A stretch of DNA of 64,000 nucleotides, from the NCBI GenBank assembly GCA_037349315.1, contig JBAIAC010000217.1, positions 124,001 to 188,000 of the forward strand, given 5' to 3'. This stretch comes from Chelydra serpentina. Taxonomy: Eukaryota > Chordata > Testudines > Chelydridae. Within the stretch, counting starts at the first letter, position 1, and each line of letters begins with the position of its first letter. Both the position numbers and the translations under genes were made by a program. This document shows positions 1 through 64,000 of the stretch, piece by piece. The notes below the pieces were generated by a model. It was not told where the DNA came from. It made no database searches and saw only the letters and a program-made list of their open reading frames with translations.

Positions 1-225
1 TTGGTGTCAAATGGAAAAGGAGCATTGTTGAATCTTTCAGTAAACCATGCAGAAAAAGACAAGGATTGCGCCAAGCCCAGTGTGTTGTTCCCCCATTGCA
101 ATCTCTCCCTGGGTGTAGAGCTGAGCTGCAAAACTTTAACAAGCCTGCACTGAGCATGTGCAAACTCAGTTGGTTCAAAGGCTTTTGTGACATGGTGTAC
201 CTCACAATGGCACCCTGTAACCCCC
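1..225. other. unassigned sequence
   Basis: No gene, clear repeat or RNA is recognised in this stretch before the CR1 fragment begins. Confidence 0.5.
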
Positions 226-1245
226 ACATTCATAGAATCATAGAACTGGAAGGGACCTCGAGAGGTCATCTAGTCCTAGGGTGACCAGATGTCCCGATTT
301 TATAGGGACAGTCCTGATTTTTGGGTCTTTTTCTTATATAGGTTCCTATTACCCCCCATCCCCGGTCCCGATTTTTCACATTTGCTGTCTGGTCACCCTA
401 TCTAGTCCAGTCCCCTGCACTCAAGGCAGGATTAAGTATTATCTAGACCATCCCTGACAGGGGTTTGTCCAACCTGCTCTTAAAAGTCCCCAAAGATGGA
501 GATTCCACAACCTCCCTAGGAAATTTATTCCAGTGCTTAACCACCCTGACAGTTAGGAAGTTTTTCCTAGTGTCCAACCTAAACCACCCTCGCTGCAATT
601 TAAGCCCATTGCTTCTTGTCCTATCCTCAGAGGTTAAGAAGAAGATTTTTTCTCCCTCCTCCTTGTAACAATCTTTTATGTACTTGAAAGCTGTTATCAT
701 GTCCCCTCTCAGTCTTCTTTTCTCCAGACTAAACAAACCCAATCTTCCCTCATAGCTCATGTTTTCTAGACGTTTAATCATTTTTGTTGCTCTTCTCTGG
801 GCTTTCTCCAATTTCTCCACATCTTTCCTGAAATGTGGTGCCTGGAACTGGACACAATACTCCAGCCGAGGCCTAATCAGCGTGGAGTAGAGCGGAAGAA
901 TCACTTCTCGTGTCTTGCTTACAACACTCCTGCTAATACGTCCCAGAACGATGTTTGCTTTTTTTGCAACAGCGTTACACTGTTGACTCATATTTAGCTT
1001 GTGATCCACTCTGACCCCCAGATCCCTTTCCTCAGTACTCCTTCCTAGGCAGTCGTTTCCCTGTTTGTATGTGTGCAACCGATCGTTCCTTCCTAAGGGT
1101 AGTACTTTGCATTTGTCCTTATTGAATTTCATCCTATTTACTTCAGACCATTTCTCTGGTTTGTCCAGATCATTTTGAATTTTAATCCTGTCCCCCAAAG
1201 CACTCGCAACCCCTCCCCGCTTGGTATCGTCCGCAAACTTCATCA
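226..1245 (-). mobile_element. CR1 LINE 3' part with open RT C-terminal frame
   Basis: On the minus strand, 443-1246 is an unbroken frame of 267 codons. It starts at the reverse-transcriptase catalytic region (FADD near its start) and carries the usual CR1 C-terminal blocks: LNMSQQC, the LIRPRLEYC block, a KLEKAQRRATKMI-like block and [17 protein letters not shown]. The 3' tail (complement of the 'gacctcgagaggtcatctag' type end) reaches about 226. The 5' half (endonuclease and RT N-terminus) is absent, the usual 5' truncation of CR1. The tail is interrupted by a MITE at 277-400. The family is clear; it is not a host gene. Confidence 0.9.
277..400. mobile_element. hAT-like MITE with 8-bp target duplication
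   Basis: A 124-bp element begins TAGGGTGACCAG and ends with the inverted CTGGTCACCCTA. It is flanked by the identical 8-bp repeat TCTAGTCC at 269-276 and 401-408, and it splits a CR1 tail whose sequence resumes after it. An 8-bp duplication is the hallmark of hAT transposons. No coding capacity. Confidence 0.88.
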
Positions 1246-1253
1246 TTCACATA

Positions 1254-2244
1254 TGGTTGTGATATTTTATAACGACACATGCCATGTAAGGTATCACATG
1301 AAAGGTCATGATCTGCTGGAACCCGCTGTTCTATCCAAATATGTATATCATTCGTGGGAATACAGGTATGAGGTTTTGCTGTATGGTTGTCACTGAAATA
1401 TGCTGTAAGTTTGCTAGTGACATACAAAGGACCCTCGCCCAGGAGGATGCTCCTCGACCATTAATCAGTAGGGCAGTTGTAATCAAAGGATTTGCAGTTC
1501 TATGATAGTCCACACAATGGGGGTTTACCGGATCACTGTGAAGCAGCAAAGCTCACGGGGACATGACCGGGCAAGTGTCTCCCAGACACATGGATTGAGG
1601 GTATAAAATAAGGAACAGTTGCTTGCAGCATGTCTTGGCCTTTCTCCTTCCCCACCTATGCTAGAAGCAACTGGAATGCTGAGAAGATGAAGATCATCGG
1701 AAGAGACCGGCCCAGGCTTAAGGGGAAACCTGTGTATTAAGAACTGTAACATCGAGTCGGGTGAGAAAATTGCTGATCCAAATACTGCCTAGTGTAAGAA
1801 GGTTTAAGATTTAGATTGTGCGTTATTCTCTTTTTTTCTTTGGTAACTTTCTCTGATTTTTCTTATGCCTACCACTTGTAATCGCATAAAACCTATCTTT
1901 CTGTAGTTAATAAATCTGTTTTTATGCTTTACTTAAAGCAGGATGTTTTGGTGGAAGTGCTGGGGAAACCGCAGCTCATGTACAAAGGCCGGTGCATGTC
2001 CTGTCCACACTGAGGGAGGGGCAGATTGGGTTATGAACTTACACTGGCCAGGCTTCCGACCAGGGCAGGAGGGTACAGCCCTGGGGTCTGAGGCTGGGGA
2101 GCTGCGGGGAATTGTCTGGAGCCTCTCGATTGTTATCTCATGAGTGGCTGAGAGAAGCATTCATGTAACTCGACTGGGTGTGTCCCTGCTTGTGGATGTC
2201 TGTGTAAATGCAGGACCTGGAGGGGTTTGCAGCTTGTCACAGCA
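1254..2244 (+). mobile_element. possible solo LTR
   Basis: The stretch starts TG and ends CA (TGGTTGTGATA ... TGTCACAGCA). It holds a TATA-like box (GTATAAAATA at 1601-1610) and, 300 bp downstream, an AATAAA at 1909-1914 after a T-rich stretch, the order expected of an LTR with U3, R and U5. I see no clear target-site duplication and no internal retroviral region, so the ends are uncertain. It follows directly on the CR1 fragment. Confidence 0.35.
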
Positions 2245-2250
2245 TCTCAG

Positions 2251-2872
2251 GCCAGGTCTACACTGGGTGGGGGGGTCGACCTAAGATGCACAACTAGTGA
2301 TGCAGAGACTCACCAGCGTGGCGCCTGCTGCTGGCTGTCTGGGAATTAGCTCTTGGCACCAGTCTTGGAGCGCCCTCTGCAGGCCGGTGTCTCACCTGTC
2401 GCTGGCCCCCGTGTCCCTCCCGGACCCAGGTGCCCTTTGCCCTGGGGTTCTGCCTCAGAAGGACCCCCACACTCTGGGTCTCCCCTCCCAAGGGAATCCC
2501 CAACCCTCTATCCCCACCTTGTCTCAGTCTATAGCTACTGCCAGTCACCATCTAGCCCCGGCTCACTGGGGCAGACGGCAGTCTGATATGGCCACTCATC
2601 ATTGGCAAGGCGGGGTAGGACCAGCTGCTTCTGCCTAACCCTGGGCTGCACCTTTGCAACCCTAAGTACCTCTGTAGGCCTTGCACAAGGCCCTGCAGCC
2701 TGGGGGGTGGCCAGGCTGGAGCTCCCCAGCTCCTCTTGCCCTATTCCCCAGCCGTGCTCTGCCTCAGGTACCCTGTCTCTCCGGCAGCTCTCTAGACATG
2801 ATAAATCGACCCCCGAAAGATCGATTACTACCCGCCAATCCAGCGGGTAGTGTAGACGTGGCCACAGTGTGA
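2251..2872. mobile_element. MITE split by an LTR-family fragment
   Basis: The two ends (GGCCAGGTCTACAC and GTGTAGACGTGGCC) are inverted repeats of the same MITE type seen whole at 7673-7925. Between them, about 2300-2793, is GC-rich sequence of the solo-LTR family found at 3140, 14297, 21576 and 30780 (shared block TGTCTGGGAATTAGCTCT). This is a nested insertion; the exact inner ends were not resolved. Confidence 0.6.
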
Positions 2873-3139
2873 GAGGGAGCCTGGATGAGAGGGACAGAGG
2901 GCTCAGCAGTACCCCAGTTCGGTTTGCACTCTGGGGAACCTGTCCCACTGGGGATCTGGTCCCATTGACTCCAATGGAGCTACGGCTCATTGACACCAGC
3001 TGGGGGTCTGGTCCCAGGTAGCTAGAAGAGCAATTTAAATCAGTAAAGGCGATCAGAGGACGGTGTAAGAAAACGTAGGGGAAATTAGCCACCCTACCCC
3101 CTGCCCTTCAGCACAAACCCTGGATCTCCTCTATCCCAT

Positions 3140-3810
3140 TGTAGCGATGCGGGACTCGCCCACGCGGCCCCGCCTGCTGGCTGTCTGGGAATTAGCTCTT
3201 TCCAGCTCCGGAGCGCCCTCTGCAGGCCGGTGTATTGCCGTCGCTGGCCTCCGTGTCCCTCCCGGTGCCCCTCTATCTGCTCCTGGGGTGCTGCCCCCTG
3301 GCAGTGCCCCCACACTCTGGGTCTCCCCTCCCCGGGGAACCCCCCACCCTCTATCCCCACCTCACCTCAGTGGTTACTGCCAGTCACCAGCTAGCCCCTG
3401 TTCCCTGGGGCAGACTGCAGTGTAAAAGCCACTCATCATGGGCAAGAGGGGTTTGGACCTGCTGCCTTTGCCTAACCCCCGGACTGCACCTCTGCAGCCC
3501 CAGTACCTTTCATAGGCCTTGCACCAGGCCTGCAGCCTGGGGAGTTGCCAGGCGGGAGCTCCCCAGCTCCTCTCGCCTTTCCCCTGCCCTGCTCGGTTGC
3601 CTGCACCCTAAGCTCCCAGGCAGCTCGGTCCTTCTCCCTCTAAAGCTGGAGGGAAAGTGTCTGACCCAGCTCCTCCCCGAGCCCTTATAACAGGGCCAGG
3701 TGTGGCTGCTTCCCCAATCAGCCTATTCTTACTGGCTCTCAGCCCCAGCCCTCCCCAAGGGCTGGCTTTTAACCCTTTCAGGGCCAGAGCGGGGTGACTG
3801 CCCCGCTACA
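3140..3810 (-). mobile_element. solo LTR of GC-rich family
   Basis: The element runs TGTAGCG ... CCGCTACA and is homologous to the better-defined LTRs at 30780 and 21576. Read on the minus strand it begins TGTAGCGGGG and meets a TATAAG-type box within the first 150 bases. The flanks (CCCAT / CCCCTT) do not give a perfect target duplication, so it is an older copy. Confidence 0.6.
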
Positions 3811-3959
3811 CCCCTTAAACAGCCTTAAACAGCACCTCCGATTTTGTTCCAGAATATTCAATTCAATTCAAAACGTATTGGGTGTGGGCTAATTGCCTCA
3901 GGGGGTCTGAGCACCTGTGAGTGTCTCTGTGGCCGTGTACCCTGCTGGAGGGACTGGGC

Positions 3960-4102
3960 CCTGATCTGTGTGTGTGTGTGTATGTGTGTCCCCCGGCTGG
4001 AGGGGTTGTACCTTGCTCTGTGTGTGTGTGTGTGTCCCTGCTGCCCCCTGCTAGAGGAGCCTGCTCTGTGTGTGTATGTGTGTGTGAATGTTTATGGATA
4101 TG

Positions 4103-4139
<37 letters not shown>

Positions 4140-4390
4140 TTTATGGATATGGTGTGTGTGTGTGTGTGTGTGTGTGAATGTTTATGGATATGGTGTGTGT
4201 GTGTGTGTGTCCCTGCTGCCCCCTGCTGGAGGAGCCTGCTCTGTGTGTGTATGTGTGTGTGAATGTTTATGGATATGGGGTGTGTGTGTGTGTGTGTGTC
4301 CCTGCTGCCCCCTGCTGGAGGAGCCTGCTCTGTGTGTATGTGTGTGTGAATGTTTATGGATATGGGGTGTGTGTGTGTGTGCGCGCGCAT
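3960..4390. repeat. composite minisatellite with (TG)n tracts
   Basis: A module beginning CCCTGCTGCCCCCTGCTGGA, followed by (TG)n and GAATGTTTATGGATATGG, recurs about three to five times with varying TG lengths. The long open frames on both strands here are products of the repeat and are not genes. Confidence 0.85.
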
Positions 4391-4403
4391 GAGATGCATG
4401 CAT

Positions 4404-4800
4404 TAGGGCTGTTGATTATTCGCTGTTAACTCACGCGATTAACAAAAAAAATAATCGCAATTAAAAAAATGAATCGCAGTTTTAATCGCACTGTTAAACA
4501 ATCGAATACCAATTGAAATGTATTAAATATTTTGGATGTTTTTCTACATTTTCATACATATTGTATTCAGTGTTGTAATTGAAATCAAAGTGTATATTAT
4601 TTTGATTATAAATATTTGCACTGTAAAAATGATAAAAGAAATAGTATTTTTCACTTCCCCTCAGACAAGTACCGTAGTGCAATCTCTTTGTTGTGTAAGT
4701 GCAACTTACAAATGTAGATTTTGTTGTTGTTATGTAACTGCACTCAAAGCTAACCGAAAGAGGTTTTTCTTTCAGTATAGGAATGTCACCGCCTTGAACA
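4404..4800. mobile_element. AT-rich DNA-transposon-like fragment
   Basis: It begins with GGGCTGTTGATTATTCG and runs of ATTAAC / AATCGC words in both orientations (CGCGATTAAC, AATCGCAATTAA, TTTTAATCGC). These resemble a widespread non-autonomous vertebrate DNA transposon. The right end is not resolved. Confidence 0.45.
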
Positions 4801-4913
4801 ACCTTAAATATAGCTGCGTCTATACTGGGTTCACGGCTGTGTCAGATGTGGAGCGTGTTCTTTTCATACCTCTTATTGCTATGCCAGCGAAACTTTGCAG
4901 TGTACACCTGGCC

Positions 4914-5160
4914 ATAGAATTTAAGGCCAGATGGGACCCCTAGATCATCTATCTGACCTCCTGCATCTCACAGGCCACTAAGCACCACGCCAGCATCCAG
5001 AATTAGACCAAAGCATTACAGCCCTCAGGAGAGCAAACTGTTGTGTGCCACAGGCAGAGAATAGGAGGGTCTGAGGTGCACCAATGCCTGAGGCCCCTGC
5101 AATGGCAGGGAATTGATACCCATGTGATCCTAGCTGGTGGAACTCCTTGCCACTGGATAT
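4914..5160 (-). mobile_element. CR1-type 3' fragment
   Basis: Sequence such as AGATCATCTATCTGACCTCC is the complement of a CR1-like 3' end. No coding part remains. Confidence 0.5.
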
Positions 5161-5334
5161 TACCAAGGAGCTAAGATCTCAGCAGGATAAGGAGAACCGG
5201 TGTCCATAGTAAAGTGGAATAATACCCACACTTCTGGGAAGCAGCTTTAAACTCTCATACTTCAGGGTGTAAACAGCCTATTAAGGGCTGTTTCAAGAGG
5301 ACTTGTGATCAGTTGTTCTCCATGTCCACTGCAG

Positions 5335-5605
5335 GTAGGACAAGCAATAATGGGCATGAGCTGCGGTGAGGGAGATTTAGGTTCGATAGTAGGAAAAAAA
5401 TTCTAGCTATGGGGTAGTGAAACTCTGGAATAGGCTTCCGGGGGAGGTTGTGGCATCCCTGTCATTGGTGTTTCTGAAGAGCAGGTTGGACAAACACCTG
5501 TCAAGGCTAGTCTAGGTTGACTTGGTCCTGCCTCAGCACCGGGGCTGGACTTGATGACTTCTCGAGGGCCCGTCCAGCCCTTCATGGCTCTGACTCTGTG
5601 ATCTC
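5335..5605 (+). mobile_element. CR1-type 3' end
   Basis: The order 'TTAGGTTCGATAGTAGGAAA', 'GTGAAACTCTGGAATAGGCT', 'CTGGACTTGATGACTTCTCG' is that of the CR1 ORF2 end and 3' UTR on the plus strand. It belongs to a different subfamily from the 41.7 kb copy. Confidence 0.7.
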
Positions 5606-6079
5606 AATCTCAGGAAGAAATTTCCACGACGGGTAGTTGAGTTCATAGCAGCCCACTGCAGCTCTCCTGGGATCCACTGCTGCTGGGCCGTGCCTGAGGC
5701 GAGAGGACCTCGGGGCTGATCCAGGCGATGTGTCTCAGAAGTGGAGTGGATGGCAGAGGGGAGATGGGGCGAGGGCACAGGGGAGCATCAGGTCATACAA
5801 ATCCATTGTCTGCAAACATTCCAGGTCTTGGGACGCTTTTATCTTCGTCAAACCTTCAGTCAACCAATAAACAATGCGATGGGAAATGCTGTGAGTTGCT
5901 TCACTCTTCTTAGCTGGCAGCACAGTGACCAGGAGGGTGACAAGTAGGGCCTTGACTCTATTGTGAAAGGACAGAGGGATTGCCAGACTGGATCAGAAGC
6001 TCATGTCCAGAGGCAGGCACCAGCTGCTTCCCAGGTTGGTACAAGCCGCCCTGCAATAGCGGCCATCTCGACTATCTCT

Positions 6080-6600
6080 TGCTATATCTCGATACAGCTC
6101 AGCTTTAGTACGGCTTTTGATATCGTCTCACACGGCCTTGTCATAAACAGCAGCCTAGAGGAGCCTAGTATAAGGTGTGCTCACAATTGGTTGGAAAAGC
6201 CTACTCAGAGAGTAGTTATCAGTGGTTCACAGTCCTGCTGGAAGGGCATAACGAGTGGGGTCCTGCAGGGATCAGTTCTGGGTCTGGTTCTGTTCAATAT
6301 CTTCATCAGTGATTTAGATGACGGCATAGAGAGTACAATTATACAAATATACCAAGCTGGGAGGGGTTGCAAGTGCTTTGTAGGATAGGATGAAAATTCA
6401 AAATGATCTGGACAAACTGGAGGAATGGTCTGAAATAACAAGGATGAAATTCAAGAAGGACAAATGCAAAGTACTCCACTTATAAAGGAACAATCAATTG
6501 CACACATACAATGGGAAAGGACTGGCTAGGAAGGAGAACTGCAGAAAGGGATCTGGGAGTTAGAACGGATCACAAACTAAATATGAGTCAACAATAATAT
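6080..6600 (+). mobile_element. CR1 RT fragment, decayed
   Basis: The frame at 5963-6388 enters CR1 reverse transcriptase: [20 protein letters not shown], then [18 protein letters not shown]. After a frameshift and stops the later blocks remain recognisable at DNA level to the LNMSQQ region near 6595, where the homology stops. Confidence 0.75.
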
Positions 6601-7672
6601 GAGCCCCTTAACCTCTCTCTGAAATCAAACATTGGAGCTAATAGTTAAGGGAATTTTAAATTCACTCCATCTGAGGAGAGAGGAGGCAAGGGGAGCCAGG
6701 GAACCTGAACCAATATAGAAGAAAGGGAAGGGTTTAATTAGTTAATATAGAATCTGAGAGAAAGTGAGAGAGAGAGAGAGAGGGGGGGGGAATGGTACAA
6801 TTTTGACATTTTTGAAGATGGCCCAAAGGCCAAAACAGATACTTCAAAACCCCTGACTCAGGCAAATTGCCAGTGAAATGACCTGAGTAAAAACTAGGAC
6901 TGGTCAAATGGACCAATAATTTTTCAGTTAATATTGACTTGAATAAAAAAATGAATAAAGGAGGGCTGTGCTTTTGTCCATTTCGTGTTCACTTTCATCA
7001 GGTATCTAGTGAACTAATTTACTATCAGCAATGTTAGTGGAAATGATAAAGTGTACGCAAAGATGACAGAATATTGGAGGAAAGCAAATTTTGAATGAGT
7101 AAATGTAAATATTCACACCAGAAACCTGATGCCAAATGATATGATCGTCTAGGGCACAATGCAGCAAAAACCATCCCTCTTCAGCAAAATGTAAGACTAT
7201 CCTTAAGTTCCTTAGACTTTAGTGAACCCTCGTGCTTTGCAGAGTAGGGATGGTTTGCTGAACCCGGGACACCATCAAGACGGAATTCTTATCTGTCCAA
7301 TCAATTCTAACCAGGGCAGCGCAAATATCAAATGTCAGTTACTCACATTGAATAGCTCCCCGCCAAGAATTGTTTTGTTGCAATTATTTGGAAAATAACT
7401 CTGAATAGTGAATACGTTTCTGAAAAGTGAGGCATGCTCACAGATAATTCACCAATAGAAAAAGATACAGATATGTTACCTTCTGTGCATAATTTGCTCA
7501 GCACTGCTACAGACATTCAAAACTGAGCACTATCTTCACAGCGGTGGTTCTACCCCTTCCATGGTTCTGGCCATTTGTAACCCAGCGGGCCAGTTATTCA
7601 GAGGGGAATAGGCCGCACCCCATGTAGGAGTGTAGTTTGGAGTACTAGACCCCTGAGCACCAGGGAGTCTTA
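6600..7672. other. AT-rich unassigned stretch
   Basis: Apart from a (GA)n tract at 6764-6782 I see no gene or defined element here. Open frames are short and without recognisable domains. Confidence 0.5.
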
Positions 7673-7925
7673 GCCCTGGTCTACATTGCGGGGTGGGGGG
7701 GAATCGACCTAAGATACGCAACTTCAGCTATGAGAATAGTGTAGCTGAAGTCGACGTATCTTAGGTCGATCCTCACGGCGCGGGGTCAACTGCCGCCGTT
7801 CCCCCATCAACTCCGCTTCCGCCTCTCGCCGCGGTGGAGTACAGGAGTCGACGGCAGAGCGATCGGGGATCAATTTATCACGATAGATCAATCACTACCC
7901 GCCAATGTGTAATGTAGACGTACCC
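7673..7925. mobile_element. PIF/Harbinger-like MITE with TTA duplication
   Basis: A 253-bp element has inverted ends (GCCCTGGTCTACAT / ATGTAGACGTACCC) and is flanked by TTA at 7670-7672 and 7926-7928. It contains an internal palindrome around the GCTGAAG words at 7740. A 3-bp TWA duplication is typical of PIF/Harbinger elements. Confidence 0.7.
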
Positions 7926-7928
7926 TTA

Positions 7929-8814
7929 GGAGGCAATCTGCCCCTTTCAGCAGAAAATGACTGTGAAGATGAAAAAAACCAACCATATAATTTCTAGTAA
8001 CTTTTTTAGCAGAAAACATTTGATTTTTTTGATCAAAATATCAACATTCTGAAAAACGAATATGTCAGCCAAAAGCTGCTGACGGCTGAATATTTTTGGC
8101 TGCAAACTGGGAAATCTTTGGGTTTTCAATGAAAATGTTCAGTTTTCACATTTTCAGCATTCTGGTGAAAAATCAGAAATGTTCTAGGAAAGCAGACCTT
8201 TTCTGTGAAATGTTTTGTTTTTTCAAAAACTTCGTTTTTTATTTAAAAAAAAAGTTTTGATGGACAAATTTTGGTCAGCCCTTCTCCCAGCATTCCCTCC
8301 GGAATTTCACAGCCCTGCATATCCCCTGTCTATACATGTTGTGTGCATTGCACAATCAAGACTTGGTGGGAAAGAAGAGACCCTAACCACCCCTCCTTGC
8401 TTAGCAACAAAATGGAGCTCAGCATCTAGACCTGTATTTGCATTTGGGGAGGAATGCATTAGGGTTTCCAAAGGGACTTAAGGGATTTAGGCACCTGAAT
8501 CACTTTGAATTGGGTGCCAAATTTCCATAGGATCCCCACCAAAAGCCCAGCTTTCATGACTGCTCTTTCCTTTCTGTGCCTTAAAATAAAGATTTCCATC
8601 TGATACCAATCCTTTCCCAACAAATTGCGCTAAAAGAAAATACTAGAAAGAACCAAATTTAACTATAGAGGAAACAGTTTCGTCCATTTAATTGGAGTGA
8701 TTTTAAACAAGGTTGGTTGCTGTATTGGAAGCTCTACCAGGGAGCATGTGCCCCCCGGTCCCCTCACACCCCTGACCTGCCCGTTGCAGGGAATGGACCC
8801 CCTGTCTGCCCTCA
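7929..8814. other. unassigned, AT-rich
   Basis: The left part is rich in TTTT/GAAAA words resembling hAT-type MITE debris. No gene is supported. Confidence 0.4.
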
Positions 8815-9939
8815 TGTGAGGGGACTGTTATCCCCTTACTAACACTCAGTGGGCATGGTTTAGTGGCTAGCTCCCAGTACCAAAAGGGGGAGGGTCGATG
8901 GGCAATCAGGACCCTGAGACTGACAGTCCCCAGGAACAATGGGGAGAGGCCAACGTTCCAGGTCAGCCTGATTGACAGGGCAGGCCGGCGAATCAGGGAG
9001 TCAGGAGGCCAGGGGGGGTCCCGTCTTCCATGCGAGCTGGAATTGCCTGAGTCAGACAGAGTGGGGCCGAGCTAAGGAGAGGGCAGGGGCCCGAGCTGAG
9101 CTGGGCCAGATCCAGAGGGGCCAGGGCAGCAGCCCAGGGAGCTGGAGGCAGAGCAGCAGCAGCCGTGCTGAGGCAGAGGAGCTGGAGCTGAGGCAGAGGG
9201 TGGAGCTGAGGCTGGAGCAGTCCGGAGCCGGGTGCGGTGAGCAGCTGGGGAGAGCGAGGGGGACCCTGGGCAGTGAGCCCAGCGCAGGGAGACGCCTCAG
9301 CCAAGAGGCCCTGCAGGCCAGACGTGCAGGGGGATCTAAACCCCGACGGGGTGGGGGCGACGCTGGGAAAAAGGGTCCTGCCACCCAGAGCCTGCGAGCG
9401 TGTGGCCACCGCCAGAGCAAGTGTCCAAGCCACAGCGTCCCTGCAGCACAGCCAGGGCCTGAGACCTACAAAGAACAGACTGACCTGCCCTGACATTGCA
9501 GAGACACTGGTTGTGATGTTCCCTGCCATAGAGCCGGGTGACGTGTTTCCTTTAACCTTCCCCATGTTTCCTTATTCCTTTTAAAATTAATTGTTAATTA
9601 AATAATTTGCATTTGCTTTAAATCGTATGCAACGATCAGTGGGTCAGGGAAGCATCCAGTGCAGAGACAGTACCCCGGAGTGGGGACACCCTAGCCCCTG
9701 ACCTAGGTGACCACAGCAAGGTTGGGGGTCGAACCCCCCAGGAATCCTGGGCCCAGCCTTGTTGGGGTTACGAGGACTCTGCCAGACAGGAGAGTGCAAG
9801 GGGAGCCCTCGAGGGCAGGGAGGCCTCTGGGTAAAGTAAGTGGGAGCGAGGACTCAGATCCTTTTGTTAGCCCATTTCACCGGGGTAGTGCAGAAGCAAG
9901 GAAAGTTCCCCACAATAGCGGGACCATTCCCCCGCTTAC
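8815..9939 (+). mobile_element. possible LTR-derived region
   Basis: The stretch starts TGTGAGGGGACTG and ends CCCCGCTTACA. It holds a GC-rich leader-like section (about 9060-9360) with purine-rich imperfect repeats of GAGCTGGAG/GAGGCAGAG type, followed by an AT-rich part with TTAAAATTAATTG. This composition fits an LTR or LTR-element leader, but no target duplication is seen. The overlapping open frames on both strands (8972-9565) reflect high GC. Confidence 0.3.
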
Positions 9940-10689
9940 AATAGGGATACATTCTGCTTAATAGAGACACAAGTACCAAAAATGCTGATGAAGAGGATGC
10001 ATTCACCCACTGCGGAGAAGAAATGAGTTATTTTACATGTTGTGAAATTTGACATTTTTTCTCTTGAAGAAACAAACGGATAAAATAAAAAAAACCTTAA
10101 AATGAATCAGTGTTTCATTTCTTAATAGCTTATTTCGGACAGCTCTTTTCCTATATGGCCCATTGTTAATCTGGACAGCTGGTTATTTAGGGGAATAAAT
10201 GCTATGTCCATCAGGATGTCTCACTTATAATGGGATTTTATATAAACCTAGGGCTTTAATATATTTGCTTGAAATATTTCCAACTGTCATGTAATCCTAT
10301 TGCTGACCATCCTGAACCTAAGATAAGCAAAATCGGAACAACAGGTGACTACTTGCCCTCTTTGGGAGTCCGATTCTGCCGTATAATTGATGAGAATCAA
10401 GAATCTTGAAGCATTGGCCATTAAATGGTCAACTAAAGATGATGTCCAGCAATACATAACCTTCTCTACCTATACAGCCTCCTTCCCGTAATAGAATTTG
10501 ATGCCAAGATATTATCTGATTCTGCCACCCTTATTCACAGAACACAGGCGCTTCAGGCATAAAACCCTACTTAATAGGCAGCACACTAGTGTCTATATTA
10601 GCTGCAGTAATTACAGAATTGTTATTATAAAACATTCTCTACATCATAGTGTCCCAACTGGCAGAGAGGCCAATAGATAGGAAGATATC
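9940..10689. other. unassigned stretch
   Basis: I see no gene or defined repeat here. Confidence 0.45.
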
Positions 10690-11055
10690 ACTTGATCACA
10701 GACAGTCTTCAAGTATATACATGAGAAAAAGATTTCTGATAGTAGGGGGCTCCTTAATTTAGGATTAAAAAATCATGAGATCTATAGCCTGGAATCTGAA
10801 GATGGACAAATTCAGACTAGAAATAAGGTGCGTGTTTTTAACAGTGAGGGTAGTTAACACTTGGAACAAATTACCCAGGAATGTGATGAATTTTCTATCA
10901 CTAAAATGGGACCGGATGTCTTTCTCAAAGAGAAGCTACAGCTCAACCAGAAGTTATCAGCTTGATGCAAAAATTGCTGGGAGAGGTCTGCTGGGCTTTC
11001 ATGCAGATCAGAGTAGATGATCTCAACAGTCCCTTCTGGCCTTGAAATGTAGGAA
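10690..11055 (+). mobile_element. CR1-type 3' fragment
   Basis: The sequence retains the CR1 C-terminal order: a degenerate RLEIR block, VFLTVRVVNTWNKLP, then 'TAGATGATCTCAACAGTCCC' and 'TTCTGGCCTTGAAATG' of the 3' UTR. Confidence 0.7.
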
Positions 11056-13597
11056 TTTGCAGATGTGCATGTACCCTTACCTGAGTAAGGGGATAGCGGG
11101 GTCCCTGCTGCGGGACTAGTTTGTCTTGAAGGATTAGGGAACCCTTCACTCCATCTTTTGCTGGATAGTTAGTGACACTTTGACTGCACCCTGGACTTGG
11201 AAAGAAAGAGGTGAAGGGGTTCAGGGAAGCAGCCTCAGGGCACTCCTTGGTGTTATTTCCACTCCTAGAGCCCAGGAGCAGCACCAGCTTTTTTGCCGCC
11301 CTAGGCGGCGGGAGAGGCTGCCAGTGCCCGAAGAAGTGGCTGCTAAGGACTCTGGTGGCTGAAATGCCGCCCCCCAAATCCATGCGCCCTAGGCGACCCT
11401 GGTCGCCTAATGGTAGCGCCGGCCCTGCTAGAGCCCTGCGTTGGAGCCTGCTGGAGAAGGAGGGTCCAGGCCACCATACCAGGCAGCTGTGAGCAGCTGG
11501 GACATTTCCATGGTTGTAGAGCCAAGACTTAACCACCTCTGAGGGCTCACTCACCCTTATCCTTATATTAAGACAATTCATCATTGTCCTGCACATTGTG
11601 TAGTCACGTACCCCTGTGTACAAATCTTGGGGATCTGTGGATTCTGGGAACCAGGAAGGGGTAGGGTGCAACACACACACACACACACACACACCATTTT
11701 CATTTTCATTTTCATTCATTCACCTTCAGTCCCCTCCCTCACACGTTTCCTGAGTGCTTGTTCAGACAATTGCCCTTTGCCCACACCTGCTTTTTATAGT
11801 CCAACGGATTTTGGCGGGCTTATTTGGTGAGTCTGCTGAGAGAGTTCTGAGGTGAGTACACAAATCTGCTGTGTGTGAATGGAATTTATAATCCAGATAA
11901 GTGATTTTTAAAATATGTATTTTATATTTACTGTAGATTTGGGATTTTTAAAAGTTACTTCTTGTGTCTGGAGCAATTGTAATGACTGAGATTGACGTTT
12001 AGATGCACTGCAGGGACGTTTTCATAACTGAAGCTATGGAAAAATTGCAATTCATTCATAAAACAGTGACATATAATCAGAAGTTTTGTGCAGATACAGA
12101 GTTTGGACTAACATTTATCTGTATTAATTGGATCATGCTGAGTGTGTAGATGAGAGCAATAGATGCTAATCTCCTTGTCACATAATGTGTGATTTAGAGT
12201 TGTAATGCTAAGGGAGGTAGGCACTTCACTATTTTATTTTATTTTTTTCAAAAGAGAAAAGTTGTAACCAAAACCACTCTCCTTTTGCTATTGGACCTTT
12301 AAGGCAGGAATCTGTTCTGAGGGATCTGTGGGGATGGCAGAACTAGACATGTCGAGCTCTCAAGTACAAAAAGGACTTTCATTCTTAACAATAGATTATC
12401 ACATCGGAAAGTACATCTTGGTGTAAAATATACTAGGCTACTGCATGTGCATGGGATGGGCAGGCAGTTGGGGAAAAGAAGAAAAAGGGAATAAAAAACG
12501 GCTTGTGAATTTTTCTTCTTGCCTTGTGTTTCACTGGAGGTGCTTCAGAGGAGGAGATGTGTATTCCACAGGATGAACAGCATTGCTCTACTGGTAATTG
12601 GCAATTGTCTTCGGAGTTTAAAGGGGGAAGAAATTGGGAAAACAAAAACTCCTTACGAGTTATTTGGGGTCAGTTGGATTATAAAGTGTATATAAGAAAG
12701 CTTTAAAAGAGACTGAAGATCAGAGCTGGTCAAGCACCACCATTTTTTTCCTATAGGAAATTCTGAACAAATACATTTCATTTGAAATGTTTTGATTTTT
12801 TCATGGAAAAAAATCGGAATGAAATAAAATGAATTTGTTCAGTTTGTATAGAACATTGTGTTTCAATCTGGGGTTTCAGGCACCACAATCAGGTTTTGCT
12901 TTTTGCTTTTTCCTTTTTTTGAGTTTTGGTTTTCTCCCGCTTTCTGTCCATTTTCTCCTTTTTACATTGTTACATTTCTTTCCTTTTTGTTCTTTCTAAC
13001 TTCTCCAAAATTGGAGAAGTTTTGCAAAGTTACAGAGCGCAGCAAAAAAAAAACCCATGGGGAAAAAAAATAAACAAGCCCTAGACCTCACTCAGTCAAT
13101 CGATTGCATCCAGTGGCAAAAAAGGAGAAAAGAGAGAGAAAGTGGGAGAGAGAGAAATCCAAATGTTTGATTTTTTAAAGATATTCTGGTTATTAAGAAA
13201 TGGAAAATTTCAATTTGAAATGAAACAAAACAAAATATATATTTATTATCCTGCATGATTATATCATGGGGATTTTAAAAAACTATTAGCCTTCACAACG
13301 TACAAAATTTTTAAGCATAAAAAGGGGAAAGCTAATGTCTAAAATGTATCCCCATGAGTCACCAATAAATCCTGACCGCAAACCGGCTCTGTACTTAGGC
13401 ACCTGTCTCTTGGAGAGGGTAGGGCTTAGCGCACATCGCTCACCTTGGCCTCTCCCATTGGCTCGTTTAAATGAGGAGCCACCTAGTGCCCGGGCTTTTG
13501 GGAATCTCAGTCTAAGGTGCCTCCCTCCCTCCTTTCCTTGTTTGGGGATCATGGGCGCCAAACTCTGACTTTTGGATTACAGTGATGTTCCAGGTGC

Positions 13598-13636
<39 letters not shown>

Positions 13637-14289
13637 TCTTCTCCCACGAGTGAAGGGAGCACAGTGTTTCCACTGGAAACCCCTCCTCCCTCACACTCTG
13701 GTATTATTGCCTTACTACTGCCAATCATGGCTATATTTTGAGATGGTCTTTCCTGCTTGGACCCTCCAATCCATTCAGTGCAGCTGGCTCTGGGGTTAAT
13801 TCCCCCCCCCCCCCCGATCTCTTTAAGGAGACCTATGCCGCAAATTGTATCTCCCTGCTCGGGGCAAGCCCAGATTTGACTGACTGTGACCATATCTTCA
13901 AATTCTATTTCTACTGGCTGGCTTAGGGTTGCTTTTAATCTTCCCCCTCCCATCCCTTCAATCCATATGGTTCGACGGGTGAGGGGGAAATCTTAGCTGG
14001 TTATCGATACCGAGGCTCCTGTGTCTATTAACATGCTGCATGGCTGGCCCCCCACTCGTGCGTTAAGAAACATCCTGGGGTCACCTTAGGTCCCAGCCAT
14101 GGAGGCCGCTGATACCTATTTATTATGTGGGGTTATAAGTGTCAAAGAGAAATGAGAATAATAATATTATTACACCACAAGTTCCATCTAAATGATATTA
14201 TCCCCGTTTGATGTCTGAATCAATAGAATGCAGTAAGGAAGCATTCTGAGACAGGAGCAGAATTTAGGTAGCTACAAGCTAATTAGCTT
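11056..14289. other. non-coding stretch with simple repeats
   Basis: Contains (AC)n at 11672-11693, (CT)n followed by (AC)n at 13602-13636, and a C-run near 13803-13816. A stretch of TTTTGATTTTTT/GAAATG words near 12,730-12,860 resembles MITE debris. No exon with supported splice sites was found. Confidence 0.5.
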
Positions 14290-14296
14290 AGTGACG

Positions 14297-14615
14297 GTGC
14301 AGGACTCACTCCTGCAGCATCTCCTGCTGGTCTCTCCGGGAATTAGCTCTTCTACCAGCCTGGAGTGCCCTCTGCAGGCTGATGTTCTGCTTGCCGCTAG
14401 CCCTCGTGTCCCTCCCGGTCCCTGGTGCCCTGTTCCACTGGGTGCTGCCCCCTGGCAGTATCCCCAACAGTCTCTATGGGTCTCCCCTCTCTGGGAAACC
14501 CCCAACCCTCTTATCCCCACCTTGCCTAAGCCTATGGGCTACTGCCAGTCATCCTCAAGGCCCCGTTCACTGGGGCAGACTGCAGTCTGTATTAGCCAGT
14601 CATCATAGGCATCAG
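14297..14615 (-). mobile_element. LTR fragment of GC-rich family
   Basis: Homologous to one end of the LTRs at 30780 and 21576 (CTGGTCTCTCCGGGAATTAG, then the GCCCTCTGCAGGCTGATG block and ACTGGGGCAGACTGCAGT). It is truncated; the TATA-bearing half is missing. Confidence 0.6.
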
Positions 14616-14689
14616 TCCAGTTCGCATTTTTAATGCCATGTAAAATGAATCTCTTAATTTAGGAGGGAAAAAAAGAGGAATTAAGGGAC

Positions 14690-15180
14690 TGGAAAAGAGA
14701 TGACTAAGGGGGGATATGATAGAGGTCTATAAAATCATGACTGGTATGGAGAAAGTAAATAAGGAAGCGTTATTTACTTTTTCTCACAACACAAGAACTA
14801 GGGGCCACCAAATGAAATTACTAGGCAGCAGGTTTAAAACAAACAAAATGAAGTATTTCTTCACACAACACATAGTCAACCTGTGGAACTCCTTGCCAGA
14901 GGATGTTGTGATGGCCAAGACTATAACAGGGTTCAAAAAAAGAACTAGAAAGATTCATGGAGGATAGGTCCATCAATGGCTATTAGCCAGGATGGGCAGG
15001 GATGGTGTCCCTAGCCTCTGTTTGCCAGAAGCTGGGAATGAGCGACGGGATGGATCACTTGATGATTACTTGTTCTGTTCATTCCCTCTGGGGCACCTGG
15101 CACTGGCCACTGTCGGAAGACAGGATACTGAGCTAGAGGGACCTTCGGTCTGACCCAGTATGGCCGTTCTTTTGTTCTTA
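14690..15180 (+). mobile_element. CR1-type 3' end
   Basis: Encodes a decayed C-terminus ([20 protein letters not shown], ...[15 protein letters not shown]) followed by a long 3' UTR with CTGAGCTAGAGGGACCTTCG. The subfamily differs from the short-tailed CR1. Confidence 0.75.
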
Positions 15181-15640
15181 GTTCCATTTACTTCTGACCA
15201 TCTCTCCAGTTTGTCCAGATCATTTTGAATTTTAAGCCTGTCCTCCAAAGGACTTGCAATCCCACCCAGCTTGTTATCGTCTGCAAACTTCATAAGTGTA
15301 CTTTCTATGCCATTATCTAAATTATTGATTAATATATTGATGAGAACCAGACCCAGAACTGATCCCTGTGGGACCCCACCCAAGATGCCCTTCTGTCATG
15401 ACTGCGAACCACTGATAACTATTCTCTGGGGTTGGTTTTCGAACCTGTTTTGCACCTATCTTATAGTAGTTCCATCTAGGTTGCATTTCCCTAGTTTGTT
15501 TATAAGAAGGTCAGGTGAGGCAGTGGATGTTTTCAGAGACCTATCCACAGTGACTCCAAGGGCTCTTTCTGGGGTGGTAACAGAGAAGTTAGACCCATTA
15601 TTTTATACATATAGTTGGGATTATGTTTCCCAAGGTGCAT
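15181..15640 (-). mobile_element. CR1 RT fragment
   Basis: On the minus strand the frame 15066-15383 shows [20 protein letters not shown] then MKFADDNKLGG, which are CR1 reverse-transcriptase core motifs. It lies tail-to-tail against the plus-strand CR1 end at 14690-15180. Confidence 0.75.
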
Positions 15641-16859
15641 TACTCTTGGGTGATACCATCTGGTCCTGGCGACTCTGCTTTCAGTTTCAAACACAGGAGT
15701 TAACCTCAAAATGACGGCAGTCTCTTTCTCGTTCAGCCCTTCTGACACCATGGAATGACCTTGGAGTTCATTAAACAACAAACGGGTGAGTATCTGCTGT
15801 CCACAGCTATATTGTGTTCTCACCCTCTGTTTTCAGGGCACAGCTCAGAATTCCTACAGTCCTTTACGAGGGAGCCTCTCTAAATAGTAATCTTGCACAA
15901 ACACATCTCCACACCTGCTGTCCCTGCAGCGGGAGGGAATGGATTAGGTGACATCCACCCAGCTGCCCTAGCAGGTGATCCACGCCCCATGCTTCCTTAT
16001 CGCAAACTTGTCCCTGTTTTCCATTGAAAAAAGTTTGAACATTTTCACCCAGTTCTGCTAATCTCGTTCAGAGATGTCTTTAAAGCAGTGCATGGGATTT
16101 GGGCTGTTATTTCTAAAGGAACCTAAGGGCTGTTTACTTGAGCTTTGCAGAGCAATAAATCCACAGCCCTACCTGCTCCCTTCCCACCCATCCCCCCACT
16201 GAGAAAGCTGCTTTCATTTTTCACTCCTCACTTCACAAATAACTTTGGGAAATGACAGCTCCGGCTTCACTAGCTGCAATCACGCAGTGGCAGAGTTTAA
16301 AGGCAGCAAACAGCCATAACCAGCCCCACCAGGTACTCAAGGTTACTGGATTTGGATCTCCAGGTAGCATGGGTGGCTGGTATGAAGGCCAGTGGAGGCT
16401 AAGCCTCACCTAACCCAGGCCGTGACTCCACCCGCACTTTGCCCCGAGACCCTGCCCTTGCTTCCCCTCTCCCCTGAAGCCGGTGAGGACTCAGCTCCAG
16501 CCAGCAACCTGGAGCTCAGGGCTTGGGCCAGGGACGAGGGGAGCCAGAGGTGGCTTAGGCCGGCCAGCGGTCCAGGACAGCTAAGGTTGGGCCTGTGTGA
16601 CTCGGGTAGGCATGGGGCTCAGGCCAGTTCGGGCTCCTCCAACAATGGGGGTTGGTGCTTGAGGCTCTGGACATGACGTGATATATATTGTGGTATGTTC
16701 TTGTGATGGTCAGTGAATGAACCCTGGTGTCTTGGATAACGTACAATTTTGTCAACCAATGCTCGTCTACATAAATTCTCCTGCCACTCCTTATGGGGAC
16801 AAATGGTTATGAAAACCAGTGCCCCAATAAAAAGAAAAAAGATTCTCCCGATCGCAAAG
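15641..16859. other. unassigned stretch
   Basis: No gene or defined repeat was recognised. The frame at 16392-16676 is proline/leucine-rich chance sequence. Confidence 0.4.
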
Positions 16860-17155
16860 GACCAAGCCCCAGACCTAGGTCAGTGGAAGGAATTTTCCTC
16901 CAGGGTAGATTGGCAGAGGCCCTGGAGGTTTTTTGCCTTCCTCTACAGCATGGGGCATGGGTCACATACTGGAGGATTCTCTGCATCTTGAAGTCTTTAA
17001 ACCATGATTTGAGGACTTCAATAGCTGAGACATAGGTGAGAGGATTATTCCAGGAGTGGGTGGGTGAGATTCTGTGGCCTGCGTTGTGCAGGAGGTCAGA
17101 CTAGATGATCATAATGGTCCCTTCTGACCTTAAAGTCTATGAGTCTATGAGTCTA
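16860..17155 (+). mobile_element. CR1-related 3' element
   Basis: The sequence ends in GTCAGACTAGATGATCATAA, then CTTCTGACCTTAAAGTC and a (TATGAGTC)n tail. The same element lies inverted at about 23735-24120. Confidence 0.65.
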
Positions 17156-17290
17156 TGAATGAAGAGTTAAATTTCTGTTCTAGCAGCGTTGTACTTTGTA
17201 CTTTGTACAAGGAAGTAATTGATATTTGAGTTCGTTATGTTTGTGAAGCCCTTTGGGAAGAAAAATACTGTAGTAGCTGGACATAAATTG

Positions 17291-17450
17291 TTACTACATG
17301 GCCTGATTCTTCCAGGCTCACTCACGGAGACATTAAAGTCTTCTTCTCCTATGTTGGTCTCTACTTCTTACTTACTACATGGCCTGATTCTTCCAGGCTC
17401 ACTCATGGAGACATTAAGTACTTACTTCTCCTATGTTGGTCTCTACTTTA
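17291..17450. repeat. 81-bp tandem duplication
   Basis: TTACTACATGGCCTGATTCT starts at 17291 and again at 17372. The following 75 or so bases match with few differences, up to TCTCCTATGTTGGTCTCTAC. Confidence 0.85.
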
Positions 17451-17640
17451 CAAGGCGTGTGACTGTCATCTGAGTAGCAGTTGAATCAGCATTGCTGGAA
17501 AAAGAAATACAGTGAATTTACAAGACAATATATCGTGAGTTTGAATTTGAATTTTTTCTTTTAAATAATGTTTGTGTTAGTGAAAAGTTCTCATTTGAGA
17601 TCAGCGGAGAATAAATTCCTTCATAACAGCTGCTGCAGAA

Positions 17641-17690
17641 ATAATAATAATAATAATAATAATTAATAATTAATAATTAATAAAAAAGAA
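17641..17690. repeat. (AAT)n microsatellite
   Basis: About 50 bp of AAT/TAAT units. Confidence 0.9.
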
Positions 17691-18104
17691 GCATAAATTC
17701 CCCCGTCTTGTTCTACAGACCACAATGGTGAATGCCATGTCATGTCTATTCTACACAAGCTCCATCCAGCAAAGGAGGAGATTAGTACTAATTTGTTTGT
17801 TCCGTGTGTGTTTTGTTTCACTTTTTAGTGAGAACATTTTGCTATTAGAAACTTGGCTGGAAAAATCAGCACATTTCACATAGCCCAGAATAGAATCACT
17901 GAATGGTGCTGAGTTTACATCACCCACAGCTTGGTCTGCATTTTATCCATGCAGCCACTGACAGGTGAAAGTGTCTAGAGTTAACTAAATATCACATGAA
18001 TTCCCTTGTCTTCCTTCAGTCTACTTCCAAAAAGGATAATTTTTTCTTAGTGTTTTCTTTTGCAGGAAAGTAGAAGTTGCCATGTAAAACGAATGCAGTT
18101 TTGT

Positions 18105-18460
18105 ATAGAGCTGGTCAAAATTCAAAATTCCCATTCTGTTATAAATTCTGAATTTTTTAAAGTTTTAATTTTGATTCGGAACAAAAACTAAAGTCTGAAA
18201 TTTATCACATTAAGGAAATTCTGAAAAAATATATATTTTTTTAAATCAAATGGTTTTGATTCGGTTTTCCCCAAATGAAATAGAGCAGCTGGCTGCCCCA
18301 AGTCCTAGAGACTCCCTTGGCTGTATGGGGAGTCCCCCAAAGTTTGGGGAGTCCTCTGATACAGAAGTCAAGACTCCCATGGCCAGGCGTGCTGTTTGGT
18401 TTTGAGGAATAAGCGTTTTCAGATGCAGTCACATTGTAGAAGAATTCGTGACCAGCTCTA
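18105..18460. mobile_element. MITE with AGAGCTGGTCA ends
   Basis: Inverted ends TAGAGCTGGTCA and TGACCAGCTCTA enclose AT-rich then GC-richer sequence. No perfect target duplication is seen. It lies just upstream of the candidate signal-peptide exon. Confidence 0.6.
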
Positions 18461-18548
18461 GTTGTGTCTATACCTCATGCTACAGTTTGTGATGTTTTCA
18501 ATTTCCATTGGCAGAGAGTTGGCTGAATTATATTGCGATCACTTCACA

Positions 18549-18618
18549 ATGCACATAGGATTCAAAGTATTGCCCATGTTCAGCGTTCCATTAATTTTTG
18601 TCGTGAAATGGCTTTGGG
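18549..18618 (+). CDS. candidate signal-peptide exon of the Ig gene
   Basis: ATG at 18549 has A at -3 and opens 23 codons that end in a single G before a GTAAGA donor at 18619, so the exon ends in phase 1. The peptide has a hydrophobic core (VLPMFSVPLIFVV, then KWLW). Joining to the next exon makes the split codon GGT (Gly) followed by DFTVSV, the way signal peptides join the first IgV domain in butyrophilin-like genes. A second in-frame ATG at 18576 would give a 14-residue version. The intron to the IgV exon would be 1,637 bp. An upstream CAG at 18514 could end a 5' UTR intron. The Lys near the end of the core is unusual. The support is phase, position, hydrophobicity and donor, without transcript evidence. 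Confidence 0.5.
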
Positions 18619-20255
18619 GTAAGAACACCATTTTTTATTAACTACCGATTAGATATAATAAATAGATACATATCCATTGCTGCCTATCTAAATACTGTGT
18701 AAGGAAATCATGGTGCAATATAAAGAGGGAAATCCAAACAAATTTGGGAGCTCTAATGGCATTGTGGTGGGAATAACACCATTGTGTTCTGGAGCCTGTC
18801 TATCTCCTCAGCTGTTTTTACATGATCTCAGGTGTGTGTAAAGTCTCAGTGACTCTGCTTCATTAACCGGGGGAGGGGGAAGTGACCATACAAGCTTCTT
18901 GTCTGAACACAAGTCATTAGTCACCCTCCTCAAGCTGCTGAAAAGTACAGAGGGCCATGTTTCAGGATGAAAACACTGACACTGCTGCTTAGATGGGACA
19001 TTTACCCTACCAGTGGATATTGTTAGGAGAAGCCAAAAATAACAGAATGATTGTTACTATTCCAAAGTAACAGAAAGATTGGCAATGGCCAGGTACAATT
19101 GCTTTTCCTGCATTCAGGGACTACTCTCTCCTACTTCTTCCAGATTCAGGAGCCACCTCAAAGGGCTAGGCAGAAAGCAGGACCATGACTAAGCTTGGAA
19201 GGATTAGATTTTTATTGGTATCAGTAAATGCTGATAAATGTCAGTTTCACTGTACGCACACAAACTGAGGAGAAAATATTTCCATTGCTGCTAATCAATA
19301 TACTCAGAGAGGTAAAGTAACAAAAATGGGGCTTGAGAATTTATTCGTTTGATTTAAGGCTAACATTTCAACATACGCTGTTGACAGTTTCTGTTTTAAT
19401 GGTTATACGCTTTCACTTTTTGAATCCCAGAATCGACAGTCATTGCAGAGACATAAGCCACCCAAAAGGGTTGGGCAGAAAGCAGGATCATAACTAGGCA
19501 TGGATTTGTCAATAAAATGTCAATTTCCCTGTACGCGCACAAACTGATGAAAAAAGATTTCCATCGCTGCTAATTAAAATATGCAGAGATGCAAAGTAAG
19601 ACATTCGTTTGACTTCACCCTAATATGTTTCTATATGAGGTTGACAGTTTGTGTTTTAATGCTTATAAACTTTAATTGTCTGACCTGCCCCCATTGTGGG
19701 CCCCCCCCCGAATTTCCTGCAACTGTGAACATTTAAATTGATACAAATAAAAATATTCCTAAAACTCGTAAGTCTGCAAAGCTCTGAAAATGTCAATAGA
19801 TAAAAATGATTAAAAATAAACATTGATATTGGCCACCAACATTATTTTTTTTAAATATTGAATTCGACCAAGCCTAGCCTTAGCTCTGCTGTCCACCTCC
19901 CCATGCTGGCCAGCCACTAAGAGGTGAACACACTGTAACATCTTTAATGATGGTCCAGGCCCCTGCTCTGCCTGGAACTTCAGCAGGGACTCTGCATCCT
20001 GCACCAACCCCTGAGAAGCTCCATCTGCACCACCTCGTGCTCAGATCGGTGCCTAGCTGAGCTACCAATGAGAATCTCAAACACGCTCTCCATTCTGAAG
20101 GGGGTAATTAGATTAGCTGGGGTGGGTTTCTCCCACGAAAGATAGCACTGCTGTTGTGTCTCAGAAATTGCATCTAGTTTTTCTTTTGTTCTTTCTACAC
20201 CAATGTCAAGCTTCTGAAGAAAGTCAGTGGTCATGATTTATTTCCTTTCTTGCAG
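18619..20255 (+). other. intron with internal tandem duplication
   Basis: Between the candidate leader exon and the IgV exon. It contains a diverged tandem duplication of about 280 bp (about 19150-19430 and 19440-19690; shared AGGCAGAAAGCAGGA-like, CTGTACGC-CACAAACTGA and GTTGACAGTTT-TGTTTTAATG words). No other exon was recognised. Confidence 0.5.
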
Positions 20256-20597
20256 GTGATTTTACTGTCAGTGTGCAGGTTGATCCTTCAATTGCCTTGC
20301 TTGGACAAGCTGTGATGTTGTCCTGTCGTCTCGAAGGCAAGGTCCCTGCTAACATTCAAGTGCATTGGTACAAATTGGAAAGGAACAAAAATACAACGTT
20401 GTATTTTTACAATAGCACCGAAAAAGGGACTGAGCTGGGCTGGGCTGGGGACGGGCACAGGATCAAAGGACGATATGGGAATGGAGTCGTTAGGGTGAAG
20501 CTCTTTCCAGTGCAAGTAGAAGACAGTGGTCAGTACGTGTGTGCGGTGACAGGTGATGGTGTCTATCAAGAAGCTCTCGCCCAGGTGACTGTTCCAG
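20256..20597 (+). CDS. first IgV exon, butyrophilin/B7-like gene
   Basis: Bounded by a TTCTTGCAG acceptor and a GTAAGC donor, 342 bp, phase 1 at both ends, open throughout. After the split Gly codon there are 113 codons with V-set hallmarks: Cys23 in VMLSC, Trp37 in the HWY strand, and DSGQYVC with Cys95, giving the usual disulfide span. NTT and NST are potential N-glycosylation sites. The opening DFTVSVQ and the fold order match butyrophilin and B7-family extracellular domains, which act at the cell surface in T-cell regulation. I place it in that superfamily but cannot name an ortholog. The same strand and phase as the downstream Ig exons argue for a single gene. Confidence 0.88.
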
Positions 20598-20770
20598 GTA
20601 AGCATGGAGATGTTGATACAAAAGTGTTGCTGGCCGGGAACAATGCCGCACTGATCACAGTGGGGCTGATTCTTCATTGCTTTGCACTGTGTGTAGCAGA
20701 TGTATTTCCATTCACTCCTTTCCTTCCAACAGGGAGGATTATCAGCTGGCAGGGGAAGGAGAAACAGCAT

Positions 20771-20947
20771 CTCATAGAATCTCAGAGTTGGAAGGGACCT
20801 TAGAAGGTCATCTAGTCCAACCCCCTGCTCAAAGCAGGACCAATCCCCAATTTTTGCCCCAGATCCCTAAACGGCCCCCTCAAGGATTGAACTCACAACC
20901 CTGGGTTTAGCAGGCCAATGCTCAAACCACTGAGCTATCCCTCCCCC
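20771..20947 (-). mobile_element. tRNA-derived SINE with CR1-like tail
   Basis: On the minus strand it starts GGGAGGGATAGCTCAGTGG (pol III A-box TAGCTCAGTGG), continues to a B-box-like GAGTTCAATCC, and ends with the CR1-like tail CTAGATGACCTTCTAAGG. This is the composite SINE known from turtles. It sits in the intron after the first IgV exon. Confidence 0.88.
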
Positions 20948-21575
20948 CTGTTGTAGATGAACACCCACGTGTGTGCAGTGTTATGGGAGGGGGACAGGGG
21001 ACGTGATGGGCTGGGAAGTAAGCGGAGAGAAGTGCAGGACTGGGAGTCAGAGAAGCTTCAGCAGTTTGGTGTCCATCTTGCGTAGTGTATTCAAATTATA
21101 CCCGGTGTGTGCACACAACATGGATACCCCGTGTACATTTTCCTCTGGCTTTTTGCTGGTGGCGTGTGCCATCCTCATCCCCCTGCCTTGCGTGTGCTGC
21201 TGCTGCACAACAGCAATAAAGCTCAGGGGCAAAGCTGGGCCAGTACCTCCCGTCACACACACACGCACCCAGGCAATACATTGCAGAGTCCTGTGGGGCT
21301 GTGAGGTCACGGGCCACCTGTGGTTTGTACAGGCTGCCCCTGATTCTCAGTTGCACGAAGGCCTTTTACATGGAAATGAACCGCTGACATTACCCCTTGT
21401 ACAGAGAAGGGTCTCCTTGGCCGGTGTAGAGCTGATGTAAGGGCTCTGTAGTGGTCTTGCTTCCGGACGTGGCGTAAGGGGCATGTCAGGGTTGTGGGAG
21501 AGAGGGAGCAGGCTACGTGCTGGTAGGGGTGTGGCTGGAGCACACTGTGCTTTGGCTAGGCTCTGTGTGACGGGG
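20948..21575 (+). other. intron sequence
   Basis: Intronic between the first IgV and the IgC exon. The frame at 21096-21356 (minus) is not supported by splice sites or a domain. Confidence 0.5.
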
Positions 21576-22385
21576 TAGGCACTCACCACCGCGGCGCCCC
21601 CTGCTGGTCTGTCTGGGAATTAGCTCTCGGCAGTCCTGGAGCGCCCTCCGCCGGTGGTGTCCTGTCCACCTCTCCCTTGCCGGCGTCCGGACCCGCGTTG
21701 CTCCCCGCTCAAGGCGTCTTCTTCAGGACACTGCCCTCCGGCAGTGGCCCCTAGTCCACGCTCACCCCCTTCTGGGGCGGGGGTGTTATCTGCAGTTCCT
21801 CTAAGTGCCCCAGCCACAGTGGCTCACCACACCCCAAAGTCTAACCCCTTCTGTCAAGAGTCTGGTGCAGTCTGTTAGCGCCACGTCCCATGGCTGGGCG
21901 CTTGTACCAAGGGGAAAGGGGGGGACCCAGGCCCGCCCTCTACTCTGGATCCCGACCCAGGGACCCTCAGACGGCAGCCTTCCTGCCCTCCTTCTCTCCC
22001 TTTGTCCGTCTCTCTTCCCTGGGCCACTCCGCCTTCAGCCCCCTCTTGCACCCAGCTAGGCCCTTCCACTCAGGGCCTGCAGCCTGGCAGGCTACGGGCG
22101 GGAGCTCTCTTATGCTCCCCTGAGTCTGCCCAGCACTGCGCTGTCCCAAGTGCTGGTCTCCTAAGCAGGAGACAGACCTTCCCCTCTGAAGGCCTGGGAG
22201 AGACTCCATGCTCCTCTGCTGAGCAGCCTTTTTATAGGGCTGAGCCTGGCCCTGATTGGCTGTCTCCAATCTGGGCCCCGATTGACTCCCTAACAGGCCC
22301 TCCCTGATTGGCTGCAGCCTTGCGCAGTCTCTCTTGCCTGTCCTACCCCACTCATGCAAGGGGGTGGGGCACTTGCCCCACCACA
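21576..22385 (-). mobile_element. solo LTR with 5-bp target duplication
   Basis: The 810-bp element runs TGTGACGGGG ... CCCCACCACA and is flanked by CTCTG at 21571-21575 and 22386-22390. Read on the minus strand it has CCCTATAAAAAGG, a good TATA box, about 150 bp from its start. This makes it a solo LTR pointing against the host gene within its intron. The GC-rich frames inside are not genes. Confidence 0.85.
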
Positions 22386-22750
22386 CTCTGCTTCCCAGGG
22401 CTCATAGGGGACCATGGGAAGCAAAGTGTAAGTTACAATAGCCCTAAGGCTGCTCTGACTTACATTGGGACCTAGTGGGGCCCCTGAATGAGCCCAAAAT
22501 ATGGATAGCCCAAAGGTGGATCTCCCCTTTTCTGAAAATACTGTTTCCTGACTGACCTGCTGCCGTCCCAAAAGTGAAGCTGTCACATACATACGATGTA
22601 GTCATGTCTACATACAGTTTGGGATCAGCTGGTGAAGTGTTTGGTGATCTCTTGAGGTGGAAATCTCTCTGCAAGAATTTAAGATACTTGGACATGCAAA
22701 ATTATAGTTCGGTGTAGATTCCATAGGACACGGAGACTGTAATGATAGTA

Positions 22751-23140
22751 TCAAAGGGGTAGCCGTGTTAGTCTGGATCTATAGAAGCGACAAAGGGTCC
22801 TGTGGCACCTTATAGACTAAGGGCTAGTCTACACTTACCCGCAGCGTCGGATCGATCTTCTGGGTTCGATTTATCGCGTCTTGTCTAGACGCGATAAATC
22901 GAACCAGGAAGTGCTCCGCCGTCGACGCCGGTAATCCTGCTCTGCGAACGGAGCAGGCGGAGTCGACGGGGGACCAGGGGTAAGTACTTTAAAGTTCGAA
23001 ATAAGATAGTTTGACTTCAGCTACGTTATTCACGTAGCTGAAGTTGCGTATCTTATTTCGAACTTGTGGGCTAGTGTAGACCAGCCCTAACAGAGTTAGT
23101 CTATAAGGACCCTTTGGACCACAGGACCCTTTGTCGCTGT
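22751..23140. mobile_element. SINE-like fragment split by a palindromic MITE
   Basis: The left part (GGTAGCCGTGTTAGTCTGG ... CACCTTATAGACTAA) is interrupted by a MITE at 22821-23087 and followed by TTAGTCTATAAGG and GGACCCTTTGTCGCT, an inverted match to the left part. The same repeat is seen at about 35975-36160. Confidence 0.65.
22821..23087. mobile_element. PIF/Harbinger-like MITE with strong hairpins
   Basis: 267 bp with ends GGGCTAGTCTACAC and GTGTAGACCAGCCC, flanked by TAA at 22818-22820 and 23088-23090. It contains a perfect hairpin (arms GGTTCGATTTATCGCGTC and complement) and a second palindromic arm around CAGCTACGT at 23020-23040. Confidence 0.82.
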
Positions 23141-23239
23141 AATGATAGTGGTGATCATTCATCATTAGCTCTCTTTGTTTGGCTTGTTAGCTAGTTCTTC
23201 AGCCTGTTGAACATTTTCTGAAATTGGTTTTCACTCTAG

Positions 23240-23524
23240 GTTTTGGATCTGCACCTCGCCTAACTATAGACCATCAGGTGAATCATTCAGTCACTCTGAG
23301 GTGTACGTCCCAAGGGTGGTACCCACAGCCTGAAGTACGCTGGACTGACAGCACAGGACAAAAAATAACTGCTGTGGCTGAAACAAGAATCCAAAAAGAT
23401 GCGACAGAGCTGTATCAAATCCACAGTACACTCAGGGTAGCAGATATTGCTTCTGACACTATCTCCTGCATTATAAGAAACCCCTTGCTGAAGAGGCACC
23501 ACAAAAAAGTTATTGCAATTTCAG
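23240..23524 (+). CDS. IgC exon, butyrophilin-like
   Basis: Bounded by TCACTCTAG and GTAAGA, 285 bp, phase 1 at both ends. The frame starts (G)FGSAPRLTI and has Cys21 in LRCTS, then GWYPQPEVRW (the GWYP-P-V-W signature of butyrophilin membrane-proximal IgC domains), and Cys76 in ISCIIRN followed by LLKRHHKKV. The length and motif order match the family well. It sits 2.6 kb after the first IgV exon; the intron is filled by a SINE, a solo LTR and MITEs. Confidence 0.9.
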
Positions 23525-23619
23525 GTAAGAGACGAAGCACTGTCAAAGCAAATACCTGTGTTCCTGCTCTTACTTACAAAATAGGGCTAAACGCACCTGC
23601 CTTGTGGCCAACCATGTCA

Positions 23620-24372
23620 TTCAAGGCTTGCCTACATGGAGCACCAACACGCTTTATTGGGATGTAATTTCTAAAGCGCATTAATGGGTTGCACATTAAT
23701 TAGTCCATGTAGACACCCAGCTGGTGCTCACTAAAGTTTCATAGACTTTAAGGTCAGAAGAGACCATTATGATCATCTAGTCTGACCTCCTGCACAATGC
23801 AGGCCACAGAACCCACCCACTCCTGTAATAATCCTCTCATCTATGTCTGAGCTTTTGAAGTCCTCAAATCTTGATTTAAAGACTTCAAGATGCAGAGAAT
23901 CCTCCAGCAAGTGACCCGTGCCCCACACTGCAGAGGAAGGTGTAAAATCCCCCAGGGCCTCTGCCAATCTGCCCCGGAGGAAAATTCCTTCCCAACCCCA
24001 AATATGGCGATCAGCTGAACCCTGAGCATGTTGGCAAGACTCACCCAGCCAGGCACCCAGGAAAGAATTCTCTGTAGTAACTCAGATCCCACCCCATCTA
24101 ACATACCATCACAAGTCATTGGGGCTATTTACCGCTAATAGTCAAAGATCCATTAATTGCCAAAATCATGTTATCCCATCATACCTCACACCATTTCCCT
24201 GGTGTGCATTATGGTATTATTGTTTGAAACAGTAATGCGGTAAAGCACACTAGGAAACTTTTAGTGTGCATCATCAAGGTCTGCACAGACCAATTAATGT
24301 TCAACACATTGGTGCACTTTATTAATCAGACTTCAGTAGTGCCCATTACCCCACTGAGTAGACAAGCCTTTG
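23620..24372. mobile_element. MITE-like element with CR1-type insert
   Basis: The ends AAGGCTTGCCTACATG and GTAGACAAGCCTT are inverted repeats. The centre (about 23735-24180) is a minus-strand CR1-related 3' element, the inverted counterpart of 16860-17155. It is nested and intronic. Confidence 0.6.
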
Positions 24373-24655
24373 GTGCAGCATAGTGAAGACCTGTACCACT
24401 CAGCATTTCTTTTCAAATACTATTCTTGAGATCATCACAGATGTAAAAGATACTAGAGCTCCGATTCTCTTTTCACGTATTTGTGTGTATATTTGGAGTG
24501 ACTCCCCTGAAGCTAATGAATTTACACTATTGTAAAAACAGCAGAAATAAGAGGAGAATTAGGGCTGTCCTCTTTTTCACTCTCTCTCTTACACATTAAT
24601 ACGAGGCATTATGCGCTGCTGCTGCAAATATACATTGACTCTGAACATTTTTCAG

Positions 24656-25084
24656 GTTTCTTTGATTTGAAGGCAGAACATGACGTCATTACTGCTGTAA
24701 CTGGAGAAAATGCCATTCTTCCCTGCCGGCTGATTACGAAACATCTGCCCCCTAGCATGGAGCTGCAATGGAGGAAAGTTGGACCTGGGAAGGCTAAGAC
24801 AATCTATCTCTACCTCTATGATGAAAGCAGCCCCCTGGTTAATTCTTATCCACAGGATGACAAATGCCCAATGGGTTATTTGTCTCCAAATGGAGTCAAC
24901 AGCAGAGAATGGCTCAGGAAGGAATATAAAAAAAAGGCAGAAGTTTTTAAAGGAAAGGAGTTTGGAAAAGGAAATATTTCTCTGAAACTGAACAATATTC
25001 AGGTGAAAGATGAAGGAAAATATGTATGTTCTGCCACAGCCAACTCATTTCACAGAGAGATCATCATTGAAGTCTTGGTTAGAG
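24656..25084 (+). CDS. second IgV exon of the same gene
   Basis: Bounded by ATTTTTCAG and GTAAGA, 429 bp, phase 1 at both ends. After the split Gly it reads FFDLKAEHDVITAVTGENAI and has Cys23 (ILPC), Trp38 (LQW), an NIS glycosylation site, and DEGKYVC with Cys124. The spacing is long because of an insertion (DKCPMGYLSPNG region) that brings one extra Cys. IgV-IgC-IgV is the order in HHLA2 and the first three domains of BTNL2. Classic butyrophilins have only V-C. I therefore call a butyrophilin/B7 family member without naming an ortholog. Confidence 0.88.
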
Positions 25085-25147
25085 GTAAGAAAAACCCAGA
25101 ATTGGAGAAAGCAGATTTAACAAAACTCTATTATTTTATCTCCCCAG

Positions 25148-25212
25148 GAGCCAGAACAGGCTTGTCCCTTCTCCACAGTACATTTTATTTTATTATTATT
25201 TTATTGTTTTAA
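25148..25212 (+). CDS. candidate terminal hydrophobic exon (A)
   Basis: A TTTTATCTCCCCAG acceptor at 25147 opens a phase-1 frame: G-ARTGLSLLHSTFYFIIILLF then stop. The implied intron is only 63 bp, divisible by three and without stops, so retention also keeps the frame. Small residues followed by a short hydrophobic tail ending the protein resemble a membrane-anchor or GPI-signal tail. It may be chance. Confidence 0.25.
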
Positions 25213-25303
25213 AACTCCTAAATGGTGGCATTTCCACTTCTTCCATTGGGTAGCTATTGGATGACTAATGCATGTCACTGTGACATCAGTTTCCTGATTT
25301 CAG

Positions 25304-25363
25304 ACTGTCTGCTGTTAGCAGAGATACCAATAATAATCACTCTCCCCTTTATTTGCCTTTAAA
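25304..25363 (+). CDS. candidate terminal hydrophobic exon (B)
   Basis: A TTCCTGATTTCAG acceptor opens a phase-1 frame reading D-CLLLAEIPIIITLPFICL and then TAA. It is an alternative to candidate A. The embedded Glu and lack of a following donor make it weak. Confidence 0.2.
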
Positions 25364-25714
25364 ATGCCAATTCTTGGAGCTGTATTATTAAAACTATCTT
25401 CTAAAAATTAAACTGATGGTAGAGTGTAACTTAAGCTACTTTTTAATAAGCCTTTTTGAAGCATCGTTAATTTAACAACAGAGTTTGTTAGCATCCTAAG
25501 AACAGGGAACCTTCAGCCATAACAACATAGAATAAAAGAAATGTAGGGCTGGAAGGAACCGCAAGAACTTTGGGAGAGTTATTATGGCAACAATTTGTTT
25601 ACAACAGAGAAAAGATGTTTTTTCTTTCCATGCTCAGGTTGAAAAAAAATACATTTTATTCCATGAGATAAAATGATTTAGGGTCTTAAGTCCCATTTTC
25701 AAAAGTTACTGAGT

Positions 25715-25990
25715 TGTTGTCTACACAGAAACACTCTGGAAAATTAATTAGAATTAACTGAAGTTTGAATGTAAAGTGGATTAGTTAAATTTCATTAAGC
25801 CCCTGTGTGGACATCCTTATTCAGATTTTACGTTGCCTGAATTCGATATGTGAACTAAGCTAAATCAAATTAAGGCCACTTTAATTCTGAATAAGAATGT
25901 CCACATGTGTTTACTGTGGTTTAACTAATCCATTTTAATAGTTGATTCAGATTAACTTTCCTGAGTGTCCCCATGCAGACAAGTCGTTAG
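25715..25990. mobile_element. palindromic MITE
   Basis: Two imperfect inverted halves (TTGTCTACACAGAAACACTC ... GAGTGTCCCCATGCAGACAA; inner ATTCAGA / TCTGAAT and GGACATCCTTATT / AATAAGAATGTCC). Confidence 0.65.
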
Positions 25991-26032
25991 ATACTTTGGA
26001 GACTAAGTCCTATTAACTTTCCTGGAAACTTA

Positions 26033-26155
26033 GGTTAGGTCTACACTACAGATCTAAGTCAGTATACCTATGTCACAAAAGGGTATGAAAAATCCACACC
26101 CCTGAGTGATGTAGTTATACTAATCTAACCCCTAGTGTAGAAAGTCGTATGTGGG
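26033..26155. mobile_element. short MITE fragment
   Basis: Begins TTAGGTCTACACTACAGATC, with a matching inverted CTAGTGTAGAAAG near 26136-26148. Confidence 0.5.
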
Positions 26156-26582
26156 TGTTTCTTCATTTTGCTAGGCCCCCACCTGCTGCAGAGACAGCTC
26201 TCTGAGGGAAATGCCAACATTGTATTTCATGTAGCCCCCTTCTCCCCTGCCACCACTCCCCATTTGGCTTAAGCCTCCTCCCTGCTGCTTTCTAATTGGA
26301 GTGGCTTGTCTTCCTTCCTGGTATGCATTGGGTCCTGGGTTCTTTATTTCAGCGCCTGGTGCCTCCACCCAAGGTGACTCCTGTCTGTGCTTGGGACACG
26401 GGTGCTGTCTTTTGGGAAAATGACTAATGCTACTTATCTATTTATGAGAAATATAACCCAGCACATGAACAACACAATACATTAATACAAGACCCAACAA
26501 ATGAAAAGCCACACTCAAAAATAACAGTATAACACAGGGAACTTTACTGGGGACAGGGAACAAAGGCTCTAGGGAAGCAACA

Positions 26583-27200
26583 TAAGAACAGCCATACAGT
26601 GTCGGACCAATAATCCATCCAGCCCAGTATCGTCTTCTGACAGTGGTCAGAGCCTGATGCATCAGAGGGAATGAACAGAACAGGGCAATTTATCTAATGA
26701 TCCATTCCCTGTCATCCAGTCCCAGCTTCTGATAGAGGTTTACAGACACCCAGGGCACTGGCTTGCATCCCTGAGCATCTCGGCTAATAGCCACTGAAGG
26801 AACTATCCTCCATGAACTTATCTCATTCTTTCTTTTTGAACCCCATTATATTTTTGGCCTTCACAACATCTTTTGGCAATGAGTTCCACAGGTTGACTGT
26901 GCATTCTGGGAAGCAGTATGATTTTTTCTTATTATTATCTATCCCATGCCTAATCATTCCTAACATTCTGTTAGCTGTTTTGACTGCCACTGCACTGCAC
27001 ATTGAGTGGATGTTTTCTGAGAACTATCCACAATGACACCAAGATCTCTTTCTTGAGTGGAAACAGCTCATTTAAACCCCACCATTTTGTATGTGTATTT
27101 GGGATCATGTTTTCCAATGTTCATTGCTTTTCATTTATCAGCCTTGAATTTCATCTGCTATTTTGTCCCCTAAGCATCCAGCTTTGTCAGATCCCTTTGT
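26583..27200 (-). mobile_element. CR1-type 3' fragment
   Basis: A minus-strand CR1 3' UTR (GCCATACAGTGTCGGACC, complement of the AGGGACCTTCGGTCTGACCC-type end seen at 15130) followed by a decayed C-terminal region. The hydrophobic plus-strand frame at 26812-27036 is its antisense and is not a transmembrane exon. Confidence 0.75.
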
Positions 27201-27959
27201 AACTGGGCTATTGGGTATTTTGGGACAAGCACCCTCATCCCTCTATTTTGTGCAGACCTGAGCCTATTGGCCAACTCTAATCAAGGTTATGAGATCAGGC
27301 CCCCTGGCAGGATAGGCAGGGAGACGCCTAGTTTGTGAATACCACTGTGTGACTGCTGGGGGTTACATGTGAGTGTGGCCTCCGAGCTGCTCATTAGCTG
27401 TGTAATGGGATTTAGTTGGCTTTGTTCCTACTGACGGGGTTAGTTGGTAATTGAGATTTGGCTTTGAGAATGTCAGTGATGCCTCAATGCTGGACTTGGG
27501 CACCTAAAGAGGCACTGAGATGGCTATGCTCTTCTGTGAATCTGGTGTCAAGTGACTGATTCAGAATCCACTGAAGTGAATGGAAAGTCTCCCATTGACT
27601 TCAGTGAGTTTGGATCTGGCCCTAGGCCTGCACTGATTTGATATCACTGTCGCATGTATGAGGGAGAGGTTTCCTCTGTCTTCCTTGAGGCCTCTCTCTT
27701 CTGGGACAGAATCACATGTGCAAACCCTTGTGCCTGTTTCATAGGACAAAACCAAGGGGAAAACGTGAACTTTACAATCACACATTTGAGGGTGTATCAG
27801 ATTGTGCTCTTGCCAGAGAATTCTAATTACTTAATCAAGGGTCCAGTGCTTCTCCCAGTGAAATCAATGAGAAGATTTACATGAGAAGGTGCAGGATTAG
27901 GATCCTCATCAGATCATACGGTGAATATAATGAAAAGTGTTTGTGTTTTTTTTTTCCAG

Positions 27960-27980
27960 ATCAACCGAGGGATGACAAAC
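27960..27980 (+). CDS. heptad micro-exon a1 (D-QPRDDK)
   Basis: 21 bp between TTTTTCCAG and GTAAGT, phase 1 to phase 1, open. It encodes one heptad with Pro at core position 3. The first amino acid assumes a preceding G. Such 21-bp exons encode the stem of butyrophilins and the tail of bird BG proteins. Confidence 0.75.
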
Positions 27981-29051
27981 GTAAGTTTTCTCCAGTGGCT
28001 GCAGTTTGAAGGGGGAAGGGCCTGGCATTTCTCCAGTGAGGGACGTGGGGTAGGCAGGGTCCCTTCAACTGGGTGGAGGATCAGGACCTTTGCTCTTTTG
28101 CAATGAGGGGAGGAAGGTACATATTTGCCATTGGGACTCGAGAGAGTTTGGACATTTTTCACTGGCAGGTTGTTTCTCTGCTTGGTCGGGGTTAGGGTTT
28201 CAGAACAGGACTTCTCAAGGGAAAGATGTGTTTGTTACCCCAATTTGAAGAAAAAGCAAAGACAAGAGGGGTGACACATTGAGAAGCGTCTGCCTTTGCA
28301 AAACAATGGCAGGAAGGCAAAGGCGGAGTTGATTTGATTGCAGAGCCATTCGCATAGAGTGAGGTTTCATTATGGAAATGTTTAGCAATGAGCTTAAGCT
28401 TCCACAACACAACTTTCTATAACAACTGTAGGATAAATACCTTCTTTCGGCCAATGAGAATAATTTCTACTGACGGGCCAGAGCCTCTCCCAGGGGTGTT
28501 TCCTTGGTATCCAGGGAGTTCTCACCTCACAAAGCGGAGTGTAAAGCAGCTATACATTTCCACAGAGCCCAAGACTGATGGGAAATGAGGCCTCATGCTC
28601 ATGAGTCTTGGGCTTTGTATACAAGGACGCTCTTTTCCAGAGCAGTTACCTGGCCTCCCTCGTCTCTGGCAGCCTCATGTTCTTGAGTTCTACAAACAAA
28701 ACTTCCTTTTCTGTGCCCCTCTCTGCTCCTTCACCACACCCCACTCACGGTGGCTGTCTTTGGTCAGTGAGGACCCAGGGTTCAGAGGTGCATCTGTGTG
28801 AGTTCTCCTCCCATCCAGGGAAGAAGGCACCTTGCTTGCGCTGCCATCTGAGCACTTGCTCTGGCTGGCTGCCCCACCAGTCGCTGTTCCTCCCTCCTGC
28901 CCTCCCTGCCAGCTGCTGTTCCGCCCCCGCTGGCCACCTCGCCAGACGCTCTTTCCACTCACCGGTCACCTTCTGCCAGTGTATTCACTACCAGATGAAG
29001 GGATTTTCAGAAACTTTCCATGGTAACGTGTATTTTGTTTTTCTTTTGCAG

Positions 29052-29072
29052 CCCAGCTCAAGAAGGAAAATG
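29052..29072 (+). CDS. heptad micro-exon b1 (P-QLKKEN)
   Basis: 21 bp between TTCTTTTGCAG and GTAAGT, phase 1 to 1. Leu is at core position 3. The flanking introns resemble those of exon a1 (TTTGAAGGGGGAAGGG / TTTGGAAGGGGAAGGG), so a and b derive from one ancestor. Confidence 0.78.
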
Positions 29073-29301
29073 GTAAGTTGGCTTCTGCAGTTTGGAAGGG
29101 GAAGGGTCAGTGATTTCCCCATTCAGAGAAGTGGAGGTCAGGACCTTTCTCCTTTTGCAGTGAGTGGGAGGTGAGTGAGTTTTGCAATCGTGAGTGAGGA
29201 GAATCTGGGTATTTTTTACTGGCAGGTTGTATATCTGGTTGGTTGGGGCTCGGGTATCAGACTGGGGCTGATCAGAGGAAAGAAATGTTCATTCACCCAT
29301 T

Positions 29302-29650
29302 GTGAAGCAACAACGAGATGAGTGCCTCGTATTAAATGAGGATATTCATATAATAGGCATCATAGAAACGTGGTGGAATGAGGATAATCAATGGGACACA
29401 GTAATACCAGGTTACAAAATATATCGGAAGGACAGAACAGGTCGTGCTGGTGGGGGAGTGGTGCTATATGTGAAAGAAAGTGTAGACTCAAATGAAGTTA
29501 AAATCTTAAATGAACCAAACTGTACCATAGAATCTCTATTGGTAGTAATTCCGCGCTTTAATAATAAGAATATAGCAGTAGGGATATATTACCGACCACC
29601 TGACCAGGATGGTGATAGTGACTGTGAAATGCTCAGGGAGATTAGACTCT
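29302..29650 (+). mobile_element. CR1 endonuclease-domain fragment
   Basis: The frame reads HIIGIIETWWNEDNQWD, then PGYKIYRKDRTGRAGGGVVL and IAVGIYYRPPDQD: the APE-type endonuclease domain of CR1 ORF2, with the catalytic-region ETWW and YRPP blocks. It stops abruptly before RT. Confidence 0.85.
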
Positions 29651-29686
29651 CCCTGACATACATTTTTACATACATGTAAGACAAGA

Positions 29687-30135
29687 CATACATTTTTAAG
29701 ACTGAGGGTGATTAAACATTGTGACAATTTACCATGGTTTCTGGTGGATCCTCCATCACTGGAAATTTTTGAAATCAAGATTATATGTTTTTTCTAAAGG
29801 ATCTGCTGTAATGAAAACATGGTTTAGGAGAAGTTCGCTGGCCCATGTTAGAGAAACCAGAGACAGTGTGATGTTCATTGTGTCACTTGCTCATTCATAG
29901 CTATTCTTCAATAAACACAGCTTTTGGTATTTTTCACTAGGAGGGTGGTGAAGCACTGGAATGGGTTCCCTAGGGAGGTGGTGGAATCTCCATACTTAGA
30001 GGTATTTAAGACCCAGCTTGAGAAAGTCCTGACTGGGATAATTTAGTTGGTGCCTGCCCTGTTTTGAGCAGGGGTTTGGACTAGATGACCTCCTGATGTC
30101 TCTTCCTACCCTAATCTTCTATGATTCTATGAACT
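29687..30135 (+). mobile_element. CR1 3' end
   Basis: Contains GTGAAGCACTGGAATGGGTT, GGACTAGATGACCTCCTGA and the ATTCTATGA tail. This is also about where the 3,066-bp tandem sub-unit begins. Confidence 0.8.
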
Positions 30136-30214
30136 ATTAGTTATCTTTGTTCTTGGCCATATTATTACAAAAGGTGATATTGTTATCTTTAAATATATAT
30201 ATTTTTCTTTTTAG

Positions 30215-30235
30215 GAGACTTGAAAAAGAGAATAA
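30215..30235 (+). CDS. heptad micro-exon c1 (G-DLKKRI)
   Basis: 21 bp between TTTCTTTTTAG and GTAAGT, phase 1 to 1. Leu at position 3 and Ile at position 7 give a 4-3 coiled-coil spacing. It ends in A, so joining to exon d gives AAG (Lys). Confidence 0.82.
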
Positions 30236-30539
30236 GTAAGTCTGTGTCCTTTCTCTTTCGTGTGCTCTACTGCTGTGTATGAATCATGTAGAATGAAAAG
30301 AAAAATCATTGGCTAATTTTGTCAATAACATATTTATTAAAGCAAGAATATAATCTTCTCTATCTACTACGTGGTGGGATAGGAATGGGGCTAGCCCAAG
30401 GATTGAATAGCTAGCTCACTACCCATGGCAAATATTTATGCTAATCAACAATGAAAGGATCTCATTCACCCTTTTCAATTCATAAGTCTATGGACATGCC
30501 CTGAACTGTTTTCTTCTCCTCCCCATTTTTCTTTTGCAG

Positions 30540-30560
30540 AGGAACCCGAGGAGCAAATTG
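30540..30560 (+). CDS. heptad micro-exon d1 (K-EPEEQI)
   Basis: 21 bp between TTTTCTTTTGCAG and GTGAGT, phase 1 to 1. It is acidic, complementing the basic c heptad. Pro (CCC) replaces the Leu (CTC) found in the homologous exon f. Confidence 0.8.
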
Positions 30561-30779
30561 GTGAGTTTGCCGACTTTACTCAGTTCTGACATTCCACTGA
30601 GCAAACTTTGTGTGCCCTGTATTGATTCCAAGAAGTTCAGCTGCAGAGGGTGTGCTATCATTGCGTGCCCCGTGCATCTGGGAACTGGAGGGTCTGTGTG
30701 GATTACTCTGGAATCGTGGTATGTCATGGAGCTGAGACCTCAGCAGCACTTTGCAAAGAAAGTCAGAGGGGTCGGGGTT

Positions 30780-31441
30780 TGTAAGCGTGTCGGACTCACT
30801 CCGGCAGCGCCTCCTGCTGGTCTTGTCTGGGAATTAACTCGTCCAGCTCCGGAGCACCCTCTTCAGGTCGGTGATCCGCTTGACCGCTGGTCCCGTGCCC
30901 CTTCCAGGACCCCGGTGCCTCTTTCTCGGGGGGCTGCCCCCTGGCAGTACCCCCTTAGTTTCTGGGTCTCCCCTCCCTGGGGAGCCCCCAACCACTATCC
31001 CCACCTCACCTCAGTATAGGCTACTGCCAGTCACCACCTAGCCCCATGAACTGGGGCAGACTGCAGTGTATTAGCCACTCATCACAGGCAAGGGGGGTTG
31101 GACCTGCTGCCCCTGAACCCCAGTACCTCTCGGGGCCCTATGCCAGGCCCTGCAGCCTGGGGCTTCCCAGCCTGGAGCCTCCCTGCTCCCCTGGCCTTTC
31201 CCCAGCCCTGCTCCCAACTAGGTACCTGCTTCCCCCTTGCAGCCAGACCCTTCTCCCTCTGAAGGCAGAGAGAGTCTGTCTGCTCCAGGCCCACTGCCCT
31301 CTTATAAGAGCCAGCTGGGCCCTGATTAAACTGGCCACAGCTGTGGCTGCTTCTGTCATCAGCCTAGCGTTCCCCGTTGCAGCCCTCTCCCAGGCTGCTT
31401 TAAGCCCCTTAGGACAGGAGTGGTGTAGCCACCCCGCTACA
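30780..31441 (-). mobile_element. solo LTR, copy 1, with GGGTT duplication
   Basis: 662 bp, TGTAAGCG ... CCGCTACA, flanked by GGGTT at 30775-30779 and 31442-31446. Minus strand: TGTAGCGGGG start, TATAAGAGG box about 155 bp in. The empty site is preserved in the e-type sub-units near 37145 and 39850. Confidence 0.9.
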
Positions 31442-31837
31442 GGGTTCAAGGGCAGTCGGGCATGAGAGGAAAAGCATCCATGCGCTACAGGAATTGAACA
31501 TGTCCACCGAATGCAAAAGCTCTGGATGGGGAGTGTGGCAGGACAGAGTTGCTAGTTCTGTGCCTGACTTTGTAGTAGCTGAGGCCATGCTGTTACATGG
31601 GATGGAGGGAGAATTGTCTTCCCCAAAGAGCTTCCCCCAAACTGGGAACCCACATCCTGTGCAGAGCACCCAGTGTCGGCTCTTTGACAATCCCCCTGCA
31701 AAAAAGTGCTGATAGTCACACAGGGATGTTTGCTAGAGCGCGAAAGAGAACCTAGATATTCTGTCTTCCGGTCCGGTGTATTCACTATGAGAGCAAGGTG
31801 TTGGCAGAAGCTTTCCATGGGAATGTGTCTATTTCAG

Positions 31838-31858
31838 GGAGGAAAAAAAGCTCTTTGG
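31838..31858 (+). pseudogene. decayed b-like heptad exon
   Basis: The upstream flank (GTGTATTCACTA..., CTTTCCATGG-AA-GTGT) matches that before exon b1. The acceptor TATTTCAG is kept, but 21 bp later the donor reads AT instead of GT. The would-be heptad is basic (-RKKSSL). Confidence 0.55.
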
Positions 31859-32004
31859 ATGAAAAAAGGATGAAGAAAGATACAAAAGGATCTCTGTAGA
31901 ATCAAAAGTTTCTATTTCCTCTGTATTAAAAAGGAACATTCAGATTTTTCACTTGAAAATGAAGGTTTGATTCAGTTACCCAATCATGTGGGGGCGGTGT
32001 AGGC

Positions 32005-32300
32005 ACAGGCGCCAACTTTTTGATTTCCTTGATAGTGCTTGACCACCTCTCTGCCCCAGGATCCGTCCCTATATATCCCTTCTCTCAAGGACCCATTCCT
32101 TGCTCGCCTCTTTCCACTTCCACTCCACCTCTTCCTGCCACATTACACCCCCTCTCCCAAGAGCGCCCCACCCTCGTTCCGCCTCTTCCTGTCCATGCTC
32201 CTCCGCCTGAGCGCCTCCTGCCCTCTGCAGAACAGCTGATCAGTGCGGGCAGGACGCATGGCGGAGGAGGAGGAGGGGCTGATTGGCGGGGCCTGCCGGT
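32005..32300. repeat. CT-rich interspersed repeat, copy 1
   Basis: Begins GGCACAGGCGCCAACTTTTT and ends GGGGCTGATTGGCGGGGCCT. Homologous copies lie at about 34760, 37730, 40045, 50995, 53955 and 56460. It looks like a DNA-transposon-derived repeat. Frames in it are not genes. Confidence 0.7.
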
Positions 32301-32389
32301 GAGTGCAATTTCTGTCTCAGCAAAGCTGTTCCCCTTTCACTGGAGCTGACACAAGTCCTTCAATAGGAAATGGTTCGCAGACCCCAGGC

Positions 32390-33195
32390 CAGAGGGCATA
32401 GGGTTGATCTTAATTAGGACTATAGAGGTTATATTAGGTGTTTATTTGTCTCTATTGCTGGAATACTGAGTGCAGTTCTGGTGTCCCCCATGAAGAAAGA
32501 AGTTGTCAAAGTGGAGAGGGTTCAGAGAAGATCACCAGAATGATCAAAGGATTAGATAACATGTCATAGTGACAGACTCAAAGAGCTCTGTCTCTTTAGT
32601 TTAACAAAGGGAAGGGGTGACTTGATTGAACTCTATATGTATGTGCATAGAGAAGAAATATGTGATAATGGGCTTTTTAGTCTAGCAGAGAATGGTCTAG
32701 CAAAATCCAGTGGCTGGAAATTGAAATTAGGAAAGTCAGACTAGAAATAAGGCATATATTTTTAAGACTGAGGGTGATTAAACATTGTAACAATTTACAA
32801 TGGGTTCTGGTGGATCCTCCATCACTGGAAATTTTTGAAATCAAGATTATATGTTTTTTCTAAAGGATCTGCTGTAATGAAAACATGGTTTAGGAGAAGT
32901 TCGCTGGCCCATGTTAGAGAAACCAGAGACAGTGTGATGTTCATTGTGTCACTTGCTCATTCATAGCTATTCTTCAATAAACACAGCTTTTGGTATTTTT
33001 CACCCGGAGGGTGGTGAAGCACTGGAATGGGTTCCCTAGGGAGGTGGTGGAATCTCCTTCCTTAGAGGTATTTAAGACCCAGCTTGAGAAAGTCCTGACT
33101 GGGATAATTTAGTTGGTGCCTGCCCTGTTTTGAGCAGGGGTTTGGACTAGATGACCTCCTGAGGTCTCTTCCTACCCTAATCTTCTATGATTCTA
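32390..33195 (+). mobile_element. CR1 3' half (sub-unit boundary)
   Basis: A decayed RT C-terminus (CTATTGCTGGAATACTGAGT, GGTTCAGAGAAGATCACCAG) followed by the CR1 3' end. Homologous stretches recur at 35160-35965, 38110-38940, 51370-52200 and 54310-55160. Such repeats are suitable substrates for unequal crossover. Confidence 0.8.
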
Positions 33196-33280
33196 TGAAC
33201 TATTAGTTATCTTTGTTCTTGGCCATATTATTACAAAAGGTGATATTGTTATCTTTAAATATATATATTTTTCTTTTTAG

Positions 33281-33301
33281 GAGACTTGAAAAAGAGAATA
33301 A
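33281..33301 (+). CDS. heptad micro-exon c2 (G-DLKKRI)
   Basis: Identical in sequence and splice sites to c1, exactly 3,066 bp downstream of it. Confidence 0.82.
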
Positions 33302-33605
33302 GTAAGTCTGTGTCCTTTCTCTTTCGTGTGCTCTACTGCTGTGTATGAATCATGTAGAATGAAAAGAAAAATCATTGGCTAATTTTGTCAATAACATATT
33401 TATTAAAGCAAGAATATAATCTTCTCTATCTACTACGTGGTGGGATAGGAATGGGGCTAGCCCAAGGATTGAATAGCTAGCTCACTACCCATGGCAAATA
33501 TTTATGCTAATCAACAAAGAAAGGATCTCATTCACCCTTTTCAATTCATAAGTCTATGGACATGCCCTGAACTGTTTTCTTCTCCTCCCCATTTTTCCTT
33601 TGCAG

Positions 33606-33626
33606 AGGAACCCGAGGAGCAAATTG
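33606..33626 (+). CDS. heptad micro-exon d2 (K-EPEEQI)
   Basis: Identical to d1, 3,066 bp downstream. Acceptor CCTTTGCAG, donor GTGAGT. Confidence 0.8.
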
Positions 33627-33845
33627 GTGAGTTTGCCGACTTTACTCAGTTCTGACATTCCACTGAGCAAACTTTGTGTGCCCTGTATTGATTCCAAGAA
33701 GTTCAGCTGCAGAGGGTGTGCTATCATTGCGTGCCCCGTGCATCTGGGAACTGGAGGGTCTGTGTGGATTACTCTGGAATCGTGGTATGTCATGGAGCTG
33801 AGACCTCAGCAGCACTTTGCAAAGAAAGTCAGAGGGGTCGGGGTT

Positions 33846-34507
33846 TGTAAGCGTGTCGGACTCACTCCGGCAGCGCCTCCTGCTGGTCTTGTCTGGGAAT
33901 TAACTCGTCCAGCTCCGGAGCACCCTCTTCAGGTCGGTGATCCGCCTGACCGCTGGTCCCGTGCCCCTTCCAGGACCCCGGTGCCTCTTTCTCGGGGGGC
34001 TGCCCCCTGGCAGTACCCCCTTAGTTTCTGGGTCTCCCCTCCCTGGGGAGCCCCCAACCACTATCCCCACCTCACCTCAGTATAGGCTACTGCCAGTCAC
34101 CACCTAGCCCCATGAACTGGGGCAGTCTGCAGTGTATTAGCCACTCATCACAGGCAAGGGGGGTTGGACCTGCTGCCCCTGAACCCCAGTACCTCTCGGG
34201 GCCCTATGCCAGGCCCTGCAGCCTGGGGCTTCCCAGCCTGGAGCCTCCCTGCTCCCCTGGCCTTTCTCCAGCCCTGATCCCAACTAGGTACCTGCTTCCC
34301 CCTTGCAGCCAAACCCTTCTCCCTCTGAAGGCAGAGAGTGTCTGTCTGCTCCAGGCCCACTGCCCTCTTATAAGAGCCAGCTGGGCCCTGATTAAACTGG
34401 CCACAGCTGTGGCTGCTTCTGTCATCAGCCTAGCGTTCCCCGTTGCAGCCCTCTCCCAGGCTGCTTTAAGCCCCTTAGGACAGGAGTGGTGTAGCCACCC
34501 CGCTACA
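33846..34507 (-). mobile_element. solo LTR, copy 2
   Basis: 662 bp with the same ends and the same GGGTT duplication (33841-33845, 34508-34512) as copy 1. It was carried here by the tandem duplication and is not an independent insertion. Confidence 0.9.
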
Positions 34508-34598
34508 GGGTTCAAGATATTCTGTCTTCCGGTCCGGTGTATTCACTATGAGAGCAAGGTGTTGGCAGAAGCTTTCCATGGGAATGTGTCTATTTCAG

Positions 34599-34619
34599 GG
34601 AGGAAAAAAACCTCTTTGG
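34599..34619 (+). pseudogene. decayed b-like heptad exon
   Basis: Same state as the copy at 31838: acceptor CAG kept, donor position AT. Confidence 0.5.
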
Positions 34620-34759
34620 ATGAAAAAAGGATGAAGAAAGACACAAAAGGATCTCTGTAGAATCAAAAGTTTCTATTTCCTCTGTATTAAAAAGGAACAT
34701 TCAGATTTTTCACTTGAAAATGAAGGTTTGATTCAGTTACCCAATCATGTGGGGGCGGT

Positions 34760-35065
34760 GTAGGCACAGGCACCAACTTTTTGATTTCCTTGATAGTGCT
34801 TGACCACCTCTCTGCCCCAGGATCCGTCCCTATATATCCATTCCCTCAAGGCCCCACTCCTTGCTCGCCTCTTCCTGCTCCCACCCCGCCTCTTCCTGCC
34901 ACATTACACCCCCTCTCCCAAGAGCGCCCCACCCTCGTTCCGCCTCCTCCTGTCCATGCTCCTCCGCCTGAGCGCCTCCTGCCCTCTGCAGAACAGCTGA
35001 TCGGTGTGGGCAGGATGCACTGCGGTGGAGGGGGGAGGGGCTGATTGGCGGGGCCTGCGGTGGGT
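34760..35065. repeat. CT-rich interspersed repeat, copy 2
   Basis: Homologous to 32005-32300; begins GGCACAGGCACCAACTTTTT. Confidence 0.7.
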
Positions 35066-35159
35066 GCAATTTCTGTCTCAGCAAAGCTGTTCCCCTTTCA
35101 CTGGAGCTGACACAAGTCCTTCAATAGGAAATGGTTCGCAGACCCCAGGCCAGAGGGCA

Positions 35160-35965
35160 TAGGGTTGATCTTAATTAGGACTATAGAGGTTATATTAGGT
35201 GTTTATTTGTCTCTATTGCTGGAATACTGAGTGCAGTTCTGGTGTCCCCCATGAAGAAAGAAGTTGTCAAAGTGGAGAGGGTTCAGAGAAGATCACCAGA
35301 ATGATCAAAGGATTAGATAACATGTGTCGTAGTGACAGACTCAAAGAGCTCTGTCTCTTTAGTTTAACAAAGGGAAGGGGTGACTTGATTGAACTCTATA
35401 TGTATGTGCATAGAGAAGAAATACGTGATAATGGGCTTTTTAGTCTAGCAGAGAATGGTCTAGCACAATCCAGTGGCTGGAAACTGAAATTAGGAAAGTC
35501 AGACTAGAAATAAGACATACATTTTTAAGACTGAGGGTGATGAAACATTGTAACATTTCACCATGGTTTCCGGTGGATCCTCCATCACTGGAGATTTTTG
35601 AAATCAAGGTGATATGTTCTTTGTAAAGCATCTTCTCTAATGCAAACATGAATTGTTTGGGGAAAGTTCTCTGGCTCATGCTATAGAGACCAGAGACAGT
35701 GTGATGTTCATTGTGTCACTTGCTCACTCATAGCTATTCTCCAATAAACACAGCTTTTGGTATTTTTCACCCGGAGGGTGGTGAAGCACTGGAATGGGTT
35801 CCCTAGAGAGGTGGTGGAACCTCCATCCTTATAGGTATTTAAGGCCCGGCTTGAGAAAGCCCTGGCTGGGATGATTTAGTTGGTGCTGGTCCTGTATTGA
35901 GGAGGGGGTTGGACTAGATGATCTCCTGAGGTCTCTTCCAACCCTAATCTTCCATGATTCTATGA
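35160..35965 (+). mobile_element. CR1 3' half
   Basis: Decayed CR1 RT C-terminus plus 3' end, ending at ATTCTATGATTTTATGA. Confidence 0.78.
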
Positions 35966-35969
35966 TTTT

Positions 35970-36160
35970 ATGAATCACCCTCCCTGATTGAGCTGACCTC
36001 GTTATCTCTAGCCTGACTCTTCCCTGCACATTTATATCTGCCCCTGGACATTTCCACTGCTTGCATCTGAAGAAGTGGGTATTCACCCACGAAAGCTTAT
36101 GCTCCAATACCTCTGTCAGTCGATAAGGTGCCACAGGATCCTTTGTCGCTTCTATGAATT
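35970..36160 (-). mobile_element. SINE-like insertion in the CR1 tail
   Basis: TGGGTATTCACCCACGAAAG, GATAAGGTGCCACAGGATCC and TTTGTCGCTTC match the SINE-like repeat at 22751. It is flanked by CTATGA on both sides. Present also near 52205 and 55165, absent at 38935. Confidence 0.7.
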
Positions 36161-36238
36161 ATTAATTATCTTTGTTCTTCACCATATTATTACAAACGGT
36201 GATATTGTTATCTTTAAATATATTTTTTTCTTTTTCAG

Positions 36239-36259
36239 GTTACTTGGGAAAGATAATAA
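36239..36259 (+). CDS. heptad micro-exon e1 (G-YLGKII)
   Basis: 21 bp between TTTCTTTTTCAG and GTAAGT, phase 1 to 1. Homologous to exon c by flanks. Leu at position 3 and Ile at 7 are kept. Confidence 0.8.
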
Positions 36260-36904
36260 GTAAGTCTCTGCCCTTTTTCTTTTGTGTACTCTACTGCTCT
36301 GCAGGAATCTTCTAGAATGAAAAGAAAAATCATTTGAGTTATTAGTCCTCACCCCACTTTCCTGTTTTGGATAGAGCAGGTTACCTGACTGTTTTGTCAA
36401 TAATAGATGAGCGCTTGCTGGTTCTGAGCAGTGCTGCTCATACATCGTTGAAATTTACATAGACTCACCCAATCCTGGTTTGTTTTCTCCAAGAACCATA
36501 CCACTCTTGCTGAGACACAGTACGAAAGGCAATGTACACATTGAAAGGACTCTGCGTTGAAACAGTAAATGGAATGCAGCTCATGATGTAAATGGTGTTA
36601 CTGCTCCTTTCATAGCAGAACCCATATTAGCAGAGGAGCCTAGTGTGTCATATTCCCCTTTTGCTAATTAGTTGTGGCCATGAAGCTCTTTCTTAAATTG
36701 ATTAAAGCAAGAACATAATCTTCTCTATCTACTACGTGGTGGGATAGGAATGGGGCGAGCCCACGGATTGAATAGCTACCTCACTGCCCATGGCCAATAT
36801 TTATGCTAATCAACAAAGAGAGGATCTCATTCACCCTCTTCAATTCATAAGTCAATTGACATGCCCTGAACTGTTTTCTTCTCCTCCCCATTTTTCTTTT
36901 GCAG

Positions 36905-36925
36905 AGGAACTCTGGGAGCAAATGG
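36905..36925 (+). CDS. heptad micro-exon f1 (K-ELWEQM)
   Basis: 21 bp between TTTCTTTTGCAG and GTGAGT, phase 1 to 1. Homologous to exon d but with Leu at position 3 and Met at 7, giving an intact hydrophobic core. Confidence 0.8.
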
Positions 36926-37549
36926 GTGAGTTTGCCAACTTTACTCAATACTTACAGTCCACTGACCCAACTTTGTGTGCCCTGTGTTGGTTCCAACAAC
37001 TTCAGCTGCAGAAGGGATGCTATCATTGCATGCCCCATGGATCTGGGAAGTGGAGGGTCTGTGTAGATTACTCTGGAATTGTGGTATGTCATTGAGCTGT
37101 TACCTCACCAGCAGTTTGCAAAGAAAGTCAGAGGGGTGGGGGTTTAAGGGCAGTCGTGCATGTGAGAAAAAACATCCACGCGCTACAGGAACAGAACATA
37201 TCAAGTGAATGGAAAAGCTCTGGATGGGGAGTGTGGCAGGACCAAGTTGCTAGTGCTGTGCGTGACCCTGTAGTAGCGGAGGCCATGTGGAGACTGCACC
37301 CTTTGCCTCTGGGATGGAGGGAGAATTGTCTTCCCCAAAGAGCTTCCCCCAAACTGGAAATCCACATCCTGTGCAGAGCACCCAGAGTTGGCTCTTTGAC
37401 AATCCCCCTGCAAAGGAAGTGCTGATAGTCACACAGGGATGTTTGTTAGAGCAAGAAATAAAACCTAGATATTCTGTCTTCCGGTCCGGTGTATTCACTA
37501 TGAGAGCAAGGTGTTGGCAGAAACTTTCCTTGGGAATGTGTCTATTTCG

Positions 37550-37572
37550 GGGGGGGGGGAATGCTCTTTGGA
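37550..37572 (+). pseudogene. destroyed b-like heptad exon
   Basis: Corresponds to 31838. The acceptor CAG has become CGG followed by a G-run, and the donor is AT. Confidence 0.45.
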
Positions 37573-37729
37573 TGAAAAAAAGACCAAGAAAGACACAAAA
37601 GGATCTCTGTAGAATCAAAAGTTTCTATCTCCTCAGTATTAAAACGGAACATTCTGCTTTTTCACTTTAAAAATGAAGGAGACATTTTTAAGGTTTGATT
37701 CAGTTACCCAATCATGTGGGGAGGGTGTA

Positions 37730-38030
37730 GGCACAGGCACCAACTTTTTGATTTCCTTGATAGTGCTTGACCACCTCTCTGCCCCAGGATCCGTCCCTAT
37801 ATATCCATTCCCTCAAGGCCCCACTCCTTGCTCGCCTCTTCCTGCTCCCACCCCGCCTCTTCCTGCCACATTACACCCCCTCTCTCAAGAGTGCCCCACC
37901 CTCGTTCTGCCCCCTCCTGTCCATGCTCCTCCCCCTGAGCGCCTCCTGCCCTCTGCAGAGCAGCTGATCGGTGCGGGCAGGACGCATGGCGGAGGAGGAG
38001 GAGGGGCTGATTGGCGGGGCCTGCCGGTGA
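37730..38030. repeat. CT-rich interspersed repeat, copy 3
   Basis: Homologous to 32005-32300. Confidence 0.7.
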
Positions 38031-38109
38031 GTGCAATTTCTGTCTCAGCAAAGCTGTTCCCCTTTCACTGGAGCTGACACAAGTCCTTCAATAGGAAATG
38101 GTTCGCAGA

Positions 38110-38940
38110 CCCCAGGCCAGAGGGCATAGGGTTGATCTTAATTAGGACTATAGAGGTTATATTAGGTGTTTATTTGGTTCTAGTGCTGGAATACTGAGTG
38201 CAGTTGTGGTGTCCCCCACGAAGAAAGAAGTTGTCAAAGTGGAGAGGGTTTAGAGAAGAGCACCAGAATGATCAAAGGATTAGATAACATGCGTCATAGT
38301 GATAGACTCAAAGAGCTCTGTCTCTTTAGTTTAACAAAGAGAAGGGGTGACTTGATTGCACTGTTTATGTATGTACATAGAGAACAAATATTTGATAATG
38401 GGCTTTTTAGTCTAGCAGAGAATGGTCTAGCACAATCCAGTGGCTGGAAATTGAAATTAGGAAAGTCAGACTAGAAATAAGGCATATATTTTTAAGACTG
38501 AGGGTGATTAAACATTGTAACGATTTACCATGGTTTCTGGTGGATCCTCCATCACTGGAAATTTTTGAAATCAAGGTGATATGTTCTTTGTAAAGCATCT
38601 TCTCTAATGCAAACATGAATTGTTTGGGGAAAGTTCTCTGGCTCATGCTATAGAGACCAGAGACAGTGTGATGTTCATTGTGTCACTTGCTCACTCATAG
38701 CTATTCTCCAATAAACACAGCTTTTGGTATTTTTCACCCGGAGGGTGGTGAAGCACTGGAATGGGTTCCCTAGAGAGGTGGTGGAACCTCCATCCTTATA
38801 GGTATTTAAGGCCCGGCTTGAGAAAGCCCTGGCTGGGATGATTTAGTTGGTGCTGGTCCTGTATTGAGGAGGGGGTTGGACTAGATGACCTCCTGAGGTC
38901 TCTTCCAACCCTAATCTTCCATGATTCTATTGTGCTATGA
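38110..38940 (+). mobile_element. CR1 3' half without SINE
   Basis: As at 35160, but the CR1 tail runs directly into host sequence (ATTCTATTGTGCTATGAATT): no SINE-like insertion here. Confidence 0.78.
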
Positions 38941-39019
38941 ATTATTAGTTTTTTGTTCTTGGCCATATTATTACAATGGTGCTATTGTTATCTTTAAATA
39001 TAATTTTTTTCTTTTTCAG

Positions 39020-39040
39020 GTTACTTGGGAAAGATAATAA
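39020..39040 (+). CDS. heptad micro-exon e2 (G-YLGKII)
   Basis: 21 bp between TTTTTCAG and GTAAGT, identical to e1. Its partner f has been deleted at 39678-39682, so the next in-order exon is a2 of unit 2. Confidence 0.8.
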
Positions 39041-39677
39041 GTAAGTCTCTGCCCTTTTTCTTTTGTGTACTCTACTGCTCTGCAGGAATCTTCTAGAATG
39101 AAAAGAAAAATCATTTGAGTTATTAGTCCTCACCCCACTTTCCTGTTTTGGATAGAGCAGGTTACCTGACTATTTTGTCAATAATAGATGAGCGCTTGCT
39201 GGTTCTGAGCAGTGCTGCTCATACATCGTTGAAATTTACATAGACTCACCCAGTCCTGGTTTGTATTCTCCAAGAACCATAACACTCTTGCTGAGACACA
39301 GTACGAAAGGCAATGTACACATTGAAAGGACTCTGCGTTGAAACAGTAAATGGAATGCAGCTCATGATGTAAATGGTGTTACTGCTCCTTTCATAGCAGA
39401 ACCCATATTAGCAGAGGAGCCTAGTGTGTCATATTCCCCTTTTGCTAATTAGTTGTGGCCATGAAACTGCTTCTTAAATTGATTAAAGCAAGACTATACT
39501 CTTCTCTATCTACTATGTAGCGGGATAGGAATGGGGCGAGCTCACGGATTGAATAGCTAGCTCATTACGAATGTCCAATATTTATGCTAATCAAGAAAGA
39601 GAGGATCTCATTCACCCTCTTCAATTCCCAAGTGAATGGACATACACTGAACTGTTTTCTTCTCCTCCCCATTTTTC

Positions 39678-39682
39678 CTTTG
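39678..39682 (+). other. deletion scar of micro-exon f
   Basis: TTTTTCCTTTG joins directly to TGTGCCCTG. In the intact sub-unit the 74 bp at 36902-36975, between two CTTTG copies, hold the acceptor AG, exon f and its donor. Confidence 0.85.
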
Positions 39683-40044
39683 TGTGCCCTGTGTTGGTTC
39701 CAACAACCTCAATTGCAGAAGGGACGCTATCATTGCATGCCCCATGGGTATTGGAAGTGGAGGGTCTGTGTAGATTACTCTGGGATCGTGGTATTTCATG
39801 GAGCTGAGACCTTACGAGCACTTTGCAAAGAAAGTCAGAGGGGTCGGAGTTCAAGGGCAGTCGGGCATGTGAGAAAAAATGTCCACGTGCTGCAGGAACA
39901 GAACATATCAAGTGAATGGAAAAGCTCTGGATGGGGAGTGTGGCAGGACCGAGTAGCTAGTGCTGTGCCTGACCTTGTAATAGCTGAGGCCATGCGGACC
40001 CTCCACCCAGTGCCTCTGGGATGGAGGGAGGCTTGTGCTCCCCA

Positions 40045-40370
40045 AATAGCACAGGCGCCAACTTTTTCATTTCCTCGAGGGTGCTTGACAGTCTGTCTGC
40101 CCCAGGCCCTGCCCCTACTATACCCCTTCCCTCAAGGCCCCACCCCTGTCACACCTCTTCCCGCTCCCACTCCACTTCTCCCGGCCCTATTGCACCCCCT
40201 CTCCCAAGAGCGCCCCGACCTCGTTCCGCCTCTTCCTTCCCCCGCACCTCTCCACCAGCACCTCCTGCCCTCTACAGAAAAGCTGATCAGTGGCAGGCAG
40301 GAGGCGCTGTGGTGGAGGGGGAGGAGCTGATTGGCAGGACCTGCCGGTGATTGCTGAGCATCCACTCTTT
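40045..40370. repeat. CT-rich interspersed repeat, copy 4
   Basis: Homologous to 32005-32300; begins CACAGGCGCCAACTTTTTCA. Confidence 0.7.
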
Positions 40371-41599
40371 GGTTGTTCATTAACTAAACTTTCTAAAAAA
40401 AAAAGACAAATAGGAGATATATGAGCCTGTATCTCACTTTGCAAACAGTGGCAGGACGCAAGAATGAGTTTGCTTTTATTTCTGAGGTGATCACACAGAA
40501 TGAGATTTTATCAGGGAAATAATTAGCAGCTAGCTCTAGATTGCACCCAGCAAATCATGGTAAGTGTTAAACATCTCTGTAGGGTTCCATACAGTGCCCC
40601 GAGGGGGAACTCTTGATACTGAAAGGGCAGAGCATCCCCTTGGATGGGAAACCTCTGCTGGAAACTTCAGGGGCCTTTAATTGCATCCCGCACCAATGAG
40701 GGGGGTTCTCCCCTCACACAGCAGAGTGCAGAGCATGGCGGAATAACCACAAATCCCAAGAGTCTGACAGATGCCAGGTCTCATGCTCAGAGGTCTTATG
40801 TCTTTCTGTCAGAAGAGTTTCCTGGATGCCCCTGTCCCTGGCAGCAGAGTGCTGAGGGTGCTGTCCCCCTGCATGCCTGAGATCTCCAGGAAGTGCTGTT
40901 AACCCCTTGATCTAGAATCCCACCTACTGTTCCCCATGGTGATATCATTCAAGAACTCACTCACCATTCCTGTCCCATGACTGGGCCAGTCAGACACACA
41001 TTGTCTATTATCTGAACAGGTGCAATTTCTTTCTCAGCATGGCTGTACCCTTTTCCTTGAACCTCACAAAACCCCTTCAGTAGGAATAGGTTGGGTAGGC
41101 AGTGGGCCAGAGGGTATGAGGATGATTTTAAGGTGGACTCTGAAGGTTATATTAGTTCTGTCTTTGGCTCTGCCATTGGAATACTGTGTCCGTTTCTGGT
41201 GTCCCCAATGGAAGAAGGAAGTTGATCAATAGGAAAGGGTTCAGAGAAGAACCAGGGAAATGATTAAAAGATTAGAAAACATATTTTGTAGTGATAGACT
41301 CCAGGAGTTTAATCTGTTTTGCTAAACAAAGAAAAGGGGTACCTTGATCACACTCTATAATTAAGTACATGAGGAACAAATATTTGACATCAAACTAAAT
41401 TTTGCCCACTATACCCTCCTCATTCCAATTGAACCATCCGATCCATCTTCCCTAGTTCTTCCCTAAACATCATGGGAGCAAAGAGGACTAAATAGTATAT
41501 ACTCTGGATGTCAGACTCGCACTAGCGTTCTACCTTTAGAGAACCAAGGTAGTCACCAAGACTGCGGATTGTCGCCAAGACTTTTTATTTCATCTTTGG
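40371..41599. other. array sequence without micro-exon
   Basis: Shares words with the intron after exon a (GATTTTATCAGGGAAAT / GGTTTCATTATGGAAAT), then a CR1-like fragment about 41100-41340. No 21-bp exon with both splice sites was found. Confidence 0.5.
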
Positions 41600-41689
41600 A
41601 ATGATCTAAACATTTCGCCATTTTCAAGCAGTAACTGTGTAAATGGATTTCTGGATGCATCCACCTTTGCTACAGCAGGAGGATATACA

Positions 41690-42815
41690 ACTCCCACAGT
41701 ATTCTTGCCAGCAAGTTAAAGAAGTATGGGGTGGATGAATGGATGGTAAGGTGGATAGAAAACTGGCTAGATGGTCGGGCTCAACAGGTAGTGATCAATG
41801 GCTCCATGTCTAGTTGGCAGCCGATATCAAGTGGAGTGCCCCAAGGGTCGGTGCTGGGGCCGGTTTTGTTCAATATCTTCATTAACGATCTGGAGGATGG
41901 TGTGGACTGCACCCTTAGCAAGTTTGCAGATGACACTAAACTGGGAGGAGTGGTTGATACGCTGGAGGGTAGGGTTAGGATACAGAGGGACCTAGACAAA
42001 TTAAAGGATTGGGCCAAAAGAAATCTGATGAGGTTCAACAAGGACAAGTGGAGAGTCCTGCACTTAGGACGGAAGAATCCCATGCACTGCTACAGACTAG
42101 GAACCGAATGGCTGGGCAGCAGTTCTGCAGAAAAGGACCTAGGGGTTACAGTGGACGAAAAGCTGAATATGAGTCAACAGTGTGCCCTTGTTGCCAAGAA
42201 GGCTAATGGCATTTTGGGTTGTATAAGTAGGGGCATTTCCAACAGATCGAGGGATGTGATCATTCCCCTCTATTCGGCACTGGTGAGGCCTCATTTGGAG
42301 TACTGTGCCCAGTTTTGGGCCCCACACTAGAAGAAGGATGTGGATAAATTGGAAAGAGTCCAACAGAGGGCAACAAAAATGATTAGGGGGCTGGAGCACA
42401 TGACTTATGAGGAGAGGCTGAGGGAACTGGGATTGTTTAGCCTGCAGAAGAGAAGAGTGAGAGGGGATTTGATAGCTGCTTTCAACTACCTGAAAGGGGG
42501 TTCCAAAGAGGATGGACCTAGACTGTTCTCAGTGGTAGAAGATGACAGAACAAGGAGTAATGGTCTGAAGTTGCAGAGGGGGAGGTTTAGGTTGGATATT
42601 AGGAAACACTTTTTCACTAGTAGGGTGGTGAAGCACTGGAATGGGTTACCTAGGGAGGTGGTGGAATCTCCTTCCTTAGAGGTTTTTAAGGTCAGGCTTG
42701 ACAAAGCCCTGGCTGGGATGATTTAGTTGGGGTTGGTCCTGCTTTGAGCAGGGGGTTGGACTAGATGACCTCCTGAGGTCCCTTCCAACCCTGAGATTCT
42801 ATGATTCTATGATTG
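41690..42815 (+). mobile_element. CR1 3' half, near-intact RT C-terminus
   Basis: From 41731 the frame runs [38 protein letters not shown] and [16 protein letters not shown], meets a single TAG at 42328-42330, and continues in the same frame to 42726 ([15 protein letters not shown] ... [14 protein letters not shown]). The 3' UTR ends in ATTCTATGATTCTATGATT. 5'-truncated and interrupted by one stop. Confidence 0.92.
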
Positions 42816-43164
42816 GCAGTGTGGTTAGTCAGAGGGAGAGACCTAGACATGCCCCATCTTTGTCTGCATCCAGACCTCCTGAACCTAAAGCAGAACCTTT
42901 TGAGGAGCAGGAGGAGAGACTAGAGGAGGAAAATTCACCTCCAAACAATTTCTCATCATCTTCACCGGACGACGCAGTGATGCCAACCCCTACCCCCAAC
43001 ATCTGCTAATGCAATGGACATGGACTTCTTATTTTCACATCCCACACCAAACTCTCCGGTGGTCAATGCGGTGAATGAAAGGGGGAGACAACATCACTCA
43101 AAATGGCCCCCAGTGGTAAAGACTGGAAGAGGATAGATCTGTCAATGGCAACTCCATAATTCAG

Positions 43165-43290
43165 GTTACAGTGTAGTAGCCATGTTAGTCTGTGTCAGCA
43201 AAAAGAAAATAAGAAAGAAATAAATACTTGTGGCACCTTAGAGACTAACAAATGTATTTCAGCATAAGCTTTCATGGGTTAGAACCCATG
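43165..43290 (+). mobile_element. SINE-like repeat
   Basis: GTAGTAGCCATGTTAGTCTG, CTTGTGGCACCTTAGAGAC and CATAAGCTTTCATGGGTTAG match a common reptilian interspersed repeat, also seen in part at 22751 and 35970. Confidence 0.65.
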
Positions 43291-43901
43291 TTTCCTATTA
43301 TGAGGCTTTGTCAATAGCAACATCAGTGGTCATGAGATGGAGTTCATGACTACACCTGTTGGGATTCCTGAAGAAAGTGCAGACCTCAGGAAAGGATCTG
43401 CCATTGAAAAGCTCCAAACCATTTGCCAACTGCATTGATGAATCCCTCCATTCCCTAAAAGATTCAAAAGCAACATTGTGATCACTCAGCATTTATACAC
43501 AGCACAGAAGAAAAGACCGGGTAGATATCGCCCTACCCCAAGATCTTGACCTCTGGCTGTCCTTCTAGCTCAACGACACTATGACCTGCAGTGGAGATAA
43601 CAGAGACCTCCTTCTAAACGTAGACAGCCCCCATCACAATTGTCTACATGTCACCACCTACCTCAAAACCGCAGTTTTGAGAACTTGGTTGAGTCCGCGA
43701 GACACCTCCACCTAGACCATGTGCTGCCACCATCAGAAACTCTCCATCAGTTTGCTGAGCATCTGACCACATTCTACCCAACATGGCGGAATATCACCCC
43801 AGACAAGTGGGCATTGGAATTCATCAGCAACGGATACCCAACTCCATATCTATCCCTCCTGCCTATCCCTCCGCCCGACCCTCTTCAGGGACCTTTCTCA
43901 C

Positions 43902-45775
43902 TGTAGTGAGGCGGTGCGGTTCCCCACAGCCCTGGAGAGAGATGAGTCCCTCCCGACATCAGAGTGGGCAGAACCAGGAAGCTCTGAGCCCGCCCCCCAG
44001 AGGGTCAGGCGTTGTCCCGGAAGTATAAAGGTGTGACCTCGGAGCTCACTGAGAGAGCAGCCGACAGGGATTCCAGACGCCTCTGGCCTAGCTCGCGACT
44101 GGGAAACCCCAGCAGCCTGCGGTAAACCTGAGGACTGGCCCAGCCTGCCCCGCGCCAGCTACCTGGAGGAGTTGCCGATCCTGCCCCACACCAGCTATCC
44201 AGAGGAGTTCCCGAATCTGCCCTTCGTCAGCTATCCCGAGGACCCCCTGGTGCTGGACCCCCCTGAGGACACCACCTCAACCCAGGTACCTCAAGAGGGG
44301 GAGTCTGGAAGTAGCCCGGGGGCAGCCAACCCTAGTCTGGCTGCAGAACTACCAGAGAGTATGTCACGTGAATCTATTGAAACCATGGCGGAAGCGGGAG
44401 GGCCTATTAATTAACCCTTAACCACCAGAACCAGAGTTGGGTCCCTGCACGCCCCTGACAGAGGACCCCGCAGGCTCCCAGCTTGGCCACATGCTCATGG
44501 GGGAGCAGCGAAAGCAGGCCCAATGTCTCCTGCAATGTCTCTCATGCCATCCAGACCGAGCCGGGGAAGGTAATCCGGGAGACAACCAGGCCCCTGTCGC
44601 ACCGAATGCGTCAGGAGGTTGAGGAGGAAGTACAGTTCATGCCATCCCTAGGAGTCATTGAGCCATTGCAGAGCGAGTGGCGCAGTCCGGTGATCTTGTT
44701 ACTCAAGCACAGTGGCACATAGCGCTTCTGTATAGCCTTAGAATCATAGAATCATAGAATCTCAGGGTTGGAAGGGACCTTAGGAGGTCATCTAGTCCAA
44801 CCCCCTGCTCAAAGCAGGACCAACCCCCAGTTTTTGCCCCAGATCCCTAGATGGCCCCCTCAAGGATTGAACTCACAACCCTGGGTTTAGCAGGCCAATG
44901 CTCAAACCACTGAGCTATCCCTCCCCACGTCCGGCAGATCAACGCCATCCAAAGCTTCGATGCATATCCTATGCCCTGTGTGGATGAACGGCTTGTCCGC
45001 CTAGGGGAGACCCATTTCACCACCATCCTCCACCTCAGTAAGGGGTACTGGCAGATCCCGCTCGACCCCATCTCTAAGGAGAAGACGGCGTTCGCCACCC
45101 CAATGGGACTTTACCAATTTACCCGGATGCCCTTCGGCCTCCATGGGGCCCCGGTGACATTCCAACAACTAATGGTTCACCTTTTATGGCCCCATCAAGA
45201 CTATGCAGCGGTGTATTTGTATGATGTCATAGTCTACAGCTGCCAGTGGGAGGACCACCTGCAACGCGTAGCCGTGGTCTTGAGATCCCTGCGAAAGGAA
45301 GGACTAACAGCCAATCCAAAAAAGTGTCGCATTGGATGGCAAGAGGCAACATACCTCGGATACACTATAGGGGGAGAACGAGTGAAACCCCTCATGGGGA
45401 AGGTTCAAGCACTCCCAGAGGGTCAGGCGTTGCCCCGGAAGTATAAAGGCCCGACCCCAGAGCTCACTGAGAGAGCAGCCGCTGGGGAGGCCAGATGCCT
45501 CTGGCTGAGCTCACGATTAGGAAACCCCAGAGGCCAGTGGTAAACCCGAGGACTGGCCCGACTTGCCCCTCGCCAGCTACCCGGAGGAGTTGCTGAGCCT
45601 GCCCTGCGCCAGCTATCCAGAAGAGGCCCTGGTGCTGGACCCCCATGAGGACACCACCCCGACCCAGGTACCTCAATACGGGGAGTCTGGAAGTAGCCCA
45701 GGAGCAGCCAACCCGAGTCAGGCGGCAGCACTGCCAGAGCCTATGTCAGTGTGTTGCGTCCAGGATCCCCACTGA
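43902..45775 (+). mobile_element. truncated Ty3/gypsy-like LTR element
   Basis: A left LTR-like segment (43902-about 44375) and a right one (about 45418-45775) share GGTCAGGCGTTG-CCCGGAAGTATAAAG and the CCAGCTA-CC-GAGGAGTT module. Between them are pol remnants: the N-terminal RT part (44483-44722, GVIEPLQSEWRSP) and the RT core (44930-45420: SKGYWQIPLD, MPFGLHGAP, then YLYD where YLDD is normal, then LGYTIGG). RT runs straight into the right LTR, so RNase H and integrase are missing. A SINE splits RT. Confidence 0.8.
44739..44927 (-). mobile_element. tRNA-derived SINE inside gypsy RT
   Basis: Minus-strand copy of the SINE at 20771, with A-box TAGCTCAGTGG, B-box-like GAGTTCAATCC and the CR1-like tail ending (ATTCTATG)n. 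Confidence 0.88.
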
Positions 45776-46422
45776 CACAGAAGAGGGTCTCCTGCCACTG
45801 CTAGGACCCCGGGCTGGGACGTAGTGGAGTGTGTGAGCCTGCATCCCCCCTGCCACCCAACTCACGGGTGGCAGTCTCCCCCTTTCCCAGGCCCTTTGGA
45901 ACCTAGGGCCTGGGCCTCCTGTTGACATTCTGTTGTTGCTCAGCCCCTGCCTGAGGGCCTGAGCACCTGACTCACCATTGCCCCGACCTGACCTAGGGCC
46001 TGGGCCTACTGTGTTTATTTCTGCTCTCACAAGGGCCTCTGAGGAAGACTCCCGCGGCTGAATTAATTCCCCACAAGACATCTTTCTGAGTTTAGTGAAG
46101 CAGTCTGGTTCCCTGCCGCCCTGGAGAGAGACGAGCCCTGGCTACACTCACAAACTTTTAGGTCCTCTCTTGGCTCCCTGGTCTGGAGTCTTGGGGAGGT
46201 CCCAGCTGGCTGTAGGTAGCTGCCCCAGGGTTGGTTTTCTTCCCCTTGATTGCTGGTCTCTGCAGGGCTGGCACTCCCATCACACACTAAACCCCACAAT
46301 AGTTCAAAGTCCCAATTTTGACGGGGAGTGGGAGTTGCGTACAGACTCTTCAGACTGTGCTGCTCCTCTCCTAGCTCCAAGCTCAAACAGAGCAAAAAGT
46401 GAAACCACGGGGACTTCAGTCA
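45776..46422 (+). other. LTR-like GC-rich sequence at unit end
   Basis: Contains AGTGAAGCAGTCTGGTTCCC and GCCCTGGAGAGAGACGAG near 46095-46135, which echo the LTR start at 43905 (AGTGAGGCGGTGCGGTTCCC, CCTGGAGAGAGATGAG), so at least part is LTR-derived. No gene. Confidence 0.45.
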
Positions 46423-46949
46423 CTGACAGGGTTAGTTGGTAGTTGAGATTTGGGTTGAGAATGTCAGTGATGCTTCAGTGCTGGACTTGGGCACCTAAAG
46501 AGGCACTGAGATGGCTATGCTCTTCTGTGAATCTGGTGTCAAGTGACTGATTCAGAATCCACTGAAGTGAATGAAAGTCTCCCATTGACTTCAGTGAGTT
46601 TGGATCTGGCCCTAGGCCTGCACTGATTTGATATCACTGTCGCATGTATGAGAGAGAGGTTTCCTCTGTCTTCCTTGAGGCCTCTCTCATATGGGACAGA
46701 ATCACATGTGCAAACCCTTGTGCCTGTTTCATAGGACAAAACCAAGGGGAAAACGTGAACTTTACAATCACACAGTTGAGGGTGTATCAGATTGTGCTCT
46801 TGCCAGAGAATTCTAATTACTTAATCAAGGGTCCAGTTCTTCTCCCAATGAAATCAATGAGAAGATTTACATGAGAAGGTGCAGGATTAGGATCCTCATC
46901 AGATCATACGGTGAATATAATGAAAGGTGTTTGTGTTTTTTTTTTCCAG

Positions 46950-46970
46950 ATCAACCGAGGGATGACAAAC
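46950..46970 (+). CDS. heptad micro-exon a2 (QPRDDK)
   Basis: Identical to a1, with TTTCCAG acceptor and GTAAGT donor. After exon e2 the split codon would be AAT (Asn). Confidence 0.75.
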
Positions 46971-48038
46971 GTAAGTTTTCTCCAGTGGCTGCAGTTTGAA
47001 GGGGGAAGGGCCTGGCATTTCTCCAGTGAGGGACGTGGGGTAGGCAGGGTCCCTTCATCTGGGTGGGGGATCAGGACCTTTGCTCTTTTGCAGTGAGGGG
47101 AGGAAGGTACATATTTGCCATTGGGACTCGAGAGAGTTTGGACATTTTTCACTGGCAGGTTGTTTCTCTGCTTGGTCGGGGTTAGGGTTTCAGAACAGGA
47201 CTTCTCAGGGGAAAGATGTGTTTGTTACCCCAATTTGAAGAAAAAGCAAAGACAAGAGGGGTGACACATTGAGAAGCGTCTGCCTTTGCAAAACAATGGC
47301 AGGAAGGCAAAGGCGGAGTTGATTTGATTGCAGAGCCATACGCATAGAGTGAGGTTTCATTATGGAAATGTTTAGCAATGAGCTTAAGCTTCCACAACAC
47401 AACTTTCTATAACAACTGTAGGATAAATACCTTCTTGCTGCCAATGAGAATAATTTCTACTGACGGGCCAGAGCCTCTCCCAGGGGTGTTTCCTTGGTAT
47501 CTGGGGAGTTCTCACCTCACAAAGCGGAGTGTAAAGCAGCTATACATTTCCACAGAGCCCAAGACTGATGGGAAATGAGGCCTCATGCTCATGAGTCTTG
47601 GGCTTTGTATACAAGGACGCTCTTTTCCAGAGCAGTTACCTGGCCTCCCTCGTCTCTGGCAGCCTCATGTTCTTGAGTTCTACAACCAAAACTTCCTTTT
47701 CTGTGCCCCTCTCTGCTCCTTCACCACACCCCACTCACGGTGGCTGTCTTTGGTCAGTGAGGACCCAGGGTTCAGAGGTGCATCTGTGAGTTCTCCTCCC
47801 ATCCGGGGAAGAAGGCACGTTGCTTGCGCTGCCATCTGAGCACTTGCTCTGGCTGGCTGCCCCACCAGTCGCTGTTCCTCCCTCCTGCCCTCCCTGCCAG
47901 CTGCTGTTCCGCCCCCGCTGGCCACCTCGCCAGACGCTCTTTCCACTCACCGGTCACCTTCTGCCAGTGTATCACTACCAGATGAAGGGATTTTCAGAAA
48001 CTTTCCATGGTAACGTGTATTTTGTTTTTCTTTTGCAG

Positions 48039-48059
48039 CCCAGCTCAAGAAGGAAAATG
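48039..48059 (+). CDS. heptad micro-exon b2 (P-QLKKEN)
   Basis: Identical to b1 in exon and splice sites. Confidence 0.78.
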
Positions 48060-48289
48060 GTAAGTTGGCTTCTGCAGTTTGGAAGGGGAAGGGTCAGTGA
48101 TTTCCCCATTCAGAGAAGTGGAGGTCAGGACCTTTCTCCTTTTGCAGTGAGTGGGAGGTGAGTGAGTTTTGCAATCGTGAGTGAGGAGAATCTGGGTATT
48201 TTTTACTGGCAGGTTGTATATCTGGTTGGTTGGGGCTCGGGTATCAGACTGGGGCTGATCAGAGGAAAGAAATGTTCATTCACCCATTG

Positions 48290-48640
48290 TGAAGCAACAA
48301 CGAAGATGAGTGCCTCGTATTAAATGAGGATATTCATACAATAGGCATCACAGAAACGTGGTGGAATGAGGATAATCAATGGGACACAGTAATACCAGGT
48401 TACAAAATATATCAGAAGGACAGAACAGGTCGTGCTGGTGGGGGAGCGGCGCTATATGTGAAAGAAAGTGTAGACTCAAATGAAGTTAAAATCTTAAATG
48501 AACCAAACTGTACCATAGAATCTCTATGGATAGTAATTCCGCGCTTTAATAATAAGAATATAGCAGTAGGGATATATTACCGACCACCTGACCAGGATGG
48601 TGATAGTGACTGTGAAATGCTCAGGGAGATTAGACTCTCC
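48290..48640 (+). mobile_element. CR1 endonuclease fragment, unit 2 copy
   Basis: Counterpart of 29302-29650 with a few substitutions (for example AGGGAALYVKE for AGGGVVLYVKE) and an extra A near 48304. Confidence 0.85.
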
Positions 48641-48679
48641 CTGACATACATTTTTACATACATGTAAGACAAGACATAC

Positions 48680-49120
48680 GTTTTTAAGACTGAGGGTGAT
48701 TAAACATTGTAACAATTTACAATGGGTTCTGGTGGATCCTCCATCACTGGAAATTTTTGAAATCAAGATTATATGTTTTTTCTAAAGGATCTGCTGTAAT
48801 GAAAACATGGTTTAGGAGAAGTTCGCTGGCCCATGTTAGAGAAACCAGAGACAGTGTGATGTTCATTGTGTCACTTGCTCATTCATAGCTATTCTTCAAT
48901 AAACACAGCTTTTGGTATTTTTCACTAGGAGGGTGGTGAAGCACTGGAATGGGTTCCCTAGGGAGGTGGTGGAATCTCCATACTTAGAGGTATTTAAGAC
49001 CCAGCTTGAGAAAGTCCTGACTGGGATAATTTAGTTGGTGCCTGCCCTGTTTTGAGCAGGGGTTTGGACTAGATGACCTCCTGATGTCTCTTCCTACCCT
49101 AATCTTCTATGATTCTATGA
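48680..49120 (+). mobile_element. CR1 3' end
   Basis: Counterpart of 29687-30135. Confidence 0.8.
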
Positions 49121-49202
49121 ACTATTAGTTATCTTTGTTCTTGGCCATATTATTACAAAAGGTGATATTGTTATCTTTAAATATATATATTTTTCTTTTT
49201 AG

Positions 49203-49223
49203 GAGACTTGAAAAAGAGAATAA
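49203..49223 (+). CDS. heptad micro-exon c3 (G-DLKKRI)
   Basis: Identical to c1 and c2, TTTTTAG acceptor and GTAAGT donor. Confidence 0.82.
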
Positions 49224-49527
49224 GTAAGTCTGTGTCCTTTCTCTTTCGTGTGCTCTACTGCTGTGTATGAATCATGTAGAATGAAAAGAAAAATCATTGG
49301 CTAATTTTGTCAATAACATATTTATTAAAGCAACAATATAATCTTCTCTATCTACTACGTGGTGGGATAGGAATGGGGCTAGCCCAAGGATTGAATAGCT
49401 AGCTCACTACCCATGGCAAATATTTATGCTAATCAACAAAGAAAGGATCTCATTCACCCTTTTCAATTCATAAGTCTATGGACATGCCCTGAACTGTTTT
49501 CTTCTCCTCCCCATTTTTCTTTTGCAG

Positions 49528-49548
49528 AGGAACCCGAGGAGCAAATTG
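49528..49548 (+). CDS. heptad micro-exon d3 (K-EPEEQI)
   Basis: Identical to d1. TTTTGCAG acceptor and GTGAGT donor. Confidence 0.8.
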
Positions 49549-49767
49549 GTGAGTTTGCCGACTTTACTCAGTTCTTACATTCCACTGAGCAAACTTTGTG
49601 TGCCCTGTATTGATTCCAAGAAGTTCAGCTGCAGAGGGTGTGCTATCATTGCGTGCCCCGTGCATCTGGGAACTGGAGGGTCTGTGTGGATTACTCTGGA
49701 ATCGTGGTATGTCATGGAGCTGAGACCTCAGCAGCACTTTGCAAAGAAAGTCAGAGGGGTCGGGGTT

Positions 49768-50429
49768 TGTAAGCGTGTCGGACTCACTCCGGCAGCGCCT
49801 CCTGCTGGTCTTGTCTGGGAATTAACTCGTCCAGCTCCGGAGCATCCTCTTCAGGTCGGTGATCCGCCTGACCGCTGGTCCCGTGCCCCTTCCAGGACCC
49901 TGGTGCCTCTTTCTCGGGGGGCTGCCCCCTGGCAGTACCCCCTTAGTTTCTGGGTCTCCCCTCCCTGGGGAGCCCCCAACCACTATCCCCACCTCACCTC
50001 AGTATAGGCTACTGCCAGTCACCACCTAGCCCCATGAACTGGGGCAGACTGCAGTGTATTAGCCACTCATCACAGGCAAGGGGGGTTGGACCTGCTGCCC
50101 CTGAACCCCAGTACCTCTCGGGGCCCTATGCCAGGCCCTGCAGCCTGGGGCTTCCCAGCCTGGAGCCTCCCTGCTCCCCTGGCCTTTCCCCAGCCCTGCT
50201 CCCAACTAGGTACCTGCTTCCCCCTTGCAGCCAGACCCTTCTCCCTCTGAAGGCAGAGAGAGCCTGTCTGCTCCAGGCCCACTGCCCTCTTATAAGAGCC
50301 AGCTGGGCCCTGATTAAACTGGCCACAGCTGTGGCTGCTTCTGTCATCAGCCTAGCGTTCCCCGTTGCAGCCCTCTCCCAGGCTGCTTTAAGCCCCTTAG
50401 GACAGGAGTGGTGTAGCCACCCCGCTACA
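49768..50429 (-). mobile_element. solo LTR, copy 3
   Basis: 662 bp with the same GGGTT duplication (49763-49767, 50430-50434) and insertion site as copies 1 and 2. Confidence 0.9.
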
Positions 50430-50825
50430 GGGTTCAAGGGCAGTTGGGCATGAGAGGAAAAGCATCCATGCGCTACAGGAATTGAACATGTCCACCAAAT
50501 GCAAAAGCTCTGGATGGGGAGTGTGGCAGGACAGAGTTGCTAGTTCTGTGCCTGACTTTGTAGTAGCTGAGGCCATGCTATTACATGGGATGGAGGGAGA
50601 ATTGTCTTCCCCAAAGAGCTTCCCCCAAACTGGGAACCCACATCCTGTGCAGAGCACCCAGTGTCGGCTCTTTGACAATCCCCCTGCAAAAAAGTGCTGA
50701 TAGTCACACAGGGATGTTTGCTAGAGCGCGAAAGAGAACCTAGATATTCTGTCTTCCGGTCCGGTGTATTCACTATGAGAGCAAGGTGTTGGCAGAAACT
50801 TTCCATGGGAATGTGTCTATTTCAG

Positions 50826-50846
50826 GGAGGAAAAAAAGCTCTTTGG
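50826..50846 (+). pseudogene. decayed b-like heptad exon
   Basis: Counterpart of 31838: acceptor CAG kept, AT at the donor position. Confidence 0.5.
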
Positions 50847-50994
50847 ATGAAAAAAGGATGAAGAAAGATACAAAAGGATCTCTGTAGAATCAAAAGTTTC
50901 TATTTCCTCTGTATTAAAAAGGAACATTCAGATTTTTCACTTGAAAATGAAGGTTTGATTCAGTTACCCAATCATGTGGGGGCGGTGTAGGCAC

Positions 50995-51290
50995 AGGCGC
51001 CAACTTTTTGATTTCCTTGATAGTGCTTGACCACCTCTCTGCCCCAGGATCCGTCCCTATATATTCCTTCCCTCAAGGACCCATTCCTTGCTCGCCTCTT
51101 TCCACTTCCACTCCACCTCTTCCTGCCACATTACACCCCCTCTCCCAAGAGCGCCCCACCCTCGTTCCGCCTCTTCCTGTCCATGCTCCTCCGCCTGAGC
51201 GCCTCCTGCCCTCTGCAGAACAGCTGATCGGTGTGGGCAGGATGCACTGCGGTGGAGGGGGGAGGGGCTGATTGGCGGGGCCTGCCGGTG
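50995..51290. repeat. CT-rich interspersed repeat, copy 5
   Basis: Homologous to 32005-32300. Its left half resembles copy 1, while its right end (GCACTGCGGTGGAGGGG) resembles copy 2, so it is mosaic. Confidence 0.7.
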
Positions 51291-51369
51291 AGTGCAATTT
51301 CTGTCTCAGCAAAGCTGTTCCCCTTTCACTGGAGCTGACACAAGTCCTTCAATAGGAAATGGTTCGCAG

Positions 51370-52200
51370 ACCCCAGGCCAGAGGGCATAGGGTTGATCTT
51401 AATTAGGACTATAGAGGTTATATTAGGTGTTTATTTGTCTCTATTGCTGGAATACTGAGTGCAGTTCTGGTGTCCCCCATGAAGAAAGAAGTTGTCAAAG
51501 TGGAGAGGGTTCAGAGAAGATCACCAGAATGATCAAAGGATTAGATAACATGTGTCATAGTGACAGACTCAAAGAGCTCTGTCTCTTTAGTTTAACAAAG
51601 AGAAGGGGTGACTTGATTGCACTGTATGTGTATGTACATAGAGAAGAAATACGTGATAATGGGCTTTTTAGTCTAGCAGAGAATGGTCTAGCACAATCCA
51701 GTGGCTGGAAACTGAAATTAGGAAATTCAGACTAGAAATAAGGCATATATTTTTAAGACTGGGGGTGATTAAACATTGTAACAATTTACCATGGTTTCCG
51801 GTGGATCCTCCATCACTGGACATTTTTGAAATCAAGGTGATATGTTATTTGTAAAGCATCTTCTCTAATGCAAACATGAATTGTTTGGGGAATGTTCTCT
51901 GGCTCATGCTATAGAGACCAGAGACAGTGTTATGTTCATTGTGTCACTTGCTCACTCATAGCTATTCTCCAATAAACACAGCTTTTGGTATTTTTCACCC
52001 GGAGGGTGGTGAAGCACTGGAATGGGTTCCCTAGAGAGGTGGTGGAACCTCCATCCTTATAGGTATTTAAGGCCTGGCTTGAGAAAGCCCTGGCTGGGAT
52101 GATTTAGTTGGTGCTGGTCCTGTATTGAGGAGGGGGTTGGACTAGATGATCTCCTGAGATCTCTTCCAACCCTAATCTTCCATTATTCTATGATTCTATG
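51370..52200 (+). mobile_element. CR1 3' half
   Basis: Counterpart of 35160-35965. Confidence 0.78.
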
Positions 52201-52204
52201 AATC

Positions 52205-52385
52205 ACCCTCCCTGATTGAGCTGACCTCGTTATCTCTAGCCTGACTCTTCCCTGCACATTTATATCTGCCCCTGGACATTTCCACTGCTTGCATCTGAAG
52301 AAGTGGGTATTCACCCACGAAAGCTTATGCTCCAATACCTCTGTTAGTCGATAAGGTGCCACAGGATCCTTTGTCGCTTCTATGA
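52205..52385 (-). mobile_element. SINE-like insertion in the CR1 tail
   Basis: Counterpart of 35970-36160. Confidence 0.7.
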
Positions 52386-52466
52386 ATTATTAATTATCTT
52401 TGTTCTTCACCATATTATTACAAACAGTGATATTGTTATCTTTAAATATATTTTTTTCTTTTTCAG

Positions 52467-52487
52467 GTTACTTGGAAAAGAGAATAG
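52467..52487 (+). CDS. heptad micro-exon e3 (G-YLEKRI)
   Basis: 21 bp between TTTTTCAG and GTAAGT. Differs from e1 by GAA for GGA and AGA for ATA, making it intermediate between exon c (DLKKRI) and e1 (YLGKII). It ends in G, so splicing to f2 gives AGG (Arg). Confidence 0.8.
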   Translation, partial: VTWKRE

Positions 52488-53126
52488 GTAAGTCTCTGCC
52501 CTTTTTCTTTTGTGTACTCTACTGCTCTGTAGGAATCTTCTAGAATGAAAAGAAAAATCATTTGAGTTATTAGTCCTCACCCCACTTTCCTGTTTTGGAT
52601 AGAGCAGGTTACCTGACTATTTTGTCAATAATAGATGAGCGCTTGCTGGTTCTGAGCAGTGCTGCTCATACATCGTTGAAATTTACATAGACTCACCCAG
52701 TCCTGGTTTGTATTCTCCAAGAACCAACTTGCTGAGACACAGTACGAAAGGCAATGTACACATTGGAAGGACTCTGCATTGAAACAGTAAATGGAATGCA
52801 GCTCATGATGTAAATGGTGTTACTGTTCCTTTCATAGCAGAACCCATATTAGCAGAGGAGCCTAGTGTGTCATATTCCCCTTTTGCTTATTAGTTGTGGC
52901 CATGAAGCTCTTTCTTAAATTGATTAAAGCAAGAACATAATCTTCTCTATCTACTACGTGGTGGGATAGGAATGGGGCGAGCCCATGGATTGAATAGCTA
53001 CCTCACTGCCCGTGGCCAATATTTATGCTAATCAACAAAGAAAGGATCTCATTCACCCTCTTCAATTCATAAGTCAATTGACATGCCCTGAACTGTTTTC
53101 TTCTCCTCCCCATTTTTCTTTTGCAG

Positions 53127-53147
53127 AGGAACTCTGGGAGCAAATGG
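53127..53147 (+). CDS. heptad micro-exon f2 (ELWEQM)
   Basis: Identical to f1. TTTTGCAG acceptor and GTGAGT donor. Confidence 0.8.
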
Positions 53148-53772
53148 GTGAGTTTGCCAACTTTACTCAATACTTACAGTCCACTGACCCAACTTTGTGT
53201 GCCCTGTGTTGGTTCCAACAACTTCAGCTGCAGAAGGGATGCTATCATTGCATGCCCCATGGATCTGGGAAGTGGAGGGTCTGTGTAGATTACTCTGGAA
53301 TTGTGGTATGTCATTGAGCTGTTACCTCACCAGCAGTTTGCAAAGAAAGTCAGAGGGGTGGGGGTTTAAGGGCAGTCGTGCATGTGAGAAAAAACATCCA
53401 CGCGCTACAGGAACAGAACATATCAAGTGAATGGAAAAGCTCTGGATGGGGAGTGTGGCAGGACCAAGTTGCTAGTGCTGTGCGTGACCCTGTAGTAGCG
53501 GAGGCCATGTGGAGACTGCACCCTTTGCCTCTGGGATGGAGGGAGAATTGTCTTCCCCAAAGAGCTTCCCCCAAACTGGAAATCCACATCCTGTGCAGAG
53601 CACCCAGAGTTGGCTCTTTGACAATCCCCCTGCAAAGGAAGTGCTGATAGTCACACAGGGATGTTTGCTAGAGCAAGAAATAAAACCTAGATATTCTGTC
53701 TTCCTGTCCGTTGTATTCACTATGAGAGCAAGGTGTTGGCAGAAACTTTCCTTGGGAATGTGTCTATTTCAG

Positions 53773-53792
53773 GGGAGGGAAAAGCTCTTTGG
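53773..53792 (+). pseudogene. decayed b-like heptad exon
   Basis: Counterpart of 31838, now 20 bp instead of 21 between the CAG and the AT at the former donor. Confidence 0.45.
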
Positions 53793-53954
53793 ATGAAAAA
53801 AAGACCAAGAAAGACACAAAAGGATCTCTGTAGAATCAAAAGTTTCTTTCTCCTCTGTATTAAAAAGGAACATTCTGCTTTTTCACTTTAAAAATGAAGG
53901 AGACATTGTTAAGGTTTGATTCAGTTACCCAATCATGTGGGGACGGTGTAGGCA

Positions 53955-54250
53955 CAGGCGCCAACTTTTTGATTTCCTTGATAGTGCTTGACCACCTCTC
54001 TGCCCCAGGATCCGTCCCTATATATCCATTCCCTCAAGGCCCCACTCCTTGCTCGCCTCTTCCTGCTCCCACCCCGCCTCTTCCTGCCACATTACACCCC
54101 CTCTCCCAAGAGCGCCCCACCCTCGTTCTGCCCCCTCCTGTCCATGCTCCTCCCCCTGAGCGCCTCCTGCCCTCTGCAGAGCAGCTGATCAGTGTGGGCA
54201 GGACGCATGGCGGAGGAGGGGGAGGGGCTGATTGGGGGGCCTGCCGGTGA
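53955..54250. repeat. CT-rich interspersed repeat, copy 6
   Basis: Homologous to 32005-32300. Confidence 0.7.
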
Positions 54251-54309
54251 GTGCAATTTCTGTCTCAGCAAAGCTGTTCCCCTTTCACTGGAGCTGATAC
54301 AAGTCCTTC

Positions 54310-55160
54310 AATAGGAAATGGTTCGCAGACCCCAGGCCAGAGGGCATAGGGTTGATCTTAAATAGGACTATAGAGGTTATATTAGCTCTGTATTTGGCTC
54401 TAGTGCTGGAATACTGAGTGCAGTTCTGGTGTCCCCCACGAAGAAAGAAGTTGTCAAAGTGGAGAGGGTTCAGAGAAGAGCACCAGAGTGGTTAAAGGAT
54501 TAGATAACATGTGTCATAGTGATAGACTCAAAGAGCTCAATCTCTTTAGTTTAACAAAGAGAAGGGGTGACTTGATTGCACTGTTTATGTATGTACATAG
54601 AGAACAAATATTTGATAATGGGCTTTTTAGTCTAGCAGAGAATGGTCTAGCACAATCCAGTGGCTGGAAATTGAAATTAGGAAAGTCAGACTAGAAATAA
54701 GGCATATATTTTTAAGACTGAGGGTGATTAAACATTGTAACGATTTACCATGGTTTCTGGTGGATCCTCCATCACTGGAAATTTTTGAAATCAAGGTGAT
54801 ATGTTCTTTGTAAAGCATCTTCTCTAATGCAAACATGAATTGTTTGGTGAAAGTTCTCTGGCTCATGCTATAGAGACCAGAGACAGTGTGATGTTCATTG
54901 TGTCACTTGCTCACTCATAGCTATTCTCCAATAAACACAGCTTTTGGTATTTTTCACCCAGAGGGTGGTGAAGCACTGGAATGGGTTCCCTAGAGAGGTG
55001 GTGGAACCTCCATCCTTATAGGTATTTAAGGCGTGGCTTGAGAAAGCCCTGGCTGGGATGATTTAGTTGGTGCTGGTCCTGTATTGAGGAGGGGGTTGGA
55101 CTAGATGATCTCCTGAGGTCTCTTCCAACCCTAATCTTCCATGATTCTATGATTCTATGA
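54310..55160 (+). mobile_element. CR1 3' half
   Basis: Counterpart of 38110-38940 by position, but it runs into a SINE-like insertion as at 35970. Confidence 0.78.
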
Positions 55161-55164
55161 ATCA

Positions 55165-55345
55165 CCCTCCCTGATTGAGCTGACCTTGTTATCTCTAGCC
55201 TGACTCTTCCCTGCACATTTATATCTGCCCCTGGACATTTCCACTGCTTGCATCTGAAGAAGTGGGTATTCACCCATGAAAACTTATGCCCCAATACCTC
55301 TGTTAGTCGATAAGGTGCCACAGGATCCTTTGTCGCTTCTATGAA
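55165..55345 (-). mobile_element. SINE-like insertion in the CR1 tail
   Basis: Same insertion as at 35970 and 52205. Absent from the positional counterpart at 38935. Confidence 0.7.
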
Positions 55346-55426
55346 TTATTAATTATCTTTGTTCTTCACCATATTATTACAAACGGTGATATTGTTATCT
55401 TTAAATATAATTTTTTTCTTTTTCAG

Positions 55427-55447
55427 GTTACTTGGGAAAGATAATAA
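55427..55447 (+). CDS. heptad micro-exon e4 (G-YLGKII)
   Basis: Identical to e1 and e2. TTTTTCAG acceptor and GTAAGT donor. Its partner f is deleted at 56085-56089. Confidence 0.8.
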
Positions 55448-56084
55448 GTAAGTCTCTGCCCTTTTTCTTATGTGTACTCTACTGCTCTGTAGGAATCTTC
55501 TAGAATGAAAAGAAAAATCATTTGAGTTATTAGTCCTCTCCCCACTTTCCTGTTTTGGATAGAGCAGGTTACCTGACTATTTTGTCAATAATAGATGAGC
55601 GCTTGCTGGTTCTGAGCAGTGCTGCTCATACATCGTTGAAATTTACATAGACTCACCCAGTCCTGGTTTGTTTTCTCCAAGAACCATAACACTCTTGCTG
55701 AGACACAGTACGAAAGGCAATGTACACATTGAAAGGACTCTGCATTGAAATATTAAATGGAATGCAGCTCATGATGTAAATGGTGTTACTGCTCCTTTCA
55801 TAGCAGAACCCATATTAGCAGAGGAGCCTAGTGTGTCATATTCCCCTTTTGCTAATTAGTTGTGGCCATGAAACTGTTTCTTAAATTGATTAAAGCAAGA
55901 CTATACTCTTCTCTATCTACTATGTAGCGGGATAGGAATGGGGCGAGCTCACGGATTGAATAGCTAGCTCATTACGAATGTCCAATATTTATGCTAATCA
56001 ACAAAGAGAGGATCTCATTCACCCTCTTCAATTCCCAAGTGAATGGACATACACTGAACTGTTTTCTTCTCCTCCCCATTTTTC

Positions 56085-56089
56085 CTTTG
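56085..56089 (+). other. deletion scar of micro-exon f, unit 2
   Basis: Same CTTTG junction as 39678-39682, so the deletion predates the large duplication. Confidence 0.85.
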
Positions 56090-56459
56090 TGTGCCCTGTG
56101 TTGGTTCCAACAACCTCAATTGCAGAAGGGGTTGCATATCATTGCATGCCCCATGGGTATGGGAAGTGGAGGGTCTGTGTAGATTACTCTGGAATCGTGG
56201 TATTTCATGGAGCTGAGACCTTACGAGCACTTTGCAAAGAAAGTCAGAGGGGTCGGAGTTCAAGGGCAGTCGGGCATGTGAGAAAAAATGTCCACGTGCT
56301 GCAGGAACAGAACATATCAAGTGAATGGAAAAGCTCTGGATGGGGAGTGTGGCAGGACCGAATAGCTAGTGCTGTGCGTGACCTTGTAATAGCTGAGGCC
56401 ATGCGGACCCTCCACCCAGTGCCTCTGGGATGGAGGGAGACTTCTGCTCCCCAAATAGC

Positions 56460-56770
56460 ACAGGCGCCAACTTTTTCATTTCCTCGAGGGTGCTTGACAG
56501 TCTGTCTGCCCCAGGCCCTGCCCCTACTATACCCCTTCCCTCAAGGCCCCACCCCGTCACACCTCTTCCCGCTCCCACTCCACTTCTCCCGGCCCTATTG
56601 CACCCCCTCTCCCAAGAGCGCCCTGACCTCGTTCCGCCTCTTCCTTCCCCCGCACCTCTCCACCAGCAGCTCCTGCCCTCTACAGAAAAGCTGAGCAGTG
56701 GCAGGCAGGAGGCGCTGTGGTGCAGGGGGAGGAGCTGATTGGCAGGACCTGCCGGTGATTGCTGAGCATC
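56460..56770. repeat. CT-rich interspersed repeat, copy 7
   Basis: Homologous to 40045-40370. Confidence 0.7.
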
Positions 56771-58005
56771 CACTCTTTTGTTGTTCATTAACTAAACTTT
56801 CTAAAAAAAAAAGACAAATAGGAGAGATGTGAGCCTGTATCTCACTTTGCAAACAGTGGCAGGACGCAAGAATGAGTTTGCTTTGATTTCTGAGGTGATC
56901 ACACAGAATGAGATTTTATCAGGGAAATATTTAGCAGGTAGCTCTAGATTGCACCCAGCAAATCATGGTAAGTGTTAAACATCTCTGTGGGGTTCCATAC
57001 AGTGCCCCGAGGGGGAACTCTTGATACTGAAAGGGCAGAGCATCCCCTTGGATGGGAAACCTCTGCTGGAAACTTCAGGGGCCTTTCATTGCATCCCGCA
57101 CCAATGAGGGGGGTTCTCCCCTCACACAGCAGAGTGCAGAGCATGGCGGAATAACCACAAATCCCAAGAGTCTGACAGATGCCAGGTCTCATGCTCAGAG
57201 GTCTTGTGTCTTTCTGCCAGAAAAGTTTCCTGGATGCCCCTGTCCCTGGCAGCAGAGTGCTGAGGGTGCTGTCCCCCTGCATGCCTGAGATCTCCAGGAA
57301 GTGCTGTTAACCCCTTGATCTAGAATCCCACCTACTGTTCCCCATGGTGATATCATTCAAGAACTCACTCACCATTCCTGTCCCATGACTGGGCCAGTCA
57401 GACACACATTGTCTATTATCTGAACAGGTGCAATTTCTTTCTCAGCATGGCTGTACCCTTTTCCTTGAACCTCACAAAACCCCTTCAGTAGGAATAGGTT
57501 GGGTAGGCAGTGGGCCAGAGGGTATGAGGATGATTTTAAGGTGGACTCTGAAGGTTATATTAGTTCTGTCTTTGGCTCTGCCATTGGAATACTGTGTCCG
57601 TTTCTGGTGTCCCCAATGGAAGAAGGAAGTTGATCAATAGGAAAGGGTTCAGAGAAGAACCAGGGAAATGATTAAAAGATTAGAAAACATATTTTGTAGT
57701 GATAGACTCCAGGAGTTTAATCTGTTTTGCTAAACAAAGAAAAGGGGTACCTTGATCACACTCTATAATTAAGTACATGAGGAACAAATATTTGACATCA
57801 AACTAAATTTTGCCCACTATACCCTCCTCATTCCAATTGAACCATCCGATCCATCTTCCCTAGTTCTTCCCTAAACATCATGGGAGCAAAGAGGACTAAA
57901 TAGTATATACTCTGGATGTCAGACTCGCACTAGCCTTCTACCTTGAGAGAACCAAGGTAGTCACCAAGACTGCGGATTGTCGCCAAGACTTTTTATTTCA
58001 TCTTT
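56771..58005. other. array sequence without micro-exon
   Basis: Counterpart of 40371-41599, with a CR1-like fragment about 57500-57760. No 21-bp exon was found. Confidence 0.5.
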
Positions 58006-60314
58006 GGAATGATCTAAACATTTCGCCATTTTCAAGCAGTAACTGTGTCAATGGATTTCTGGATGCATCCACCTTTGCTACAGCAGGAGGATATACAACT
58101 CCCACAGTATTCTTGCCAGCAAGTTAAAGAAGTATGGGCTGGATGAATGGACGGTAAGGTGGATAGAAAACTGGCTAGATGGTCGGGCTCAACAGGTAGT
58201 GATCAATGGCTCCATGTCTAGTTGGCAGCCGGTATCAAGTGGAGTGCCCCAAGGGTCAGTGCTGGGGCTGGTTTTGTTCAATATCTTCATTAACGATCTG
58301 GAGGATGGTGTGGACTGCACCCTTAGCAAGTTTGCAGATGACACTAAACTGGGAGGAGTGGTTGATACGCTGGAGGGTAGGGTTAGGATACAGAGGGACC
58401 TAGACAAATTAAAGGACTGGGCCAAAAGAAATCTGATGAGGTTCAACAAGGACAAGTGGAGAGTCCTGCACTTAGGACGGAAGAATCCCATGCACTGCTA
58501 CAGACTAGGAACCGAATGGCTGGGCAGCAGTTCCGCAGAAAAGGACCTAGGGGTTACAGTGGACGAAAAGCTGAATATGAGTCAACAGTGTGCCCTTGTT
58601 GCCAAGAAGGCTAATGGCATTTTGGGTTGTATAAGTAGGGGCATTTCCAGCAGATCGAGGGATGTGATCATTCCCCTCTATTCGGCACTGGTGAGGCCTC
58701 ATTTGGAGTACTGTGCCCAGTTTTGGGCCCCACACTAGAAGAAGGATGTGGATAAATTGGAAAGAGTCCAACAGAGGGCAACAAAAATGATTAGGGGGCT
58801 GGAGCACATGACTTATGAGGAGAGGCTGAGGGAACTGGGATTGTTTAGCCTGCAGAAGAGAAGAGTGAGGGGGGATTTGATAGCTGCTTTCAACTACCTG
58901 AAAGGGGGTTCCAAAGAGGATGGACCTAGACTGTTCTCAGTGGTAGAAGATGACAGAACAAGGAGTAATGGTCTGAAGTTGCAGAGGGGGAGGTTTAGGT
59001 TGGATATTAGGAAACACTTTTTCACTAGTAGGGTGGTGAAGCACTGGAATGGGTTACCTAGGGAGGTGGTGGAATCTCCTTCCTTAGAGGTTTTTAAGGT
59101 CAGGCTTGACAAAGCCCTGGCTGGGATGATTTAGTTGGGGTTGGTCCTGCTTTGAGCAGGGGGTTGGACTAGATGACCTCCTGAGGTCCCTTCCAACCCT
59201 GAGATTCTATGATTCTATGATTGGCAGTGTGGTTAGTCAGAGGAAGAGACCTAGACATGCCCCATCTTTGTCTGCATCCAGACCTCCTGAACCTAAAGCA
59301 GAACCTTTTGAGGAGCAGGAGGAGAGACTAGAGGAGGAAAATTCACCTCCAAACAATTTCTCATCATCTTCACCGGACGACGCAGTGATGCCAACCCCTA
59401 CCCCCAACATCTGCTAATGCAATGGACATGGACTTCTTATTTTCACATCCCACACCAAACTCTCCGGTGGTCAATGCGGTGAATGAAAGGGGGAGACAAC
59501 ATCACTCAAAATGGCCCCCAGTGGTAAAGACTGGAAGAGGATAGATCTGTCAATGGCAACTCCATAATTCAGGTTACAGTGTAGTAGCCATGTTAGTCTG
59601 TGTCAGCAAAAAGAAAATAAGAAAGAAATAAATACTTGTGGCACCTTAGAGACTAACAAATGTATTTCAGCATAAGCTTTCATGGGTTAGAACCCATGTT
59701 TCCTATTATGAGGCTTTGTCAATAGCAACATCAGTGGTCATGAGATGGAGTTCATGACTACACCTGTTGGGATTCCTGAAGAAAGTGCAGACCTCAGGAA
59801 AGGATCTGCCATTGAAAAGCTCCAAACCATTTGCCAACTGCATTGATGAATCCCTCCATTCCCTAAAAGATTCAAAAGCAACATTGTGATCACTCAGCAT
59901 TTATACACAGCACAGAAGAAAAGACCGGGTAGATATCGCCCTACCCCAAGATCTTGACCTCTGGCTGTCCTTCTAGCTCAACGACACTATGACCTGCAGT
60001 GGAGATAACAGAGACCTCCTTCTAAACGTAGACAGCCCCCATCACAATTGTCTACATGTCACCACCTACCTCAAAACCGCAGTTTTGAGAACTTGGTTGA
60101 GTCCGCGAGACACCTCCACCTAGACCATGTGCTGCCACCATCAGAAACTCTCCATCAGTTTGCTGACCATCTGACCACATTCTACCCAACATGGCGGAAT
60201 ATCACCCCAGACAAGTGGGCATTGGAATTCATCAGCAACGGATACCCAACTCCATATCTATCCCTCCTGCCTATCCCTCCGCCCGACCCTCTTCAGGGAC
60301 CTTTCTCACTGTAG
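58005..60314 (+). mobile_element. DIRS-like remnant with CR1 and SINE, unit 2
   Basis: Counterpart of 41600-43906. CR1 lies at about 58098-59223; its C-terminal frame (58199-59134) carries the same TAG at 58736-58738, showing the stop predates the duplication. The SINE-like repeat is at about 59573-59698. Confidence 0.6.
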
Positions 60315-62182
60315 TGAGGCGGTGTGGTTCCCCACAGCCCTGGAGAGAGATGAGTCCCTCCCGACATCAGAGTGGGCAGAACCAGGAAGCTCTGAGCCCG
60401 CCCCCCAGAGGGTCAGGCGTTGTCCCGGAAGTATAAAGGTGTGACCTCGGAGCTCACTGAGAGAGCAGCCGACAGGGATTCCAGACGCCTCTGGCCTAGC
60501 TCGCGACTGGGAAACCCCAGCAGCCTGCGGTAAACCTGAGGACTGGCCCAGCCTGCCCCGCGCCAGCTACCTGGAGGAGTTGCCGATCCTGCCCCACACC
60601 AGCTATCCAGAGGAGTTCCCGAATCTGCCCTTCGTCAGCTATCCCGAGGACCCCCTGGTGCTGGACCCCCCTGAGGACACCACCCCAACCCAGGTACCTC
60701 AAGAGGGGGAGTCTGGAAGTAGCCCGGGGGCAGCCAACCCTAGTCTGGCTGCAGAACTACCAGAGAGTATGTCACGTGAATCTATTGAAACCATGGCGGA
60801 AGCGGGAGGGCCTATTAATTAACCCTTAACCACCAGAACTAGAGTTGGGTCCCTGCACGCCCCTGACAGAGGACCCCGCAGGCTCCCAGCTTGGCCACAC
60901 GCTCATGGGGGAGCAGCGAAAGCAGGCCCAATGTCTCCTGCAATGTCTCTCATGCCATCCAGACCGAGCCGGGGAAGGTAATCCGGGAGACAACCAGGCC
61001 CCTGTCGCACCGAATGCGTCAGGAGGTTGAGGAGGAAGTACAGTTCATGCTATCCGTAGGAGTCATTGAGCCATTGCAGAGCGAGTGGCGCAGTCCGGTG
61101 ATCTTGTTACTCAAGCACAGTGGCACATAGCGCTTCTGTATAGCCTTAGAATCATAGAATCATAGAATCTCAGGGTTGGAAGGGACCTTAGGAGGTCATC
61201 TAGTCCAACCCCCTGCTCAAAGCAGGACCAACCCCCAATTTTTGCCCCAGATCCCTAAATGGCCCCCTCAAGGATTGAACTCACAACCCTGAGTTTAGCA
61301 AGCCAATGCTCAAACCACTGAGCTATCCCTCCCCACGTCCGGCAGATCAACGCCATCCAAAGCTTCGATGCATATCCTATGCCCTGTGTGGATGAACGGC
61401 TTGTCCGCCTAGGGGAGACCCATTTCACCACATCCTCCACCTCAGTAAGGGGTACTGGCAGATCCCGCTCGACCCCATCTCTAAGGAGAAGACGGCGTTC
61501 GCCACCCCAACGGGACTTTACCAATTTACCTGGATGCCCTTCAGCCTCCATGGGGCCCCGGTGATGTTCCAACAACTAATGGTTCACCTTTTATGGCCCC
61601 ATCAAGACTATGCAGCGGTGTATTTGTATGATGTCATAGTCTACAGCTGCCAGTGGGAGGACCACCTGCAACGCGTAGCCGTGGTCTTGAGATCCCTGCG
61701 AAAGGAAGGACTAACAGCCAATCCAAAAAAGTGTTGCATTGGATGGCAAGAGGCAACATACCTCGGATACACTATAGGGGGAGAACGAGTGAAACCCCTC
61801 ATGGGGAAGGTTCAAGCACTCCCAGAGGGTCAGGCGTTGCCCTGGAAGTATAAAGGCCCGACCCCAGAGCTCACTGAGAGAGCAGCCGCTGGGGAGGCCA
61901 GATGCCTCTGGCTGAGCTCACGATTAGGAAACCCCAGAGGCCAGTGGTAAACCCGAGGACTGGCCCGACTTGCCCCTCGCCAGCTACCCGGAGGAGTTGC
62001 TGAGCCTGCCCTGCGCCAGCTATCCAGAAGAGGCCCTGGTGCTGGACCGCCATGAGGACACCACCCCGACCCAGGTACCTCAATACGGGGAGTCTGGAAG
62101 TAGCCCAGGAGCAGCCAACCCGAGTCAGGCGGCAGCACTGCCAGAGCCTATGTCAGTGTGTTGCGTCCAGGATCCCCACTGA
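60310..62182 (+). mobile_element. truncated gypsy-like element, unit 2
   Basis: Counterpart of 43902-45775 with the same RT-to-LTR truncation, the same SINE insertion (61147-61335, minus) and the same YLYD in place of YLDD. It also has a private one-base deletion near 61430 that shifts the RT frame. Confidence 0.8.
61147..61335 (-). mobile_element. tRNA-derived SINE, unit 2 copy
   Basis: Same insertion as 44739-44927, with pol III A-box TAGCTCAGTGG. Confidence 0.88.
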
Positions 62183-62829
62183 CACAGAAGAGGGTCTCCT
62201 GCCACTGCTAGGACCCCGGGCTGGGACGTAGTGGAGTGTGTGAGCCTGCATCCCCCCTGCCACCCAACTCATGGGTGGCAGTCTCCCCCTCACCCAGGCC
62301 CTTTGGAACCTAGGGCCTGGGCCTCCTGTTGACATTCTGTTGTTGCTCAGCCCCTGCCTGAGGGCCTGAGCACCTGACTCACCATTGCCCCGACCTGACC
62401 TAGGGCCTGGGCCTACTGTGTTTATTTCTGCTCTCACAAGGGCCTCTGAGGAAGACTCCCGCGGCTGAACTAATTCCCCACAAGACATCTTTCTGAGTTT
62501 AGTGAGGCAGTCTGGTTCCCTGCCGCTCTGGAGAGAGACGAGCCCTGGCTACACTCACAAACTTTTAGGTCCTCTCTTGGCTCCCTGGTCTGGAGTCTTG
62601 GGGAGGTCCCAGCTGGCTGTAGGTAGCTGCCCCAGTGTTGGTTTTCTTCCCCTTGATTGCTGGTCTCTGCAGGGCTGGCACTCCCGTCACACACTAAACC
62701 CCACAATAGTTCAAAGTCCCAATTTTGACGGGGAGTGGGAGTTGCGTACAGACTCTTCAGACTGTGCTGCTCCTCTCCTAGCTCCAAGCTCAAACAGAGC
62801 AAAAAGTGAAACCGCGGGGACTTCAGTCA
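62183..62829 (+). other. LTR-like sequence at unit 2 end
   Basis: Counterpart of 45776-46422. No gene. Confidence 0.45.
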
Positions 62830-64000
62830 CTGACAGGGTTAGTTGGTAGTTGAGATTTGGGTTGAGAATGTCAGTGATGCTTCAGTGCTGGACTTGGGCA
62901 CCTAAAGAGGCACTGAGATGGCTATGCTCTTCTGTGAATCTGGTGTCAAGTGACTGATTCAGAATCCACTGAAGTGAATGAAAGTCTCCCATTGACTTCA
63001 GTGAGTTTGGATCTGGCCCTAGGCCTGCACTGATTTGATATCACTGTCACATGTATGAGGGAGAGGTTTCCTCTGTCTTCCTTGAGGCCTCTCTCTTCTG
63101 GGACAGAATCACATGTGCAAACCCTCGTGCCTTTTTCATAGGATAAAACCAAGGGGAAAACGTGAACTTTACAATCACACATTTGAGGGTGTATCAGGTT
63201 GTGCTCTTGCCAGAGAATTATAATTGCGTACTCAAGGGCCCAGATCGTCTCCCAAAGAAATCAATGAGAAGATTTACATGAGAAGGAGCAGGATTATGCT
63301 CCTCATCCATGAATATAATGAAAAGTGTTCCTGTTTTTTTTCTCCAGATCAACTGTGGGAGGACCATGGTAAGTTTTCTCTAATGGCTGCAGTTTGAAGG
63401 GGGAAGAGCCTGGCATTTCCCCAGTGAGGGACTGTGGTAGGCAGGGTCCCTTCAACTGAGTATGGGGATCAGGATCTTTGTGCTTTTACAGCAAGGGGAA
63501 GGAAGGTACATATTTGCCATAGGGACTCGAGACAGTTTGGACATTTTTCACTGGCAGGTTGTGTCTCTTGTTGGTCAGGGGGAGGGTTTCAGAACAGGAC
63601 TTCTCAGAGGAAAGGTGTTTGTTAACCCAATTTGAAGAAAAAACAAAGACAAAAGGGGTGACACATTGAGAAGCGTCTGCCTTTGCAAAACAATGGCAGG
63701 AAGGCAAAGGTGGAGTTGCTTTGATTGAGAGCCATTCGCATAGAGTGAGGTTTCATTATGGAAATGTTTAGCAGTGACCTTAAGCTTCTAGAACACAACT
63801 TTCTGTAACAACTGTAGGATAGATATCTTCTTTCTGCCAAGGAGAATAATTTCTACTGAAGGGCCAAAGCATCCCCTCTTATGGGAAACCTCTGCTGGGA
63901 GCTCCATGGCCTCTCCCAGGGATGTTTCCTTGGTATCCGGAGAGTTCTCACTTCACAAAGCGGGGAGTAAAGTGGTCACAGAGCCCAAGATTGATGGGAA
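62830..64000 (+). repeat. large tandem unit 3, cut by window end
   Basis: Begins with the same left edge (CTGACAGGGTTAGTTGG). It is close to units 1 and 2 up to about 63,190 and clearly more diverged after that. Confidence 0.88.
63348..63368 (+). CDS. heptad micro-exon a3 (QLWEDH)
   Basis: 21 bp between TTTTTCTCCAG and GTAAGT, phase 1 to 1. It differs strongly from a1/a2 (QPRDDK) and has Leu at core position 3, like exon f (ELWEQM). Confidence 0.78.

Follow-up and report, generated by a model that had tools for sequence, protein, structure and literature searches.

Why does a turtle gene carry a long run of 21-bp exons, and on which side of the membrane would the heptads that they encode come to lie? 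The stretch analysed here, called the window (64,000 nucleotides of Chelydra serpentina, C217:124001-188000), appears to be the 5' part of a single butyrophilin gene of about 73 kb (C217:142549-215801). Positions without a contig prefix are counted from the first letter of the window, and all features so numbered lie on the + strand.

The 21-bp exons and their nested repeats

The sequence-only reading had listed 17 intact 21-bp segments, and all of them are recovered: three copies of class a, two of b, three each of c and d, four of e and two of f. The splice signals and the phase-1 frame are also as it had described. An acceptor tract with a C or T fraction of 0.75-0.90 precedes each of the 17 exons and GTAAG or GTGAG follows it, and 17/17 are open in phase 1, with stops in the other two frames in some classes. 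The same criteria find 0 exons on the + strand from 1 to 27430 and on the entire - strand. First-order Markov sequences of the array region hold 0.185 such exons on average (maximum 3 in 200 runs). When exon lengths from 15 to 30 bp are scanned without a frame test, 21 bp yields 17 sites and the other lengths 0-2 each. The exons encode QPRDDK (a1, a2), QLWEDH (a3), QLKKEN (b), DLKKRI (c), EPEEQI (d), YLEKRI (e3), YLGKII (the other e copies) and ELWEQM (f). They follow a coiled-coil a/d pattern, with leucine at position 3 in 12 of the 17 and isoleucine or methionine at position 7 in 12, and a proline occupies a core position in five (a1, a2, d1-d3). The introns of the array measure 0.3-7.9 kb and contain retrotransposon fragments; an Rfam search of the window gave zero matches.

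That the array is nested, as had been claimed, is borne out by self-BLAST, which resolves units of about 19.0 and 16.4 kb and the start of a third. Large unit A (27430..46421, 18,992 bp) has the order a b c d c d e f e: a1 (27960..27980), b1 (29052..29072), c1 (30215..30235), d1 (30540..30560), c2 (33281..33301), d2 (33606..33626), e1 (36239..36259), f1 (36905..36925) and e2 (39020..39040). Large unit B (46422..62828, 16,407 bp) has the order a b c d e f e: a2 (46950..46970), b2 (48039..48059), c3 (49203..49223), d3 (49528..49548), e3 (52467..52487), f2 (53127..53147) and e4 (55427..55447). Unit C begins at 62829..64000 with a3 (63348..63368) and runs past the window, so that the array extends beyond it; a3 is the last heptad ahead of the transmembrane exon, which also belongs to unit C. 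In the three main collinear blocks A and B are 97.7-98.9% identical, and the first kilobase of C is 91.4% identical to that of A. The c-d sub-unit has been duplicated at a spacing of 3,066 bp with 99.0% identity, and the remaining sub-unit spacings, taken from the exon positions, are 2.8-3.3 kb. Class b arose from a by an old duplication (about 65% over 337 bp).

The locus is present a second time, on C46, with flanks 99% identical to those of C217, and this copy bears out the claim of a variable copy number: ahead of the transmembrane (TM) exon there are 17 symmetric heptad exons on C217 versus 12 on C46. Among copies located by their downstream flanks, the exon is intact in 10/10 (C217) and 5/5 (C46) for c/e, in 7/9 and 4/4 for d/f, and in 5/5 and 3/3 for a/b; it has been lost at two copies of the f position. 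The array had been attributed to transposon-assisted unequal crossover. Crossover among units fits the pattern and may have produced it, while the help of transposons is unproven. A transposon-mediated founding duplication is not supported: the left borders of A and B share only 13-bp matches within 400 bp. The derivation of a and b from the last heptad, g, was likewise set aside, the match being limited to 43-44 bp around the exon (E 0.002-0.003). The idea that TM exons had been lost from units A and B was also tested, and no TM remnant was found there.

Across classes a, c/e and d/f, with the post-TM copies included, the splice positions show 0 changes versus 5.4 expected; for the pre-TM copies alone the test is weak (0 versus 2.8 expected, P 0.06). 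Exon bases in the aligned classes have changed about twice as fast as introns (18 versus 8.4, P 0.003), which could reflect lost constraint.

Gene order and the membrane-spanning exon

What is established for the parts of the gene is their order and strand, their splice sites and frame, and the identity of the domains. The coding part of exon 1, which specifies the leader or signal peptide (MHIGFKVLPMFSVPLIFVVKWLWG), lies at 18549..18618, ends in a phase-1 GTAAG donor and was located by tblastn of relatives' leaders (Natator P0033, E 1.6e-11; Chrysemys P0004, E 2.4e-4). It is followed by three Ig exons, all of phase 1-1. The IgV-1 exon (20256..20597, 342 bp) matches the Pfam V-set at 4.2e-9, is 79% identical in amino acids to P0033, and has BTN1A1 as its top match in the PDB (5.7e-7). 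The IgC exon (23240..23524, 285 bp) is of butyrophilin type: it matches PF22705, the BTN3A2-like Ig-C family, at 2.3e-23 and is 88% identical to P0033, and its top PDB match is CD276 (2.4e-26), followed by BTN1A1 (1.5e-13) and other butyrophilins. The IgV-2 exon (24656..25084, 429 bp; V-set 1.4e-10) is stop-free, has MOG as its top PDB match (7.5e-8) and shares 90% of its amino acids with a paralogue on C44/C20. On C217:64001-288000, no second IgC was found among stop-to-stop ORFs of at least 85 aa screened with one Ig motif. The B30.2 exon lies 27 kb beyond the window end (C217:215278-215801; PRY 5.9e-20, SPRY 4.7e-23; 84% amino-acid identity to P0033). Its top PDB match is BTN3A1 (3.8e-43), with pyrin (5.1e-42) and TRIM21 (3.3e-39) close by. 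The claim of butyrophilin/BG-type heptad exons stands, and the gene, with its IgV, butyrophilin-type IgC, TM, heptads and B30.2, is a butyrophilin.

The array had been placed between the membrane and the C-terminus. This part of the sequence-only reading fails, as a TM exon matching that of turtle relatives follows all 17 exons. This 66-bp exon (VLICFLPSIPLVIIIFVRKYK, donor 9/9) is found at C217:190261-190326, 2.3 kb past the window, between a3 and the last six heptads. By eye, its length and residues agree with those of the relatives' TM (e.g., Dermochelys VLICLLLSIAVVIILFLGKYK), and the TM exon of the paralogue on C44, translated by eye, has equal length and phase. Six further 21-bp heptad exons (C217:195505-211357) and two 27-bp exons occupy the interval between TM and B30.2. 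The order is leader, IgV, IgC, IgV, 17 symmetric heptad exons, one TM, a 27-bp exon, six heptad exons, a second 27-bp exon and B30.2, with all junctions in phase 1. The 29 exons from IgV-1 through the second 27-bp exon have AG/GT flanks and a stop-free joined frame; the junction from the second 27-bp exon to B30.2 was derived by hand from the sequence. Because the TM exon comes after all 17 exons, the array is placed between the Ig domains and the membrane, where it would encode an extracellular stalk rather than a cytoplasmic tail.

Scans from IgV-2 to a1 found no exon of TM strength with a matching phase. The stronger hydrophobic stretches there end in stops, are in the wrong phase, or lie in what we take to be a dispersed repeat. 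Two symmetric phase-1 candidates, 27175-27285 and 27175-27330, are unlikely TM exons (hydrophobicity 1.34, donors 6 and 5 of 9). Within the array, 36073-36198 (1.50) and 39633-39833 (1.68) are weak symmetric phase-compatible candidates.

A probable extracellular stalk and its alternatives

Gene models of other turtles likewise place heptads between IgV-2 and TM. The comparison set comprised 43 turtle models in which the end of IgV-2 was located by script; the heptad counts and the assignment of P0008 and P0028 were made by eye, and the models look like gene predictions. Such heptads occur in 13/43 models from ten other species, at 1-11 per model: 11 and 3 in Natator, 5 and 3 in Lepidochelys olivacea, 4 and 3 in L. 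kempii, 6 in Caretta (one block, DFFSCL, is not heptad-like), 3 each in Chelonia, Chrysemys and Mauremys, 2 in Pelusios, 1 in Dermochelys, and 1 in Malaclemys, in the last of these after a linker. The other 30 models lack heptads followed by a TM: in eight the TM is preceded by a second IgC-like stretch, in one by a short linker, and in 21 a convincing TM is lacking. Some turtle models terminate with no heptads used, and three Natator models without a TM (P0036-P0038) are named isoforms X17-X19. Six of the 21 (P0002, P0003, P0005, P0012, P0027, P0029) read through the IgV-2 donor and enter a hydrophobic stretch that is weak (1.86-2.12); Chelydra model P0016 also ends by read-through of this kind. 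In the paralogue on C44/C20, whole-genome DNA searches found no a, c or d block between IgC and TM, a stretch of which about 16.5 of 28.7 kb was directly read, and the paralogue is no more than suggestive of the ancestral order. The same stretch holds one 21-bp candidate (PELEKA).

We consider it probable that in this gene of about 73 kb the pre-TM array encodes a length-adjustable extracellular stalk, with heptads on both sides of the TM. Every included exon would lengthen a helical stalk, lying next to the membrane on the outside of the cell, by seven residues. Unequal-crossover changes in copy number, together with exon skipping, could alter the distance from the V-C-V head to the membrane without a frameshift, and with heptads flanking the TM, two chains might associate along a rod linking the cytoplasmic B30.2 to the Ig head. 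Confidence in this stalk is slightly reduced by the read-through models and by the weak phase-compatible TM candidates. More tentatively, and with somewhat less than even confidence, the butyrophilin heptad module may have been inverted in turtles into an extracellular coiled-coil stalk that changes in seven-residue steps and has hinges, a soluble form and a dimeric rod. The 17 versus 12 exons in one genome and the 1-11 in models of other species would then span about 1 to 18 nm if helical. Proline-containing heptads might act as hinges, skipping of the symmetric TM exon could free a soluble coiled-coil form, and the dimeric rod would connect intracellular B30.2 sensing with the extracellular Ig head. 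Rod length would then set synapse distance, as a parameter that evolves and may be polymorphic.

The array might instead consist of dead or mostly skipped copies, duplicated into a large pre-TM intron, with one or a few (such as a3) in use. The faster divergence of exon bases, the core prolines and the two exon deletions are consistent with this, and in 12 of the 13 models that have them, the pre-TM heptads used number 1-6 rather than 17. However, wherever a copy retains the exon, both of its splice sites persist and its phase-1 frame stays open, 11 pre-TM heptads are used in one Natator model, and the split-codon residues agree with the sea-turtle stalk (G before c, K before d, G before TM); we hold dead copies to be rather unlikely. 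An assembly artefact, for instance haplotypes left uncollapsed and joined within a single contig, is a very improbable source of the large repeat. As a contig C217 is short (339 kb), and it mirrors sequence close to the end of C46, so that the region is present twice. Yet A and B differ by 1.1-2.3% and the start of C by 8.6%, against 0.9-1.0% in the C217-C46 flanks, and C46 independently carries a tandem array with the same exon classes and a different number of units. The worry about assembly raised in the sequence-only reading is reduced by these differences.

The two other alternatives concern the membrane. A cytoplasmic coiled-coil tail between membrane and C-terminus, like that of chicken BG, would suit the exon size, phase and heptad character, which are as in the BG and BTN tails described in the portions of PMC4046983 and PMC5938342 used here, and the two weak symmetric candidates do lie ahead of a1. 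Such a tail is largely contradicted by the exon order, given the scans between IgV-2 and a1 and the TM exon after the array, and we give it very little credence. Read-through of the IgV-2 donor would leave V-C-V anchored by the short hydrophobic stretch, or secreted, without the array, which would then belong to other transcripts or to none. Six relatives' models end so, and P0016 reads through the same donor. However, the window's version of the stretch is weaker (1.50), in 13 other models IgV-2 is spliced onward to heptads with a strong TM, and missed splicing can yield read-through models; this account is extremely unlikely.

The proposed extracellular stalk beside known butyrophilins

Synapse-spacing models predict that stalk length sets signalling. 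Turtle genes whose outer heptads number from 1 to 17 would offer a natural series for relating the two, and frame-safe duplication of micro-exons would be a route to protein-length evolution, one genome here containing two copies that differ in length. For human BTN3A, the part of PMC10665462 drawn on here argues that a membrane-adjacent cytoplasmic coiled coil controls chain pairing and gamma-delta T-cell phosphoantigen sensing.

A close likeness is to turtle models P0043, P0039, P0033, P0021 and P0008, in which the order IgV-2, heptads, TM, heptads is found in 5/5, as here. A leader and V-C-V are present in all of these but P0021, and a WRRARNNS-like exon and B30.2 in all but P0008; their pre-TM heptads, as in the other turtle relatives, number 1-11 versus 17 (C217) and 12 (C46) here. 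The names of these five (BTN1A1 or BTN1A1-like, BTN2A2-like, ERMAP-like, BTNL2) look automatic. BTNL2 (V-C-V-C, no B30.2) shares the V-C-V ectodomain, whereas here B30.2 is present and a second IgC was not found. By eye, V-C-V-C likeness is also seen in one related turtle type and in the C44/C20 paralogue (its TM and next exon).

Mammalian butyrophilins (BTN1A1, BTN2A, BTN3A) share IgV with butyrophilin-type IgC, TM, heptad micro-exons and B30.2, but the turtle gene adds a second IgV exon and flanks its TM with heptads, 17 ahead of it and 6 behind. In the sections of PMC5938342 and PMC6790196 consulted, mammalian members are described with just a few heptads, all post-TM. The gene is filed as a variant butyrophilin, heptads only after the TM being a family description and no strict membership criterion. 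Chicken BG shares the long run of 21-nt heptad exons, the split first codon and the variable number; it has a single IgV, no IgC, no B30.2 and heptads after the TM, whereas the turtle gene has V-C-V, B30.2 and the array before the TM. The excerpts of PMC4046983 and PMC5938342 relied on here give 13-36 such exons per BG gene, with a split first codon, regard their variation as selected, and position BG and BTN tail heptads after the TM. What is new relative to the described BTN and BG genes is the heptad array ahead of the TM, and so a possible outer stalk instead of an inner tail.

Exon order around the transmembrane segment

Contig JBAIAC010000217.1 (C217) is 339,009 bp long, in a genome assembly of 2.28 Gb and 806 contigs, and the flanks of the window were read as well (C217:64001-124000 and C217:188001-288000). 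On the + strand of the window, the coding part of a leader (18549-18618) is followed by exons for a first IgV domain (IgV-1, 20256-20597), an IgC domain (23240-23524; Pfam PF22705, 2.3e-23) and a second IgV domain (IgV-2, 24656-25084), after which come the 17 micro-exons. In the PDB, the IgC domain is closest to CD276 (2.4e-26), with butyrophilins next (from 1.5e-13). Downstream of the window are the transmembrane (TM) exon (C217:190261-190326), a 27-bp exon (KKEEHSEE, C217:192990), six heptad exons (C217:195505, 196171, 198035, 199964, 200460 and 211337), a second 27-bp exon (WRWARNNS, C217:212950) and a B30.2 exon (C217:215278-215801). This order and frame are directly observed: the 29 AG/GT-flanked exons that begin with IgV-1 and end with the second 27-bp exon keep a single stop-free frame, which carries on into the B30.2 exon at a junction read by hand from the sequence. 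Turtle proteins contain segments similar to each of the two 27-bp exons (KKQEHSEE in model P0085, WRRARNNS in P0033). The ectodomain query finds a Chelydra serpentina protein, P0016, at 98% over 70% of the query; this protein also has intron-derived residues in common with the window's own reading frame.

The sequence-only reading had taken the array for a tail running from the membrane to the C-terminus. This placement is reversed, as the sole exon matching the TM of relatives stands downstream of all 17 window exons. Scans between IgV-2 and the first micro-exon, a1, left two symmetric candidates with a hydrophobicity of 1.34, versus 2.2-2.9 for the TM exon, and two further weak TM candidates inside the array reach 1.50 and 1.68. 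In a paralogue on contigs C44 and C20, the TM exon is equal in length and phase (translated by eye), and IgV-2 is stop-free with 90% amino-acid identity.

The paralogous butyrophilin parts (C44:3769992-3909110 and a C20 counterpart) extend over 139 kb, from IgC to blocks of c/d-type heptads, with paired, near-identical hits on the two contigs; assuming one gene, the TM on C44 lies about 109 kb before these blocks. Between a3, the last micro-exon before the TM, and the TM exon, both C217 and a second copy of the locus on contig C46 carry an inverted heptad-like exon, NLEKTI, intact with its splice sites (C217:188852, - strand, some 0.85 kb beyond the window; C46:3815116), which is unusable on the gene's strand. 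Read-through of the IgV-2 donor (window 25085-25212) yields RGKKNPELEKADLTK and an end of weak hydrophobicity, perhaps a retained-intron form, and similar ends are found in models of several turtle species. A second PRY-SPRY exon lies directly upstream of the window (C217:121623-122159, + strand; SPRY 1.4e-19), and a motif search of the preceding 57 kb gave no Ig ORF of at least 85 aa. Near the butyrophilin gene, Ig exons that look leukocyte-receptor-like were recognized by eye, as were olfactory receptors (C217:224377-225758, - strand; ORFs 76379, 229315 and 253411), and in the Mauremys models P0011 and P0028 a butyrophilin is fused to a leukocyte-receptor-like Ig gene.

Composition and possible constraint of the array

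A regular-expression scan of the whole window found 22 AG-N21-GTRAG sites on the + strand. Seventeen combine a strong pyrimidine tract with an open phase-1 frame and are identical to the 17 exons listed in the sequence-only reading; the remaining five have weak tracts (0.30-0.45). The - strand holds nine sites, five of which are antisense repeats of a single intron stretch in which this frame has a stop. By simulation, 0.185 strict sites are expected (at most 3 in any of 200 runs), and 21 bp is the only enriched length among exons of 15-30 bp. The large tandem units proposed earlier were recovered by self-BLAST: unit A spans 27430-46421 and unit B 46422-62828, and unit C starts at 62829. At a third f exon position (window 39682 and 56089), about 70 bp including the exon are deleted in both units, the flanks being kept. 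Each large unit has two reverse-transcriptase fragments, at 41635-42726 and 44914-45543 in unit A (RVT_1, 1.7e-16 and 9.2e-23) and at 58043-59134 and 61396-61950 in unit B, which from their look we take to be CR1-like and gypsy-like. The IgV-IgC intron (window 20772-20946) and each large unit (44752-44926 and 61160-61334) contain one copy of a 175-bp element at 96.6% identity.

Copies were sought through their flanks and not through the exon, with C46 counts covering the 37 kb fetched. By the downstream flank, c/e exons are intact in 10/10 places on C217 and 5/5 on C46. The upstream c/e flank alone marks six further places on C217 and four on C46, all without the exon; of these, three and two, respectively, are interpreted as hits displaced by some 190 bp relative to an intact e exon, and the remaining three and two as dispersed-repeat copies. 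Intact d/f exons number 7/9 and 4/4, and intact a/b exons 5/5 and 3/3. In trees built from the flanks of classes a, c/e and d/f (b left out), the AG and GTRAG positions show 0 changes versus 5.4 expected with post-TM copies included (P 0.0045) and 0 versus 2.8 for pre-TM copies only (P 0.06), and the exon bases show 25 versus 16.2 (P 0.026) and 18 versus 8.4 (P 0.003), these Poisson values ignoring gene conversion and relatedness. Taken class by class against sliding flank windows, only a stands out, its value being reached by 2.5% of windows (26% for c/e, 18% for d/f). All 12 whole-codon differences change the amino acid (four class comparisons, two with class c in common). This pattern is consistent with continued splicing of exons whose amino acids are diversifying, the alternative being relaxed constraint.

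On the Ig side, C46 and C217 share a stretch of 17.6 kb at 99.1% identity, and on the TM side one of 11.6 kb at 99.0%. A further match at 99% is an olfactory-receptor-like ORF lying 63 kb beyond, and the two contigs are therefore collinear. They are likely to be alleles, a recent segmental duplication being possible as well. Before the TM, C46 has 12 exons (a b c d c d e f e f e a) versus 17 on C217. The B30.2 exon is exceptional: C217:215157-215801 and its best counterparts (C46:3784236-3784983) agree at 93%, versus 99% for the locus parts compared, which gene conversion or haplotype divergence may explain.

Heptads in related proteins

The V-C-V query found 32 proteins (E up to 1e-10), 31 named as turtle and one unnamed. 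The query from IgV-2 through B30.2, scoring only the 7,988 candidates with most words in common, found 186 (E up to 1e-60), and sturgeon and gecko proteins are also among the best 120 of these 186 that were listed. The relatives look like predicted gene models (isoform X numbers, unnamed products). Among the 143 proteins collected, a script located the IgV-2 end in 43, which are not independent because several are isoforms or close copies. Heptads stand between IgV-2 and TM in 13/43. Two of these were classified by eye: P0008, where the heptads follow a linker, and P0028, a fused model in which the script had picked a later TM. A second IgC-like stretch precedes the TM in 8/43, and a short linker in 1/43 (P0013). 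Six of the other 21 have a weak hydrophobic stretch (1.86-2.12) that appears to be IgV-2 donor read-through, at least four have heptads without a TM (P0011 and P0036-P0038), and in the remaining models the script detected no TM. The longest model, P0033 from Natator, has 11 heptads (AQLKEEK-EELQEPM-GDLEKRR etc.), then GVLIFLLLSIAGITILFL, nine further heptads and B30.2. Compared by eye, snapping-turtle class b QLKKEN corresponds to QLKEEK, c DLKKRI to DLEKRx, and d/f EPEEQI and ELWEQM to ELQEQM, and the split-codon G and K are shared. The TM-less Natator models P0036-P0038 suggest soluble forms; skipping of the TM exon is described for transcripts of macaque BTN3A (PMC6790196).

A putative membrane-proximal stalk

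With numbering from the split codon (position 1), L occupies position 3 in 12/17 heptads and P in 5/17, and I or M occupies position 7 in 12/17. This is the 4-3 periodicity typical of coiled coils, in which the proline exons would introduce kinks. Such a coil rises about 0.15 nm per residue, the value used for stalk lengths in nm. Since the exons are symmetric, array length can vary in 7-residue steps, through unequal crossover or skipping. We infer that the array is translated, forms a helix and is functional: if spliced in, the heptad exons would form a membrane-proximal stalk, which may determine how high the V-C-V head stands and aid chain pairing, and the six post-TM heptads and B30.2 domain would make up a conventional butyrophilin tail.

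By title or abstract start, no paper on pre-TM heptads or turtle butyrophilin heptads appeared among the matches listed from the open-access literature. BTN and BG heptads are placed after the TM in PMC8813856, PMC5938342, PMC4046983 and PMC6790196, and PMC12841164 reports that in squamates the number of heptads downstream of the TM varies.
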